Of a stretch of 64,000 bases of DNA, positions 1 to 64,000 are shown piece by piece. The translations under genes were made by a program, and so were the position numbers. Origin of the DNA: Variovorax paradoxus. Lineage in GTDB: Bacteria; Pseudomonadota; Gammaproteobacteria; Burkholderiales; Burkholderiaceae_C. The notes below the pieces were generated by a model. That model had not been told where the DNA came from. It worked only from the letters and a program-made list of their open reading frames with translations, and did no database searches. Positions within the stretch are counted from its first letter, which is position 1, and every line of letters begins with the position of its first letter. The stretch lies in NCBI GenBank assembly GCA_016806145.1, contig CP063166.1, positions 186,001 to 250,000 of the forward strand, read 5' to 3'.

Positions 1-369
1 GGGCGTCACGAGCGCATCGAAGTCGGCCCACAGCGTGGTGCCGATGAAGCGGATGCCCTCGATCACCAGCGTTTCGCGCTCGAGCCAGAGGATGCCGAGC
101 TCCTCGCACAGCGCGCGCAGCCGGGCATGGGTCTCGTCGAAATCGAGGTTGTCGTACTCGTGGTTGCCCGGCACGTAGATCACGGGCGTCGGCCAGCCCT
201 TTTTGGGCGAGAAGCGGCCGAGGCCGAAGTCGGGCTCCTCCAGGCGCGAGCCTTCCTGGTAGGAGCCCACGTCGCCCGCGAGCACCAGCAGGTCGGCGCC
301 CGGCACGGGCTCGGCGTGGAAGCGCGGATGGGATTCGAGATGCAGGTCCGACAGCAGCTGCAGTTTCAT
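1..369 (-). CDS. metallophosphoesterase, C-terminal part cut off by the window edge
   Basis: The ATG is at 369 on the minus strand and 123 codons run off the left edge in frame, so the C-terminal part is missing. Residues 8-12 (DLHLE) give the D-x-H pair, 32-35 GDVG and 68-72 GNHEY. These are the first metal-binding blocks of calcineurin-like phosphoesterases, which hydrolyse phosphate mono- or diesters with a two-metal centre. No signal peptide is visible, so it is probably cytoplasmic. The substrate cannot be predicted. The gene was missed by simple ORF calling because its stop codon lies outside the window. Confidence 0.85.
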   Translation of the reverse strand, partial: MKLQLLSDLHLESHPRFHAEPVPGADLLVLAGDVGSYQEGSRLEEPDFGLGRFSPKKGWPTPVIYVPGNHEYDNLDFDETHARLRALCEELGILWLERETLVIEGIRFIGTTLWADFDALVTP

Positions 370-428
370 CAGGGTTTCTATCTAGGTGGATCAGCCTATG
401 CGCATCGCGCATAGATCTGGCATTTTTT

Positions 429-448
429 AACTAGGGTTAACCCCTAAT
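429..448. promoter_or_regulatory. palindromic TAGGG-type upstream motif, copy 1
   Basis: The sequence here is AACTAGGGTTAACCCCTAAT, a near-perfect inverted repeat with arms CTAGGG and CCCTA. It is centred about 57 bp upstream of the small gene starting at 496. An almost identical motif lies at 1721-1740, upstream of the next plus-strand gene. Two copies in the same position relative to their genes suggest a shared operator or activator site. The binding protein is not known from the sequence. Confidence 0.45.
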
Positions 449-495
449 CTATGGGGCATCAACCACTGCAGCGCAGCCAAGAGCCGCGCACCATC

Positions 496-669
496 ATGTT
501 CAGCCTCATTGCCCAAGTGGCACGTTTCTTCCGTTCCTCCGCCAATTCTGCGCCGGCCAGCCACGCCGCGACGCTGATGGAAAGCGCCGATGTGCGCGCG
601 GGCCTCGATGCCCACCACGCGCAGGAACTGCGCGGCGCGGCAGCCGCCTGGCTGCGCGTCGTTCGCTGA
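496..669 (+). CDS. small hypothetical protein (57 aa)
   Basis: The product begins MFSLIAQVARFF and is rich in Ala, His and Arg. It has no signal peptide, and its hydrophobic N-terminus is too short for a confident membrane helix. The ATG at 496 was preferred to the upstream ATG at 451, because the palindrome at 429-448 would touch the 451 start and no ribosome-binding site precedes that one. It converges on the LysR gene at 698. I do not recognise the family. The shared upstream motif with the gene at 1781 suggests that the two respond to the same signal. Confidence 0.45.
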   Translation: MFSLIAQVARFFRSSANSAPASHAATLMESADVRAGLDAHHAQELRGAAAAWLRVVR

Positions 670-697
670 CCCGCGAACGATTCCGACGCCGGGCGTT

Positions 698-1678
698 TCA
701 GCCCGGCACCTGCTGCCCGAGTATCGAGCCCGCGAAAGCGGCCGCCGCCGAGCGCAGCAGCGATTGCCGCAACCATTCGTGCGAGTGGGCGTGCTGGGCG
801 CGCCGGTGCCAGATGGCATCCACGTGCACCGGCGGCTGGTCGAAGGGCAGGTCGCGCAGCACCAGCTGGTCGCCGATGCCCGTGACCGTCACGAAATGGC
901 GCGGCAGCACCGTCAGCAGATCGGTGGTCGCGACCACCTGGCCAGCCGTGAAGAACTGGTTCACCGTGACCACGATGCGCCGCTCGCGCCCGAGCGCGCC
1001 CAGCGTCTGGTCGATGAAGCCGTAGGGCCGGCCCGAGAAACTCACCAGCAGGTGCCGCGCGGCGCAGTAGTCGTCGAGCGTGAGCGGCTGCTCGGCCAGC
1101 GGATGGCCGCGGCGCATCACGCATACATATTGGCCCAGGTACAGCCGCTGGGTCTCGAAGGGCACGCCCACGCCCGACTGGCCGCGCGCCGCCAGGCTCG
1201 CGATCACGGCCGGGAAGTAGCCGATCGCCATGTCGACCTCCTCGTGCTCGAGCATGCGGCGCGGGTCGCGCGTGGTCAGCGGCAGCACCCGCATCGAAAT
1301 GCCCGGCGCCTCGGTCTCGGCGATCCGCACCAGGCCCGGCATCAGCTCGGCCGCGGTGGCATCGGCCATCGCCAGCAGGAAGGTGGTGTCGGCGGTGCCG
1401 GCATCGAACTCGCCCGGCGCCAGCGTGTGCTGCAGCTGGCGCAGCGCGTCGCGCACCGTGGGCCACAGCGCCAGCGCGCGCGGCGTGGGCTCCACGCCGG
1501 CACCGGCGCGGCGCACCAGCTCGTCGCCCAGCACCTCGCGCAGCCGCCGCAGCGCATTGCTCACGGCCGGCTGCGTGATCGACAGGTTGCGCGCGGCGCG
1601 CGTGAGGTTGCGCTCCGCCATCACCTCGTCGAAGACGCGAAGCAGGTTGAGGTCGAGTGTGCGGAAATTGACGTCCAT
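698..1678 (-). CDS. LysR-family transcriptional regulator
   Basis: At 326 aa this is the usual LysR length. The N-terminal winged helix-turn-helix spans about residues 10-70 (LDLNLLRVFDEVMAERNLT, then AARNLSITQPAVSNALRRLR). The rest is the periplasmic-binding-like effector domain. The opening LDLNLL and the overall pattern resemble the NodD/LinR-type subgroup, which often controls aromatic or lipid degradation genes. The effector is unknown. It is transcribed away from the 1781 gene, with a 102-bp spacer holding the motif at 1721-1740, so it may regulate that gene. Confidence 0.85.
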   Translation of the reverse strand: MDVNFRTLDLNLLRVFDEVMAERNLTRAARNLSITQPAVSNALRRLREVLGDELVRRAGAGVEPTPRALALWPTVRDALRQLQHTLAPGEFDAGTADTTFLLAMADATAAELMPGLVRIAETEAPGISMRVLPLTTRDPRRMLEHEEVDMAIGYFPAVIASLAARGQSGVGVPFETQRLYLGQYVCVMRRGHPLAEQPLTLDDYCAARHLLVSFSGRPYGFIDQTLGALGRERRIVVTVNQFFTAGQVVATTDLLTVLPRHFVTVTGIGDQLVLRDLPFDQPPVHVDAIWHRRAQHAHSHEWLRQSLLRSAAAAFAGSILGQQVPG

Positions 1679-1720
1679 CAGTCTTGTGAATGATAAACAT
1701 CAGAAAGATAAAGTGGAAAC

Positions 1721-1740
1721 TTACTAGGGCAAACCCTAAT
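1721..1740. promoter_or_regulatory. palindromic TAGGG-type upstream motif, copy 2
   Basis: The sequence here is TTACTAGGGCAAACCCTAAT, with arms CTAGGG and CCCTA around a 4-nt centre. It is centred about 49 bp upstream of the ATG at 1781, in the spacer shared with the divergent LysR gene. Apart from the centre and one base it matches the motif at 429-448. A regulatory role is inferred from this duplication and from its placement. Confidence 0.45.
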
Positions 1741-1780
1741 ATCGAGGCATCGGAAATAGAAACACGCCTTGGAGGGCATC

Positions 1781-2326
1781 ATGACCAGCTTCGTACACGT
1801 CGACCAACCCACCGTCCACCCCGGCGTCCAGCGCGCCGAAGTCCTGTTCGGCCACCTGAAGGCCGCACGCGGCGGCAGCAGCGCCCGTCCGCTGATCCTG
1901 CTGCTGATCGTCGCCATCGTCTCGGCCGTGCTCGTGGTGGCCGACACCATCGTCAGCCACTGGGACGAAGGCGCGCTGCTCGCGGCCTGGGCCCTGGTCT
2001 GCGCCGGCGCCTTCGCGGTGATCGCGCTGTTCGCCGGTTCGCTGGCCAACGGTGCCAACAAGCTGGGCGCCACCTGGCTGGCCGCTTCGCGCCGCCGTGC
2101 CGCGGCCCGCGCCGACGCCCGCTTCCTCGAAACCGCGCACAGCGACCCGCGCGTGATGGCCGAACTGCAAGCCGCCGTCTGGCGCCAGCAGTCGGAAGGC
2201 ACGGCGAGCGTGGCCGATGCGGCCCGGATCGACGCGCTGGCCGGCGCTGCCGCCCGTACGCAATCGGCTCGCATGCCCACGCTGTACGAAGCGATGCGCC
2301 GCATGAACAGCTCGCGCTACTACTGA
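1781..2326 (+). CDS. hypothetical inner-membrane protein (181 aa)
   Basis: Two hydrophobic segments are visible: about residues 36-57 (PLILLLIVAIVSAVLVVAD) and 65-88 (ALLAAWALVCAGAFAVIALFA). A cytoplasmic Arg/Ala-rich helical tail follows. The ATG at 1781 sits 5 nt after GGAGG (1771-1775), so it was chosen over the in-frame start at 1769. The gene ends 18 bp before a strong terminator and stands alone. I do not recognise the family. The tail looks like a helical scaffold, but no function can be given. Confidence 0.6.
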   Translation: MTSFVHVDQPTVHPGVQRAEVLFGHLKAARGGSSARPLILLLIVAIVSAVLVVADTIVSHWDEGALLAAWALVCAGAFAVIALFAGSLANGANKLGATWLAASRRRAAARADARFLETAHSDPRVMAELQAAVWRQQSEGTASVADAARIDALAGAAARTQSARMPTLYEAMRRMNSSRYY

Positions 2327-2344
2327 TCGGCGATCGCGCCCACG

Positions 2345-2371
2345 AAAAAGCCGCCCGAGGGCGGCTTTTTC
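2345..2371. terminator. bidirectional intrinsic terminator
   Basis: The inverted repeat AAAAAGCCGCC / GGCGGCTTTTT with loop CGAG gives an 11-bp stem flanked by A- and T-tracts on the two sides. It lies between the 1781 gene and the convergent pckG gene and can stop transcription from both directions. Confidence 0.9.
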
Positions 2372-2407
2372 GTGTCTGGAGCGCACCCCTCGCGGGGCGC
2401 GTCCACC

Positions 2408-4255
2408 TCAGGCCGCGAGGCGCTGCTCGATCGCCGCCTTGGTCGCGGGCAGTTCCTTCGGCAGGTGATGCGCCAGTTGCTCGAACAGCTCGTCGTGCAG
2501 CTTGAGCTCGGCCTGCCAGGCGGCCTTGTCGATGCTGGTGACGGTGGCGAACTGCTCGGCGCTGAAGTCCAGGCCGGTCCAGTTGAGGTCCTCGTAGCGC
2601 GGGCTCACGCCGGTGATGTGGTCGACGCCGTCGGCCTTGCCTTCGATGCGGTCGATCATCCACTTGAGCACGCGCATGTTCTCGCCGTAGCCGGGCCAGA
2701 CGAACTTGCCGTCGGCGCCCTTGCGGAACCAGTTGGTGGTGTAGATGCGCGGCAGCGTGGCGCCCGAGGCCTGCAGCTTCTTGCCCAGGTCGAGCCAGTG
2801 CTGGAAGTAGTCGCTCATGTTGTAGCCCATGAACGGCAGCATCGCGAACGGATCGCGGCGCACCACGCCCTGCTGGCCGGCGGCCGCGGCGGTGGTTTCC
2901 GAGCCCATGGTCGCGGCCATGTAGACGCCCTCGACCCAGTTGCGGGCCTCGGTCACCAGCGGCACGGTGGTCGAGCGGCGGCCGCCGAAGATGAAGGCGT
3001 CGATCTTCACGCCCTTCGGATCGTCCCAGGCATCGTCGAGCGCGGGGTTGTTGGTGGCGGCCACGGTGAAGCGCGCGTTCGGATGGGCGGCCTTGGCGCC
3101 GGTTTCCTTGGCGATCTGCGGCGTCCAGTCCTTGCCCTGCCAGTCGATGCAGTGCGCGGGCGCGTCGCCCATGCCTTCCCACCAGACGTCGCCGTCGTCG
3201 GTCAGCGCCACGTTCGTGAAGATCACGTCGCGGTCGAGGCTGGCCATGCAGTTCGGGTTGGTCAGGTCGTTGGTGCCCGGGGCCACGCCGAAGTAGCCGG
3301 CCTCGGGGTTGATGGCGCGCAGCGTGCCGTCGGCCTGGGGCTTGATCCAGGCGATGTCGTCGCCGATGGTCGTGACCTTCCAGCCGTCGAACCCAGCCGG
3401 CGGGATCAGCATCGCGAAGTTGGTCTTGCCGCAGGCGCTCGGGAAGGCGGCGGCCACGTGGTGCTTCTTGCCCGCGGGGCTGGTCACGCCCAGGATCAGC
3501 ATGTGCTCGGCGAGCCAGCCTTCGTCGCGGCCCATGTTCGAGGCGATGCGCAGCGCGAAGCACTTCTTGCCCAAGAGCGCGTTGCCGCCGTAGCCCGAAC
3601 CGAAGCTCCAGATCTCGCGCGTCTCGGGGTAGTGGACGATGTACTTGGTCTTGTTGCAGGGCCAGGCGACGTCCTTCTGGCCGGCCTCGAGCGGCGCGCC
3701 CACGGTGTGCACGCAGGGCACGAACTCGCCGTCGGCGCCCAGCACCTCGTACACGGCCTTGCCCATGCGGGTCATGATCTTCATGTTGACCGCGACGTAG
3801 GGGCTGTCGGACAGCTCGATGCCGATGTGCGCGATCGGCGAGCCCAGCGGGCCCATGCTGAAGGGCACGACGTACATCGTGCGGCCCTTCATGCAGCCGT
3901 CAAAAAGCGGCTGCAGAGTGGCGCGCATCTCGGCCGGGGCCATCCAGTTGTTGGTGGGGCCGGCGTCTTCCTTGTTGGCGGAGCAGATGTAGGTGCGGTC
4001 TTCGACGCGCGCCACGTCGCTCGGGTCGGAGGAGGCGAGGAACGAGTTCGGGCGCTTGGCGGGATTGAGCTTCTGGAAGGTGCCGGCGTCCACCAGCTGC
4101 TGGCAGAGGCGGTCGTACTCTTCGTTGCTGCCGTCGCACCAGTAGATGGATTCGGGTTTGCACAGCGCGGCCATGTCGGCCACCCAGGCAATCAGCTTGG
4201 CGTTCTTGACGTAGGCGGGCGCCTGAATGCCAAGGCCCTTCGTGGGTGCGTTCAT
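2408..4255 (-). CDS. pckG: phosphoenolpyruvate carboxykinase (GTP)
   Basis: At 615 aa this matches the GTP-dependent PEPCK family (about 600-620 aa). It converts oxaloacetate plus GTP to phosphoenolpyruvate plus CO2 in the cytoplasm, the first committed step of gluconeogenesis from organic acids. The kinase-1 P-loop [13 protein letters not shown] lies near residue 280 and GDDIAWI follows. The start at 4255 was chosen over the upstream 4309 because AGGAG sits 9 nt before it and the family begins near MNAPTKG. It ends against the terminator at 2345-2371. It would serve growth on the amino acids and pyridines degraded elsewhere in the window. Confidence 0.96.
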
Positions 4256-4405
4256 CGGAAATCTCCTAAGTTGAAAAATCGTCTTTCCGAACGGTGCGCC
4301 ACGCCGCAAAGGCGTGGAGGTCCGTTTGAGAAAACGTTTCGGCTCGGGAGAGGAGGATGCGTCAGCGCGGGCCGCACGACCCGCGGACGAGAGCGCAAAT
4401 GCCTG

Positions 4406-4558
4406 TCAGGCGAGGAAGACGGCGATCGATGCGAGCAGCAGCATCAGCACGCCGCCGGCGATCGGCAGCACGATCGGCATCAGGTGAACGATCGACTCGA
4501 CCGTGTCTTGCTCGACGGCAGCGCCGTGCGCGGGCTCGACAGGAGTGGGGTGGGACAT
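4406..4558 (-). CDS. small single-span membrane protein (50 aa)
   Basis: The start at 4558 has AGAGG upstream. The product starts MSHPTPVEPAHGAAVEQ, and a hydrophobic stretch from about residue 24 to the end (LPIAGGVLMLLLASIAVFLA) forms one transmembrane helix with almost no residues after it. It lies between ilvA and pckG on the same strand. Tail-anchored small proteins like this often bind a larger membrane partner, but no partner is evident. I do not recognise the family. Confidence 0.5.
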   Translation of the reverse strand: MSHPTPVEPAHGAAVEQDTVESIVHLMPIVLPIAGGVLMLLLASIAVFLA

Positions 4559-4682
4559 CGGGAATACCTCTGATACTTTGAATGACACGAACTGGTGGCA
4601 TTTTACCGGTGGGGTGCATGCGCGCGGTCTAGGGGGTTGCGAGACCCCTGGAACCAGACGTAACCGGACGGCCGGGCCAGGG

Positions 4683-5891
4683 TCAGTGCTGCTCCTGCGC
4701 CTCGAAGCCCGCCGTGGCCAGCGCTTCCAGCACGCTGGCCAGGTGTTCGCGGCCGCGGGTCTGCAGCACCAGCTCGATGTCGACGTTCTGCGCCGCCAGC
4801 ATGGTGAAGGCGCGCTGGTGGTGGACCTCGTCGACGTTAGCGCCCGCTTCGGCCACGGTGGCCGTGATCTGGGCCAGCGAGCCCGGCACGTCGCGCGCGC
4901 TGACGCGCACCCGCGCGAGCCGGCCGGCGCGCACCATGCCGCGCTCGATGATGGCCGCGAGCAGCAGCGGATCGATGTTGCCGCCCGACAGCACCAGGCC
5001 CACGCGCTTGCCCTTGAAGCGTTCGGGATGCCGGATCAGCGCGGCCAGCCCGGCGGCGCCGGCGCCTTCGACCAGCGTCTTCTCGATTTCGAGCAGCATC
5101 AGCACGCCCTGCTCGATGTCGCCTTCGTCCACCAGCACCAGGTCGTCGACATGACGCGCGATGATCTCGCGCGTCAGCACGCCCGGCGTGCCGACCGCGA
5201 TGCCCTCGGCGATGGTGCTCTTGCCCTGCGGATGCTGCGTGCCCTGGACCGCGTTGACCATGGCCGGGAAGCGCGTGGTCTGCACGCCCACGATCTCGAT
5301 GCCGGGCTTGAGCGCGCGCGCGGCCACCGCCATGCCCGCGATCAGTCCGCCGCCGCCGACCGACACCACCAGCGTGTCGAGCTCGGGCTCGGCCGCGAGC
5401 ATCTCGAGCGCCACCGTGCCCTGGCCGGCGATGATGGCCTCGTCGTCGTAGGGATGCACGAAGGCCAGGCCCTCGCGCTGCGCGAGTTCGACCGCATGGG
5501 CGCGCGCCGCGTCGAGCGTGTCGCCGTACAGCACCACCTCGGCGCCGAAGCCGCGCGTGCGCTCGATCTTCACGCCGGGCGTGAAGCGCGGCATCACGAT
5601 CAGCGCGCGCAGCCCGAGCCGCTGCGCGTGATAGGCCACGCCCTGCGCATGGTTGCCGGCCGACATCGCGATCACGCCGCGGGTGCCGCTCTCCGACAGG
5701 TCGACCAGCTTGTTGCAGGCGCCGCGTTCCTTGAACGAGGAGGTGAACTGCAGGTTCTCGAACTTGAGGAACACCTGCGCGCCCACGATCTCCGAGAGCG
5801 TGCGCGATTCCACGCAGGGCGTGTCGAGCACCTGTCCCGAAAGGCGTGCCGCGGCACGGCGTATTTCTTCGATTTCGACCATGGCGCGCAT
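4683..5891 (-). CDS. ilvA: threonine ammonia-lyase with C-terminal ACT domain
   Basis: The PLP-binding lysine lies in SSFKERG (about K54) and the phosphate-binding glycine loop is VGGGGLIAG. A short ACT-like regulatory domain starts near residue 325 (VRVSARDVPGSLAQITATVA). At 402 aa it fits the shorter threonine dehydratase class rather than the long two-ACT biosynthetic IlvA. It deaminates threonine (and serine) to 2-oxobutyrate plus ammonia in the cytoplasm. The start could be 5891 or the in-frame ATG at 5882; neither has a good ribosome-binding site. It is divergent from the AAA ATPase gene. Confidence 0.9.
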   Translation of the reverse strand: MRAMVEIEEIRRAAARLSGQVLDTPCVESRTLSEIVGAQVFLKFENLQFTSSFKERGACNKLVDLSESGTRGVIAMSAGNHAQGVAYHAQRLGLRALIVMPRFTPGVKIERTRGFGAEVVLYGDTLDAARAHAVELAQREGLAFVHPYDDEAIIAGQGTVALEMLAAEPELDTLVVSVGGGGLIAGMAVAARALKPGIEIVGVQTTRFPAMVNAVQGTQHPQGKSTIAEGIAVGTPGVLTREIIARHVDDLVLVDEGDIEQGVLMLLEIEKTLVEGAGAAGLAALIRHPERFKGKRVGLVLSGGNIDPLLLAAIIERGMVRAGRLARVRVSARDVPGSLAQITATVAEAGANVDEVHHQRAFTMLAAQNVDIELVLQTRGREHLASVLEALATAGFEAQEQH

Positions 5892-5998
5892 TGTGGACGG
5901 AATCGGACACCAGGGTTTTTACCCTTTCGGCGTCTTCCCGAAGCCAAAAGTCTGCGTTATGGTCTGGCCGGTAATTCCCCTCTCTGGAGGTTCGTCCG

Positions 5999-8323
5999 AT
6001 GGTCAAGCGTGCGGGTGTCGATGTCGTGGCTGCTGCGGTTCGCGGGCAGGCATTGCCGTCGCCCGGTCTCAAGGAAGCACCGGTGCTCGAGCTCATGTGC
6101 TCGCACTTCGTGCTCACGCTCGCCGCCAAGCAGGGGCCGCGCTTCAACGTGCGGCGCGACATCAACGGATTGCTCTCGCTGACCGGCCGCCACCTGGTGT
6201 GGCCGGCCGCGGTGCTGCAGCGGCTGCGCGAATTCCTCGGCCGCCGCTGCGCGGGCAACGAGGCCTGGAAGGGCGTCGAGAACCTCGACGGCCGCACGCT
6301 GCTCGAGCGCCACGGCGTCTGGCGCGGCCCGTACGAGGAAGGCACGCTGTTCTTCTACCTCGACGAGTACGCGAAGGACCAGCCCAAGGACCTGCTCTCG
6401 GTGCTGGCCGTCACGCGCGACTGGCTCACGCATGCGCTGCGCAAGCAGTCCACGCTGGTCGAGAAGAACATCGATGCGCTCGCGGGCCTGCTGCAGCTCA
6501 ACAAGGCCGAGCGCGCGCTGCTGCTGTACGGCACGCTCGCGCGCTACCAGCGCGACCTGCGCTCGCTGCTGGTCGAGTTCAAGGTCAACAACGCGCCCGA
6601 GGCCTATGCCGCGATCGCCGACATCGCGGGCGTGAACGCGAGCGAGGTCGGCGAGGCGCTGCGCGCCGGCTCGCGGCTCGAGCGCATCGGGCTGGTCGAG
6701 AACCTGATCTCCGAACACAACATCACCGACCTCGCCGACCTGATGAAGGTCAGCGAGAAGCTGCCGCCGGTGCTGATGCGCGAGTACCGCGACCACAACG
6801 AGCTGATGGCCGTGTTCACGCGGCCCTCGGCCAAGAGCGCGCTGCTGCCCAACGACTTCTCCTTCGTCGACGAGGAGGTGCGCGTGCTCGTGACGCTGCT
6901 GCGCGCGGCGGTCGCGCGCAAGGAGCTCGGCGTGAACGTGCTGCTCTACGGCCCGCCCGGCACCGGCAAGACCGAGCTCGCCAAGGTGGTGGCGCAGGCC
7001 GCGGGGCTCGAGCTGTTCGAGGTCGAGTACGCCGACCGCGACGGCAACTCGCTGTCGGGCCGCGACCGCTACCGCTCGCTGCAGATCGCGCAGGTCTTCC
7101 TCAAGGGCAGCGCCCAGGCCGCGCTGCTGTTCGACGAGGTCGAGGACGTGTTCCCGCCGATCAGCACCGAGGCCGCGCAGTACATGGCGCGCGCCGAACA
7201 GATTCCCGCGCCGGCCAACGGCAGCGTCAGCGGCAAGGCCTGGGTCAACCAGATCCTCGAAGCCAACCCGGTGCCCACGCTGTGGGTCACCAACCGCATC
7301 GAGCAGATCGATCCCGCGTTCCGGCGCCGCTTCGCCTACCACCTCGAGCTCAAGTCGCCGCCGCCGGGCGCGCGCGAGCAGCTCGTGAAGAAGACGCTAG
7401 AGGGCGTGACGGTGTCCGAGGCCTTCACCGCCAAGCTGGCCGGGCGCAAGGGCCTGACGCCCGCGCAGATCCGCACCGCGGTGCGCTTCGCGGGCCTGGC
7501 CCAGACCGACGACGCCTCGGTCGAGGCGCTGATCGAACGCCAGCTGCGCAATGCCGACCTCGCGCTGGGCACCACCGACACCGGCCGCGGCGAGCGCCGC
7601 ACCGTGACCACCTACGACCTCGACATGCTCAATGTCGAGACCCGCTTCGAGATCCCGCGCGTCGTCGAGGCGCTGAAGGCGCGCGGCCACGGCACGCTGT
7701 GCTTCTACGGCGCGCCCGGCACCGGCAAGACCGCGCTCGCCGAGCACATCGCCAAGGCCATCGCGCGGCCGCTGATCGTGCGCCAGGCCAGCGACCTCAT
7801 GAGCAAGTACGTCGGCGAGACCGAGCAGAACATGGCCGCCATGTTCCGCGAGGCCGAGAGCGAGAAGGCCGTGCTGCTGCTCGACGAGGCCGACAGCTTC
7901 CTGCAGGACCGCCGCGGTGCCCAGCGCACCTACGAGGTCACCGAGGTCAACGAGATGCTGCAGGGCATGGAGCGCTTCAACGGCATCTTCGTGTGCACCA
8001 CCAACCTGCTCGACCGGCTCGACCAGGCTGCGCTGCGGCGCTTCACCTTCAAGATCAAGTTCATGCCGCTGACCGCGGCGCAGCGCGAGCGCATGTTCGT
8101 GACCGAGGCGCTCGCGGGCGATGCGTCGCTGCTCACGGGCGAGGTCCGCGCGCGGCTGACGCAGCTTTCGCAGCTGTGCCCCGGCGATTTCGCGGCGGTG
8201 AAACGCCAGACCGATATCCTGGCGACCGAGTTCTCGGCGGCCGAATTCCTCGACCAGCTCGAGGCCGAGCACCGCATCAAGCCCGAAGTGCGCGAATCGC
8301 GCGGCATGGGTTTCGTGCAGTAG
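5999..8323 (+). CDS. tandem AAA+ ATPase, unknown role
   Basis: This 774-aa protein has two AAA modules. The first has Walker A GPPGTGKTELAK from residue 318 and Walker B ALLFDEVEDVF near 380. The second has Walker A GAPGTGKTALAEH from 571 and Walker B VLLLDEADSF near 625. The first 310 residues are an alpha-helical domain I cannot assign. There is no signal peptide, zinc finger or protease domain. The layout resembles Cdc48/ClpX-like remodelling ATPases in outline only. The gene stands alone. GGAG lies 10 nt before the start. The substrate is unknown. Confidence 0.8.
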   Translation: MVKRAGVDVVAAAVRGQALPSPGLKEAPVLELMCSHFVLTLAAKQGPRFNVRRDINGLLSLTGRHLVWPAAVLQRLREFLGRRCAGNEAWKGVENLDGRTLLERHGVWRGPYEEGTLFFYLDEYAKDQPKDLLSVLAVTRDWLTHALRKQSTLVEKNIDALAGLLQLNKAERALLLYGTLARYQRDLRSLLVEFKVNNAPEAYAAIADIAGVNASEVGEALRAGSRLERIGLVENLISEHNITDLADLMKVSEKLPPVLMREYRDHNELMAVFTRPSAKSALLPNDFSFVDEEVRVLVTLLRAAVARKELGVNVLLYGPPGTGKTELAKVVAQAAGLELFEVEYADRDGNSLSGRDRYRSLQIAQVFLKGSAQAALLFDEVEDVFPPISTEAAQYMARAEQIPAPANGSVSGKAWVNQILEANPVPTLWVTNRIEQIDPAFRRRFAYHLELKSPPPGAREQLVKKTLEGVTVSEAFTAKLAGRKGLTPAQIRTAVRFAGLAQTDDASVEALIERQLRNADLALGTTDTGRGERRTVTTYDLDMLNVETRFEIPRVVEALKARGHGTLCFYGAPGTGKTALAEHIAKAIARPLIVRQASDLMSKYVGETEQNMAAMFREAESEKAVLLLDEADSFLQDRRGAQRTYEVTEVNEMLQGMERFNGIFVCTTNLLDRLDQAALRRFTFKIKFMPLTAAQRERMFVTEALAGDASLLTGEVRARLTQLSQLCPGDFAAVKRQTDILATEFSAAEFLDQLEAEHRIKPEVRESRGMGFVQ

Positions 8324-8451
8324 CGGCCCCGCACGGCCGGAGCGCAGCAAGAACAAGGGCGGAAGGGAAGCCGCCGACAGGCCGGGAGCCACGTGCTTTC
8401 CGGGTTCCAGACGTCCGCCCGCGTCCGCGGGCCCGCATGAGGGAGATTTCG

Positions 8452-10035
8452 ATGAGCTTTCGCAACCCAGGCCGTGCGCGGCCACACGCCGGGGCTTCGA
8501 GCCGCTGGGCCCTGGCCGGTGCGCTGGCCCTCGCGGGGCTGCTCGCCGGCTGCGGCGGTGGGGGCGGCGGCGGAGGCGGGGGCCTGCCGTTCCTGCCGGG
8601 AACGGGGACCGGAACCGGAACGCCCGGCACGGGCGACGACGACGCGATCGTCGCCTCCTCGAGCGTGGCCGGCCAGTGCGCCGCGCCACGTCCCGGCATC
8701 AATCCGGCCACCGGCCTCGGCTACCCCGACCGCGCCGGCTCGCTGGCGATCGAGAAGCGCTGGGTGCGCGCCTGGATCGACGAAACCTACCTCTGGTACA
8801 ACGAGGTGCCGACCACGCTGAAGGCGGCCGACTACGCGACGCCGGTGGCCTACTTCAACGTGCTGAAGACCCCGCTCACCACGGCCTCGGGCCGCGCCAA
8901 GGACCGCTTCCACTACGTCTACGACACCGAGGTCTACCGCCAGCTCTCCGAGGCCGGTGTCTCGGCCGGCTACGGCATCGAGTTCGCGTTCGTGCGCAAC
9001 TCGCGCCCGCGCGACCTGCGCGTGGCCTTCACCGAACCGAACTCGCCGGCGGCCAACGCCGGCATCGCACGCGGCGCCAAGATCCTCGAGGTCGACGGCA
9101 TCAGCGTGGTCAACAGCACCAACACCACCGCCATCAACAACGCGCTGTCGCCCGCCGCGCTCGGCGAGTCGCACAGCTTCAGGCTCGAGGAGGCCGGCGG
9201 CGCCACGCGCACCGTCACGCTGGCCGCGGCCCAGATCACGCGCACGCCGGTGCAGAACGTGAAGACCGTCGACACGGCGAGCGGCCGCGTCGGCTACCTG
9301 CTGTTCAACGACCACATCACGACCTCCGAGGCGCAGCTGATCGCGGCCATGAACAAGTTCAAGGCCGACGGCGTGCAGGACCTCGTGCTCGACATGCGCT
9401 ACAACGGCGGCGGCCAGCTCAACATCGCGAGCCGGCTCGCCTACATGATCGCCTCGCCGGCCGCCACCGCGGGCAAGACCTTCGAGCGGCTCGCCTTCAA
9501 CAACAAGAATCCGTTCGGCTTCCAGGCGCCGCTGCCCTTCCTCGGCACCTCGCGCAACAGCCTGCCGCTGCCGCAGCTCGGCCTGTCGCAGGTCACGGTG
9601 CTCACCAGCCCCGACACCTGCTCGGCCAGCGAGTCGGTCATCAACGGCCTGCGCGGCGTGGACGTCCGTGTCAACCTCGTGGGCGGCACCACCTGCGGCA
9701 AGCCCTACGGCTTCTATCCGCAGGACAACTGCGGCACCACCTACTTCGCGATCCAGTTCCAGGGCGTGAACAACAAGGGCGCCGGCGACTACGGCGACGG
9801 CTTCGCGCCCAACTGCACGGTGGCCGACGACTTCACGCATGCGCTGGGCGATACCAGCGAGGCGCGCTTCTCGGCCGCGCTCGCGCTGCGCAGCACCGGC
9901 AGCTGCCCGGTGCCGGTCGCCGCCGCGGCGCGCGCCGCGCCGGAACTCGAGAAGGCGGACGCGGCACAGGACACGGGTCCGATGCTGCTGCTGCGCTCGT
10001 CGCTGCGCGAGAACCGGCTGATCGAGACCGACTGA
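8452..10035 (+). CDS. S41-family (C-terminal-processing type) serine protease lipoprotein
   Basis: The 527-aa precursor has a lipoprotein signal ending LAGLLAGC, lipidated at C34, followed by ten glycines encoded by mixed codons. A PDZ-like segment (about 180-260) precedes the S41 core, which contains the candidate nucleophile in TCSASESV and the candidate lysine in TTCGKPYG. It is expected in the periplasm or on the outer membrane, cutting the C-termini of unfolded or lipid-linked proteins. The start at 8452 was chosen for GGGAG 6 nt upstream, over the in-frame ATG at 8437. It ends before the terminator at 10071. Confidence 0.85.
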   Translation: MSFRNPGRARPHAGASSRWALAGALALAGLLAGCGGGGGGGGGGLPFLPGTGTGTGTPGTGDDDAIVASSSVAGQCAAPRPGINPATGLGYPDRAGSLAIEKRWVRAWIDETYLWYNEVPTTLKAADYATPVAYFNVLKTPLTTASGRAKDRFHYVYDTEVYRQLSEAGVSAGYGIEFAFVRNSRPRDLRVAFTEPNSPAANAGIARGAKILEVDGISVVNSTNTTAINNALSPAALGESHSFRLEEAGGATRTVTLAAAQITRTPVQNVKTVDTASGRVGYLLFNDHITTSEAQLIAAMNKFKADGVQDLVLDMRYNGGGQLNIASRLAYMIASPAATAGKTFERLAFNNKNPFGFQAPLPFLGTSRNSLPLPQLGLSQVTVLTSPDTCSASESVINGLRGVDVRVNLVGGTTCGKPYGFYPQDNCGTTYFAIQFQGVNNKGAGDYGDGFAPNCTVADDFTHALGDTSEARFSAALALRSTGSCPVPVAAAARAAPELEKADAAQDTGPMLLLRSSLRENRLIETD

Positions 10036-10070
10036 TCCACCGGCCGGCGCCCTTCTCGCCGAACCGACGA

Positions 10071-10093
10071 ACGGGCCCGACGGGCCCGTTTTC
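10071..10093 (+). terminator. intrinsic terminator after the S41 protease gene
   Basis: ACGGGCCC and GGGCCCGT form an 8-bp perfect stem around a 3-nt loop, followed by TTTTC. It starts 35 bp after the protease stop codon. Confidence 0.8.
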
Positions 10094-10188
10094 GCGTGTC
10101 CGAACGCGCCGGCCGCGCCCCATCCTCCTCGCGGAAAACCCCTAGGCCACGGCCCTTGCCTGTGCCGTGCCCTCGCGCCCAGAATTCA

Positions 10189-10212
10189 GCAAACGTTTGC
10201 GCAAACGTTTTC
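10189..10212. promoter_or_regulatory. twin LacI-family operators upstream of the nucleoside hydrolase
   Basis: Two adjacent half-symmetric sites, GCAAACGTTTGC at 10189-10200 and GCAAACGTTTTC at 10201-10212, sit about 70 bp upstream of the ATG at 10273. AAACGTTT with a central CG is the classic core of LacI-family operators, including the PurR box. The placement fits control of a purine or pyrimidine nucleoside salvage gene by a LacI-type regulator, which is not in this window. Confidence 0.7.
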
Positions 10213-10272
10213 GTTCGAGCGACCGTTCGACGGTTTCCCCCTCAAGACAACCACTATTCCAAGGAGAGAGAG

Positions 10273-11472
10273 ATGCAGATGCCCAGAAGACGATGGATCG
10301 TTTCGGCCCTGTCGGTCGCGGCGCTCACCGCCTGCGGCGGCGGTGGCGGCAACGGCTTCGCGTTCGTGCCGACCGGCAGCGCGCCGCCGCCCCCACCGCC
10401 TCCGCCGCCGCCGCCGCCGCCCCCTCCGCCGGCGCGCAAGATCATCATCGACAGCGACTACAACACCATGAGCGACGACGGCCAGCTCGGCGCCATGGCC
10501 GCGCAGCTGCAGGCCGAGGGCAAGGTCGACGTGCTGGGCATCAGCGTGGTGTCGGGCAACAAGTGGCTGCGCCAGGGCGTGGCCGAGGCGCTGAAGTCGG
10601 TCGAGCGGCTCGGCGTGGGCGATCGCATCGGCGTCTACGTGGGCGAGAACTACGCGCTGAACCACACCAAGGCCGACATCGACGCCGAGATGAAGGCCGG
10701 TGCCGGCGGCGACGGCTACCTGGGCGCCTGGAGCTCGCCCGAGCCCAAGAGCGACGCCGAGCTGGTGCCGATCCCCGACGGCTTCGCCACCCACACCAAG
10801 GTGCAGGCCAAGGGCGCGGTCGACTTCCTGATCGACGCCATCAAGGCGAATCCGAAGGAGGTCAGCATCCTCGCGATCGGCCCGCTCACGAACATCGCGC
10901 TGGCCGCCAAGCGCGCGCCCGAGATCGTGCCGCTGATCAAGGAGATCATCTACATGGGCGGCGCTGTCCACGTGGCCGGCAACACGACCAAGACGGCCGA
11001 GTTCAACTGGTGGTTCGACCCCGATGCGGCGCAGTACGTGGTGCGCCTGCCGATCCCGCAGGTGGTGCTGCCGCTGGACGTGACCGACACCGTGCTGATG
11101 ACCAAGGCCATCTACGACAAGATCGCGCACCCGGCCACGCCCACGCCGGTCACCGAGGTCTTCCGCAAGGAATGGTTCGCGGACTCGTTCGAGACCAAGC
11201 CCGGCTACACCTCGAACATCTGGGACACGCTGACCATCGCCTACCTGCTCGACCCGAGCTACGCGACCGAGGTCAGCGAGGAGTACGTCGACGTGATCGC
11301 CAAGCCCGGCGATCCCGAGAACGGCCGCTCGGTCGGCTATGCCACGCCGCCCGCGGGCGTGGCGCTGCAGAAGATGAAGGTGGTGAAGAAGTTCGACAAC
11401 GCGCGCTTCTACGATCTCTACGTCGACCTGCTCACGCGGCCGGTGCCGGTGAAGCTGCCGGTCGCGAACTGA
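10273..11472 (+). CDS. nucleoside hydrolase lipoprotein
   Basis: The 399-aa protein has a lipoprotein signal ending LTAC (C21), a Gly/Asn-rich spacer, then sixteen consecutive prolines (38-53) before the catalytic domain. The domain opens with KIIIDSDYNTMSDD, the calcium-binding aspartate cluster of inosine-uridine nucleoside hydrolases, and has the family's ILAIGPLTNIALA segment. It would split the N-glycosidic bond of nucleosides outside the cytoplasm, releasing base and ribose. AAGGAGAG precedes the start. The polyproline tract probably acts as a rigid tether. The exact base preference cannot be read. Confidence 0.85.
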   Translation: MQMPRRRWIVSALSVAALTACGGGGGNGFAFVPTGSAPPPPPPPPPPPPPPPPARKIIIDSDYNTMSDDGQLGAMAAQLQAEGKVDVLGISVVSGNKWLRQGVAEALKSVERLGVGDRIGVYVGENYALNHTKADIDAEMKAGAGGDGYLGAWSSPEPKSDAELVPIPDGFATHTKVQAKGAVDFLIDAIKANPKEVSILAIGPLTNIALAAKRAPEIVPLIKEIIYMGGAVHVAGNTTKTAEFNWWFDPDAAQYVVRLPIPQVVLPLDVTDTVLMTKAIYDKIAHPATPTPVTEVFRKEWFADSFETKPGYTSNIWDTLTIAYLLDPSYATEVSEEYVDVIAKPGDPENGRSVGYATPPAGVALQKMKVVKKFDNARFYDLYVDLLTRPVPVKLPVAN

Positions 11473-11478
11473 GGCCGG

Positions 11479-13353
<1,875 letters not shown>

Positions 13354-13520
13354 GGCGGCGGGCTGGGTGGCGACGGAAGGGGTCGATTGTCGCCGCAGCG
13401 CAGCAGGCGCGCCGCCGCGGTCGCGGGCCCGGGCGCGACCGCCCGTCGGCCTGGGTGGCGGCCTCGACGCGCGGCCCGGCTGGCACGCCGCTTGCAAGCG
13501 ATCGGCATTCGCCTGAAATG

Positions 13521-13534
13521 CCTGTATAGACAGC
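13521..13534. promoter_or_regulatory. HutC-type operator, imperfect copy
   Basis: CCTGTATAGACAGC has the TGTATA/TACA-like core with one mismatch. It lies about 100 bp upstream of the perfect copy at 13625 and may serve cooperative binding or control of transcription toward recQ. Confidence 0.55.
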
Positions 13535-13624
13535 ATTCTGGTGCATGCCTCGGACGGTCCGCACCAATACAAGGTGCGCTCCACGACGGCTTGCACCGTT
13601 CCCACCGCAGCTTTTTCGGGTTAT

Positions 13625-13638
13625 CCTGTATATACAGG
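13625..13638. promoter_or_regulatory. HutC-type operator, perfect palindrome
   Basis: CCTGTATATACAGG is a perfect 14-bp palindrome with the TGTATATACA core known for HutC, the urocanate-responsive GntR-type repressor encoded at 16429. It sits about 100 bp before the transporter operon. Confidence 0.8.
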
Positions 13639-13739
13639 GGTGTTCAGGCGAATGACACTGCGGCCGCGCACCACGGAAAGCTCCGACGGAGCGCTGCCAG
13701 CCGATTCAATTGACGCTTCACACGAACAGGAGGGCCTCG

Positions 13740-14702
13740 ATGGCCAAGACAGTCGCAAAGATCGCCACGCTGCTGGCAGCCGGTGCATGCATCGCGGGCG
13801 CGGCCGGGGGCGCCGCCGCCCAGACCAGGATCACGCTCGGCATGTCGGGCTGGACCGGCTTCGCGCCGCTGTCGCTGGCCGACAAGGCCGGCATCTTCAA
13901 GAAGAACGGGCTCGACGTGGAGCTCAAGATGATCCCGCAGAAGGACCGCCACCTGGCGCTGGCCTCGGGCGCGATCCAGTGCGCCGCCACCACCGTCGAG
14001 ACGCACGTGGCCTGGAACGCCAACGGCGTGCCGATCGTGCAGATCTTCCAGATGGACAAGTCCTACGGCGCCGACGGCATCGCGGTGCGCAACGACGTCA
14101 GGGGCTTCTCCGACCTCAAGGGCAAGACCGTCGGCGTGAGCGCGCCCGGCACCGCGCCGTACTTCGGCCTGGCCTGGATGCTGTCGAAGAACGGCATGAA
14201 CATCAAGGACGTGAAGACGGTGTCGCTCGAGCCCCAGCCGGCCGCGCAGGCCTTCGTCGCGGGCCAGAACGATGCCGCCATGACCTACGAGCCCTACCTG
14301 TCGACCGTGCGCGCCAACCCGCAGGCCGGCAAGATCCTCGCGACCACGCTCGACTACCCGATGGTGATGGACACCGTGGGTTGCGCGCCGACCTGGCTCA
14401 AGGCCAACGCCAAGGCCGCGCAGGCGCTGACCGACTCGTACTTCGAGGCGCTCGAGATGATCAAGTCCGACCCGGCCAAGTCCAACGAGCTGATGGGCAG
14501 CGCGGTCAAGCAGAGCGGCGAGCAGTTCGCCAAGTCCTCGGCCTACCTGCGCTGGCAGGACAAGGCCGCGAACCAGAAGTTCTTCAGCGGCGAGCTGACC
14601 CAGTTCATGAAGGAGTCAGTGCCGATCCTGCTGGAGGCCGGCGTGATCCGCAAGGCGCCCGAGGACCTGGCCGTGACCTTCGACGCGAGCTTCATCAAGT
14701 AA
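13740..14702 (+). CDS. ABC transporter substrate-binding protein (NitT/TauT type) of the hut cluster
   Basis: The 320-aa protein starts with a Sec signal peptide (MAKTVAKIATLLAAGACIAG, cleavage near AAA-QT). The NMT1/SsuA-like fold follows, with ITLGMSGWTGFAPLSLADKAGIF at the N-terminus of the mature protein. It works in the periplasm with the permease and ATPase that follow. Family members bind nitrate, taurine, sulphonates or pyrimidine precursors. Position inside a HutC-controlled cluster suggests histidine, urocanate or a related imidazole as ligand, which is inference. AGGAGG precedes the start by 6 nt. Confidence 0.85.
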   Translation: MAKTVAKIATLLAAGACIAGAAGGAAAQTRITLGMSGWTGFAPLSLADKAGIFKKNGLDVELKMIPQKDRHLALASGAIQCAATTVETHVAWNANGVPIVQIFQMDKSYGADGIAVRNDVRGFSDLKGKTVGVSAPGTAPYFGLAWMLSKNGMNIKDVKTVSLEPQPAAQAFVAGQNDAAMTYEPYLSTVRANPQAGKILATTLDYPMVMDTVGCAPTWLKANAKAAQALTDSYFEALEMIKSDPAKSNELMGSAVKQSGEQFAKSSAYLRWQDKAANQKFFSGELTQFMKESVPILLEAGVIRKAPEDLAVTFDASFIK

Positions 14703-14744
14703 GCCACCCCAGCCACAACGACGAAGCGCCACGCATCGCCCGCC

Positions 14745-15629
14745 ATGGAAGCGACGACCGCCATCCCCTCCGCGCCAGCCGCTTCCGCGGCGGCCTCCGT
14801 TCCCCCCGCCGCCGTGCCCTCCGCCGCCGTGCCCTCCGCGCGGCGCCGGCGCGCGATGGCGCCGCTCGAACCCGTGAGCCCGCGCGCGCGGTGGATGCTG
14901 GGCGTCGGCTTCTTCGTGCTGTTCTTCGCCGTCTGGGCCTTCTTCACGCTCGGCGGCTTCGTCTCGCCGACCTTCCTGGCCAGCCCGGTCACGATGGTGC
15001 GCGAAGGCTGGCTGCTGTTCACCGAGTACAACTTCATCCAGGACATCGGGATGACGGTGTGGCGCGTGGTCGGCGGCTTCGTGCTGGCCTCGGTCATCGC
15101 CGTGCCGCTGGGCATCGCGATGGGCGCCTACAAGCCGATCGAGGCCTTCCTCGAGCCCTTCGTCTCGTTTTGCCGCTACCTGCCGGCCTCGGCCTTCATT
15201 CCGCTGCTGATCCTCTGGGCCGGCATCGGCGAGAGCCAGAAGCTGCTGGTGATCTTCATCGGCTCGGTGTTCCAGGTGATCCTGATGGTGGCCGTGACCG
15301 TGGGCAGCGCGCGCAAGGACCTGGTGGAGGCCGCCTACACGCTGGGCGCCAGCAGCCGGGGCATCGTGCGCCGCGTGCTGATCCCGGGCGCCGCGCCCGG
15401 CATCGCCGAGACCCTGCGCCTGGTGCTGGGCTGGGCCTGGACCTACGTCATCGTGGCCGAGCTCATCGGCTCCTCCTCGGGCATCGGCCACATGATCACC
15501 GACAGCCAGGCGCTGCTGAACACCGGCCAGATCATCTTCGGGATCATCGTCATCGGCGTCATCGGCCTCGTGTCCGACTTCGCCTTCAAGGCCGTCAACC
15601 GCCGCCTCTTCGCCTGGAGCACGCTGTGA
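14745..15629 (+). CDS. ABC transporter permease (NitT/TauT type)
   Basis: The 294-aa protein has an Ala/Pro-rich cytoplasmic leader of about 45 residues and then around six transmembrane helices. The EAA-type loop reads DLVEAAYTLGASSRGIVRRVLIPGAAPGI, the ATPase contact site of binding-protein-dependent permeases. Its stop overlaps the GTG start of the ATPase gene by 4 nt, so translation is coupled. It would form the membrane channel for the ligand bound by the preceding protein. Confidence 0.9.
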   Translation: MEATTAIPSAPAASAAASVPPAAVPSAAVPSARRRRAMAPLEPVSPRARWMLGVGFFVLFFAVWAFFTLGGFVSPTFLASPVTMVREGWLLFTEYNFIQDIGMTVWRVVGGFVLASVIAVPLGIAMGAYKPIEAFLEPFVSFCRYLPASAFIPLLILWAGIGESQKLLVIFIGSVFQVILMVAVTVGSARKDLVEAAYTLGASSRGIVRRVLIPGAAPGIAETLRLVLGWAWTYVIVAELIGSSSGIGHMITDSQALLNTGQIIFGIIVIGVIGLVSDFAFKAVNRRLFAWSTL

Positions 15630-16423
15630 GCACCCTCGTCAAGCCCGCCCAGTTGTCGATCCGCGGCGTCTCGCGCACCTTCACCGGCACGCGTGGCCAG
15701 CGCACGCAGGCGCTGCTGCCGGTCGACTTCGAGGTGCGCGAGAACGACTTCGTCACCATCCTCGGCCCCTCGGGCTGCGGCAAGTCCACCCTGCTGCGGA
15801 TCGTCGCGGGGCTCGACTTCCCGACCACCGGCGAGGTGCTGCTCGACGGCCAGCCGATCGAGGGTCCGGGCGCCGACCGCGGCGTGGTGTTCCAGAGCTA
15901 CACCCTGTTCCCCTGGCTCACGATCGCGCAGAACATCCGCTTCGGCCTGCGCGAGCGCGGCATGAGCGAGGCCGAGCAGAAGGAGCGCAGCGAGTTCTTC
16001 ATCGCCAAGGTCGGCCTGCGCGGTTTCGAGAACCACTATCCCAAGCAGCTCTCGGGCGGCATGCAGCAGCGCACCGCGATCGCGCGCGCGCTGGCCAACG
16101 ATCCCAAGATGCTGCTGCTCGACGAGCCCTTCGGCGCGCTCGACAACCAGACCCGCGTGCTGATGCAGGAGCTGCTGTTGGGCATCTGGGAATCGGCGCA
16201 GAAGACGGTGCTGTTCGTCACGCACGACATCGACGAGGCCATCTTCATGGCCAACCGCGTGGCCGTGTTCAGCGCCCGGCCCGGCCGCATCAAGACCGAG
16301 ATCGCGGTCGACTTCCCGCATCCGCGCCACTACACGATCAAGACCTCGCCCGAGTTCATGGAGATCAAGGCCCGGCTGACCGAGGAGATCCGCGCCGAGT
16401 CGATGGCGGCGGCGGAGCATTGA
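15626..16423 (+). CDS. ABC transporter ATP-binding protein (NitT/TauT type)
   Basis: It starts at a GTG that overlaps the permease stop. It has 265 aa, with Walker [10 protein letters not shown], signature LSGGMQQR, Walker [13 protein letters not shown] and switch His in VTHDIDEA, all intact. It is the SsuB/TauB/NrtD-like energiser of the importer. The hutC ATG follows 5 nt after the stop, making a single transporter-repressor transcription unit. Confidence 0.92.
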
Positions 16424-16428
16424 GACCG

Positions 16429-17208
16429 ATGAAGCGCGACCTGCCGTCCTCCGCACCGAACCCCGCCGGCGCGCCCGCGGCCGCGCCGTCGCTCGCGCTC
16501 TATGCGCAGGTCAAGGACCACATCTCGCGCAAGATCCAGGACGGCACCTGGCCGCCCGGCCACCGGCTGCCGTCCGAGCACGAGCTGGTGGCGCAGTTCG
16601 CCATCTCGCGCATGACCGCCAACCGCGCGCTGCGCGAGCTCTCGGAGCAGGGCCGCATCGTGCGCGTGGCCGGCGTGGGCAGCTTCGTGGCCGAGAACAA
16701 GCCGCAGTCCACGCTGCTGCAGATCGCCAACATCGCGAGCGAGATCCGCCAGCGCGGCCACGACTACCGCTGCGAGTTCATCGCGCTCGAGCGCATCGCC
16801 GCCTCGCCCGACATCGCCGTGTGGCTCGACCTGCGGCCCGGCGAGTCGGTGTTCCACACCGTCTGCCTGCACCTGGAGAACGGCACGCCGGTGCAGATCG
16901 AGGACCGCTACGTCAATCCGCGCGCCGTGCCCGAGTTCCTCGACCAGGACTTCTCGGTCGTCTCGCCCGGCGAGTACCTGGTGCGCAACGTGCCCTTCGA
17001 CCAGATCGAGCACGTGGTCGACGCGGTGCTGCCCACCGCCGAGCAGGCCGAGCGCCTCGACATGCCGCCGGCCGACCCCTGCCTGCTGCTGACCCGCCGC
17101 ACCTGGACCCGCGACCTGCCCGTGACGCTGGTGCGCTGCCTGCACCCGGCCTCGCGCTACCGGCTCGGCAGCCGCTTCCGCGTCGACGGCAACCAGGCCT
17201 TCGGCTGA
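16429..17208 (+). CDS. hutC: histidine utilisation repressor HutC (GntR family)
   Basis: The 259-aa protein has an N-terminal GntR winged helix (about residues 20-90, [20 protein letters not shown]) followed by a UTRA ligand domain ending in the typical tail ([12 protein letters not shown]). Family members repress hut genes by binding TGTATATACA palindromes and release them when urocanate binds. Three such sites occur nearby. The ATG at 16429 was chosen over the TTG at 16420, which overlaps the ATPase stop. It is in the same operon as the transporter and upstream of hutH. Confidence 0.93.
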
Positions 17209-17250
17209 ATCCACGCACGCCAACCCGGCCTTCGATTTTTTTCGCACCTA

Positions 17251-17264
17251 CTTGTATATACAGG
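17251..17264. promoter_or_regulatory. HutC-type operator in front of hutH
   Basis: CTTGTATATACAGG carries the full TGTATATACA core and ends 8 bp before the hutH ATG. A repressor bound here would block both initiation from a local promoter and the translation start region. Confidence 0.8.
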
Positions 17265-17272
17265 ATCGCACC

Positions 17273-18838
17273 ATGAAGCTTGCTCCCAACGCCGCCACCG
17301 AACCGCTCGTGCTCTCGCCCGGCGAGGTCGACCTGCCCGCGCTGCGCCGCATCCATGCGGGCGGCGCGCGGCTCGAGCTCGCCGGCGCCGCGCGCGCCGG
17401 CCTGCTGGCCGCCCAGGCCACGGTGCGCCGCATCGTCGAGGCCGGCGAGGTGGTCTACGGCATCAACACCGGCTTCGGCAAGCTCGCGCAGACCATCATT
17501 CCGCCCGAGCGCCTGGCCGAGCTGCAGCGCAACCTCGTGCTCTCGCACAGCGTGGGCACCGGCGCGCCGCTGCCCGACGGCGTGGTGCGGCTGGTGCTCG
17601 CCACCAAGGCCGTGAGCCTGGCGCGCGGCCATTCGGGCGTGCGGCCCGAGATCGTCGACGCGCTGCTCGCGCTGTTCAACGCGGGCCTCCTGCCGCGCAT
17701 CCCGAGCAAGGGCTCGGTCGGTGCCTCGGGCGACCTCGCGCCGCTGGCCCACATGGCCTGCGTGCTGATCGGCGAGGGCGAGGTCGGCACGCCCGAGGGC
17801 GAGACCATCGGCGGCACCGAGGCCATGCGCCGCATCGGCCTCGCGCCCTTCGTGCTCGGCCCCAAGGAAGGCCTGGCGCTGCTCAACGGCACGCAGGTGT
17901 CGACCGCGCTCGCGCTGGCGGGCCTGTTCGGCGCCGAGGACGTGTTCGCGGCCGGCCTGATGGCGGGCGCGCTCTCGCTCGAGGCGATCCAGGGCTCGAT
18001 CAAGCCCTTCGACGAACGCATCCACGCCGCGCGCGGCCAGCCGGGCCAGATCGCGGTGGCGGGTGCGGTGCGCGCGCTGCTCGAGGGCAGTGACATCGTG
18101 CCTTCGCATGCCGACTGCGGTCGCGTGCAGGACCCGTACTCGATCCGCTGCGTGCCACAGGTCATGGGCGCCTGCCTCGACAACCTCGCGCATGCGGCGC
18201 GGGTGCTGCGCATCGAGGCCAACGCGGCCTCGGACAACCCGCTGGTCTTCAGCGACACCGGTGACGTGATCTCGGGCGGCAACTTCCACGCCGAGCCCGT
18301 GGCCTTCGCGGCCGACATCATCGCGCTGGCGGTGAGCGAGATCGGCGCCATCTCCGAGCGCCGGCTCGCGCTGCTGCTCGACTCGGGCCTCTCGGGCCTG
18401 CCGCCCTTCCTGGTGCGCGACGGCGGCGTCAACTCCGGTTTCATGATCGCGCAGGTCACGGCCGCGGCGCTGGCCTCCGAGAACAAGTCGCTGGCCCACC
18501 CGGCCAGCGTCGACAGCCTGCCGACCTCGGCCAACCAGGAAGACCACGTGTCGATGGCCACCTTCGCGGGCCGCCGCCTGGCCGAGATGGTCGACAACAC
18601 CGCGGTGGTGGTCGGCATCGAGGCCATGGGCGCCTGCCAGGGCATCGAGCTCAAGCGCAACGCCGACACTCCGCGCAGCTCCGCGCTGGTCGAGGCCGAG
18701 TTCGCCGCCATCCGCGAGCGCGTGGCCTTCATCGAGCAGGACCGCTTCATGGCGCCCGACGTGGAAGCCATGCGCCTGTGGGCCCGCCGCGGCGACTGGG
18801 CCGCGCCGCTGGCCGCCGTGCTGCCGAGCCGCGCCTGA
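17273..18838 (+). CDS. hutH: histidine ammonia-lyase
   Basis: The 521-aa protein contains [14 protein letters not shown] near residue 150, whose Ala-Ser-Gly cyclises into the MIO cofactor. The early [11 protein letters not shown] block is also typical. It converts L-histidine to trans-urocanate plus ammonia in the cytoplasm, step 1 of the pathway. Length and motifs match the family. The start lies 8 bp after a HutC operator, so expression is expected to rise with urocanate. hutU follows after 53 bp. Confidence 0.97.
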
Positions 18839-18891
18839 ACCTTCCCCCGATTCCTCGTCCGACCTTCCTTGCCAACGAAAGGACTCCCGCC

Positions 18892-20625
<1,734 letters not shown>

Positions 20626-20627
20626 GC

Positions 20628-21209
20628 ATGGCCGGCGGCACGCAGCGCTTCTCGCGCGCCACCTTGCCCGTCACGCCGTGGAAGAACGGCGGCGGCACCA
20701 CGCAGGAGATCGCCTGCTGGCCGGCCGGCGCCGGGCTCGAGGACTTCGGCTGGCGCGCGAGCATCGCCCGCATCGCGCAGGCCGGGCCGTTCTCGCGCTT
20801 CGCGGGCATCGACCGCTCCATCATGCTGCTCGAGGGCGACGGCGTGCGGCTGCGCTCGGCCGACGGCGCCATCGACCACTCGCTCGACGCGCCGCACCGG
20901 CCCTTCGCCTTCAGCGGCGACACCGCGCTCGACTGCACGCTGCTGGGCGGCGCCTCGAGCGATTTCAACGTGATGACCCGCCGCGGCGCCTGGCGCGCCG
21001 AGGTGCGCGTGCTCGACGGCGCCACCGCGCTCGAGGCCGCGCCGCACGGCGTGCTGCTCGCGCTGCGCGGCGGCTGGCGGCTCGATGCCGGCGGCACGGC
21101 GTGCCGCGAAGGCGAGGGCCTGTGCTGGTCCGACGCACCGCGCGCCTGGCAGCTCGCGCCCGAGGACGCGACGGCACGCCTCGTGGCCGTGCGCATCGTT
21201 CCCGCTTGA
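20628..21209 (+). CDS. hutD: HutD family protein
   Basis: The 193-aa protein has the HutD/DUF886 opening (TPWKNGGGTTQEIACWP) and a cupin-like fold with SSDFNVMTRRG. HutD proteins accompany hut operons and are thought to tune pathway flux or sense an intermediate; their biochemical role is not settled. Its start lies 2 bp after the hutU stop, so it is translationally coupled. Confidence 0.9.
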   Translation: MAGGTQRFSRATLPVTPWKNGGGTTQEIACWPAGAGLEDFGWRASIARIAQAGPFSRFAGIDRSIMLLEGDGVRLRSADGAIDHSLDAPHRPFAFSGDTALDCTLLGGASSDFNVMTRRGAWRAEVRVLDGATALEAAPHGVLLALRGGWRLDAGGTACREGEGLCWSDAPRAWQLAPEDATARLVAVRIVPA

Positions 21210-21229
21210 ATCATGAAATACCAACAGCC

Positions 21230-21334
21230 GGACGCAGAGGACGCGAAGAATCCGCGAAGGTCGCGAAAAAGAAAGTCGAAATTTTCATGAATTCCTTTCG
21301 CGTCCTTCGCGCAACCTTCGCGTCCTCTGCGTCC
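21230..21334. repeat. long intergenic hairpin repeat, family A copy 1
   Basis: A 19-bp perfect inverted repeat (left arm GGACGCAGAGGACGCGAAG, right arm CTTCGCGTCCTCTGCGTCC) is extended inward by CGCGAAGG/CCTTCGCG and CGCGAAA/TTTCGCG. It gives a hairpin of about 105 nt between hutD and hutI. The right arm is nearly identical to that of the element at 54663-54778, so both belong to one dispersed family. It could weaken read-through from hutD into hutI. Confidence 0.85.
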
Positions 21335-21392
21335 AGAAGTCCGCTTTCCTGCAACGTGACTGGCTCGCGGCGCATTGCATCGGATCACTGAC

Positions 21393-22637
21393 ATGACCCT
21401 CTCCCATCCTTCCGCCGACGGCCTCTGGACCGGCCTGCGCCTCGCGCCGGGCGCCGCGCCCGGCATCGAATCGGACGATGCCGCCCTCGTCGTCGCGCAG
21501 GGCACGATCCGCTGGGTCGGCGCGCGCGCCGCGCTGCCGGCCGAGTACGCGGCATTGCCCGTGCACGACGGCGGCGGCGCGCTGGCCACGCCGGGCCTGG
21601 TCGACTGCCACACCCACCTGGTCTACGGCGGCCAGCGCGCCAACGAGTTCGCGATGCGGCTCGCGGGCGCGAGCTACGAGGAGGTGGCGAAGGCCGGCGG
21701 CGGCATCGTGTCCTCGGTGCGCGCCACGCGCGAGGCCGACGAAGACACGCTGTTCGCCCAGGCCGCGCCGCGTCTCGAGGCACTGCTCGCCGACGGCGTC
21801 TGCGCGATCGAGATCAAGTCGGGCTACGGCCTCGCGCTCGCGCACGAGCGCAAGCAGCTGCGCGTGGCGCGGCGGCTCGGCGAGCACTACGGCGTGACGG
21901 TGCGCACCACCTTCCTCGGCGCCCATGCGCTGCCGCCCGAGTACGCGGGCCGCAGCGGCGAGTACATCGAGCTGGTGTGCCGCGAGATGCTGCCGGCGCT
22001 CGCGGCCGAGGGGCTGGTCGACGCGGTCGACGTGTTCTGCGAGCGCATCGCCTTCTCGCTCGCCGAAACCGAGCGCGTGTTCCAGGCCGCCCGGGCGCTG
22101 GGCCTGCCGGTCAAGCTGCATGCCGAGCAGCTCTCGGACATGGGCGGCGCCGCGCTGGCCGCGCACTACGGCGCGCTGTCCTGCGACCACATCGAGCACC
22201 TGTCGGCCGAGGGCATCGAGGCGATGCGCGCGGCCGGCACCGTGGCCGTGTTGCTGCCCGGCGCCTACTACACGCTGCGCGACACCCACCTGCCGCCGAT
22301 CGAGGCGCTGCGCGCCGCGGGCGTGCCGATGGCGGTCTCGACCGACCACAACCCCGGCACCTCGCCCGCGCTGAGCCTGCTGCTGATGGTCAACATGGCC
22401 TGCACCCTGTTCCGCCTCACCGTGCCCGAGGCGCTGGCCGGCGTCACGGTGCATGCGGCGCGCGCGCTCGGCCTGGCGGCCACGCATGGCGCGATCGCCG
22501 CGGGCCGGCCCGCGAACTTCGTTCTCTGGTCGGTGCGCGACGCGGCCGAGCTCGCCTACTGGTTCGGCCAGCGACCCGTGCGCACCGTGGTGCGGCAGGG
22601 CCGTATCGCCGTCGAAGCCGTGGGAGCCTCGGCATGA
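21393..22637 (+). CDS. hutI: imidazolonepropionase
   Basis: The 414-aa amidohydrolase has metal ligands in [15 protein letters not shown], the substrate-loop region [16 protein letters not shown] and [10 protein letters not shown]. It opens the ring of 4-imidazolone-5-propionate to give N-formimino-L-glutamate (step 3). The start at 21393 was chosen over the upstream in-frame ATG at 21375, which would add six residues unlike the family. Its stop overlaps the hutF start (ATGA). Confidence 0.96.
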
Positions 22638-24016
22638 CGCGCGCGCTGTTCGCGGCCGATGCGCTGCTGCCCACCGGCTGGGCGAAGAACGTGCTGCTGG
22701 CATGGAACGAGGCCGGCCAGCTCGTCGAGACGAGAGCCGATGCCGACAAGCCCGCCGCTGCCGACACCGCCAGCGGCCCCGTGATCCCCGGCATGCCCAA
22801 CCTGCATTCGCACGCCTTCCAGCGCGCCTTCGCGGGCCTGACCGAGCACCGCGCCGAACAGCAGGACAGCTTCTGGAGCTGGCGCACGCTGATGTACCGC
22901 TTCGCCGCGCGCCTCGGCCCGCGGCAGATGGAGGACATCGCGACCTGGCTCTATGCCGAGATGCTCGAGGCCGGCTACACCAGCGTCTGCGAGTTCCAGT
23001 ACGTGCACCACGACGCCGACGGCAAGCCCTATGCCGACGACGCCACGCTGAGCCGCGCGCTGCTGCGCGCCGCCCACAAGACCGGCATCGGCTTCACCCT
23101 GCTGCCGGTGCTCTACCAGACCAGCGGCTTCGGCGGCCTGCCGCCCAACGAGGGGCAGCGGCGCTTCATCCGTTCCACCGACTCGATGCTGCGGCTGCTC
23201 GAGGCACTCAAGCCCGCCTGCGACGCGCAGGGCGCGCGGCTCGGCCTCGCGCCGCACTCGCTGCGCGCGGTGCCGCCCGAGGCGTTGCGCGAGGCGCTCG
23301 CGGGGCTCGATGCGATCGAGGCCGGTGCGCCGGTCCACATCCACATCGCCGAGCAGACCAAGGAGGTCGACGACTGCATCGCCTGGAGCGGCCAGCGCCC
23401 GGTGGCGTGGCTGCTCGACCATGCGCCGGTCGACGCGCGCTGGTGCCTGGTGCATGCCACGCACATGGACGCCGACGAATACCGGCGCGGTGCCAGGAGC
23501 GGCGCGGTCGCCGGCCTCTGCCCGACCACCGAGGCCAACCTCGGCGACGGCCTGTTCGACTTCGCGGCCTGGCGCCAGCACGGCGGCGCGTGGGGCCTGG
23601 GCTCCGACAGCCATGCCTGCGTCGATGCGGCCGAGGAGCTGCTGATGCTCGAGTACGGCCAGCGCCTGCGCACGCGCCAGCGCAACGTGGGCGCGACCGC
23701 GGCGCAGCCACACGTGGCGACCGCGCTCACCCTGCAGGCGGTGCAGGGCGGCGCGCAGGCCGCGGGCCGCGCCATCGGCGGCCTCGCGGCGGGCCAGCAG
23801 GCCGACTTCGTGGTGCTCGATGCGCAACGGCTCGCGCTGCAGGGGCTGCCGGCGCCCGACATGCTGTCGGCGCACGTCTTCGCAAGCCACCGCACCAGCG
23901 CGATCGACGCCGTATGGGTGGCGGGCCGCCCGCGCGTTGCCGCCGGACGCCATGCGCTGCATGCCGAGGCCGCGTCGGCCTTCGTGGCCGCGCGCACCCA
24001 ACTGCTCCAAGACTGA
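22634..24016 (+). CDS. hutF: formimidoylglutamate deiminase
   Basis: The 460-aa amidohydrolase has [18 protein letters not shown] (HxH metal site), [22 protein letters not shown] and [11 protein letters not shown]. It deaminates N-formimino-L-glutamate to N-formyl-L-glutamate plus ammonia. Its presence with HutG defines the five-step Pseudomonas-type route rather than the four-step route through formamide. It is coupled to hutI by a 4-nt overlap. Confidence 0.96.
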
Positions 24017-24029
24017 GGAACCCCATGCC

Positions 24030-24845
24030 ATGACTTTCGCCACCACCGAACCGGCCTTCCGCTTCCGCCAGGGCACGCGCCCGCTGCTGATCTCGATGCC
24101 GCACGTGGGCACCCACGTGCCGGGCGCGCTGCTCGCGCGCTTCACCGAGGAGGCGCGCCACGTGCCCGACACCGACTGGCACCTCGAGCAGCTCTACGAC
24201 TTCGCCGACGAACTCGGCGCCTCGGTGCTGGTGGCCACGCACTCGCGCTACGTGATCGACCTCAACCGTCCGCCCGACGGCGCCAGCCTCTACCCGGGCC
24301 AGAGCGTCACCGGCCTGTGCCCGGTCGACACCTTCGACGACACGCCGCTGTACGCCGCGGGCGACCTGCCCGGCGAGGCCGAGATCGCCGCGCGCCGCGA
24401 TGCGATCTGGCAGCCCTACCACGCGCAGCTCGCGGCCGAATTGGCGCGACTCAAGGCCGCGCACGGCACCATCGCGCTGTGGGACGCGCACTCGATCCGC
24501 TCGGTGCTGCCGCGCTTCTTCGAGGGCAAGCTGCCCGACCTCAACCTCGGCACCGCCGACGGCAGGAGCTGCGACCCCGCGCTCGCCGCCACCTTGCTGG
24601 GCATCGCGACGTCGAACCCCGGCTACACCGGCGTGCTCAACGGCCGCTTCAAGGGCGGCCACATCACGCGCCAGTACGGCAACCCCGCGGGTGGCGTGCA
24701 CGCGGTGCAGCTCGAGATGACGCAGTCGAGCTACATGCAGGAGGCGCTGCCCTTCGCCTACCTGCCCCAGGTGGCGGCCGGCGTGCAGCCGCAGGTGCGC
24801 CGCATGCTCGAGGCGGTGCTCGACTTCGTCGAAGGCCGCGGGTGA
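24030..24845 (+). CDS. hutG: N-formylglutamate deformylase
   Basis: The 271-aa zinc amidohydrolase of the FGase family has LLISMPHVGTHVP, the RYVIDLNRPP block and GRFKGGHITRQYG near the C-terminus. It releases formate and L-glutamate from N-formylglutamate, the last step. It starts 13 bp after hutF and is followed after 7 bp by the FAD oxidase gene, so it continues the same operon. Confidence 0.95.
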   Translation: MTFATTEPAFRFRQGTRPLLISMPHVGTHVPGALLARFTEEARHVPDTDWHLEQLYDFADELGASVLVATHSRYVIDLNRPPDGASLYPGQSVTGLCPVDTFDDTPLYAAGDLPGEAEIAARRDAIWQPYHAQLAAELARLKAAHGTIALWDAHSIRSVLPRFFEGKLPDLNLGTADGRSCDPALAATLLGIATSNPGYTGVLNGRFKGGHITRQYGNPAGGVHAVQLEMTQSSYMQEALPFAYLPQVAAGVQPQVRRMLEAVLDFVEGRG

Positions 24846-24852
24846 GCCAGCA

Positions 24853-26241
24853 GTGAGCGACGAGGCCTTTCTCGCCGCGCTCGGCGAAGCACTGGGCGCC
24901 GGCCAGGTGCTGCGCGGCGAGGCCATCGCAGAGCGCCATCGCAGCGACTGGAGCGGCGTTGCGCCCGTGCTGCCGCTGGCGCTGGTTCGGCCGCGCGACA
25001 CGCGCGAGGTGTCGGCCGTGCTGCGCCTTTGCAGCGAGCATCGCGTGCCCGTGGTGCCGCAGGGCGGGCTCACCGGGCTGGCCGGCGCGGCGGTGCCGCG
25101 CGCGGATGCGATCGCGCTCTCGCTCGAACGCATGAACGCCATCGAGTCGCTCGATGCCGCCGCCGGCACGCTGACCGTGCAGGCCGGCGCCACCCTGCAG
25201 TCGGTGCAGGAGGCGGCCGCCGCGCAGGGCCTGCTGTTCGGCGTTGACTTCGGCGCGCGCGGCTCGTGCCAGATCGGCGGCGCGCTGTCGACCAACGCGG
25301 GCGGCAACGGCGTGCTGCAGTTCGGGATGATGCGCGAACAGGCGCTGGGCCTGGAGGTGGTGCTGGCCGACGGCCGCGTGCTGCCGATGCTGCGGCCCAT
25401 GCTCAAGAACAACACCGGCTACGACCTCAAGCAGTTCTTCATCGGCGCCGAGGGCACGCTGGGCGTGATCACGCGCGCGCTGCTGCGGCTGCATCCGGCA
25501 CCGCGCGCCAAGGCCACCGCGCTGGTCGCGCTGCCGGACTTCGAGGCCGCGCTGGCGCTGCTGCGCCGGATCGGCGCACGCTTTCCGGGTGCGCTGGCGG
25601 CCTTCGAGCTGATGTGGCGCGACTTCGTGCAGACCTCGCTGCGCTGGCAGCAACTGCGCGAGCCCTTCGACGCGGTGCATCCGCTGGTGGCGCTGGTCGA
25701 CGTGGCCGGCGAGGACGAGGCCGCGCTGCGCGAGGCGCTCGAGGCGGCGCTGGCCGGCGCGATGGAGGAGGGCGCGGCGGTCGATGCCGTCATCGCCCAG
25801 TCGCAGTCGCAGGCGCGTGCCTTCTGGAAGATCCGCGAGGCCACGGCCGAGCTGCCGGTGCACATGCATCCGCCGATCAACCTCGACGTGAGCCTGCCGA
25901 TGGCCGCCATCGGCCGCTTCGCCGACGACTGCCGCGCGGCGCTCGATGCACGCTGGCCCGGGCACCATTCGCTGTTCTTCGGCCATGTGGGCGACAGCAA
26001 CCTGCACGTGACCACCGACGGCCAGGCCATCGGCGGCGAGGCCGAGGCCTTCGAGCGCATGGTGTACGCGCAGGTCGAGGCCCGCGGCGGCAGCATCTCG
26101 GCCGAGCACGGCATCGGCCTGCACAAGAAGCCCTACCTGGGCGCGAGCCGCACTCCCGACGAACTGGCCGCCATGCGCGCCATCAAGCAGGCGCTCGACC
26201 CCCTCCACCTGCTCAACCCCGGCAAGGTATTCGACCTGTGA
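24853..26241 (+). CDS. FAD-linked 2-hydroxyacid oxidase/dehydrogenase (GlcD/D-LDH type)
   Basis: The 462-aa protein starts at a GTG. It has the PCMH FAD-binding domain (VVPQGGLTGLAGAAVP, then GARGSCQIGGALSTNAGG) and the C-terminal FAD-oxidase cap with FFGHVGDSNLHV and GSISAEHGIGLHKK. Relatives oxidise D-lactate, glycolate or 2-hydroxyglutarate to the 2-oxoacid. The location is the tail of the hut operon, overlapping the HisC-like aminotransferase by 4 nt. That suggests imidazole-lactate as a possible substrate, which is inference. Confidence 0.88.
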   Translation: MSDEAFLAALGEALGAGQVLRGEAIAERHRSDWSGVAPVLPLALVRPRDTREVSAVLRLCSEHRVPVVPQGGLTGLAGAAVPRADAIALSLERMNAIESLDAAAGTLTVQAGATLQSVQEAAAAQGLLFGVDFGARGSCQIGGALSTNAGGNGVLQFGMMREQALGLEVVLADGRVLPMLRPMLKNNTGYDLKQFFIGAEGTLGVITRALLRLHPAPRAKATALVALPDFEAALALLRRIGARFPGALAAFELMWRDFVQTSLRWQQLREPFDAVHPLVALVDVAGEDEAALREALEAALAGAMEEGAAVDAVIAQSQSQARAFWKIREATAELPVHMHPPINLDVSLPMAAIGRFADDCRAALDARWPGHHSLFFGHVGDSNLHVTTDGQAIGGEAEAFERMVYAQVEARGGSISAEHGIGLHKKPYLGASRTPDELAAMRAIKQALDPLHLLNPGKVFDL

Positions 26242-27377
26242 ACACGACCGCCATCCATGCCCTCGCGCGGCCCGAAGTCGCGCCGCTGCCGGCCTACAAC
26301 GCCGGCCTGTCCTCGGAGGCCGTGCGCGCGCGCTACGGCGTCGACGAGATCGCGCGGCTCGCGAGCAACGAGAACCCCTATGGCGCGAGCCCCGCGGTGG
26401 CGCGCGCGCTGGTCGACCTGGCGGCGCGCGCGGGCACCTACCCCGATGCCCACTGCACCGCGCTGCGTGCCGCGATCGCCGAGCGCTGCGGCGCGCAGCC
26501 CGCGGAACTGGTGATCGGCAACGGCTCGGAGGACATCCTCCAGATGCTGTGCCAGGCCTTCCTGGGCCCCGGCGACCGCGTGCTCACGCAGCGCCCGGCC
26601 TTCGGCCTGCACGAGATCTATCCGCGCATGATGGGCGCGCAGGTCGAGCTGCTCGCGCTCACGCCCGAACTGGGCTTCGACATCGAGGCCTGGTGCGCGG
26701 CGCTCGCGCGCGGCCCCAAGCTGGTGATGCTGGCCAATCCCTCGAACCCGGTCGGCTGCATGTTCGACACGCAGGACTTCGAGCGGCTGCTGGCCGCCGT
26801 GCCCGCGGGCACGCTGCTGGTGGTCGACGAGGCCTACTACGAATACGCGCGGCTCGCGCCCGGTTACCCCGACGTGCTCGCGCGGCTGCGCGGCGACGCG
26901 GTGGCCTTCCCGTGGATCGTGCTGCGCACCTTCTCCAAGGCCTGGGGCCTGGCGGGCCTGCGCGTGGGCTACGGCATCGCGTCCGACGCGGCGCTGGTGC
27001 AGCTGCTCGACCGCGTGCGCACGCCGTTCAACGTGAACCTCGCGGCGCAGGCCGCGGCGCTCGCGGCCTGGGGCGACGAGGCCTGCATGACGGAGGCCGT
27101 GGAACGGACCGTGCGGCTGCGCGACGCGCTGGCCGCGCATCTGCGCGCGCGCCGCTGGCCGGGGCTGCGCATCGCGCCGTCGGCGGCCAACTTCCTGTTC
27201 ATCGACCTGGGCCGGCCCAACGGGCCGGTCAACGAGGCGCTGCTGGCGCGCGGCATCATCGTCAAGCCGTGGAAGGAGTCGGGTTTCGAGCGCTTCATCC
27301 GCGTCTCGGTCGGCGCGCCGCATGAGCTCGAGCGTTTCGTCGCGGCGATGGACGAGATCATGTCGAAGGTGCCATGA
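26238..27377 (+). CDS. hisC: histidinol-phosphate aminotransferase-like PLP enzyme
   Basis: The 379-aa fold-type I aminotransferase starts at a GTG overlapping the previous stop. LASNENPYGASP, NPSNPVG, VVDEAYYEY and the PLP lysine in RTFSKAWGLAGLRVGYG are all present, as in HisC. It lies outside a his biosynthetic operon and inside a degradation cluster, so it may transaminate histidine/imidazolepyruvate or aromatic 2-oxoacids rather than work in biosynthesis. HisC family members are known to be broad in specificity. The family call is firm; the role is inferred. Confidence 0.85.
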   Translation: MNTTAIHALARPEVAPLPAYNAGLSSEAVRARYGVDEIARLASNENPYGASPAVARALVDLAARAGTYPDAHCTALRAAIAERCGAQPAELVIGNGSEDILQMLCQAFLGPGDRVLTQRPAFGLHEIYPRMMGAQVELLALTPELGFDIEAWCAALARGPKLVMLANPSNPVGCMFDTQDFERLLAAVPAGTLLVVDEAYYEYARLAPGYPDVLARLRGDAVAFPWIVLRTFSKAWGLAGLRVGYGIASDAALVQLLDRVRTPFNVNLAAQAAALAAWGDEACMTEAVERTVRLRDALAAHLRARRWPGLRIAPSAANFLFIDLGRPNGPVNEALLARGIIVKPWKESGFERFIRVSVGAPHELERFVAAMDEIMSKVP

Positions 27378-27523
27378 GGCTCTTTCGCGGCTGGGGCGTC
27401 GTCGCGGCGGCCCATGTGCTGCTGGCGGCCTGGGCGATCCGGGCCCGGCCGCAGGAGCTCGGCCTGCTGGCGCTGCTGTCGGTCGGCTGCCTCGCGCGTG
27501 CGGCCCGGCACGCGCCGGCCTGA
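27374..27523 (+). CDS. small membrane peptide at the hut operon end (49 aa)
   Basis: The ATG overlaps the hisC-like stop (ATGA). The 50-codon frame encodes MRLFRGWGVVAAAHVLLAAW followed by a second hydrophobic patch (ELGLLALLSVGCLARA). It has one or two short membrane helices with Arg-rich ends. I do not recognise it. Translational coupling and normal codon bias favour a real gene, but homologues would be needed to be sure. Confidence 0.4.
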   Translation: MRLFRGWGVVAAAHVLLAAWAIRARPQELGLLALLSVGCLARAARHAPA

Positions 27524-27580
27524 AGTCCCGAAGACCGCTTCGGCGGTGCGGCGGGGGCGCGTTTTCTACAATCCGGACCC

Positions 27581-28630
27581 ATGAAGCCGATCGTCTACAC
27601 CCGTGCCCAGCAACTGCCCGAGATCCTCGGGCGCCGCATCGCCATCCTCGATGGCGCCATGGGCACCATGATCCAGCGCTTCAAGCTCACCGAGGCCCAG
27701 TACCGCGGCGAGCGCTTCAAGAATTTCGAGCGCGACGTGAAGGGCAACAACGAGCTGCTGTCGCTGACCCGGCCCGACGTCATCTCCGACATCCACGAGG
27801 GCTACCTCGCAGCCGGCGCCGACCTGATCGAGACCAACACCTTCGGCGCGACCACCGTCGCGCAGGAGGACTACAAGATGGCGCACCTGGCGCGCGAGAT
27901 GAACCTCGAGTCCGCGAAGCTGGCGCGCGCCGCCTGCGACAAGTACGCCACGCCCGACAAGCCGCGCTTCGTGGCCGGCGCCCTCGGCCCGACGCCCAAG
28001 ACCGCGAGCATCAGCCCCGACGTCAACGATCCGGGCGCGCGCAATGTCGATTTCGAGGCCCTGCGCGCCGCCTACTACGAGCAGACCGAGGCGCTGGTCG
28101 AGGGCGGCGCCGACGTGATCCTGGTCGAGACCATCTTCGACACGCTCAACGCCAAGGCCGCGCTGTTCGCGGTCGACGAGTATTTCGAGAACAGCGGCGA
28201 GCGCCTGCCGCTGATCATCAGCGGCACCGTGACCGACGCCTCGGGCCGCATCCTCAGCGGCCAGACCGTGACCGCCTTCTGGCACAGCGTGCGCCATGCG
28301 CGGCCGCTGGCCATCGGCCTGAACTGCGCGCTGGGCGCGGCGCTGATGCGCCCCTACATCCAGGAACTGGCGCGCGTGGCCGACGACACCTTCATCAGCT
28401 GCTACCCGAACGCCGGCCTGCCCAACCCGATGAGCGACACCGGCTTCGACGAGACGCCCGACGTGACCTCGCGCCTGCTGCACGAGTTCGCGGCCGAGGG
28501 GCTGGTCAACATCGTCGGCGGCTGCTGCGGCACCACGCCCGACCACATCGCGGCGATCGGGCGCGCGGTGTCGCCGGTGGCGGGGCGGCTGCTGAACAAT
28601 GCGGCGGGGTTCTACAAGGAAGCGGCTTGA
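27581..28630 (+). CDS. metH: methionine synthase, homocysteine-binding part (split MetH, N-terminal)
   Basis: The 349-aa protein matches the first module of cobalamin-dependent methionine synthase: [10 protein letters not shown] at the start, [18 protein letters not shown] and the zinc-binding [11 protein letters not shown] near residue 310. It ends where the folate module begins in full-length MetH. It binds homocysteine through zinc. The rest of the enzyme is a separate gene at 30344, 1.7 kb downstream and beyond a LysR/PACE pair. It has no riboswitch of its own. Confidence 0.94.
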
Positions 28631-28653
28631 GCCCGGGCCCGTAGCCTCGCGTT

Positions 28654-29577
28654 TCAGGACGCGATAGGCACCGACACCCCGGCAGCCTGCCGCTCGCGCG
28701 AAATCAGCGCCACGAAGCGCTGCGCCCCCAGCCCCAGCGGCCGTTCGCGCGACCACACCACGTCCACCCACAGGTTCAGGCCGTTGCTGAGGTTCTCGAG
28801 CGGGATCTCGACCAGCGCGCCCGCCGCCACGTGCGGCCGCACGAAATTGCGCGGCAGCCAGCCCCAGCCGACGCCGGCGGTGATCAGGCTCAGGGCGGCC
28901 AGCGCGTTGTCGGTGCGCCAGAGGTGGCGCGCGAACACGCTGCGCGGGTCCATGGTCGCGACGAGGTCGCGGCCGGCCACCACGATCTGGCGGGTGGCGA
29001 TCAGGTGCTCCTCGCGCAGGCGGCCGCCGGGCGCGGCGGCCAGCACCGGGTGGCCCGGCGCCATCACCGCGACCATGGTGTCGCTGCCCACCTCCTGGAA
29101 GCCCTCGCGGCCGTCGAGGCTGGGCCGCTCGAACACCAGCGCGAGCTGGGCCCGGCCGCTGTGCAGCAGCGCCAGCGCGTCGGCCTGCGGCGCGGCCAGC
29201 ACCTCGACCTGCAGCAGCGGGTACTCGTGCGCCAGCTCGGCCAGCGCGCCGCTCCAGGGCGCGGCCAGCAGCTCGGGCGCGATCGCGAGCGTGAGCCGCT
29301 CCTCCAGCCCCTGCGTGAGCGCCAGCGCCTGCGCGTCGAGCTGGCGCAGCTGCGCCGCCAGCGCGCGCGCCTGCGGCTCGAGCGAGCGCGCGGCGGCCGT
29401 GGGCCGGGGCTCGCGGCCCTTGCGGTCGAACAGCTGCAGGTCGAGCTCGGCCTCGAGGTGGGCGATGGCCATGCTGACCGCCGACGGCACACGGCGCAGC
29501 GCGCGGGCGGCGGCCGAGAAGGAGCCGTGGTCGATCACGGCCAGGAAAACTTCGACGCTCTCGCTGGAGAAGCTCAT
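28654..29577 (-). CDS. LysR-family regulator beside the PACE efflux gene
   Basis: The 307-aa LysR protein has its HTH in residues 1-60 (SESVEVFLAVIDHGSFSAAARAL, then SAVSMAIAHLEAEL). The substrate-binding-like domain follows. It is divergent from the PACE transporter, with a 117-bp spacer holding a T-N11-A box (29609-29621). The usual LysR arrangement would make it the regulator of that transporter. It lies between the two methionine synthase genes but shows no link to methionine. Confidence 0.87.
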   Translation of the reverse strand: MSFSSESVEVFLAVIDHGSFSAAARALRRVPSAVSMAIAHLEAELDLQLFDRKGREPRPTAAARSLEPQARALAAQLRQLDAQALALTQGLEERLTLAIAPELLAAPWSGALAELAHEYPLLQVEVLAAPQADALALLHSGRAQLALVFERPSLDGREGFQEVGSDTMVAVMAPGHPVLAAAPGGRLREEHLIATRQIVVAGRDLVATMDPRSVFARHLWRTDNALAALSLITAGVGWGWLPRNFVRPHVAAGALVEIPLENLSNGLNLWVDVVWSRERPLGLGAQRFVALISRERQAAGVSVPIAS

Positions 29578-29601
29578 GGCGGTTTTCGGATGGACCTATC
29601 A

Positions 29602-29629
29602 ATAAAACTGAAATAAGTTGACTTTTTAT
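29602..29629. promoter_or_regulatory. LysR box between the regulator and the PACE gene
   Basis: Outer arms ATAAAA (29602-29607) and TTTTAT (29624-29629) flank TGAAATAAGTTGA, a T-N11-A LysR-type core at 29609-29621. A TTGACT at 29618-29623 could be the -35 of the PACE gene, so the bound regulator would overlap the promoter. No good -10 was found at normal spacing. Confidence 0.5.
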
Positions 29630-29694
29630 ATCAGCAGAAGACACATAAAGTCCAGGCATTGCAGTCACACAACAAGCCAAAGAGAAAGTCCGTC

Positions 29695-30132
29695 ATGCAG
29701 GGAATCCAGCGCCGCATCGTCTACATCACCCTCTACGAAGGGATCGCCATCGTGGCCGCCAGCGCCGGGCTGGCGCTGCTGACGGGCGCCGGCCTCGGCC
29801 ATTCGGGCGCGCTGGCGGTGGCGGCCTCGGTCATCGCGGTGATCTGGAACCTGATCTTCAACAGCCTGTTCGAGCGCTGGGAGGCGCGCCAGGCGGTGCG
29901 CGGGCGCAGCATCAAGCGCCGCATCGCCCATGCCATCGGCTTCGAGGGCGGCCTGATCGGCCTACTGGTGCCGATGTTCGCCTGGGGCCTGGGCATCTCG
30001 CTGTGGCAGGCGCTGGTGATGGACCTCGGGCTGGTGATCTTCTTCCTGGTCTACACCTTCGTCTTCAACTGGGCCTTCGACCGCGCCTTCGGGCTGCCGG
30101 CGTCGGCGGCGCCGGTCGCGCAGGCGGCCTGA
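29695..30132 (+). CDS. PACE-family multidrug/biocide efflux transporter
   Basis: The 145-aa protein has four transmembrane helices in two repeats with the PACE signatures: RRIVYITLYEGIAI in helix 1, WNLIFNSLFERWE after helix 2, RRIAHAIGFEGGLI in helix 3 and YTFVFNWAFDRAF after helix 4. Family members export cationic biocides such as chlorhexidine, or short polyamines, across the inner membrane by proton exchange. The start at 29695 follows the LysR box and the divergent regulator. It ends 60 bp before the SAH riboswitch of the next gene. Confidence 0.9.
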   Translation: MQGIQRRIVYITLYEGIAIVAASAGLALLTGAGLGHSGALAVAASVIAVIWNLIFNSLFERWEARQAVRGRSIKRRIAHAIGFEGGLIGLLVPMFAWGLGISLWQALVMDLGLVIFFLVYTFVFNWAFDRAFGLPASAAPVAQAA

Positions 30133-30191
30133 ACCCGCGCCGATAGACCCGCGCGCCGGCCGCGCCACCGGCAGCCGGTAAAATCGCCACC

Positions 30192-30340
30192 CCTTCCAAG
30201 GAGCGTTGCAGCGGCGGCGCGCGGCACCCCCGGTCCGCGCACCCGCCGTCAGGCTTGGAAGGCGCCTTCTCGCAGAACCTGCCCGGAAGGCCCGGTTGCA
30301 ACGACGCTCACCTGACGTGTCTTCCCCTGCCCAGGTGAGC
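30192..30340 (+). ncRNA. S-adenosylhomocysteine (SAH) riboswitch with RBS-sequestering hairpin
   Basis: The leader has the SAH-riboswitch layout. CCTTCCAAG (from 30192) can pair with CTTGGAAGG in the middle (pseudoknot helix). GAGCG-TTGCA (30201-30210) pairs with TGCAA-CGA-CGCTC (30297-30309) to form P1. The 3' side of P1 continues as GCTCACCTG (30306-30314), an exact 9-bp complement of CAGGTGAGC (30332-30340), which contains the metH ribosome-binding site. SAH binding would lock the first fold and free the site, an on-switch for SAH recycling. SAH riboswitches are known upstream of metH and ahcY in betaproteobacteria. Confidence 0.88.
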
Positions 30341-30343
30341 CCC

Positions 30344-33091
<2,748 letters not shown>

Positions 33092-33188
33092 CGGCGCGCG
33101 GCGGGCCCTTCCGTTCCCCCGCGCCGCCGCCATCCACGCCGCCCGCCCCGCGGGCCGCTGAACCGATCCAGGCTTCCGGGGGATTCCC

Positions 33189-34985
33189 ATTCAGACACTG
33201 CTCTTCATCCTCGCGCACCATGCGGCGCTGGCCCTCTTCGTGGCCGGCGCCTGGGGCTTCGGTGCCACCGTGCTGGCGCGCTTCGGGGCGCCCGCGCGCC
33301 GCGACGCCTGGCTCGAGGGCGCGATCGCGACCACGCTCGGCGTCGGCCTGTTCATCGTCGCCTTCCAGGCGCTGGCCATCGCCGGCGCGCTGCGCCAGGG
33401 CGCGGTGCTCGCGCTGCTGGGCGCCGGCATCGTGCTGGCGCTGCTGCGGCTGCCCGGCTGGCGCCGCGAGCTGAAGGCGCGCGCCGCGCTCGCGCCCGCG
33501 CAGCCGGCGCCGACCCTCGGCGAGAAGTGCGCGTTCGCCGCGCTGCTGCTCGTGGGCCTGCCCACGCTGTTCTCGCCGCTGGCGCCGCCGGTGGCCTTCG
33601 ACGAGGTGATGTACCACCTGCCGTATGCGCGCCAGGTCGCGCAAAGCGGCACGCTGGGCGTCTACGAGTGGCTGCGCTACCCCTGGTTCCCCTACAACTA
33701 CGACCTGCTCTACGCCGCCGCGCTGACGGTCTACGACGACGTCTTCACCCACTTCATCCACGGCCTCGCGGGCTGGCTGTCCGTGCTGATGATCTACCGC
33801 CTCGGCCGGCTGCACGCCAACCGCTACATCGCCTGCATGGGTGCTGGCATCTGGCTCGCGCTCGGCGACTACCCCAACTCGTACATCGACATGGGCGTGG
33901 CGCTGTTCGTGCTCGCGGCCTTCGTCGCGCTGTGGTGGTGGGACGAGGGCCACGTACTCGAACCGGCGCCCGGCGGGCCGCGCCACGGGCGCGCGCGCTG
34001 GCTGCTGCTGGCCGCCTTCTTCCTCGGCGTGGCGGCGGGCTCCAAGTACCAGGCGCTGATCTTCCTGCCGCTGGTGGCGGTGTTCGTGGCGCGGCGCGAG
34101 CGCCGGCCGCTGCCGTGGCTCGCGGCCCTCGGGCTGTTCCTGGCGCCGTGCATCTACTGGTATGCGCGCAACTACCTGCAGACCGGCGATCCGTTCAACC
34201 CGATCGGCGCGCGCGTGTTCGGCTTCACCAACTGGAACATGGCCGACTACACGCAGCAGCTGGCCGACGTGCGCGACCACGCCAACATGCCCAACGGCCT
34301 GTTCTGGCCGCTGCTGCTGGTGCCGTTCAGCCCGCTGTGGCGCCCGGGTCCGGTGCGCGCGGCCTTCGTGTTCTGCCTCTACTCGCTCGTGATCTGGGTC
34401 GCGACCTCGCGCTATCCGCGCTACATGATGGCCTCGTTCCCGCTGCTCGCGCTGATGGCCGCCGTGGGCTGGCACACGCTGCTGGGCTGGGCCGGTGCCT
34501 TCGTGCGGCGCCGGCTGCCGGCGCTCGCGCGCGGGCGCACGCCGGGCGTCTTCGGCGGGCTGCTGATGGTGGTGCTCGCGGGCTTCGCGCTCGCGCATTC
34601 GGTGCGCGACGTGCGCATGATCTCGCCCACGCCCGCCTCGCGCGAGGCCTTCCTCGCCCAACGCGTGCCCGGCTACGAGGTGCTGAGCCAGCTGCGCGCC
34701 AACCCCGTGGGCCGGCTCTACCAGGTCGGCCTCAACGACTCGATCTACTTCGCGCCCAACCCGGTGTGGGGCGACATCTTCGGGCCCTTCCGCTACTCGG
34801 ACTACCTGTACCTGCCGGCCGACCAGCTCGCGCGCAAGCTGGCCTCGCAGCAGTTCGGCTCGATCGTGATCCAGACCGCGCTCGCGCCCTACGTCCACAC
34901 CAAGCCCGACTTCGACAAGTACTTCAGCCTGATCGTCGAGAAGGATGGTGTGAAGGCCTACCGCATACTCGCGCCCACGCCATGA
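33189..34985 (+). CDS. multi-pass membrane glycosyltransferase (GT39/ArnT-like), start uncertain
   Basis: About ten hydrophobic helices and the luminal/periplasmic motif AFDEVMYHLPYARQVAQSG resemble the D-E-x-Y region of polyprenol-phosphate-dependent transferases (PMT/ArnT type). It probably moves a sugar from a lipid carrier to a surface glycan or protein. The reading frame is open from a stop at 33159 but has no ATG, GTG or TTG until GTG 33240, which would cut the first helix. ATT at 33189, preceded by GGGGGA, gives a complete helix 1. The next gene overlaps by 4 nt and makes a GT2 donor enzyme. Confidence 0.7.
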   Translation: MQTLLFILAHHAALALFVAGAWGFGATVLARFGAPARRDAWLEGAIATTLGVGLFIVAFQALAIAGALRQGAVLALLGAGIVLALLRLPGWRRELKARAALAPAQPAPTLGEKCAFAALLLVGLPTLFSPLAPPVAFDEVMYHLPYARQVAQSGTLGVYEWLRYPWFPYNYDLLYAAALTVYDDVFTHFIHGLAGWLSVLMIYRLGRLHANRYIACMGAGIWLALGDYPNSYIDMGVALFVLAAFVALWWWDEGHVLEPAPGGPRHGRARWLLLAAFFLGVAAGSKYQALIFLPLVAVFVARRERRPLPWLAALGLFLAPCIYWYARNYLQTGDPFNPIGARVFGFTNWNMADYTQQLADVRDHANMPNGLFWPLLLVPFSPLWRPGPVRAAFVFCLYSLVIWVATSRYPRYMMASFPLLALMAAVGWHTLLGWAGAFVRRRLPALARGRTPGVFGGLLMVVLAGFALAHSVRDVRMISPTPASREAFLAQRVPGYEVLSQLRANPVGRLYQVGLNDSIYFAPNPVWGDIFGPFRYSDYLYLPADQLARKLASQQFGSIVIQTALAPYVHTKPDFDKYFSLIVEKDGVKAYRILAPTP

Positions 34986-35998
34986 CGACCGCCGACCGCC
35001 TCGCTTCCTCCACGGCCGCCGCCGCGCTCTCGCCGCTGCCGCCGGCGCTGCGCATCGCCGCCATCATCCCCTGCTACAACGAGGCGCTGGCCATTCCCAA
35101 GGTGGTGGCCGACTTCCGTGCCGACCTGCCCGAGGCGCAGATCCACATCTTCGACAACAACTCCACCGACGGCACCGCCGAGGTCGCGCGCGCCCATGGC
35201 GCGCACGTCGTGCACGTGCCGCTGCGCGGCAAGGGCAACGTGGTGCGGCGCATGTTCGCCGACGTGGAGGCCGACATCTACGTCATGGTCGACGGCGACG
35301 CCACCTACGACCTCTCGACGGTGCGCGAGATGATCCGCATGCTGGTCGACCAGAAGCTCGACATGGTGGTGGGCGCGCGCGTCGACGACCAGAGCGATGC
35401 CCAGACCTACCGCCGCGGCCATCGGCTGGGCAACCAGATGCTGACCGGCGCGGTCGCGGGCCTGTTCGGCGGCAGCTTCACCGACATGCTGTCGGGCTTT
35501 CGCGTGTTCTCGCGCCGCTACGTAAAGTCCTTTCCCGCTCTGGCCAAGGGCTTCGAGATCGAGACCGAACTCACCGTGCACGCGCTCGAGCTGCGCATGC
35601 CCTACGCCGAGGTGCCCTCGGTCTACCGCTCGCGGCCCGAGGGCTCGGTGAGCAAGCTGTCGACCTACCGCGACGGCTGGCGCATCCTCGTCACCATCTC
35701 CAAGCTGTTCGTGAGCGAGCGGCCGCTGATGTTCTTCGCGATCCTCGCGGGCCTGCTCGCGCTGGCCGCGGTGGGGCTCGCGATCCCGCTCGCGATGACC
35801 TTCTGGGAGACCGGCCTGGTGCCGCGCCTGCCCACGGCCGTGCTGGCCACCGGCCTGATGCTCAGCGCGATGCTCGCGCTGGTCTGCGGCGCGGTGCTGC
35901 ACACCGTGACCATCGGCCGGCAGGAGGCCAAGCGGCTGCGCTACCTCGCCATGCCCGCGGCCGGTTCCGAGTCGTGGCAAGACGGCGCCTGCGGCTGA
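34982..35998 (+). CDS. GT2-family glycosyltransferase (polyprenyl-phosphate sugar synthase type)
   Basis: The 338-aa protein has a GT-A domain with IAAIIPCYNEALAIPKVV, FDNNSTDGT and the metal site MVDGDATYD, then two C-terminal membrane helices (about 255-320). This is the DPM1/GtrB layout: it loads a sugar from a nucleotide donor onto a polyprenyl phosphate on the cytoplasmic face. It overlaps the GT39-like gene and is followed after 4 bp by gtrA, so the three form a glycosylation operon of donor synthesis, flipping and transfer. Confidence 0.88.
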   Translation: MTTADRLASSTAAAALSPLPPALRIAAIIPCYNEALAIPKVVADFRADLPEAQIHIFDNNSTDGTAEVARAHGAHVVHVPLRGKGNVVRRMFADVEADIYVMVDGDATYDLSTVREMIRMLVDQKLDMVVGARVDDQSDAQTYRRGHRLGNQMLTGAVAGLFGGSFTDMLSGFRVFSRRYVKSFPALAKGFEIETELTVHALELRMPYAEVPSVYRSRPEGSVSKLSTYRDGWRILVTISKLFVSERPLMFFAILAGLLALAAVGLAIPLAMTFWETGLVPRLPTAVLATGLMLSAMLALVCGAVLHTVTIGRQEAKRLRYLAMPAAGSESWQDGACG

Positions 35999-36002
35999 GG
36001 CG

Positions 36003-36404
36003 ATGAGGCAGGTCGGGCGCCAGTTCCTGCTGTTCGCCGTGGCCGGCGTCGTGGGCTTCGGTGTCGACGTGGCGGTGCTGTACCTCGCCGCGCCGCTGCT
36101 GGGCTGGTACGGCGCGCGCGTGCTGTCCTTCCTCGCGGCCGCCACCACCACCTGGGTGATGAACCGCCACCTGGCCTTCGGCGACCGCCATGCCGGCACC
36201 AGCCTGTGGCGCGAGTACCTGGGCTATCTCGCGACCATGCTCGGCGGCGCGGTCGTGAACTACGGCGCCTACGTGCTGGTGCTGCATTCGGCGAGCGGCC
36301 GCTGGGCGCCGATGCTCGGCGTGGCCGTGGGCAGCGGCGCGGGCATGGTCGTGAACTTCCTCGCCGCGCGCTATTTGGTCTTCAAGACACGGCGCTCGCC
36401 CTGA
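36003..36404 (+). CDS. GtrA-family membrane protein (probable lipid-linked sugar flippase)
   Basis: The 133-aa protein has four membrane helices and the GtrA features: FLLFAVAGVVGFGVDVAVLY in helix 1, TTTWVMNRHLAF after helix 2 and VVNFLAARYLVFKTRR at the end. GtrA-type proteins are thought to move polyprenyl-linked sugars across the membrane. It is the last gene of the three-gene glycosylation operon. A small hairpin (GGCGCTC/GAGCGCC, 36391-36409) covers its stop and lies 8 bp from the convergent enamidase stop. Confidence 0.87.
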   Translation: MRQVGRQFLLFAVAGVVGFGVDVAVLYLAAPLLGWYGARVLSFLAAATTTWVMNRHLAFGDRHAGTSLWREYLGYLATMLGGAVVNYGAYVLVLHSASGRWAPMLGVAVGSGAGMVVNFLAARYLVFKTRRSP

Positions 36405-36416
36405 GCGCCGCGCGCC

Positions 36417-37616
36417 TCAGTGCGCGCCCGACACCACCACCGGGATCTCGGTCGCCGGCGGCGTGTTGCGGCTGCGGCCGCAGCGCACGATGCCGTCGAT
36501 CATCACCATGCCCACGCCCGGGATGTCGCCGAGCTGCACGCTCTCGAGCAGGCCCGGCGCGGGCGAATGCTGCGCGCGGTCCATGAACACGAAATCGGCA
36601 TCGCGGCCGACCTCGATCAGGCCGCAGTTGAGCTTGCGGATCTTCGCGGTGTTGCCGGTGGCGAAGCAGAACACCAGCTCGGCCGGGATGTTCGCGATCG
36701 ACGACAGCATCGCGACCATGCGCAGGATGCCCAGCGGCTGCACGCCCGAGCCCGCGGGACCGTCGGTGCCGAGGATCACGCGGTGCGGGCACTTGAGTTC
36801 GAGCGCCGCCTTGGCCGCCGCGATCGCCACCTTCTCGTTGCCGTTGTGCACGATCTCGATCGCGCGCGAGCTCTTCTCGCAGAGCTCGCACACGTGGGCC
36901 TCGGGCAGCGAGGTGTGGCCGCCGTTGATGTGGCCGATGACGTCGGCGTCGGCCTCGAGCACCACGTCCTTGTCGATCAGGCCCGAGCCCGGGATCGATG
37001 GGCCGCCGGTGTGGATCGTGCTCTGGATGCCGTACTTGCGCGCCCAGGCCACCATCTCCTTGGCCTCGTAGCCGGCCTTCACCGAACCCAGGCCGACCTC
37101 GCCGAGCAGGCCCACGCCGGCCTCGGCGAGCTCCTTGAAGTCGCTCTCGACCATGCCCTTCTCGATCACCGGCGCGCCGGCCAGCACCTTCACGCCGCCG
37201 GGGCGGAAGTTGTCGAAGGCGCGCTGTGCCGTGATGGCCAGGGCCTTCAGGCCCACGATGTCCTTGGGGCGGCCGGGCAGGTGCACTTCGCCGGCCGAGA
37301 TCATGGTGGTCACGCCGCCGTGCATGGTGGAGTCGATCCAGCCGAGCTGGCCCTGGCGCGGCGTCCAGTCGCCGAACACCGGGTGCACGTGGCTGTCGAT
37401 CAGGCCGGGCGCGACGCAGGTCAGGCGCGCGTCGATGACGGTCTTCGCGCCCTCGAGGTCGCAGTCCTTCTGCTTGCCGATGGCGACGATCAGGCCGTCG
37501 TTCACCACGATGGTGTCGGCGTCGAGGATGGGCTTGTCGATGTCGCCCGAGAGCAGCAGCCCTATGTTCTGGATGACGACCTTGCCCGACTTTCCGCTGC
37601 TCGCGATTTCTGCCAT
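36417..37616 (-). CDS. ena: enamidase (6-oxo-1,4,5,6-tetrahydronicotinate amidohydrolase)
   Basis: The 399-aa amidohydrolase closely follows the Eubacterium barkeri enamidase pattern: VVIQNIGLLLSGDI at the start, LIDSHVHPVFGDWTPRQ (HxH), HGGVTTMISAGEVHLPGRPKD, STIHTGGPSIPGS, GHINGGHTS, GTDGPAGSGVQPLGILR and a CGRSRNTPPA tail. The enzyme hydrolyses 1,4,5,6-tetrahydro-6-oxonicotinate to 2-formylglutarate plus ammonia. AGGA lies 9 nt before the ATG. The start lies 55 nt inside the end of the upstream tetR gene, so the two are translationally linked. This gene ties the cluster to the reductive nicotinate route. Confidence 0.88.
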   Translation of the reverse strand: MAEIASSGKSGKVVIQNIGLLLSGDIDKPILDADTIVVNDGLIVAIGKQKDCDLEGAKTVIDARLTCVAPGLIDSHVHPVFGDWTPRQGQLGWIDSTMHGGVTTMISAGEVHLPGRPKDIVGLKALAITAQRAFDNFRPGGVKVLAGAPVIEKGMVESDFKELAEAGVGLLGEVGLGSVKAGYEAKEMVAWARKYGIQSTIHTGGPSIPGSGLIDKDVVLEADADVIGHINGGHTSLPEAHVCELCEKSSRAIEIVHNGNEKVAIAAAKAALELKCPHRVILGTDGPAGSGVQPLGILRMVAMLSSIANIPAELVFCFATGNTAKIRKLNCGLIEVGRDADFVFMDRAQHSPAPGLLESVQLGDIPGVGMVMIDGIVRCGRSRNTPPATEIPVVVSGAH

Positions 37617-38332
37617 TTCGTGTTGTCCTCGTCGTGGGGGGGAGTGTTGTTGTCCTGCAGATCGTCCGCGCGCACGGTGCGCAGCACGGTCTCGATCACG
37701 AAGTCTTCCCAGTGCCGGATCGCGTCCGGCGACTCGAGCGGCTCGCCCAGGAAGGCCGTGAGCGTGTGGCGGTTGGAGGTGTAGAAATAGCCGGTGGACG
37801 CGATCAGCAGGTAGATGTCGCGCGCCACGAGGTCCTTGCGGAACAGCCCCTGGGCCGCGCCGCTCGCGAGGATCTCCGAGATGATCGCCACCGCCCGCGA
37901 CGAATACTCGCGCGCGCGCAGCGACTTCGAGATGTGCCGGCCCTTGTGCAGGTTCTCGGTGTTGAGCAGCGTCACGAACTCGGGGTTCTTGCGGTAGTAG
38001 CCGAGCACGAAGCGGATCACTTCGGTGAGCGCCTCCACCGGGCGCGAGGCGTCGAGCGCGATCGCGGCCTCGGCGTCGTCCATGCGCTGGTAGATGCCCT
38101 CGAGCACCGCGATGAACAGGCCTTCCTTGCTGCCGAAGTAGTAGTAGATCATCCGGTCGTACGACTTGGCGGCCTTGGAGATCTTCTCCACGCTGCCGCC
38201 GTCGTAGCCGTACTTGGCGAACACCTTGGTCGCCGACTTGAGGATGCTGTCGCGCGTGGCCTGGGCCGCGGCCTCGCGCACGCCGGTGCGGCGCTGGGGC
38301 TTGGGCTTGGTGATGGAGCGGCTGTCGGCCAT
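37562..38332 (-). CDS. TetR-family regulator of the nicotinate cluster
   Basis: The 256-aa protein has a basic leader of about 25 residues, a TetR HTH (DSILKSATKVFAKYGYDGGS, then SYDRMIYYYFGSKEGLF) and a helical ligand domain. Its last 18 codons overlap the enamidase start. Lying between ferredoxin reductase and enamidase genes, it is the only regulator in the nicotinate region of this window. It is therefore the best candidate to bind the palindromes at 39287-39341. The effector is probably a pathway intermediate; this is inference. Confidence 0.85.
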   Translation of the reverse strand: MADSRSITKPKPQRRTGVREAAAQATRDSILKSATKVFAKYGYDGGSVEKISKAAKSYDRMIYYYFGSKEGLFIAVLEGIYQRMDDAEAAIALDASRPVEALTEVIRFVLGYYRKNPEFVTLLNTENLHKGRHISKSLRAREYSSRAVAIISEILASGAAQGLFRKDLVARDIYLLIASTGYFYTSNRHTLTAFLGEPLESPDAIRHWEDFVIETVLRTVRADDLQDNNTPPHDEDNTKWQKSRAAESRARSSSRT

Positions 38333-38351
38333 CGAGCGCGCGGCGTCCTGC

Positions 38352-39125
38352 TTACTTTTCCGCGAAGGCGCGTTCGACGACGAAGTCGCCCGGCGTCGAG
38401 GTGTTGCCTTCCTTGAAGCCGCGTGCCTCGAGGATGTGCTTGAGGTCGACCAGCAGGCCCGGGCTGCCGCACAGCATCACGCGGTCTTCGGCGGCGTTGA
38501 TCGGCGGCATGCCGAGGTCGTCGGTGAGCTTGTTGCTCGAGATCAGGTCGGTGATGCGGCCCTGGTTGCGGAACTCCTCGCGCGTGACCGTGGGGTAGTA
38601 CAGCAGCTGCTTGGCGACCATCTCGCCGAGGAACTCGTGCTTGGGCAGGTGGTCGGTCACGAGGTCGTGGTAGGCCAGCTCGTCGACCTGGCGCACGCCG
38701 TGCACCAGGATGACCTGCTCGAACTTCTCGTAGGTCTCGGGGTCGCGGATCACGCTCATGAACGGGGCCAGGCCGGTGCCGGTGCCGAACAGGTAGAGGC
38801 GCTTGCCGGGCAGCGTGTAGTCGATCAGCAGCGTGCCGGTGGGCTTGCGGCCCACGATGATGGTGTCGCCCACCTGGATGTGCTGCAGCCGCGAGGTCAG
38901 CGGGCCGTCTTCCACCTTGATGCTCAGGAACTCGAGATGCTCCTCGTAGTTCGGGCTCACGATGCTGTAGGCGCGCAGCAGCGGCTTCTCGTTGACGCGC
39001 AGGCCGATCATCGTGAAGTGGCCGTTGGAGAAACGCAGCGCCGGGTCGCGCGTGGTGGTGAAGGTGAACAGGCGGTCGGTCCAGTGGTGGACGCTCAGGA
39101 CCTTCTCTTCGCTGAATGCACTCAT
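38352..39125 (-). CDS. fpr: ferredoxin-NADP reductase
   Basis: The 257-aa protein has the FAD-binding RAYSIVSPNYEEHLEF, the NADP site FGTGTGLAPFMSVIRD and a C-terminal FVVERAFAEK, all typical of the bacterial Fpr subclass. It exchanges electrons between NADPH and ferredoxin or flavodoxin in the cytoplasm. The start at 39125 (MSAFSEEK) fits the family; the longer frame to 39302 runs through the promoter region. It faces the 6-hydroxynicotinate reductase gene across a shared promoter, so it may provide the low-potential electrons that enzyme needs. Confidence 0.9.
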   Translation of the reverse strand: MSAFSEEKVLSVHHWTDRLFTFTTTRDPALRFSNGHFTMIGLRVNEKPLLRAYSIVSPNYEEHLEFLSIKVEDGPLTSRLQHIQVGDTIIVGRKPTGTLLIDYTLPGKRLYLFGTGTGLAPFMSVIRDPETYEKFEQVILVHGVRQVDELAYHDLVTDHLPKHEFLGEMVAKQLLYYPTVTREEFRNQGRITDLISSNKLTDDLGMPPINAAEDRVMLCGSPGLLVDLKHILEARGFKEGNTSTPGDFVVERAFAEK

Positions 39126-39286
39126 ACGGAACTCAATAGTGGTGAATGACGGGGGGTTGGCTGAGCCGGGATGCACGCCCTTGGGGCGCCAGGTGCCGGC
39201 CGGCTCCGAACCCTCCATTGTCGTTGGTCGGAAAAACCCCGATGAACATCGCGAGAAAACACCATTGCAAGCATCGGGCCCGTTTG

Positions 39287-39307
39287 CTACATTGACTCTC
39301 AATGTAG
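39287..39307. promoter_or_regulatory. perfect 9-3-9 palindrome, likely operator 1
   Basis: Arms CTACATTGA (39287-39295) and TCAATGTAG (39299-39307) are exact reverse complements around CTC. Size and symmetry suit a dimeric repressor such as the TetR protein encoded at 37562. Confidence 0.65.
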
Positions 39308-39323
39308 TGAATGCAACATGAAA

Positions 39324-39341
39324 GTGTAGGGGATGCTACAC
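39324..39341. promoter_or_regulatory. second palindrome, likely operator 2
   Basis: GTGTAG (39324-39329) and CTACAC (39336-39341) are exact reverse complements around 6 nt and share the CTACA element of operator 1. The centre lies about 36 bp from the centre of the first site, so two bound dimers would be three to four helical turns apart. Confidence 0.5.
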
Positions 39342-39430
39342 AAACGAAAGGCCCCGCACAAGCGCACATGCGGCACGTTTGTTGCAAACCCCGCCACAAC
39401 GATTTGCAGCCAACAAGAGGTCGCCCCCCG

Positions 39431-41056
39431 ATGACGGAACACACGAAGACAGACGGATTGCCGGGCATGGACGTGCCGGTGGTCGCCGAGGCCGGCCCCG
39501 GCGGTTTCGGCAAGGCGCCGTTGCGCAACGAGCGCATGAGCGCGGCCAAGGTCGAATGCAATGCCTGCCCGGTGTTGTGCCAGATCTCCGACGGGCGCAC
39601 CGGCGCCTGCGACCGCTATGCCAACCGCGAGGGCGTGCTGGTGCGCGTCGATCCGGTGGTGCTGCTGCGCCGCCAGCTCGCGAGCGATGCGCCCGCGCTG
39701 GTGGCGTTCGACCGCACGGCGGCGGCCGAAGACGGCAGGGCCAAAGAGTCATCGCCCGACTGGAATGGCGACCTGCTGCATGCCGACGAGGTCTTCGTCA
39801 CCGGCGTCGGTTCCTCCACCACCTATCCCGACTACAAGCCCGCGCCCTTCATCGTCGCCTCCAAGGCGCAGGGCGTGGACATGGTCACCGTGGTCACCGA
39901 GGGCATCTTCAGCTACTGCAGCTTCAAGGTGAAGATCGACACCGACCGCTTCCTCGGCGCCGAGCAGGCCAACGTGCGCTACCGCGGCGAGGTGGTGGGC
40001 CACGTCACCACGGCCGAGTACGGCTCGCAGATGCTGTCGCTGGGCGGCGTGCACCACCTCACGGGCGGCAGCAAGAAGGAAGGCCGCATGACGGCCGAGC
40101 TGATGCAGCTGCTGGGCAACAAGAAGGCCATCGAATGCACCATCGACGGCGGCGCCAGCCTGGTGATCCAGGCCGGCAAGGCGCCGATCGTCAACGGCGT
40201 GGAGGAGCAGCGCATGCGCGTGGGCTGCGGCTCCGCCGCGGTCGGCATCTTCGCGCGCCAGTTCGCGGGCGTGGCCGACGAGGTGGTGGTGGTCGACGAC
40301 CACATCACCGGCGTGCTGACCGAGCACCAGGCCGGCCGCTGCCTCGACATGCCGCCCTCGGGCATCCAGATGCTGGGCCGCAAGTCGACGCCGGGGCGCT
40401 ACTTCCAGGTCGCCAATCCGGGCAACGGCTGGGGCGGCACCGACATCGCCGATCCGCTGTCGATCATCGAGGGCTGGGAGGAGGGCGTGGCCAAGCCCGG
40501 CCTGCGCCTGCTCATGACCTCGACCACCGGCGAGCATGCGCAGTGGTACGTGCTCGACGACGCGCTGCAGCCCGTCGAGCAGCCGATGCCTCCCGAGGTG
40601 AAGCGCATCGTCGAGCGCATCGGCGAGAACTGCGAACCCTCGCTGTGCACCGTGCTGTTCCTCGGCGGTGCCGGCGGCAGCCTGCGCGCGGGCGTCACCG
40701 AAAACCCGGTGCTGCTCACGCGCGCCATCAAGCGCGCGCTGGTCAACGTCACCTGCGGCGGCGCGCCGGCCTATGTGTGGCCGGGCGGCGGCATCACGGT
40801 GATGGCCGACGTCATGCGCATGCCCGACAACAGCTTCGGCACCGTGCCCACGCCCGCGATCGTCGCGCCCATCGAGTTCAGCATGCGGCGCGCCGACTAC
40901 GAGGCGCTCGGCGGCCACATGGAGCATGTCTTCCCGCTCGAGCAGGCGCTCGCGCGCGGTGCGTGGCAGGAAGACGGCGCACCGCTCGCGCGCCAATGGC
41001 TCGTCATCGACGAAGCCAACCCGTGGCCGCTGGGCCACGCGCCCATGCTGGGTTGA
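39431..41056 (+). CDS. hnr: 6-hydroxynicotinate reductase
   Basis: This 541-aa protein has Cys43-x2-Cys46-x3-Cys50-x9-Cys60 (VECNACPVLCQISDGRTGAC), a likely [4Fe-4S] site. A long domain of glycine-rich segments follows (GVGSSTTYPDYKPAPF, GGASLVIQAGKAPI, FLGGAGGSLRAG). I assign 6-hydroxynicotinate reductase from recall of how this family is annotated and from its enamidase neighbour. In the anaerobic pathway that enzyme reduces 6-hydroxynicotinate to 1,4,5,6-tetrahydro-6-oxonicotinate with ferredoxin. It is divergent from the fpr gene. Homology to the anaerobic enzyme should be confirmed by alignment. Confidence 0.75.
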   Translation: MTEHTKTDGLPGMDVPVVAEAGPGGFGKAPLRNERMSAAKVECNACPVLCQISDGRTGACDRYANREGVLVRVDPVVLLRRQLASDAPALVAFDRTAAAEDGRAKESSPDWNGDLLHADEVFVTGVGSSTTYPDYKPAPFIVASKAQGVDMVTVVTEGIFSYCSFKVKIDTDRFLGAEQANVRYRGEVVGHVTTAEYGSQMLSLGGVHHLTGGSKKEGRMTAELMQLLGNKKAIECTIDGGASLVIQAGKAPIVNGVEEQRMRVGCGSAAVGIFARQFAGVADEVVVVDDHITGVLTEHQAGRCLDMPPSGIQMLGRKSTPGRYFQVANPGNGWGGTDIADPLSIIEGWEEGVAKPGLRLLMTSTTGEHAQWYVLDDALQPVEQPMPPEVKRIVERIGENCEPSLCTVLFLGGAGGSLRAGVTENPVLLTRAIKRALVNVTCGGAPAYVWPGGGITVMADVMRMPDNSFGTVPTPAIVAPIEFSMRRADYEALGGHMEHVFPLEQALARGAWQEDGAPLARQWLVIDEANPWPLGHAPMLG

Positions 41057-41089
41057 GCGATGCCTGTCTTGCAGCTGGCAGTGGCTCTT

Positions 41090-41127
41090 GCTCCTTCCCC
41101 CTCTGGCGGAAGGCCGGGATGGGGGCA
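41090..41127 (+). repeat. dispersed repeat, family B copy 1
   Basis: A 38-bp block starting GCTCCTTCCCCCTCTGG and ending GGATGGGGGCA is repeated in opposite orientation at 53294-53331 with one mismatch. The flanks (to about 41193, with CCTCCCCCAGCGGGGGAGG) form further hairpins. It fills the gap between the reductase gene and the UPF0280 gene. Confidence 0.8.
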
Positions 41128-41205
41128 GGCCCCGCGTCCCATGGAGGCGCCGCGTGCCCTCACCCCAACCCTCCCCCAGCGGGGGAGGGAGAAACACCCG
41201 CAGCC

Positions 41206-42099
41206 ATGAGCGCCCAACGCACGGCGCTCGACGAGCACCGCTGGCACTTCAACCACGGCCCGATCGACATCGTGGCCGAGGCGCACGGCGACCGCTACGC
41301 GGTGGCGGCCGCGCACGATGCGGCCTGGGCGCGCTTCGCGCACGTGCTCGACGAACTGGTGCACGAGCTGCCGCTGCTGCGCCTGCCGGTCACCGACAAG
41401 ATGCGCCCGCGCGGCGTGGTGGCGCGCCGCATGTGGGATGCCTGCGCGGCGTTCGCGCCGACCTTCATCACGCCGATGGCCGCGGTCGCGGGCTCGGTGG
41501 CGCAGGAACTGATCGCCTTCTACCAGCGCCCCGGCATCGAGCGTGCCTGGATCAACAACGGCGGCGACATCGCCGTGCATCTCGCGCCGGGCCAGACCGC
41601 GCGCGTGGGCGTCTACGCGGACCTCGCGCGCTTCGACTGGCGCGATGCCAATGGCCTCGTCGACACCGACGGCCAGTTCGAACTGCGCGCCGACCAGCCG
41701 GTGCGCGGCGTCGCCACCAGCGGCTGGCGCGGGCGCAGCTTCTCGCTCGGCATCGCCGACAGCGTGACGGTTCTGGCGGCCACCGCGGCGCAGGCCGATG
41801 CGGCCGCGACCGTGATCGCCAACGCGGTCGACGTCGACAGCGATGCGATCCGCCGCGTGCCCGCGAGCGAGCGCAAGGACAACAGCGACCTCGGCGACAC
41901 GCTCGTCACCGTCGACGTGCCGCCACTGCCCCCCGCGCAGGTGCGCAGCGCACTCGATACGGGCGCGGTGTGCGCCCGCGTCCTGCAACAAGGCGGGCTC
42001 GCATGGGCCGCTCTGCTCGTTTGCCAGGGGCAGTGGCGGCTGGTCGAGCCCTTATGCTCGAAGCTAGGCTTCCGTGCAGTTGGTTCAGTAATTGCTTAA
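41206..42099 (+). CDS. UPF0280 family protein (ApbE-like fold)
   Basis: The 297-aa protein has the UPF0280 pattern: FNHGPIDIVAEAHGDRYAV at the start, FITPMAAVAGSVAQELIAFY, AWINNGGDIAVHLAPG and GVATSGWRGRSFSLGIADSVTVLA. The family shares a fold with ApbE flavin transferases, but its activity is not established. Placed between the 6-hydroxynicotinate reductase and two DUF1185 genes, it may mature or assist the flavo-Fe-S reductase; that is inference. The first 149 bp upstream are repeat family B. Confidence 0.75.
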   Translation: MSAQRTALDEHRWHFNHGPIDIVAEAHGDRYAVAAAHDAAWARFAHVLDELVHELPLLRLPVTDKMRPRGVVARRMWDACAAFAPTFITPMAAVAGSVAQELIAFYQRPGIERAWINNGGDIAVHLAPGQTARVGVYADLARFDWRDANGLVDTDGQFELRADQPVRGVATSGWRGRSFSLGIADSVTVLAATAAQADAAATVIANAVDVDSDAIRRVPASERKDNSDLGDTLVTVDVPPLPPAQVRSALDTGAVCARVLQQGGLAWAALLVCQGQWRLVEPLCSKLGFRAVGSVIA

Positions 42100-42120
42100 C
42101 GAAAAGCAAGGTTCTTTTTC

Positions 42121-42765
42121 ATGATCGATATCCGCCGAGTCTTCACCCAGGTCGAGCACATCCACCACGAGTTCGGGCCGCGTGCCCAGACGCCGCTGGT
42201 GCGTGGTGCCATCGCCGCCGTGCTGACCAATCCCTTCGCGGGCCGCTACGAGCCCGACATCCTGCCGATGATGAGCCTGCTCGATCCGGTGGGCCTCGAG
42301 ATGGCGCACAAGCTGCACGCCGCGATGGACGTGCCGCTCGAGCAGCTCGCCACCTACGGCAAGGGCGCCATCGTCGGCGCCGCGGGCGAGCTCGAGCATG
42401 GCGCGCTGTGGCACGTGCCCGGCGGCTATGCGATGCGCGAGCTGCTCGGCTGGAAGGGCGACCGCGTCGCCTATGCCAAGGGCACCGTCGACGAGAAGAA
42501 GACCGGCCAGCCCGGCAATGCGCTGTCGATCGTGCCCTCGACCAAGAAGGTCGGCGCGCCCGGCGCCACGCTCGATGTGCCGCTGACCAACATCAACGCC
42601 AGCTACGTGCGCGGGCAGTTCGATGCGATCGAAGTGCGCGTGCCCGGCGCGCCCGCGGCCGACGAGATCGTGTTCATCCTCGCGATGAGCACCGGCTACC
42701 GCGTGCATGCGCGCGTCGGCGGCCTGCTCGCCGAGAACATCGCCAAGTGGGACGGCCTGCGCTGA
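42121..42765 (+). CDS. amino acid synthesis family protein (DUF1185), copy 1
   Basis: The 214-aa protein has TNPFAGRYEPDILPMM near residue 38 and the conserved YGKGAIVGAAGELEHGALWHVPGG, both marks of the DUF1185/AA_synth family, whose function is unproven. It has no signal peptide or membrane helix. A second, diverged copy follows after 46 bp. The two end alike (GGLLAENIAKWDGLR and GGLQAGEIKGEDGLR), which suggests tandem duplication and a heteromeric complex. A role in the ring-cleaved part of nicotinate breakdown is inferred from position only. Confidence 0.75.
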   Translation: MIDIRRVFTQVEHIHHEFGPRAQTPLVRGAIAAVLTNPFAGRYEPDILPMMSLLDPVGLEMAHKLHAAMDVPLEQLATYGKGAIVGAAGELEHGALWHVPGGYAMRELLGWKGDRVAYAKGTVDEKKTGQPGNALSIVPSTKKVGAPGATLDVPLTNINASYVRGQFDAIEVRVPGAPAADEIVFILAMSTGYRVHARVGGLLAENIAKWDGLR

Positions 42766-42811
42766 GCCCGTGTACGAAGAGACAAGAAGAGAAGCCAAAG
42801 GAAATCCAGAC

Positions 42812-43396
42812 ATGACCGCCAACATCCGCAAGCTCGTCGTCCAGGTCGACGAAACCCGCAAGGAAATGGGCCGCGACATCGCGCCGCCCACGCGCCGCGC
42901 CGTCGCCATCGCCGTGATCGCCAACCCCTACGCGGGCCGCTACAGCGAGAACCTCGACGAGCTGATCGCGATCGGCGAGGAGCTCGGCGCGCTGCTGGGC
43001 CAGAAGGCCGTGAAGGCGCTGGGCATCGAGCCCGGCCAGGCGCAGAGCTACGGCAAGGCCGCGATCGTCGGCGAAGGCGGCGAGCTCGAGCATGCGGCCG
43101 CGATCCTGCATCCCAAGCTCGGCGCGCCGCTGCGCGTGGCGGTCGAGAAGGGCGCGGCGCTCGTGCCCTCGGCCAAGAAGCTCGGCACCCTCGGCACCGC
43201 CATCGACGTGCCACTGGGCCACAAGGACGCGGCCTTCGTGCGCAGCCATTTCGACGCCATCGAGGCCCGCGTGTCCGACGCCCCGCGCGCCGGCGAGATC
43301 GTGGTGGCCGTGGCGGTCACCGACAGTGGCCGCCCACTGCCGCGCATCGGCGGCCTGCAGGCCGGCGAGATCAAGGGCGAAGACGGCCTGCGCTGA
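42812..43396 (+). CDS. amino acid synthesis family protein (DUF1185), copy 2
   Basis: The 194-aa protein is a paralogue of the gene at 42121. It keeps IANPYAGRYSENLDEL and SYGKAAIVGEGGELEHAAAILHP but lacks some 20 residues of copy 1 in the middle. AAAGG precedes the ATG. It is the last gene before the ABC-importer genes. As for copy 1, the family has no settled activity; the doubled conserved GELEHxA motif may hold catalytic or metal-binding residues (Glu, His). Confidence 0.75.
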   Translation: MTANIRKLVVQVDETRKEMGRDIAPPTRRAVAIAVIANPYAGRYSENLDELIAIGEELGALLGQKAVKALGIEPGQAQSYGKAAIVGEGGELEHAAAILHPKLGAPLRVAVEKGAALVPSAKKLGTLGTAIDVPLGHKDAAFVRSHFDAIEARVSDAPRAGEIVVAVAVTDSGRPLPRIGGLQAGEIKGEDGLR

Positions 43397-43471
43397 GGCG
43401 ACACTCCACCTTTCCACCGATTTCCTTCGTTCCCCTTTCCGTTTTTCTCGAACCCCACCAGGAGCTTCCCG

Positions 43472-44677
43472 ATGATCCCCTTGCGCCATGTTTTCAGCGC
43501 GGCTTCCGTCCTGACCCTGACCTGCGCCCTCGTCCCCGCGCACGCCCAGGGCGTGATCAAGATCGGCGAGATCAACAGCTACAAGGCGCAGCCGGCCTTC
43601 CTCGAGCCCTACAAGAAGGGCATGGAACTCGCGGTCGACGAGATCAACGCCAAGGGCGGGGTCAATGGCCGGAAGATCGAACTGATCAGCCGCGACGACA
43701 ACGCCAACCCCGGCGATGCGGTGCGCGTGGCCGAGGAGCTGATCTCGCGCGAGAAGGTCGACGTGCTCGCGGGCGCCTTCCTCTCGAACACCGGCCTGGC
43801 GCTGACCGACTTCGCGAAGCAGAAGAAGTTCTTCTATCTGGCCGCCGAGCCGCTGACCGACAAGATCGTCTGGAGCAACGGCAACCGCTACACCTACCGC
43901 CTGCGTCCCTCGACCTACATGCAGGTCGCGATGCTCGTGCCCGAGGCCGCCAAGCTCAAGAAGAAGCGCTGGGCCATCGTCTATCCCAACTACGAGTACG
44001 GCCAGTCCTCGGTCGCGACCTTCAAGACTCTGCTGAAGGCCGCGCAGCCCGACGTGGAGTTCGTCGCCGAGCAGGCGCCGCCGCTGGGCAAGGTCGATTC
44101 GGGCAGCGTGGTGCAGGCGCTCGCCGATGCCAAGCCCGACGCAATCTTCAACGTGCTGTTCGGCGCCGACCTCTCGAAGTTCGTGCGCGAGGGCAACACC
44201 CGCGGCCTGTTCAAGGACCGTGAAGTGGTCAGCGTGCTGACCGGCGAACCCGAGTACCTCGATCCGCTGAAGGACGAGGCACCCAATGGCTGGATCGTGA
44301 CCGGCTATCCGTGGAACGGCATCAAGACGCCCGAGCACAAGGCCTTCCTCGACGCCTACCAGGCCAAGTTCAAGGACTACCCGCGCCTGGGCTCGGTGGT
44401 CGGCTACAGCGCCATCCACTCGATCGCGGCGGGCATCCAGAAGGCCGGCAGCACCGACACCGAGAAGCTGGTCGCGGCCTTCAAGGGCCTGCAGCTCGAC
44501 AGCCCCTTCGGCAAGATCAGCTACCGCGCGCAGGACAACCAGTCGACCATGGGCGCCTACGTGGGCAAGACCAAGAACGACGGCGGCAAGGGCGTGATGG
44601 TCGATTACGTCTACCTCGACGGCGCCAAGTTCCAGCCGAGCGACGACGAAGTCAAGAAGATGCGCCCCGCCGACTGA
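43472..44677 (+). CDS. branched-chain-type ABC transporter substrate-binding protein 1
   Basis: The 401-aa protein has a signal peptide (cleavage near AHA-QG, residues 25-26) and the Leu/Ile/Val-binding type I fold (IKIGEINSYKAQPAFLEPYKKGMELAVDEIN). AGGAG precedes the ATG. The ligand-binding fold accepts amino acids, aromatic acids or amides. In this cluster nicotinate or nicotinamide is the likely cargo, by position only. A 202-bp gap with a repeat separates it from the permease. Confidence 0.88.
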   Translation: MIPLRHVFSAASVLTLTCALVPAHAQGVIKIGEINSYKAQPAFLEPYKKGMELAVDEINAKGGVNGRKIELISRDDNANPGDAVRVAEELISREKVDVLAGAFLSNTGLALTDFAKQKKFFYLAAEPLTDKIVWSNGNRYTYRLRPSTYMQVAMLVPEAAKLKKKRWAIVYPNYEYGQSSVATFKTLLKAAQPDVEFVAEQAPPLGKVDSGSVVQALADAKPDAIFNVLFGADLSKFVREGNTRGLFKDREVVSVLTGEPEYLDPLKDEAPNGWIVTGYPWNGIKTPEHKAFLDAYQAKFKDYPRLGSVVGYSAIHSIAAGIQKAGSTDTEKLVAAFKGLQLDSPFGKISYRAQDNQSTMGAYVGKTKNDGGKGVMVDYVYLDGAKFQPSDDEVKKMRPAD

Positions 44678-44708
44678 GGTCGGAGCGCTTCCGGTTTTCG
44701 CCGGCAGA

Positions 44709-44769
44709 CCGTTCACGCCGAGCTCGTCGAAGCGCCGCACCCCGGCTTCGACAGGCTCAGCCCGAACGG
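44709..44769. repeat. dispersed inverted repeat, family C
   Basis: Imperfect arms starting CCGTTC and ending GAACGG enclose CGTCGAAGC and GCTTCGACAGGCTC, which pair around a 10-nt loop. The GCTTCGACAGGCTCAG block is a common dispersed repeat in proteobacterial genomes. It lies between the binding-protein and permease genes and could reduce read-through to the membrane components. Confidence 0.75.
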
Positions 44770-44879
44770 TTGACGTGGATCGCAGGCCATTCGATGCGAA
44801 TGGCGCCTTGTCATCGTGGCCGAAGCGGTGCGCGACGCACTTCGACGCACCCCAGTTTCCAGTTCCTCGGGATCCTTGA

Positions 44880-46808
44880 ATGAGCTTTTCAGGCTTCGTT
44901 GTTCAGTTGCTCAACGGGTTGGCCGGCGCCTCGTCGCTGTTCTTCGTGGCGGCCGGCCTCTCGTTGATCTTCGGCGTGACGCGCATCGTCAATTTCGCCC
45001 ATGGGTCCTTCTTCATGGTCGGCATCTACCTCGCGTACACGCTGGTCGACAAGCTCGGCGCGAGCCTGGGCTTCTGGCCCGCGCTGCTGATCGCGGCGGT
45101 CGCGGTCGGCGTGCTCGGCGCGCTGATCGAGGTGCTGCTGCTGCGCCGCATCTACAAGGCGCCCGAGCTGTTCCAGCTGCTCGCCACCTTCGCGCTGGTG
45201 CTGGTCATCAAGGACGCGGTGCTGTGGCTCTGGGGCCCCGACGAGCTGCTGGGCCCGCGCGCGCCCGGCCTCAAGGGCTCGGTCGAGATCCTCGGGCGCC
45301 AGTTCCCCTCCTACGACCTGTTCCTGATCGTGGTCGGCCCGGTGGTGCTGGGCCTGGTCTGGCTGCTGCTCACGCGCACGCGCTTCGGCACGCTGGTGCG
45401 CGCCGCCACGCAGGACCGCGAGATGGTCAGTGCGCTGGGCGTGAACCAGGCGTGGCTGTTCACCGCGGTGTTCGCGCTCGGCGCGCTGCTCGCGGGCCTG
45501 GGCGGCGCGCTGCAGCTGCCGCGCGAGCCCGCCACGCTCGAGATGGACCTCAACACCATCGGCGCCGCCTTCGTGGTGGTGGTGGTCGGCGGCATGGGCT
45601 CGCTGCCCGGCGCCTACGTGGCCGCGCTGCTCATCGCCGAGATCAAGGCCGTGTGCATCTGGCTCGGCGTGGTGCAGATCTTCGGCATCGACGTGTCCTT
45701 CTCCAAGCTCACGCTGATGGTCGACTTCCTCGTGATGGCGGCCGTGCTGGTGTGGCGCCCGTGGGGCCTGTTCGGCCGCGCGCAGGCGCCGAGCCGCTAC
45801 GTCGGCATGCAGGAGGAACCGCTGCGCCGCCCCGGCAACCTCTACCTGGCCGGCGCCGCGGTGCTTGCGCTGGTGCTCGCCGCGCTGCCCGTGCTCACGG
45901 CCGGTTCGCCCTACACGCTGGTGCTGATGATCGACCTGCTGATCGCGGCCCTTTTCGCCACCAGCCTGCACTTCATCATGGGCCCGGCCGGCATGCATTC
46001 GTTCGGCCATGCCGCCTACTTCGGCCTCGGGGCCTACGGCGCCGCGCTGCTCGCGCGTTCGCTGGGCCTGCCGATGGAACTCACGCTGGTGGTCGCGCCG
46101 CTGGTGGCCGCGCTCGGCGCCTTCGTCTACGGCTGGTTCGCGGTGCGGCTGTCGGGCGTGTACCTCGCGATGCTCACCCTGGCCTTCGCGCAGATCACCT
46201 GGGCCATCACCTACCAGTGGGACAGCTTCACGGGCGGCAGCAACGGCCTCACGGGCGTCTGGCCCTCGGCCTGGCTGTCGGACAAGCGCGCCTACTACTG
46301 GCTCACGCTGGTGCTGGTGTCGGCCGGCGTCTGGTGGCTGCGCCGCGTGCTGTATTCACCCTTCGGCTACACCCTGCGCGCGGGCCGCGACTCGGTGCTG
46401 CGCGCCGACGCCATCGGCATCGACGTCAAGCGCATGCAGTGGGCCGCTTTCGTCATCGCGGGCGCGGTGGCGGGCCTGGCCGGCGCGCTGTTCGCGTTCT
46501 CCAAGGGCAGCATCTCGCCCGAGACGCTGTCGGTCGGCAAGTCGGTCGACGGCCTCGTGATGGTGCTGCTCGGCGGCATCCAGACGCTCGCGGGCCCGGT
46601 GGTCGGCGCCGTCACCTTCACCTGGCTGCACGACACCGTGGCGCGCAACACCGACTACTGGCGCGCGATGCTCGGCGCCATCATCCTGATCCTGGTGCTG
46701 CTGTTCCCGCAGGGCATCGCGGGATCGATCAAGCAGCTCGTGGAGCGCCTGCGCGCGCCCAAGGAAGAGAAGGCCGCCGATGCCAAGCTCGAGGAGGTGA
46801 AGGCATGA
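44880..46808 (+). CDS. fused branched-chain-type ABC permease (LivH-LivM in one chain)
   Basis: The 642-aa protein joins a LivH-type half (residues 1-300: VTRIVNFAHGSFFMVGIYLA, then ATQDREMVSALGVNQAWLF) to a LivM-type half (from about 320: IMGPAGMHSFGHAAYFGLGAYGAALLAR, then RAGRDSVLRADAIGIDVKRMQW). Both halves keep their ATPase-contact loops. The two are usually separate genes, so this is a natural fusion. It forms the complete membrane channel. The two ATPase genes follow in the same direction. Confidence 0.92.
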   Translation: MSFSGFVVQLLNGLAGASSLFFVAAGLSLIFGVTRIVNFAHGSFFMVGIYLAYTLVDKLGASLGFWPALLIAAVAVGVLGALIEVLLLRRIYKAPELFQLLATFALVLVIKDAVLWLWGPDELLGPRAPGLKGSVEILGRQFPSYDLFLIVVGPVVLGLVWLLLTRTRFGTLVRAATQDREMVSALGVNQAWLFTAVFALGALLAGLGGALQLPREPATLEMDLNTIGAAFVVVVVGGMGSLPGAYVAALLIAEIKAVCIWLGVVQIFGIDVSFSKLTLMVDFLVMAAVLVWRPWGLFGRAQAPSRYVGMQEEPLRRPGNLYLAGAAVLALVLAALPVLTAGSPYTLVLMIDLLIAALFATSLHFIMGPAGMHSFGHAAYFGLGAYGAALLARSLGLPMELTLVVAPLVAALGAFVYGWFAVRLSGVYLAMLTLAFAQITWAITYQWDSFTGGSNGLTGVWPSAWLSDKRAYYWLTLVLVSAGVWWLRRVLYSPFGYTLRAGRDSVLRADAIGIDVKRMQWAAFVIAGAVAGLAGALFAFSKGSISPETLSVGKSVDGLVMVLLGGIQTLAGPVVGAVTFTWLHDTVARNTDYWRAMLGAIILILVLLFPQGIAGSIKQLVERLRAPKEEKAADAKLEEVKA

Positions 46809-46869
46809 GCGCCGCGCCGGGCCGTCCCAAGCAAGCTCGCACCGCAGTGCGAAGCACGGAGGTATTTCA

Positions 46870-47634
46870 ATGAGCCTGCTCAAGGTCAACAACCTCGGCA
46901 AGTCCTTCGGCGGCGTGAAGGCCGTCGACGGCATCAGCTTCGAGCTGCCCCCGGGCGAACTGCTCGCGCTGATCGGCCCCAACGGCGCCGGCAAGTCCAC
47001 CACCTTCAACATGGTCAACGGCCAGCTCAAGGCCGATCAGGGTTCGATCACGCTCGACGGCCAGGAGCTCGTGGGCCGCAGGCCGCGCGAGATCTGGCGC
47101 ATGGGCGTGGGCCGCACCTTCCAGATCGCCGAGACCTTCGCCTCGCTCACCGTGGTCGAGAACGTGCAGATGGCGCTGCTCTCGCACGACCGCAAGCTGT
47201 TCTCGATGTGGCGCCGCGCCGCCGAGCACAAGCGCGACGAGGCGTTGGCGCTGCTCGACCAGGTCGGCATGAAGTCGCAGGCCGACCGGCCCTGCAGCGT
47301 GCTGGCCTATGGCGACGTCAAGCGCGTCGAGCTCGCGATCGCGATGGCCAACAGTCCCAAGCTGCTGCTGATGGACGAGCCCACGGCCGGCATGGCGCCG
47401 AAGGAACGCAACTCGCTGATGGCGCTGACCAAGCAGCTGGTCATCGACCGCGGCATGGCCGTGCTGTTCACCGAGCACAGCATGGACGTGGTGTTCGCCT
47501 ATGCCGACCGCATGATCGTGCTGGCGCGCGGCCGCCTCATCGCGCAGGGCAAGCCGCTCGAGATCCGCGACCACCCGAAGGTGCAGGAGGTGTACTTCGG
47601 CAGCGGCAAGACCTTCGAGAAAGCAGCGGCATGA
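46870..47634 (+). CDS. branched-chain-type ABC ATP-binding protein (LivG type)
   Basis: The 254-aa protein has Walker A IGPNGAGKSTTFN, the LivG-type region GVGRTFQIAETFASLTVVENV, signature region LAYGDVKRVELAIAMA (with AYGD in place of LSGG, as is common in LivG), Walker B LLLMDEPTAGMAP and switch His in TEHSMD. It overlaps the LivF-type gene by 4 nt and powers the fused permease. Confidence 0.92.
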   Translation: MSLLKVNNLGKSFGGVKAVDGISFELPPGELLALIGPNGAGKSTTFNMVNGQLKADQGSITLDGQELVGRRPREIWRMGVGRTFQIAETFASLTVVENVQMALLSHDRKLFSMWRRAAEHKRDEALALLDQVGMKSQADRPCSVLAYGDVKRVELAIAMANSPKLLLMDEPTAGMAPKERNSLMALTKQLVIDRGMAVLFTEHSMDVVFAYADRMIVLARGRLIAQGKPLEIRDHPKVQEVYFGSGKTFEKAAA

Positions 47635-48374
47635 ATACGACGAACGCCTCCGAACCCCTGCTCCAGGCCAAGGCCCTGTGCGCCTGGTACGGCGCCGCCC
47701 AGATCCTCTACGACGTCGACCTCGAGGTGCGGCGCGGCGAGGTGGTCGCGCTCATGGGCCGCAACGGCGCCGGCAAGTCGACCACGCTCAAGGCGCTGAT
47801 CGGCATGCTCGGCAAGCGCCGCGGCGCGGTGCGCTTCCTGGGCCACGACATCTCGAAGAGCGAGCCGCACCACGCGGCGCGCCTGGGCCTGGGCTTCGTG
47901 CCCGAGGATCGGCGCGTGTTCACCGACCTCACGGTGATGGAGAACCTCGAGGTCGGCAAGCAGGCCGCGCGCCGCTGGGCCGACGGCAGCGAGGCGCCGC
48001 TGTGGACGCCCGAGCGGCTGTTCAAGCTGTTCCCCAACCTCGGCGAGATGCCGAACCGGCCCGGCGGGCGCATGAGCGGCGGCGAGCAGCAGATGCTGAC
48101 CGTGGCGCGCACGCTGATGGGCAACCCCTACCTGGTGCTGCTCGACGAACCGTCCGAAGGCGTGGCGCCGGTCATCGTCGAGCAGATGGCGAACATGATC
48201 CTCGAGCTCAAGGCGCAGGGCGTGAGCATCCTGCTGTCGGAGCAGAACATGCACTTCGCGGAGCTGGTCTCCGACCGTGCCTACGTGCTCGAGAAGGGCC
48301 AGATCCGCTACCACGCCACCATGGCCGAGCTCGCGGCCAACGAGGAAGTGCGGCGCGCGTACCTGAGCGTCTAG
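47631..48374 (+). CDS. branched-chain-type ABC ATP-binding protein (LivF type)
   Basis: The 247-aa protein has Walker A GRNGAGKSTTLKAL, the LivF-type GFVPEDRRVFTDLTVMENL, signature MSGGEQQML and Walker B LVLLDEPSEGVAP. It pairs with the LivG-type protein. A GAATGCG/CGCATTC hairpin (48386-48407) follows its stop without a T-tract, so it is at best a weak terminator before the nicotinamidase gene. Confidence 0.92.
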   Translation: MNTTNASEPLLQAKALCAWYGAAQILYDVDLEVRRGEVVALMGRNGAGKSTTLKALIGMLGKRRGAVRFLGHDISKSEPHHAARLGLGFVPEDRRVFTDLTVMENLEVGKQAARRWADGSEAPLWTPERLFKLFPNLGEMPNRPGGRMSGGEQQMLTVARTLMGNPYLVLLDEPSEGVAPVIVEQMANMILELKAQGVSILLSEQNMHFAELVSDRAYVLEKGQIRYHATMAELAANEEVRRAYLSV

Positions 48375-48452
48375 TTGTACGAGTCGAATGCGTCCGCGGG
48401 CGCATTCCTTGCAGGGTTTCGTTTCCATCAACGCAAGCACGGAGCACAGACC

Positions 48453-49178
48453 ATGAACGACACGCACCGCAGACGCTTCCTCCAATCCACGGCCGCCCTC
48501 GGCCTGCTCGGCGCCTCGGGCGCGCTCTTCGCCGCCGGCGCGAAGATCAAGCCCGGCGACAAGGCCGTGCTGATCGTGGTCGACGTGCAGAACTGCTTCA
48601 TCGACGGCGGCACGCTGCCGGTCAAGGGCGGTGCCGACGTGGTGCCGGTCATCAACCAGCTGGCCGCCTCGTTCCAGAACATCGTGGTCACGCAGGACTG
48701 GCACACCCAGGGCCATGCCTCGTTCGCGAGCGCGCACGCGGGGCAGAAGCCCTTCAGCAGCATCAAGCTGAACTACGGCAACCAGGTGCTGTGGCCCGAC
48801 CACTGCGTGCAGGGCACGGACGACGCGGCGCTGCACAAGGACCTCAAGCTGCCGACCGCGCAGCTGATCATCCGCAAGGGCTTCCACGCCGACGTCGACA
48901 GCTACTCGGCCTTCGAGGAGGCCGACCGCAAGACCTCGACCGGCCTGGCCGGCTATCTCAAGGCGCGCGGCATCAAGACCGTGTTCGTGACCGGCCTGGC
49001 GACCGACTTCTGCGTCGCCTGGACCGCGCTCGATGCACGCAAGGCCGGCTTCGATGCCTACGTGATCGAGGACGCCACGCGCGCCATCGACCTCAACGGC
49101 TCGCTGGCCGCGGCCTGGAAGCAGATGAGCGCCAAGGGCGTGAAGCGCATCCAGTCGGCCGACATCCAGGGCGCCTGA
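48453..49178 (+). CDS. pncA: Tat-exported nicotinamidase
   Basis: The 241-aa protein starts with a twin-arginine signal (RRRFLQSTAALGLLGASGAL) and then has the cysteine-hydrolase core: Asp in LIVVDVQNCFIDGG, metal-binding DWH and H, PDHCVQGT, Lys in IIRKGFHADVDSYS and the nucleophile in GLATDFCVAWTALDA. This is PncA, which converts nicotinamide to nicotinate plus ammonia. Usual PncA proteins are cytoplasmic; the signal predicts a periplasmic enzyme acting on external nicotinamide before import. It lies between the importer ATPase and a second binding protein. Confidence 0.87.
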   Translation: MNDTHRRRFLQSTAALGLLGASGALFAAGAKIKPGDKAVLIVVDVQNCFIDGGTLPVKGGADVVPVINQLAASFQNIVVTQDWHTQGHASFASAHAGQKPFSSIKLNYGNQVLWPDHCVQGTDDAALHKDLKLPTAQLIIRKGFHADVDSYSAFEEADRKTSTGLAGYLKARGIKTVFVTGLATDFCVAWTALDARKAGFDAYVIEDATRAIDLNGSLAAAWKQMSAKGVKRIQSADIQGA

Positions 49179-49257
49179 GAAGACGACAGGGACGCCCGGC
49201 GCTGCGCGGGCCCCCGCCGCGCATCGACACACCACAACTGCGAGACAAGACGACCCC

Positions 49258-50418
49258 ATGACGATTTCCCTCTCCAGGCGCTCCCTGGTGGCCGGCGGCG
49301 CGGCCCTCGCGCTCGGCCCCGGCCTGCTGTCCGCCGCGCGCGCCGAGAACGGCGTGAGCGACGGCGCCATCCGCATCGGCCAGTCGGCCGTCTTCAGCGG
49401 CCCGGCCAAGGACTTCGGCATCGACTACCGCGCCGGCATCAAGCTGCACTTCGACCGCGTCAACAAGGGCGGCGGCATCAACGGGCGCCGGCTCGAGCTG
49501 GTGAGCTACGACGATGTCTACGAACCCGCGAAGACCGCACTCAACACCGCGAAGCTGATCGACGAGGACAAGGTGTTCGCGCTCACCGGCTACGTCGCCA
49601 CCGGCAACCTCGCGGCCGCGATGCCGCTGGCCGAGAAGGCGGGCGTGCCGATGTTCGCGCCGCTGGTGGGCACCACCTCGTTCCGCACCAAGACCAACCG
49701 GCTGCTGTTCCACGTGCGCGCGGGCTACGACCTCGAGCTGCGCAAGATCATCAGCCACCTGTCGACCATCGGCATCCAGTCGATCGCGGTGGTGCACCAG
49801 GACAGCGCCTTCGGCAAGTCGAACCTCGCGACCTGCGAGGAACTCGCGGCCGACTACAAGGTGAAGGTGGTCAAGACCTTCCCGCTGGCGATCGCCGCCG
49901 AGGATGCGAAGCCGGTGGTCGCGGGCCTGGCCGAGGCCAGGCCGGGCGCGGTCGTGATGATCATGGCCGGGCGCCAGGTCGAGGTCTTCATGCGCGACTA
50001 CCGCGCGAGCGCGGGCGGCGCGCCGCTGTACACGCTGTCGGTGGGCATCACCGACGCGGCCGGCTCGGCGCAGCGGCTCGAGGGCAAGCTCGCGGGCCTG
50101 GTCACGGCCAGCATCGTGCCGCCGCCGCAGGCCGTGCGCGTGCCCATCGTGGCCGAGTACCAGCGCGACCGCGCCGAGTTCGGCGAGAAGATCGACAGCT
50201 ACACCGCGCTCGAGGGCTACATCGTCGCGCGCGTGATGGCCGAGGGCCTGCGCCGCGGCGGCAAGGCGCTCACGCGCGAGAGCTTCGTCGCGGGCCTCGA
50301 GAGCATCGGCAGCACGCGCTTCGGCGACTTCCCGATCGAGTACGGGCCGAGGAACCACAACGGCTCGAACTTCGTGGACCTGGAGATGTACACCCGTGAC
50401 GGCCAGCTGCGGCGCTGA
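49258..50418 (+). CDS. branched-chain-type ABC transporter substrate-binding protein 2
   Basis: The 386-aa protein has a signal peptide with a twin-arginine-like RRSLVAGGAAL and the type I periplasmic fold (IRIGQSAVFSGPAKDFGIDYRAGIKLHFDRVN, VAVVHQDSAFGKSNLA). It is only distantly related to the binding protein at 43472. The single permease may therefore take two ligands. It overlaps the nicotinate dehydrogenase small-subunit gene by 23 nt, which supports nicotinate or a related pyridine as ligand. Confidence 0.88.
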   Translation: MTISLSRRSLVAGGAALALGPGLLSAARAENGVSDGAIRIGQSAVFSGPAKDFGIDYRAGIKLHFDRVNKGGGINGRRLELVSYDDVYEPAKTALNTAKLIDEDKVFALTGYVATGNLAAAMPLAEKAGVPMFAPLVGTTSFRTKTNRLLFHVRAGYDLELRKIISHLSTIGIQSIAVVHQDSAFGKSNLATCEELAADYKVKVVKTFPLAIAAEDAKPVVAGLAEARPGAVVMIMAGRQVEVFMRDYRASAGGAPLYTLSVGITDAAGSAQRLEGKLAGLVTASIVPPPQAVRVPIVAEYQRDRAEFGEKIDSYTALEGYIVARVMAEGLRRGGKALTRESFVAGLESIGSTRFGDFPIEYGPRNHNGSNFVDLEMYTRDGQLRR

Positions 50419-50902
50419 GGGCCGTGCCGAACCGCTGCAGCTGAGAGTCAACGGCCGCGCGCAGGCGCTCGCGGTGCCGCGCGAGGCCTCGCTGCTGCAG
50501 GTGCTGCGCAACGACCTCGGCCTCAACGGACCCAAGTACGGCTGCGGCCTCGGCCAGTGCGGCGCCTGCACGGTGCATGTCGACGGCATGGCCGCGCGCG
50601 CCTGCGTGATCCCCGCGCACGGCGTGGCGGGCCGCGCCATCACCACGCTCGAGGGCCTGGGCACGCGCGGCGACTGGCACCCGGTGCAGGCCGCCTTCGA
50701 GGAGGCGCAGGCCGCGCAGTGCGGCTACTGCCTCAACGGCATGGTGATGCAGGTGGCGGCATTGCTGGCGCGCGAGCCGGGCGCCAGCGAGGCGCGCATC
50801 CGCAGCGAGCTCTCGGGCAACCTGTGCCGTTGCGGCACGCACATCGAGATCCTCGACGCGGCGCAGCGCGCGGCCCGCCAGCTGCGGGCGACGCAGCCAT
50901 GA
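50396..50902 (+). CDS. nicA: nicotinate dehydrogenase 2Fe-2S subunit
   Basis: The 168-aa protein (GTG start) has two [2Fe-2S] clusters: the plant-type site C50-x4-C55-x2-C58 with C70, and the four-helix site CGYC with CRC. This is the small subunit of molybdenum hydroxylases such as NicA and IorA. It passes electrons from the molybdopterin centre to the cytochrome part of the large subunit. The start lies inside the binding-protein gene, and the stop overlaps the large-subunit ATG, so stoichiometry is coupled. Confidence 0.85.
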   Translation: MTASCGAEGRAEPLQLRVNGRAQALAVPREASLLQVLRNDLGLNGPKYGCGLGQCGACTVHVDGMAARACVIPAHGVAGRAITTLEGLGTRGDWHPVQAAFEEAQAAQCGYCLNGMVMQVAALLAREPGASEARIRSELSGNLCRCGTHIEILDAAQRAARQLRATQP

Positions 50903-53900
50903 CACGGCGCGCCGACCTGCCGCGCACGCGCGCGGAGTTCCTCGCCGCCGAAGGCGTGCTGCTGGTGGTGCGCGAGACCCCGCCGGCGCCGCCGCCGGCC
51001 AAGGGCCAGCCGGCGTTCATCGCGGGCAATCCCGCCGAGGGCGACGAGGTGCTGCTCGCGGTGTGGGACGACGGCAGCGCCTCGGCGCTCAACGGCCACG
51101 TCGACCTCGGCACCGGCATCCAGACCGCGCTGGGCCAGATCGTGGCCGAGGAGCTCGAGCTCGGCATGCCCTGCGTGCGCGTGATGCTTGGCGACACCGC
51201 GCGCGCGCCCAACCAGGGCGCGACCATCGCGAGCGCCTCGATCCAGATCCACGCGCAGCCGCTGCGCCTCGCGGCCGCGCAGGCGCGCGCCTGGCTGCTC
51301 GCGCGCGCGTCCGAGCAATTGGGCGTGGCCGTCGAGGCATTGCAGGCGCGCAACGGCATCGTGCGCGTGGCCGAGTCGCCCGACCGGCACCTGAGCTATG
51401 CCGAACTGGTGGCGGGCCAGCGCACCGTGCTCAAGCTCGATGCGAAGGCGCAACCCAAGGACCCGGCCGACTACCGCGTGGTCGGCACGCGGCAGGCGCG
51501 CGTCGACATCCCGGCCAAGCTCGCGGGCGAACTGGTCTTCGTGCACGACATGCGCGTGCCGGGCATGCTGCACGGCCGCGTGGTGCGCCCGCCCTATGCG
51601 GGCGCCGACCACGGCGACTTCATCGGCAACACGCTCGAGTCGGTCGACGAATCGTCGATCGCCCACATTCCCGGCATCCGCGCGGTGGTGGTGATCCGCG
51701 ACTTCGTCGGCATCGTGGCCGAGCGCGAGGAGCACGCCGAGCAGGCGCTGCGCGAACTGCGCGTGCGCTGGAAGCCCTGGCCCGGCATGCCCGGCCTCGA
51801 CGACCTCGCGCAGGCGCTGCGCGACAACCCCTCGACGCAGCGCCTCTTGGTCGACGAGGGCGACGTCGACGGCGCGATCGCGCGCGCGGCGCATCCGATG
51901 CCGCGCACCTATGTCTGGCCCTACCAGATGCATGCCTCGATCGGGCCCTCGTGCGCGCTGGCCGAATGGCAGCCCGAGGACGGCAGCGGCATGCAATTGC
52001 GCTGCTGGGCCGGCACGCAGAACCCGCACGTGCTGCGCGCCGACCTCGCGAAGCTGCTCGGCGTGCGGGACCTGCAGGTCGACGTGGTGCGCATGGAAGC
52101 CGCGGGCTGCTATGGCCGCAACGGCGCCGACGACGTGGCCGCCGATGCCGCGCTGCTCGCGCGCGCCGTGGGCGCGCCGGTGCGCGTGCAGCTCACGCGC
52201 GAGCAGGAGCATGCGTGGGAGCCCAAGGGCGCCGCGCAACTGATGGAGATCGATGGCGGCCTCGCGGCCGATGGCAGCGTCGCGGCCTACGATTTCCAGA
52301 CCTCCTATCCGTCGAACGGCGCGCCCACGCTCGCGCTGCTGCTCACGCGCGCCATCGAACCGGTGGCGCAGGCCTACGAGATGGGCGACCGCACCGCGCG
52401 CCCGCCCTACGGCTACGACAACCTGCGCGTGAAGGTCAACGACATGGCGCCGATCGTGCGCGCCTCGTGGCTGCGCGGCGTGTCGGCGCTGCCGAGCTCG
52501 TTCGCGCACGAGTCGTACATCGACGAGCTCGCGACCGCGGCCGGCGTCGACCCGGTGCAGTTCCGGCTGCGCCACCTCGAGGACCCGCGCGCGATCGAGC
52601 TGGTGGAGGCCACGGCGCAGAAGGCCGGCTGGCGGCTGCGCACCGGCCCGCAGGAGAACGCCGATGGCGGGCTCGGTGCCGGCGGCGACATCCTGTTCGG
52701 CCAGGGCTTCGCCTATGCGCGCTACGTGCACAGCAAGTGGCCCGGCTTCGGCGCCGCCTGGGCCGCCTGGGTGGCCGACGTCGAGGTCAACCGCCGAACC
52801 GGCGAGGTGCATGTGCGCCGCGTGGTGGTGGGGCACGACGCGGGCCTGCTGGTCAATCCCGCGGGCGTCGAGCACCAGGTGCACGGCAACGTGATCCAGA
52901 CCACGAGCCGCGCGCTCAAGGAGCAGGTGCAGTTCGCGCCGCAGTCCGGGCCGGCCGAGGGCGGCGAACGACTGCCGGGCGTGCTGCCCTCGGGCGTGGT
53001 CGCGAGCCGCGAATGGGGCAGCTACCCGATCATCAACTTCCGCGAAGTGCCGGTGATCGAGGTGATGCACATGCCGCGCCCGGGCGAGCCGTCGCTGGGC
53101 GCGGGCGAGTCCTCGTCGGTGCCGGGCACGGCGGCGATCGCGAACGCGATCTTCGATGCGACGGGCGTGCGCTTCAGGGCGCCGCCGTTCACGCCGGAGA
53201 CGGTGCTGGCGGAGTTGAATCGGGGGCTGTTGCCTTCCCCTGCGGGAGACGGCGGGGCGGGGGGGGCGTCGCGGGTCGATGGTGATGCCGCGGTGCCCCC
53301 ATCCCGGCCTTCCCCCAGAGGGGGAAGGAGCAAGGCCATCTGGCCACGGGGCAAGGGTTTGTGGGCCACGGGCGCGGCGCTCGTGGTCGGCGGCATCGGC
53401 GTCGTCGCGGGCCTGCTCGGCTGGCGCTCGTCGATCGCGCCGGTGTCGCTCACCGCGCCGGTCTACAGCGAGGCCACCATCGAGCGCGGCCGCGTGCTCG
53501 CGGCGCTCGGCGACTGCGCGGTCTGCCACACCGCGCCGGGCGGCGCGCCCAACGCCGGCGGCCGCGCGATGGACACGCCCTTCGGCACGCTCTACACCAC
53601 CAACCTCACGCCCGATGCCGAGACCGGCCTCGGCCGCTGGTCCTTCAGCGCCTTCCAGCGCGCGATGCGCGAGGGCGTGTCGCGCGACGGCCATCACCTC
53701 TATCCGGCCTTCCCCTACACCGCCTTCGCGAAGACCAGCGACGACGACCTGCAGGCGCTCTATGCCTACTTCATGGCGATGCCCGCGGTGCGCGCCGAAA
53801 CGCCGAAGTCCGAACTCAAGTTCCCGTTCAGCCTGCGGCCGCTGATGGCCGGATGGAACGCGCTCTTCCACGATCCCGCGCCGCTCGCGCCCGTGGCCAC

Positions 53901-54648
53901 GCAGAGCGCCGAGTGGAACCGCGGTGCCTACCTCGTCAACGGCCTCGGCCATTGCGGCGCCTGCCACACGCCGCGCAACGCACTCGGCGCGGAGCAGGGC
54001 GGCAGCGCCTTCCTGTCGGGCGCGATGGTCGATGGCTGGGAGGCGCCGTCGCTCACGATGCGCTCGAAGTCCGCCATGCCCTGGGATGCCGAGTCGCTCT
54101 ACCGCTACCTGCGCGACGGTCATTCGCCGCGCCACGGCATCGCGGGCGGCCCGATGGCCGAGGTGGTGCGCGAGCTCGGCGCCGTGCCCGATGCCGACAT
54201 CCGCGCGATGGCGACCTACCTCGTCTCGTTCAATCCCGAGCCCCTGCCCGAGGCCGCCGCGCAGGCCGAGGCGCGGCGCATCGTCGACACCGCGGCGCGC
54301 ACGCAGGGCCGGCTGCTCGGTCCCGCGCAGCGCATGTTCGACAGCGCCTGCGCCGCCTGCCACCACGACGGCGACGGTCCCACGCTGCTGGGCGTGAACA
54401 CGCCGCTCGCGCTCAACGGCAACCTCGCGAGCGCGAAGCCCGACAACCTGCTGCGCACCATCCTCGATGGCGTGCGCCATCCCGCGACGCGCGACATCGG
54501 CTTCATGCCGGCCTTCCGCGACGCGCTCGACGACCGCCAGATCGCCGAGCTCGCGGGCTACATGCGCGCGCGCTTCGCGCCGCAGGAGCCCGCCTGGCCC
54601 GACCTGCAGGCCGAGGTCGCGCGCGTGCGCGCGGCGCCGGGGCACTGA
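50899..54648 (+). CDS. nicB: nicotinate dehydrogenase large subunit, molybdopterin plus three c-type haems
   Basis: The 1249-aa protein has a molybdopterin-binding part (residues 1-775; GTQNPHVLRADLAKLLG, EAAGCYGRNGADDVAAD, GAGESSSVPGTAAIANAI near the end). A Pro/Gly/Arg-rich linker (776-820), one membrane helix (about 821-845) and a cytochrome part with CAVCH (873), CGACH (1019) and CAACH (1151) follow. This is the domain order of NicB, which hydroxylates nicotinate to 6-hydroxynicotinate and sends electrons to the respiratory chain. Residues 799-811 are encoded by repeat family B. An Ior-type or other N-heterocycle hydroxylase is possible; the pathway context favours nicotinate. Confidence 0.82.
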   Translation: MTRRADLPRTRAEFLAAEGVLLVVRETPPAPPPAKGQPAFIAGNPAEGDEVLLAVWDDGSASALNGHVDLGTGIQTALGQIVAEELELGMPCVRVMLGDTARAPNQGATIASASIQIHAQPLRLAAAQARAWLLARASEQLGVAVEALQARNGIVRVAESPDRHLSYAELVAGQRTVLKLDAKAQPKDPADYRVVGTRQARVDIPAKLAGELVFVHDMRVPGMLHGRVVRPPYAGADHGDFIGNTLESVDESSIAHIPGIRAVVVIRDFVGIVAEREEHAEQALRELRVRWKPWPGMPGLDDLAQALRDNPSTQRLLVDEGDVDGAIARAAHPMPRTYVWPYQMHASIGPSCALAEWQPEDGSGMQLRCWAGTQNPHVLRADLAKLLGVRDLQVDVVRMEAAGCYGRNGADDVAADAALLARAVGAPVRVQLTREQEHAWEPKGAAQLMEIDGGLAADGSVAAYDFQTSYPSNGAPTLALLLTRAIEPVAQAYEMGDRTARPPYGYDNLRVKVNDMAPIVRASWLRGVSALPSSFAHESYIDELATAAGVDPVQFRLRHLEDPRAIELVEATAQKAGWRLRTGPQENADGGLGAGGDILFGQGFAYARYVHSKWPGFGAAWAAWVADVEVNRRTGEVHVRRVVVGHDAGLLVNPAGVEHQVHGNVIQTTSRALKEQVQFAPQSGPAEGGERLPGVLPSGVVASREWGSYPIINFREVPVIEVMHMPRPGEPSLGAGESSSVPGTAAIANAIFDATGVRFRAPPFTPETVLAELNRGLLPSPAGDGGAGGASRVDGDAAVPPSRPSPRGGRSKAIWPRGKGLWATGAALVVGGIGVVAGLLGWRSSIAPVSLTAPVYSEATIERGRVLAALGDCAVCHTAPGGAPNAGGRAMDTPFGTLYTTNLTPDAETGLGRWSFSAFQRAMREGVSRDGHHLYPAFPYTAFAKTSDDDLQALYAYFMAMPAVRAETPKSELKFPFSLRPLMAGWNALFHDPAPLAPVATQSAEWNRGAYLVNGLGHCGACHTPRNALGAEQGGSAFLSGAMVDGWEAPSLTMRSKSAMPWDAESLYRYLRDGHSPRHGIAGGPMAEVVRELGAVPDADIRAMATYLVSFNPEPLPEAAAQAEARRIVDTAARTQGRLLGPAQRMFDSACAACHHDGDGPTLLGVNTPLALNGNLASAKPDNLLRTILDGVRHPATRDIGFMPAFRDALDDRQIAELAGYMRARFAPQEPAWPDLQAEVARVRAAPGH
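53294..53331 (-). repeat. dispersed repeat, family B copy 2, inside the nicB coding sequence
   Basis: The reverse complement matches 41090-41127 in 37 of 38 positions. It lies in frame within the linker between the molybdopterin and cytochrome parts. The flanking bases from 53233 are also C/G-tract rich (CCTTCCCCTGCGGGAG) and look like part of the same element. The reading frame stays open throughout. Confidence 0.85.
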
Positions 54649-54662
54649 CAGCCGAATACGGG

Positions 54663-54778
54663 CAGCCGAACGCAGAAGGAATACCAAAGGAGCGCAGAAG
54701 TCGCAGAAGAGCAAGCCAATTTTTCTGGCTGTTCTTCTGCGACTTCTGCGCAACCTTCGCGACCTCTGCGTTCGGCTG
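54663..54778. repeat. long intergenic hairpin repeat, family A copy 2
   Basis: A nested hairpin lies between nicB and the FAH gene. Outer arms are CAGCCGAACGCAGA (54663-54676) and TCTGCGTTCGGCTG (54765-54778). Inner arms of 19 bp are at 54692-54710 and 54733-54751, with the complement GCGCAGAAGTCGCAGAAGA. The segment GCGCAACCTTCGCG and CCTCTGCGT match copy 1 (21230-21334). It could terminate or attenuate transcription before the FAH gene. Confidence 0.85.
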
Positions 54779-54853
54779 TCCGCATTTCGCCTGCGCCCGC
54801 ACGGCGCTACGATGCCCGCGCATTCCTTCCAACCACCAGAGACAACCAACGCC

Positions 54854-56044
54854 ATGCCACTCGATCTCCAGACCGCCACCAGCCTCCCGCAAGACGCCGA
54901 CCGCGCCACCCTCGTTGGCCGTCTCTGGCAACCGGGCGTGGGCCCCGTGCTCGTGGCCGTGCAGGGTGACGGCCTGCACGATCTGTCGCGGCTCGCGCCC
55001 ACGATGAGCGACCTGCTCGAGCGGCAGGAGCCGCCCGCCGAGGCCGTGCAGCGCTTGCTGCGCAGCGGCCAGGCACCGCGCATCGCCGCGCTGGCCGAGG
55101 TGCTCGCCAACAGCGACGGCGGCGCGCGCGACGAGGACCGGCCCTGGCTGCTCGCGCCCTGCGACCTGCAGGCCGTCAAGGCCAGCGGCGTGACCTTCGT
55201 CGCGAGCCTGCTCGAGCGCGTGATCGAGGAACAGGCGCGCGGCGACGCATCGAAGGCCGAGGCCACGCGCGCTGCGCTCGGCGGCGTGCTCGGCGACAAC
55301 CTCGCCGACATCGTGCCGGGCTCGCCCGAGGCGATGAAGGCCAAGGAGGTGCTGATCGCGCAGGGCGCATGGTCGCAGTACCTCGAGGTCGGCATCGGGC
55401 CCGACGCGGAGATCTTCACCAAGGCGCCCGTGCTCTCGTCGGTGGGTACCGGTGCCGACATCGGCATCCACGCGGCCTCGGTGTGGAACAACCCCGAGCC
55501 CGAGGTCGTGCTCGCTGTCAACAGCCGCGGCGAGACCCTGGGCGCCGCGCTCGGCAACGACGTCAACCTGCGCGACTTCGAAGGCCGCAGCGCGCTGCTG
55601 CTGGGCAAGGCGAAGGACAACAACGCCTCGTGCGCGATCGGTCCGTTCATCCGGCTGTTCGATGCGCACTTCGGCATCGCGCAGGTGCGCCGCATCACGG
55701 TCGCGCTCGAGGTGCGCGGTCCCGAGGGCTTCGTGCTCGAGGGCTCGAGCTCGCTCGCGAAGATCAGCCGCGATCCGCTCGACCTCGTGGCGCAGGCCAT
55801 CGGCATCCATCACGACTATCCCGACGGCCTCATGCTGTTCCTCGGCACGATGTTCGCGCCCACGCAGGACCGCCACGGTCCGGGCCAGGGCTTCACGCAC
55901 ACGGTCGGCGACATCGTGCGCATCGCGGCGCCCGAACTCGGCGCGCTCGTCAATCGCGTCGCGCATGCCGACAAGGCCCCGCGCTGGACCTTCGGCATCG
56001 GCGCGTTGATGCGCAACCTCGGCGCGCGCGGCCTCCTGCATTGA
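54854..56044 (+). CDS. fumarylacetoacetate hydrolase (FAH) family enzyme
   Basis: The 396-aa protein has the FAH core in its second half (WSQYLEVGIGPDAEIFTKAPVLSSVGTGADIGI, WNNPEPEVVLAVNSRGE, GNDVNLRDFEGRSALLLGKAKDNNAS), with the acidic metal ligands of this family. FAH enzymes hydrolyse C-C bonds of 1,3-dicarbonyl acids or decarboxylate and isomerise them. As the last gene of the nicotinate island it could cleave 2-formylglutarate into glutarate and formate; that is inference. Similar proteins act as 2-keto-3-deoxy sugar acid dehydratases, an alternative. The start at 54854 was chosen for fit to the family. Confidence 0.75.
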   Translation: MPLDLQTATSLPQDADRATLVGRLWQPGVGPVLVAVQGDGLHDLSRLAPTMSDLLERQEPPAEAVQRLLRSGQAPRIAALAEVLANSDGGARDEDRPWLLAPCDLQAVKASGVTFVASLLERVIEEQARGDASKAEATRAALGGVLGDNLADIVPGSPEAMKAKEVLIAQGAWSQYLEVGIGPDAEIFTKAPVLSSVGTGADIGIHAASVWNNPEPEVVLAVNSRGETLGAALGNDVNLRDFEGRSALLLGKAKDNNASCAIGPFIRLFDAHFGIAQVRRITVALEVRGPEGFVLEGSSSLAKISRDPLDLVAQAIGIHHDYPDGLMLFLGTMFAPTQDRHGPGQGFTHTVGDIVRIAAPELGALVNRVAHADKAPRWTFGIGALMRNLGARGLLH

Positions 56045-56224
56045 GTTCTGTCATGGTGCCGTCATGCACCGTTAAGCCGTACTGTGTAACGATCTTTGAA
56101 GATGTACTTCTTTGTGATTCATAGACGGCACGATGACCTCAGATGTAGTTGACCGGCTCCTCGCTTCCACTCAAGATAACTAAAGATTCGTTAATGTTTT
56201 GATTGGTTGAACGAGGGAGAACGG
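56045..56224. promoter_or_regulatory. AT-rich leader of the type VI secretion operon
   Basis: This 180-bp region is clearly richer in A and T than its neighbours (for example 56178-56205, TAACTAAAGATTCGTTAATG). It ends in GAGGGAG (56213-56219) before the tssA start. Its base composition marks it as a silencing or regulated promoter, but I found no confident -10/-35 or sigma-54 site. Confidence 0.45.
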
Positions 56225-57316
56225 GTGTCGCAGGCAGAGATCGAGCTTTTGCAAAAGCCCGTCGAGGGTCCGCTTCCGTGTGGTGAGGATCTGGAATACG
56301 ACGCCGATTTCATGGCGTTGCAGCAGGCGACGCTCGGCAAGCGCGAGCAGCAGTTCGGCAACACGATCATTCCGGCCGAACCGCCCGACTGGACCAAGGT
56401 CGAGCGCATCGCCAAGCAGCTGTGCGAGCGCACGCGCGACCTGCGCGTGCTGGTGCCGCTCACGCTCGCGTGGACCGAGAGCCGTGGACTGCCGGGCTAC
56501 GTCGAAGGGCTGCAACTGGTCGACGTGGTGCTGCAGACCTTCTGGGACGACGTGCATCCGCGCGTGGTCGAGGGTGGCGACGAGGACCCGCTGCCGCGCA
56601 TGAATGCACTGGCCGCGCTGGCCGAGAGCGAAGGCATCGGGCGCAGCGTGCGCGATGCGCGATTGCTCGACGACGGCGGCGTGACGATGACCTTGCGGCA
56701 GGTCGAGGCGCTGCTCGATTCGAGCAAGGCCGACCAGATCGACTACCCGGGCGGCGTGGGCCGCCTGCGCGAGGCCGCGCGCCGCGCGCACGACAACGAC
56801 GCGCCGCCGATCGTCGCGCTGCGCGCCGCGCTCGCGCTGCTGCAGCGCATCCGCGAGACCTCGGAACGCGCGCTGGGCCAGAGCTGGGCCCCCGATTTCT
56901 CGCGACTCGAACGTTCGATGCGCACGGTGGCGCAGCTGCTGCCCGAGAAGGCATTGCAGTCCGTCGCCGAAGTGCCGCCGAGCGAACGCCAGAGCCCTTC
57001 GGCGAGCGATCCGGCCGCGCCGGCCGCGGCGCCCATGGCGGCGGCGACCGCTGCAAGTGGCGGTCCCGGCCTACGCGCGATCGGTATCAACGATATTGAA
57101 ATAACGAGCCGCGAAGATGTGCAGGTGTTGTTGGAAAAGGCTTGCCGGTACCTGGAGCGCGCGGAGCCCAGCCATCCCGCGCCCCTGCTGATACGCAGGG
57201 CGCAGAAGCTGCTCGCGCTCAACTTCTTCCAGATCATCGAGGAGCTCATGCCCGAGGGACTGCAGAAGCTGGAAAGCCTGGCCGGACGGCCACCGGGGTC
57301 CGACGCATCGGAGTAG
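56225..57316 (+). CDS. tssA: type VI secretion protein TssA (ImpA N-terminal type)
   Basis: The 363-aa protein starts at GTG 56225, 5 nt after GAGGGAG. The ImpA_N domain (about 10-120) carries LQKPVEGPLPCGEDLEYDADF and LTLAWTESRGLPGYVEGLQL. A helical middle and a C-terminal part (VLLEKACRYLERAEPSHPAPLLIRRA) follow. TssA caps the growing tail tube and sheath and links it to the baseplate. It opens the T6SS operon. Confidence 0.9.
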   Translation: MSQAEIELLQKPVEGPLPCGEDLEYDADFMALQQATLGKREQQFGNTIIPAEPPDWTKVERIAKQLCERTRDLRVLVPLTLAWTESRGLPGYVEGLQLVDVVLQTFWDDVHPRVVEGGDEDPLPRMNALAALAESEGIGRSVRDARLLDDGGVTMTLRQVEALLDSSKADQIDYPGGVGRLREAARRAHDNDAPPIVALRAALALLQRIRETSERALGQSWAPDFSRLERSMRTVAQLLPEKALQSVAEVPPSERQSPSASDPAAPAAAPMAAATAASGGPGLRAIGINDIEITSREDVQVLLEKACRYLERAEPSHPAPLLIRRAQKLLALNFFQIIEELMPEGLQKLESLAGRPPGSDASE

Positions 57317-57377
57317 GCGCCGGCGACCGGCGCACGCGGTCCGCACGCATTCGATCGAAGAATCAAGAGGAAGCTTT

Positions 57378-57947
57378 ATGGCAGACAACCGTGTCAGGAA
57401 CAGTGGTCAGAAGTTCATCGCGCGCAACCGCGCGCCGCGCGTGCAGATCGAGTACGACGTCGAGATCTACGGCAGCGAACGCAAGATCCAGCTGCCCTTC
57501 GTGATGGGCGTGATCGCCGACCTCGCGGGCAAGCAGGTCGACCCGATGCCCGACCTCGCCGAGCGCGAGTTCATGGCGGTGGACATCGACAACTTCGACG
57601 ACCGCATGAAGTCGATCAAGCCGCGCGTGGCCTTCCAGGTGCCCAACACGCTGACCGGCGACGGCCAGCTCAACGTCGACATCACCTTCGACAGCATGGA
57701 CGACTTCTCGCCCGCGCGCATCGCGCGCCAGGTCGACGCGCTGCAGCAGCTGCTCGACGCGCGCACCGAGCTGTCGAACCTGCTGTCCTACATGGACGGC
57801 AAGAACGGTGCCGAGCAACTGATCGCGCAGGCGCTGCAGAACCCGGCGCTGCTGAAGTCGCTGGCCACCAGTCCGAACCCCGCGGTGGCCAGCGCCATCG
57901 ACGCGGCCGCGGAGAAACCGGCGGGCACGCCGGGCACCGCCGAGTAA
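57378..57947 (+). CDS. tssB: type VI secretion sheath protein TssB
   Basis: The 189-aa VipA-type protein has the family opening (QKFIARNRAPRVQIEYDVEIYGSERKIQLPFVMGVIADL) and DRMKSIKPRVAFQVPNTL. It pairs with TssC to form the contractile sheath. The C-terminal tail after about residue 160 is Ala/Pro rich. It lies 61 bp after tssA and 33 bp before tssC, in the conserved order. Confidence 0.95.
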   Translation: MADNRVRNSGQKFIARNRAPRVQIEYDVEIYGSERKIQLPFVMGVIADLAGKQVDPMPDLAEREFMAVDIDNFDDRMKSIKPRVAFQVPNTLTGDGQLNVDITFDSMDDFSPARIARQVDALQQLLDARTELSNLLSYMDGKNGAEQLIAQALQNPALLKSLATSPNPAVASAIDAAAEKPAGTPGTAE

Positions 57948-57980
57948 GCGCGAGCCGATCACGTCGACAGGACCATCACC

Positions 57981-59486
57981 ATGAGTACCGTGCAAAAACA
58001 ATCCGCGCGCGCCCAGCAGACCGTCGAGGCGCTCGAGCCGAACGAGTTCTCCGACCTGCTCCAGCGCGAGTTCAAGCCCAAGACCGACCAGGCGCGCGAG
58101 GCGGTGCAGAACGCCGTCAAGACGCTGGCGGTGCAGGCGCTCGAGAGCTCCGTCACCATCTCCAACGATGCCTATCGCACGGTGCAGGCCATCATCACGG
58201 AGATCGACCGCAAGCTCTCGGAGCAGATCAACCAGATCCTGCACCACGAGGACTTCCAGCAGCTCGAGGGTGCCTGGCGCGGCCTGCACTACCTCGTGAA
58301 CAACACCGAGACCGACGAGCAGCTCAAGATCCGCGTGATGTGCGCCTCCAAGCGCGAAGTCGCGCGCTCGCTCAAGCGCCACAAGGGCATCGGCTGGGAC
58401 CAGAGCCCGCTGTTCAAGAAGATCTACGAGGCCGAGTACGGCCAGTTCGGCGGCGAGCCCTTCGGCGCGCTGATCGGCGACTTCCACTTCGACCACAGCC
58501 CGCCCGACGTCGAGATGCTCGGCGAGATGGCGAAGATCGCCGCGGCCGCGCACTGCCCCTTCATCGCGGGCGCCTCGCCGACCGTGATGCAGATGGAGTC
58601 GTGGCAGGAACTCTCGAACCCGCGCGACCTGACGAAGATCTTCCACAACACCGAGCACACCGCGTGGCGTTCGCTGCGCGAGTCGGAGGATGCGCGCTAC
58701 ATCGGCCTGGCGATGCCGCGCTTCCTGGCACGCCTGCCCTACGGCGCGCGCACCAACCCGGTCGACGAGTTCGAGTTCGAGGAAGAGACCGACTCGGCCG
58801 CGCACAACCGCTACACCTGGGCCAACTCGGCCTATGCGATGGGCGTGAACATCAACCGCTCGTTCAAGCAGTACGGCTGGTGCACCTCGATCCGCGGCGT
58901 GGAATCGGGCGGCGCGGTCGAGAACCTGCCGACCCACACCTTCCCGACCGACGACGGCGGCGTGGACATGAAGTGCCCGACCGAGATCGCGATCAGCGAC
59001 CGGCGCGAGGCCGAGCTCGCGAAGAACGGCTTCATGCCGCTGGTGCACCGCAAGAACTCCGACTTCGCGGCCTTCATCGGCGCGCAGTCGCTGCAGCAGC
59101 CGGCCGAGTACTACGACGCCGACGCCACGGCCAACGCGAACCTGGCGGCGCGCCTGCCCTACCTGTTCGCCTGCTGCCGCTTCGCGCATTACCTGAAGTG
59201 CATCGTCCGCGACAAGATCGGTTCGTTCCGCGAGCGCGAGGACATGGAGCGCTGGCTCAACGACTGGATCATGAACTACGTCGACGGCAGCCCCGGCACC
59301 TCGTCGCAGGACACCAAGGCGATGAAGCCGCTGGCCGCCGCCGAGGTCCAGGTGGAACCGATCGAGGACAACCCCGGCTACTACGCCGCCAAGTTTTTTC
59401 TCCGGCCGCACTACCAGCTCGAAGGGCTCACGGTGTCGTTGCGGCTGGTTTCGAAGCTGCCGTCCAACAAGAAGGACAGCAGCTAA
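57981..59486 (+). CDS. tssC: type VI secretion sheath protein TssC
   Basis: The 501-aa VipB-type protein has EDFQQLEGAWRGLHYLVNNTETDEQLKIRV, IGDFHFDHSPPDVEMLGEM, LPYGARTNPVDEFEFEEET and the C-terminal YYAAKFFLRPHYQLEGLTVSLRLVSKLP. It forms the sheath with TssB and is the main contractile element. Length matches the family (about 495-500 aa). Hcp follows after 45 bp. Confidence 0.96.
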   Translation: MSTVQKQSARAQQTVEALEPNEFSDLLQREFKPKTDQAREAVQNAVKTLAVQALESSVTISNDAYRTVQAIITEIDRKLSEQINQILHHEDFQQLEGAWRGLHYLVNNTETDEQLKIRVMCASKREVARSLKRHKGIGWDQSPLFKKIYEAEYGQFGGEPFGALIGDFHFDHSPPDVEMLGEMAKIAAAAHCPFIAGASPTVMQMESWQELSNPRDLTKIFHNTEHTAWRSLRESEDARYIGLAMPRFLARLPYGARTNPVDEFEFEEETDSAAHNRYTWANSAYAMGVNINRSFKQYGWCTSIRGVESGGAVENLPTHTFPTDDGGVDMKCPTEIAISDRREAELAKNGFMPLVHRKNSDFAAFIGAQSLQQPAEYYDADATANANLAARLPYLFACCRFAHYLKCIVRDKIGSFREREDMERWLNDWIMNYVDGSPGTSSQDTKAMKPLAAAEVQVEPIEDNPGYYAAKFFLRPHYQLEGLTVSLRLVSKLPSNKKDSS

Positions 59487-59531
59487 TTCAACAGTGCTCC
59501 GATGGGGCACGCACAACTCCGGGGGTTAATG

Positions 59532-60014
59532 ATGGCAGTAGACATGTTCATGCGCGTCGAAGGCGCGAACGGCGAATCCAAGGACTCGAACCACAAGGAC
59601 TGGACCGACATCAAGTCGTTCGCGTGGGGTGCGACGCAGCCTGGAAACATGGTGAGCGGCGGTGGCGGCGGCGTGGGCAAGGCCAGCTTCAACGACCTGC
59701 AGGTGCTCGCGCGCATCGACAAGGCGGCACCGTCCGTCATGAAGAACTGCGCCAGCGGCAAGCACCTGAGCAAGGTCGAGGTCTCGGTCTGCAAGGCCGG
59801 TGGCGGACAGATCGAATACACGCGCGTGACGCTCGAGGAAGTGCTGGTCACCTCGGTGCAGTACACGGCCGAGCAGGGCAGCGACGCGGTGTTCGTGCAG
59901 TACGCGTTCCAGGCCGCCAAGGTCAAGCAGCAGTACTGGGAACAGACCGACAAGGGCGGCAAGGGCGCCGAAACCCAGCTCGGCTGGAACATCAAGGAAA
60001 ACAAGGAAGCCTGA
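59532..60014 (+). CDS. hcp: Hcp tube protein (TssD)
   Basis: The 160-aa protein (ATG at 59532; an ATG at 59529 in the same frame is possible) has the Hcp fold sequence MAVDMFMRVEGANGESKDSNHKDWTDIKSFAWG and EYTRVTLEEVLVTSVQYTAE. Hexameric rings stack into the inner tube that is fired through the sheath. It has the GGGGG upstream sequence. A large imperfect hairpin in the 262-bp gap to tagJ may set the high Hcp ratio by attenuation. Confidence 0.95.
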   Translation: MAVDMFMRVEGANGESKDSNHKDWTDIKSFAWGATQPGNMVSGGGGGVGKASFNDLQVLARIDKAAPSVMKNCASGKHLSKVEVSVCKAGGGQIEYTRVTLEEVLVTSVQYTAEQGSDAVFVQYAFQAAKVKQQYWEQTDKGGKGAETQLGWNIKENKEA

Positions 60015-60276
60015 TCTTCCGCGGGCCCGGCCGGGCTCGCGGGCGGCGCCTCGGTGCCGCGGGCGAGCCGGTCTCCGGCTGACGGTCCTGGGGCCGCCAG
60101 CCGAAGGCCGAGCGGCGAAGGCGGTGCATGGCGCCGCCATCGCACGGTAAAGGCCACGGCCCCGCGAAGCGGGCGTCGGCAGGCCACGAGCGATATCCAA
60201 CCACCGACCACGGCGGCGGCTCTGGCGTCACAGGGCCGGGACCGTGCATTGGCGAAACGACAGAGGAGGCTGCTTC
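60015..60276. other. hcp-tagJ intergenic region with GC-rich hairpin
   Basis: The 262-bp gap starts with imperfect arms GGCTCGCGGGCGGC and GCCGCGGGCGAGCC near 60035-60070 that can fold into a stable hairpin without a T-tract. The rest holds no gene or clear promoter. GAGGAGG at 60262-60268 serves tagJ. Confidence 0.5.
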
Positions 60277-61143
60277 ATGGGCGATGCGTTTGCAGGGCTG
60301 GGCGAGCGCTCGGTGGCCGAGCACACCGAGGGGATACAGCGGCAGATCCGCGCCGATCCCCAGAACGCCAGCCTGCGCCTCGCGCTGTGCCACTTCCTCG
60401 CGCTGCGCGGCGAGTGGCAGCGCGCCGAGGACCAGCTCAAGGCAGCCGTCAAGTTCGATCCCTCTTTCACGCCCGCGAGCGCCACCTGCTCGATGGCGCT
60501 GGCCGGCGAACGCCAGCGCAGCGCCTTCTGGGCCGGCGATGCCGCGCGCGCGCCCGCCGTGCTCGGCGAAGGCGCGGACTGGGTCGATGCCCTGCTCGCG
60601 GCCGCCGCGCTGCCGGCCGACCAGGCCGACGAGGCGGCCCGGCTGCGCGAATCGGCGCGCGATGCCACGCCCGCGCTGCGCGGCCTGCTGCAGGCCGTGG
60701 ACCGCTCGGGCGACGCGACGGGCGAGCCGGTCGACGGCGAGACGATCGAGCGCATCGACATCGACTGGCTCTGCGACGGCGACGCGCGCCTCGGTGCCGC
60801 GCTCGAAGTCATCACGCCCGCGGGCTATGGCTGGCTGCCGCTGCCCTCGGTGCGCCGCCTGACGTTCCAGCGGCCGCAGCACCTGGTCGACCTGCTGTGG
60901 TCGCCGGTGCAGGTCGAGCTGGCCGATGGCCGCGCGCTGGCCGTGCTGGTGCCGGTGCGCTATGCGGGCGATCTGGCCACGCTCGAGGACGGCCTCGCGC
61001 TTGCGCGCCGTACCGACTGGCTGCCGCTGGCCGGCGAGGCCGCGTTCGCGGGCGCGGGCCAGCGCACCTTGATCAGCGACGCGGGCGACCATGCGCTGCT
61101 CGAGCTGCGCGGCATCGAGTTCACCGCGGGGGAGGCCGCCTGA
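60277..61143 (+). CDS. tagJ: type VI secretion accessory protein TagJ (ImpE/SciE type)
   Basis: The 288-aa protein has a TPR-like helical start (LRLALCHFLALRGEWQRAEDQLKAAVKFDPSFTPA) and a C-terminal ImpE domain (GYGWLPLPSVRRLTFQRPQHLVDLLWSP). In other T6SS this protein contacts the TssB sheath subunit and helps ClpV-mediated disassembly. The ATG at 60277 follows GAGGAGG. Its stop overlaps the tssE start by 3 nt. Confidence 0.9.
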   Translation: MGDAFAGLGERSVAEHTEGIQRQIRADPQNASLRLALCHFLALRGEWQRAEDQLKAAVKFDPSFTPASATCSMALAGERQRSAFWAGDAARAPAVLGEGADWVDALLAAAALPADQADEAARLRESARDATPALRGLLQAVDRSGDATGEPVDGETIERIDIDWLCDGDARLGAALEVITPAGYGWLPLPSVRRLTFQRPQHLVDLLWSPVQVELADGRALAVLVPVRYAGDLATLEDGLALARRTDWLPLAGEAAFAGAGQRTLISDAGDHALLELRGIEFTAGEAA

Positions 61144-61700
61144 TGGCCACGGCCGGCGCCTCCGCCTGGTCGGGGCTCGATGCCGAGGGCGAGCAGGAGA
61201 GCGTCGCGCGCGACCGGCTGCAGCCGGTGCTGCTCGACCGCCTCACCGACAAGCAGCCGAGCAACCGCCAGGAGCGCGCGGGCGCCTTCCTGATGAGCGG
61301 CAAGCTGCTGCGCGACTCGGTGCTGCGCGACCTGCAGTGGCTGCTGAACACCACCAACTTCGGCACCGCGCATTCGATCCAGAACCTGCCGCGCGCGCGC
61401 CGCTCGGTCGTCAACTACGGCGTGCGCGGCTGGGCCGGCGGGCGCATGTCGGAGGTCGACTTCGCCGACGTCGAGGCCGCGATCCGCACCGCCATCATCG
61501 ACTTCGAGCCGCGCATCATGAAGGACAGCATCGACGTGCGCTGCGTGACCGACGCCACCGAGCTCGAGCACCACAACCTGCTCGCGCTCGAGATCCGCGG
61601 CACCCTGTGGTCGGTGCCCTACCCGATCGAGTTCATCCTGCGCTCGGAGCTCGATCTGGAAAGCGGCCACATGATGCTGCGCCCCACCGGAGGCCTCTGA
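61143..61700 (+). CDS. tssE: type VI secretion baseplate protein TssE (gp25-like)
   Basis: The 185-aa protein has a gp25-like lysozyme-fold baseplate domain: VLRDLQWLLNTTNFGTAH, SVVNYGVRGWAGGRMSEVD, IRTAIIDFEPRIMKDSIDVR. It joins TssF and TssG in the baseplate wedge that starts sheath assembly. It overlaps tagJ and tssF, showing tight coupling. Confidence 0.93.
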   Translation: MATAGASAWSGLDAEGEQESVARDRLQPVLLDRLTDKQPSNRQERAGAFLMSGKLLRDSVLRDLQWLLNTTNFGTAHSIQNLPRARRSVVNYGVRGWAGGRMSEVDFADVEAAIRTAIIDFEPRIMKDSIDVRCVTDATELEHHNLLALEIRGTLWSVPYPIEFILRSELDLESGHMMLRPTGGL

Positions 61701-63580
61701 TGGACGCGCGGCTGCTCGACTACTACAACCGCGAACTCACCTACATGCACGAGCTCGGTGCCGAGTTCGCGCAGCGCTATCCGAAGATCGCGGGCCGCCT
61801 GGGCATGCGCGGCATCGAGGTCAGCGATCCCTACGTCGAGCGGCTGCTCGAAGGCTTCAGCTTCCTCACGGCGCGCATCCAGCTCAAGATGGATGCCGAG
61901 TTCCCGCGCTTCTCGCAGCGGCTGCTCGAGGTGGTCTATCCGAACTTCCTCGCGCCGCTGCCGGCCATGGGCGTGGTGCAGATCGACGGCAACCTCAACG
62001 AGGGCTCGCTGAAGGCCGGCTACGAGCTGCCGCGCCACACGATCCTGCGCGGCCGCATGATCAAGGGCGAGCAGACGGCCTGCGAGTTCCGCACCGGCCA
62101 CGCGGTCACGCTGTGGCCGATCCGCATCGCCGAGGCCAGCCTCGGGCCGGTGCCGGCCGAGATCCTGCATGCGCTGCCGATCGTCGCGCGGCAGGCCAAA
62201 AGCGCGATCACGATCAAGCTCGAGGCCGTGGGCGGCGCGCGCTTCGCCGAGATGCCGCTCGATCGGCTCGAGTTCTTCCTCTCGGGCGCCGAGCTGCATG
62301 CGCTGCGCGTGCTCGAGCTGGCCGTGCACCACTCGATCGGCACCGTCTGCCGCAGCGGCCCCGGCACCGCGGGCCAGGGCACGCGCATCGTGCCGCTGGG
62401 CGAGGAGGCGATCCGCCACGAGGGCTTCGAGCCCGACCAGTCGCTGCTGCCCTACGACGCGCGCTCGTTCCAGGGCTACCGGCTGCTGCACGAGTACTTC
62501 GCCTTCCCCGAACGCTACCTGTTCTTCAGCGTCAACAAGCTGCGTGCCGCGGCCGCGGCGATGAGCGGCAACACGATGGAGATCGTGATCCTGCTCGACC
62601 GCGCCGACGGCGACCTCGAGCGGCTGGTCGACGCGCGCCAGTTCTCGCTGTTCTGTACGCCGATCGTCAACCTGGTGCCGCGCCGCAGCGACCGCATCCC
62701 GGTGGGCCCGGGCCAGCACGAGCACCATGCGGTGATCGACCGCACGCGGCCGCGCGACTTCGAGATCTTCACGGTCGAGCGCGTGGTCGGCCACATGAGC
62801 AACGGCTCCGAGGAGCGCGAGTTCCGGCCCTTCCTCGGCTCCTTCGCCTCCGACGACGGCGACTTCGGCGCCTACTTCTCGGTGCGGCGCGAACCGCGGC
62901 TGGTGTCGGACCGCGCACGCGCGCAGGGCACGCGCACCAGCTACACCGGCAGCGAGATCTACGTCTCGCTGGTGGACCAGCACGACGCGCCCTTTCCGCA
63001 CAGCCTGCGCCACATCACGCTCGATGCGCTGTGCACCAACCGCGACCTGCCGCTGTTGTTGCCCACGGGCCTGGAGTCGGACTTCACGCTGCGCGTGTCG
63101 GCGCCGGTGCGCGCGATCCGCATCCTGCGCGGTCCCTCGCGGCCCTATCCGGCGCTGGCCGAGGGCGCGCTGACCTGGCGCCTCATCAGCCACCTGGGCC
63201 TGAACTACCTGAGCCTCACCGACGTCGATGCCGAGCAGGGCGCGGCCGCGCTGCGCGAGATGCTCGACCTCTACGGCAACCTCGCCGATCCCTCGGTGCG
63301 CCGGCAGATCCAGGGCGTGCGCTCGATGAAGCTGGCGCCGGTGTTCCGCCGCCTGCCCGAGCCGGGCCCGATCGTCTTCGGCCGCGGCGTGGAGATCGCG
63401 CTGAAGCTCGACGAGACCGCCTTCTCGGGCGCGAGCCCGTACCTCTTCGGCGCCGTGCTCGAGCAGTTCTTCAGCCGCCACGTGTCGCTCAACGCCTTCA
63501 CCGAGTTCGCGCTGTCGAGCCTGCAGCGCGGCGACATCGCGCGCTGGACGCCGCGCATCGGACGCCGACCCGCCGTATGA
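61700..63580 (+). CDS. tssF: type VI secretion baseplate protein TssF
   Basis: The 626-aa protein begins MDARLLDYYNRELTYMHELG and has EFAQRYPKIAGRLGMRGIEVSDPYVERLLEGFSFLTARIQLKMDAEFPRFSQRLLEVVYPN split into familiar TssF blocks. It ends with HVSLNAFTEFALSSLQRGDIARW. It is the largest baseplate wedge subunit. Its stop overlaps the tssG start. Confidence 0.96.
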   Translation: MDARLLDYYNRELTYMHELGAEFAQRYPKIAGRLGMRGIEVSDPYVERLLEGFSFLTARIQLKMDAEFPRFSQRLLEVVYPNFLAPLPAMGVVQIDGNLNEGSLKAGYELPRHTILRGRMIKGEQTACEFRTGHAVTLWPIRIAEASLGPVPAEILHALPIVARQAKSAITIKLEAVGGARFAEMPLDRLEFFLSGAELHALRVLELAVHHSIGTVCRSGPGTAGQGTRIVPLGEEAIRHEGFEPDQSLLPYDARSFQGYRLLHEYFAFPERYLFFSVNKLRAAAAAMSGNTMEIVILLDRADGDLERLVDARQFSLFCTPIVNLVPRRSDRIPVGPGQHEHHAVIDRTRPRDFEIFTVERVVGHMSNGSEEREFRPFLGSFASDDGDFGAYFSVRREPRLVSDRARAQGTRTSYTGSEIYVSLVDQHDAPFPHSLRHITLDALCTNRDLPLLLPTGLESDFTLRVSAPVRAIRILRGPSRPYPALAEGALTWRLISHLGLNYLSLTDVDAEQGAAALREMLDLYGNLADPSVRRQIQGVRSMKLAPVFRRLPEPGPIVFGRGVEIALKLDETAFSGASPYLFGAVLEQFFSRHVSLNAFTEFALSSLQRGDIARWTPRIGRRPAV

Positions 63581-64000
63581 ACAGCACCACCGACCTCCGC
63601 GAGGACACGGGCGCCGCGCAGCAGGCGCCGGCGAGCGACGCGGCGGATCGGGAGCTCGACCACGAGGCGGGGGCCGCCGCCGCACCGCCGCCCGCGCGCG
63701 GCCTGCCGCAGGTCGATCCGGCGCTGTGGGCCGGCCTGGTCGAGCAGCCGTTCGAGCACGACCTCTTCATGCTGCTGCGTCGGCTCGACGCGCACGGCGA
63801 CCATCCGCTGCTGGGCCGCGCGCCGCGCCCGCTCGACGAGCCGCTGCGCCTCGGCCAGGAGCCCTCGATGGCCTTCGCGCCCTCGAACGTCTCGGGCGTG
63901 GACGACAGCCGCGACGGCCCGCCGCAGATCTCGATCTACGGCTTCGGCCTGTTCGGCCCCAACGGTCCGCTGCCGCTGCACCTGACCGAGTACGCGCGCG
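63577..64000 (+). CDS. tssG: type VI secretion baseplate protein TssG, cut by the right edge
   Basis: 141 codons are visible from the ATG at 63577 (overlapping the tssF stop). A variable Ala/Pro-rich leader of about 45 residues precedes ALWAGLVEQPFEHDLFMLLRRLDA and GLFGPNGPLPLHLTEYAR, which are TssG hallmarks. TssG binds TssF in the baseplate wedge. The C-terminal part lies beyond the window, where tssH (clpV) would be expected. Confidence 0.92.
   Translation, partial: MNSTTDLREDTGAAQQAPASDAADRELDHEAGAAAAPPPARGLPQVDPALWAGLVEQPFEHDLFMLLRRLDAHGDHPLLGRAPRPLDEPLRLGQEPSMAFAPSNVSGVDDSRDGPPQISIYGFGLFGPNGPLPLHLTEYAR

Follow-up and report, generated by a model that had tools for sequence, protein, structure and literature searches.

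A probable reductive nicotinamide/nicotinate island in Variovorax paradoxus, with UPF0280 and PF06684 proteins as candidate partners of 6-hydroxynicotinate reductase

Known nicotinate pathways and the Variovorax locus

The nic pathway of Pseudomonas putida comprises NicAB-NicC-NicX-NicD-NicF-NicE, and NicAB consists of a separate [2Fe-2S] subunit and a molybdenum subunit fused to a three-haem cytochrome c. The nicotinate fermentation of Eubacterium barkeri is anaerobic and uses a different Mo/Se dehydrogenase. Alhapel is said to have described in 2006 that this organism reduces 2-formylglutarate to 2-(hydroxymethyl)glutarate, and that its 6-hydroxynicotinate reductase (Hnr) carries a covalently bound flavin. 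An aerobic route through tetrahydro-6-oxonicotinate and a matching cluster are also known: according to PMC3511419, Azorhizobium caulinodans ORS571 and Bradyrhizobiaceae SG-6C have an aerobic nicotinate cluster of this kind, leading via THON and glutarate. This aerobic reductive route has received little genetic follow-up in the literature searched.

The window analysed here is a stretch of 64,000 nucleotides of Variovorax paradoxus (GCA_016806145.1, CP063166.1, positions 186,001-250,000), in which the cluster occupies positions 36417..56044. Judging from the sequence, this cluster is very probably an aerobic nicotinamide/nicotinate catabolic island that works via the reductive route. All the genes named in an earlier note on this DNA are open frames at the coordinates given below.

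36417..37616, minus strand: enamidase (phmmer to PDB 2vun; Amidohydro_1)
37562..38332, minus strand: TetR-family regulator, RutR-like, TetR_C_29 (TetR_C_29 E=1e-39; TetR_N E=1e-12)
38352..39125, minus strand: ferredoxin-NADP reductase, FNR (PRK10926 138.8 bits, under the cut-off of 390)
39288..39306, no strand: perfect palindrome, putative TetR operator (TACATTGA-CTC-TCAATGTA)
39431..41056, plus strand: 6-hydroxynicotinate reductase, Hnr (80-94% identity to the 120 relatives listed)
41206..42099, plus strand: UPF0280/COG2122 protein, ApbE fold (Foldseek; synteny with Hnr)
42121..42765, plus strand: PF06684 (AA_synth/DUF1185) protein 1 (PF06684 E=1.3e-62; relatives 3byq, 2qtp)
42812..43396, plus strand: PF06684 protein 2 (PF06684 E=1.9e-70)
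43472..44677, plus strand: ABC substrate-binding protein 1 (Peripla_BP_6 E=7e-75)
44880..46808, plus strand: fused LivH-LivM-type permease (BPD_transp_2, two stretches)
46870..47634, plus strand: LivG-type ATPase (family-profile assignment)
47631..48374, plus strand: LivF-type ATPase (family-profile assignment)
48453..49178, plus strand: nicotinamidase, N-terminal twin-arginine-like signal (PRK11609 180.3 bits)
49258..50418, plus strand: ABC substrate-binding protein 2 (Peripla_BP_6 E=2.4e-53)
50396..50902, plus strand: NicA-like [2Fe-2S] subunit of nicotinate dehydrogenase (Fer2_2, Fer2)
50899..54648, plus strand: NicB-like molybdenum subunit fused to a three-haem cytochrome c domain (MoCoBD_1/2, Cytochrom_C)
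54854..56044, plus strand: FAH-family enzyme, neighbour gene (PDB 9kkt E=4e-126)

Allowing for losses, 80 named Burkholderiales loci share the gene order Ena-TetR-FNR / Hnr-UPF0280-PF06684-PF06684-importer-NicAB. These are the best 80 of at least 589 relatives, and all counts out of 80 given here rest on them; 20 further loci in which the order was also examined were counted as support. Within the best 80, UPF0280 is present in 79, the PF06684 gene at 42812-43396 in 76, the permease in 72 and binding protein 1 in 67, the individual PF06684-copy and binding-protein counts being taken from this set and not from the set of about 115 loci used below, where cross-hits between such genes are not separated. 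The UPF0280 and PF06684 genes are absent from the earlier note, yet among these 80 loci UPF0280 and the PF06684 gene at 42812-43396 are commoner than the permease and binding protein 1.

Like the cluster of ORS571 and SG-6C, the Variovorax locus belongs to an aerobe and would use a route via THON and glutarate (PMC3511419). It differs in being betaproteobacterial, and it has a nicotinamidase, TetR, FNR, UPF0280, two PF06684 copies and a second binding protein, a list that describes the window side only. The earlier note mentioned Azorhizobium as a precedent and held that the complete arrangement would be a useful description; a cluster of this kind had already been published for Azorhizobium and Bradyrhizobiaceae (PMC3511419). 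With the E. barkeri fermentation the window shares the Hnr and enamidase steps (PMC9304392, PMC3511419). With pathways of the P. putida type it shares a NicAB-type hydroxylase and, in the case of the NicC-type locus L167, the same importer; there, however, 6-hydroxynicotinate is oxidised by NicC, whereas in the window it would be reduced by Hnr. No Hnr or enamidase match was found in any of the four NicC-type stretches L166-L169. What was not found in the literature searched, and is new relative to it, is the co-occurrence of UPF0280 with Hnr, the association of PF06684 with Hnr, and the presence of HyuA in Hnr genomes that lack enamidase. The co-occurrence gives specific and testable roles to UPF0280 and PF06684, two families of unclear function.

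Enzymes of the proposed route and a NicC-like protein elsewhere

From the gene identities, synteny and co-occurrence we infer the substrates, the direction of the reactions, the cell compartments, the regulation, and the roles of the PF06684 and UPF0280 proteins. An exported nicotinamidase would convert nicotinamide into nicotinate, which the ABC importer would take into the cell and the NicA/NicB-like molybdenum enzyme would convert into 6-hydroxynicotinate. Hnr, with electrons from FNR, would then form 1,4,5,6-tetrahydro-6-oxonicotinate, whose ring the enamidase would open to give ammonia and 2-formylglutarate. Finally, the PF06684 proteins may convert 2-formylglutarate into glutarate semialdehyde, by decarboxylation or tautomerisation, towards glutarate.

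The assignments of the earlier note for the upper part of this route hold. The nicotinamidase scores 180.3 bits with PRK11609, above the NCBIfam cut-off of 174, starts with the twin-arginine-like sequence MNDTHRRRFLQ, and is present in 35 of the best 80 of 589 loci. The dehydrogenase genes display the NicAB hallmark of a separate [2Fe-2S] gene and a molybdenum subunit with three CxxCH motifs (at 873, 1019 and 1151), besides the Fer2/Fer2_2, MoCoBD_1/2 and Cytochrom_C domains. The NicA-like subunit is 56-62% identical to the matching subunits of the NicC-type clusters L166-L169; the NicB-like protein is 53% identical over 1258 aa to that of L169, and 54-58% across the molybdenum part to those of L166-L168. 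The importer has two binding proteins (43472-44677 and 49258-50418, the second present in 17 of the best 80 of 589 loci), with a fused permease and two ATPases (44880-48374). Identities to the importer of L167 are 77% for binding protein 1, 64% for the permease, and 72% and 76% for the ATPases. In addition, in seven of seven cases tried, the MarR protein of an alphaproteobacterial Hnr cluster shares 34-41% identity with the MarR of L166, which by its position is NicR. The importer common to L167 and the MarR likeness to L166 point to nicotinate or 6-hydroxynicotinate as the substrate.

For the reductive step, the protein described earlier as 6-hydroxynicotinate reductase-like indeed resembles relatives so called: of the 57 listed relatives that carry a name, 36 are labelled 6-hydroxynicotinate reductase and 20 only hypothetical protein, in a comparison of which E. 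barkeri Hnr was not part. Hnr matches no Pfam or NCBIfam family above cut-off and has no PDB relative, and no copy was found in viral contigs. The FNR gene reported beside it is present in 64 of the best 80 of 589 loci, and also occurs near Hnr on plasmids, which makes FNR the likely electron donor for Hnr.

The window contains no NicC-type monooxygenase, as had been claimed, since none of the genome's 53 FAD_binding_3 matches falls inside it. Of these matches, 11 stretches were examined, seven proteins were compared with NCBIfam and one with the PDB, and the rest were covered by the NicC query alone. The earlier note had envisaged a NicC homologue elsewhere in the genome that carries all the flux. 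A divergent relative does exist (on C1), the only one in the genome among matches at E<=1e-100. On the one hand, the best PDB match of this protein is NicC (E=3e-101), a NicX-type dioxygenase at C2:835949-836977 is 66% identical to a protein of L167 labelled NicX by eye, and the same C2 island contains a NicD-like hydrolase by eye (an alpha/beta-hydrolase by Pfam). Nicotinate might thus be degraded mainly via 2,5-dihydroxypyridine, the Hnr cluster serving another N-heterocycle or being conditional. On the other hand, the C1 protein reaches only 43% identity with P. putida NicC, where the nine nearest matches from other genomes reach 63-72%, and its gene adjoins aldoxime dehydratase- and nitrilase-family genes. 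The C2 island also has Rieske and Amidohydro_2 genes and, judged by eye, genes for a Mo-hydroxylase, a content that resembles picolinate degradation (pic), and the nicotinamidase and NicAB genes sit in the Hnr cluster. We consider the 2,5-dihydroxypyridine route improbable as the main one; nevertheless, the presence of both proteins means that sole flux via the reductive route cannot be claimed.

UPF0280 and PF06684 as companions of Hnr

UPF0280, which we take to be the same as COG2122, follows Hnr closely. Its distribution was scored in two draws of 398 genomes, each limited to the 3 or 6 highest-ranking first-look candidates of a genome; matching and listed genomes agree between the draws, and the 346 unlisted ones are assumed to be the same. 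The 32 genomes with a UPF0280 match are exactly those with Hnr, none of the other 366 having one, and in the 32 UPF0280 is always beside Hnr. It lies directly 3' of Hnr on the same strand in 114 of 115 loci. These data suggest that UPF0280 is a candidate maturation partner of Hnr.

Foldseek gave 28 matches for UPF0280 at E<=0.001, all of them 2o34 (E=1.5e-10) or ApbE/FmnB/Ftp entries (ApbE/FmnB from E=1.6e-5), and Pfam ApbE matches 12 of 23 members at E<=0.01. This fold, the co-occurrence and the covalent flavin that E. barkeri Hnr reportedly carries would fit a flavin transferase that attaches a covalent flavin to Hnr. However, the short UPF0280 segment that matches the catalytic-histidine segment of ApbE contains no conserved histidine among the 23 sequences, and about 30 residues of E. 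coli ApbE at the catalytic segment are without an aligned counterpart. Moreover, the ApbE target motif, given as D-x-x-[ST]-G-A-[ST] in PMC12052999, occurs in 0 of 114 Hnr copies, so that we regard such a transferase as rather unlikely.

Alternatively, UPF0280 could deliver sulfur to Hnr or help to assemble its Fe-S sites instead of attaching flavin. In Desulfovibrio, COG2122 is described as needed for homocysteine synthesis together with DUF39 and a NIL/ferredoxin protein (PMC5764234), MA1715 is described as a sulfur-trafficking protein (PMC12068725), and the four-cysteine motif CxxCPxxCx9C is present in 114 of 114 Hnr copies. Against this, HcyBio/DUF39 (PF01837) has no match in 59 Hnr members or in 299 genomes of the phylum, although the same profile matches in 3 of 14 control genomes. 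The two systems share the ApbE-like COG2122 family, but the window's UPF0280 is tied to Hnr in Pseudomonadota and the COG2122 of PMC5764234 to DUF39. We consider a sulfur or Fe-S role less likely than not. Whichever the chemistry, our preferred reading is that UPF0280 would be a dedicated helper of Hnr, probably required for building its cofactors.

The two PF06684 proteins score 210.8 and 236.3 bits against a gathering score of 27. The family is present in 31 of the 32 Hnr genomes (the exception is G357), compared with 3 of 30 without Hnr, and 113 of the 114 loci that have UPF0280 show at least one PF06684-type match. Copies were found in other catabolic neighbourhoods too. We consider the PF06684 proteins candidates for the missing step, as 2-formylglutarate decarboxylase or tautomerase. 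It is a real possibility, if somewhat short of an even one, that they act elsewhere, as an enamine hydrolase, as an aid to ring hydrolysis or in amino-acid metabolism. PMC2954203 describes a Bacillus chorismate mutase-like fold and a hexamer, and proposes an amino-acid role from context. Family members also occur in other ring-breakdown pathways: according to PMC7913881, TgnF of the trigonelline pathway was reported to stimulate succinate semialdehyde oxidation, and for HcdD (7-hydroxycoumarin breakdown) the expected stimulating effect was not observable. However, PF06684 accompanies both the enamidase, which is reported to be bifunctional in E. barkeri (PMC9304392), and the hydantoinase-type openers discussed below, which makes a step common to both likelier.

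Ring opening, a neighbouring gene and regulation

The earlier note had assigned the enamidase to the E. barkeri type on the basis of its metal sites and its CGRSRNTPPA tail, and had proposed an alignment with the characterised enzyme. The homology is clear (E=1.1e-108 to PDB 2vun, the E. barkeri enzyme, over query residues 11-390), the tail is present, and HxH, HTGG and SRNTP are conserved in 79 of 79 homologues taken. At E<=1e-60, an enamidase is found in 18 of the 32 Hnr genomes, and in none of nine Hnr-less genomes that the NicC search had yielded; eight of these nine carry a NicC of 63-72% identity and the ninth a 43% relative. The 14 Hnr genomes without enamidase all have one HyuA orthologue, compared with 2 of the 18 with enamidase (Fisher p=5e-7, relatedness of the genomes being ignored). 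In eight of the 14 enamidase-less genomes, HyuA falls inside the stretch of roughly 20 kb that surrounds Hnr; in the other six it is 75-100 kb distant or on a different contig. The enamidase label requires two changes on the Hnr tree, and hence at least two switches of opener, not fourteen. This distribution suggests that another class of ring-opening enzyme, probably an ATP-dependent one, is used in 14 of the 32 genomes with Hnr. The HyuA and HyuB near Hnr in these genomes are Hydantoinase_A and Hydantoinase_B proteins, as in the hydantoinase-oxoprolinase family, with which PMC8453981 groups the ATP-dependent lactamases CapAB. HyuAB is no part of the window's cluster, and its proposed substrate would be tetrahydro-6-oxonicotinate.

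A tentative and rather speculative extension is that Hnr, UPF0280 and PF06684 form one module. UPF0280 would be indispensable for maturing the cofactors of Hnr and specific to it, and would work without the canonical ApbE motif. The PF06684 proteins would supply the missing conversion of 2-formylglutarate, as decarboxylase or tautomerase, and in aerobes would turn the chemistry known from E. barkeri towards glutarate. For opening the ring, the Fe-Zn enamidase and a HyuAB lactamase that depends on ATP would be interchangeable. If true, this would fill the steps from tetrahydro-6-oxonicotinate to glutarate and widen the known range of functions of ApbE-fold proteins.

The FAH-family gene that the earlier note had included in the island is present, and follows NicB in both genomes of the genus examined (the window and L182). 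It is absent from the matching Comamonadaceae plasmid L174 and from L183; a place in the pathway finds no support beyond the two genomes of the genus, and we consider the gene probably a genus-level neighbour.

With respect to regulation, the palindrome at 39288-39306 in the divergent FNR-Hnr promoter was the single match, with none in 100 shuffles, and is a putative TetR operator from which the TetR protein may repress. Of 77 loci examined, 27 have an exact or loose form (ACATT-gap-AATGT) upstream of Hnr, so that the element is lineage-limited. The TetR gene itself, correctly named before, is present in 71 of the best 80 of 589 loci.

Gene content and key enzymes of the island

The genome comprises 9.44 Mb in three contigs, with the window at C1:186001-250000. 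The gene content and positions of the nicotinate island proposed in the earlier note stand, as all genes from the enamidase to the FAH-family gene are present as listed. The minus strand encodes the enamidase, a TetR regulator and a ferredoxin-NADP reductase (FNR). The plus strand encodes the candidate 6-hydroxynicotinate reductase (Hnr), a UPF0280 protein, two PF06684 proteins, binding protein 1, a fused permease, two ATPases, a nicotinamidase (over its NCBIfam cut-off), binding protein 2, NicA-like and NicB-like subunits and the FAH-family protein. This last gene, listed in the earlier note as part of the island, is probably incidental to the pathway.

36417-37616, minus strand: enamidase
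39431-41056, plus strand: Hnr
41206-42099, plus strand: UPF0280 protein
42121-43396, plus strand: two PF06684 proteins
56207-60014: Type VI secretion genes, directly after the island (TssA, TssB and TssC over cut-off; Hcp-like just under)

The assignment of the enamidase to the characterised enzyme was borne out, its residues 11-390 matching the E. barkeri enzyme of known structure, 2vun (E=1.1e-108). For Hnr, none of the Pfam or NCBIfam models scored above its cut-off, and the solved structures contained no relative. Two protein searches scored 8,000 and 7,999 candidates (all E<=1e-5), and the 120 relatives among the matches listed by one of them share 80-94% identity with Hnr; the closest of these are 93-94% identical, and those with names are from Variovorax, which makes a host in or close to that genus probable. 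Among 57 named rows, 36 read 6-hydroxynicotinate reductase and 20 hypothetical protein only. For comparison, PMC3511419 gives 42% identity between the SG-6C homologue and Hnr of E. barkeri. A CxxCPxxCx9C motif, as would suit an Fe-S protein, occurs in all 114 Hnr copies taken. Three CxxCH motifs are present in the Mo subunit, which shares 53-58% identity with its counterparts in four NicC-type clusters.

A 41-bp repeat (98%) has one copy between Hnr and UPF0280 (41087-41127) and an inverted copy (53294-53334) within the NicB-like gene, where it falls between the regions coding for the Mo and cytochrome portions. At locus L140 (genome G242), hnr appears as two overlapping matches in different frames; the gene may be split or a pseudogene, or the assembly may be in error.

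UPF0280 and PF06684 as candidate partners of Hnr

The earlier note considered the complete arrangement worth describing. An aerobic reductive nicotinate route and a cluster of such kind are already published; what is added here and deserves pursuit is the genome comparison for UPF0280, PF06684 and the hydantoinase/oxoprolinase-type proteins HyuA and HyuB.

Hnr was found in 32 of 398 genomes of the phylum (E<=1e-5), and UPF0280 (E<=1e-10) in exactly these 32, always on the same contig and within about 0.6 kb of Hnr; the remaining genomes of this draw gave no UPF0280 match, scoring being limited to each genome's 3 or 6 top first-look candidates. PF06684 was present in 31 of the 32 Hnr genomes versus 3 of 30 outside that list (G107, G388 and G466). 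The same neighbours recur in the best 80 of 589 Hnr homologues, whose named loci were searched by tblastn and where misses include contig ends. UPF0280 is found in 79 of these loci, the sole miss being a 3-kb contig (L051), followed by PF06684 copy 2 (76), permease (72), TetR (71), enamidase (70), PF06684 copy 1 (69), binding protein 1 (67), FNR (64), Mo subunit (59), nicotinamidase (35) and binding protein 2 (17). In 20 further loci, UPF0280 lies beside Hnr in every case and PF06684 is matched in 19. Altogether, 114 of 115 loci with Hnr contain UPF0280, invariably on the same strand as Hnr, and 113 of these 114 have a PF06684-type match. Hnr is also carried by 26 plasmid records, of which Sulfitobacter contributes 12 and Rhizobium 4; in six annotated ones, the genes named straight after it are those for UPF0280 and for proteins of the amino acid synthesis family.

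UPF0280, which we take to be COG2122, is matched by Pfam ApbE in 12 of 23 members, and its predicted structure (mean pLDDT 83) matches 2o34 and the ApbE/FmnB flavin transferases. Hnr of E. barkeri reportedly carries a covalent flavin. We therefore propose a cofactor maturation role for UPF0280, either for flavin or for sulfur. No link between UPF0280 and Hnr appeared among the papers listed.

As for PF06684, PMC7913881 describes TgnF of the trigonelline pathway as an HcdD homologue that stimulates succinate semialdehyde oxidation, and states that attempts to see comparable stimulation with HcdD failed. If PF06684 acted as a 2-formylglutarate decarboxylase or tautomerase, it would link the enamidase step with the route through glutarate that PMC3511419 reports for Azorhizobium. 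Its role may be wider than the nicotinate route, because extra copies in other genomes occupy other neighbourhoods: judged by eye, some adjoin genes for luciferase-like monooxygenases and aldehyde dehydrogenases (L194, L199 and L201), some adjoin FAH-like genes (L192, L195 and L196) and others lie elsewhere. The present genome also has such a copy outside the Hnr clusters.

C2:1554733-1555260 (L191): extra PF06684 copy

By eye, the surroundings in L194, L199 and L201, all from other genomes, resemble trigonelline-type gene sets.

Predicted ring opening by enamidase or HyuAB

The enamidase (E<=1e-60) was found in 18 of the 32 Hnr genomes. It was absent from all nine genomes that lack Hnr and came up in the NicC search; eight of these nine have a 63-72% NicC and the other a 43% relative. 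A HyuA orthologue, defined by 61-86% identity to the HyuA beside Hnr on a Paracoccaceae plasmid (next matches 44-46%), is present in all 14 enamidase-less Hnr genomes versus 2 of the 18 that carry the enamidase (G341 and G412). In 8 of these 14 it lies within the stretch of about 20 kb around Hnr, and in the other 6 on a different contig or 75-100 kb away. HyuA and HyuB (Hydantoinase_A and Hydantoinase_B) are both near Hnr on several plasmids; in ten loci they accompany Hnr where enamidase was not found (L131, L132, L135, L175, L176, L178, L179, L185, L189 and L202), and plasmid L203 contains HyuAB, an amidohydrolase and Hnr together. Since the enamidase label takes two changes on the Hnr tree, forced by well supported branches, there were at least two switches, not fourteen. 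The caprolactamase paper (PMC8453981) describes members of the hydantoinase/oxoprolinase family as ATP-dependent lactamases, an activity that would suit tetrahydro-6-oxonicotinate, itself a lactam. Among the papers listed, no title or abstract opening connected this family with nicotinate.

Other pyridine routes and regulation

The interpretation in the earlier note is right in outline, but the reductive route may not be the only one used in this genome. A NicC-like protein, a 43% relative, is encoded elsewhere, and a NicX-type dioxygenase is encoded on C2.

C1:3735882-3736988 (L152): NicC-like monooxygenase, 43% identity to P. putida NicC, best PDB match NicC
C2:824000-852000 (L172, L173): second pyridine-type island, with NicX-type dioxygenase, Rieske, Amidohydro_2 and an alpha/beta-hydrolase that is NicD-like by eye

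The nine nearest NicC matches in other genomes share 63-72% identity with P. putida NicC. Neighbours of the NicC-like gene include a haem-type dehydratase of the aldoxime dehydratase family and a nitrilase-family carbon-nitrogen hydrolase. The C2 island, which resembles picolinate degradation, also has Mo-hydroxylase-like genes (by eye), and its dioxygenase is 66% identical to an L167 protein labelled NicX by eye. The reductive and NicC routes can coexist, because genome G491 has both Hnr and a 70% NicC. The NicC-type nicotinate cluster of L167 shares the ABC importer of the window (L167:13557-18231, 64-77% identity).

Regarding regulation, TACATTGA-CTC-TCAATGTA at 39288-39306 is the sole match in the window at up to 2 mismatches (0 in 100 shuffles), and in 27 of 77 loci Hnr is preceded by an exact or looser form. 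The palindrome is a candidate operator for TetR. MarR proteins encoded near Hnr at seven loci of alphaproteobacterial type share 34-41% identity with the MarR found in a NicC-type locus, and two plasmid records call the MarR near Hnr NicR.
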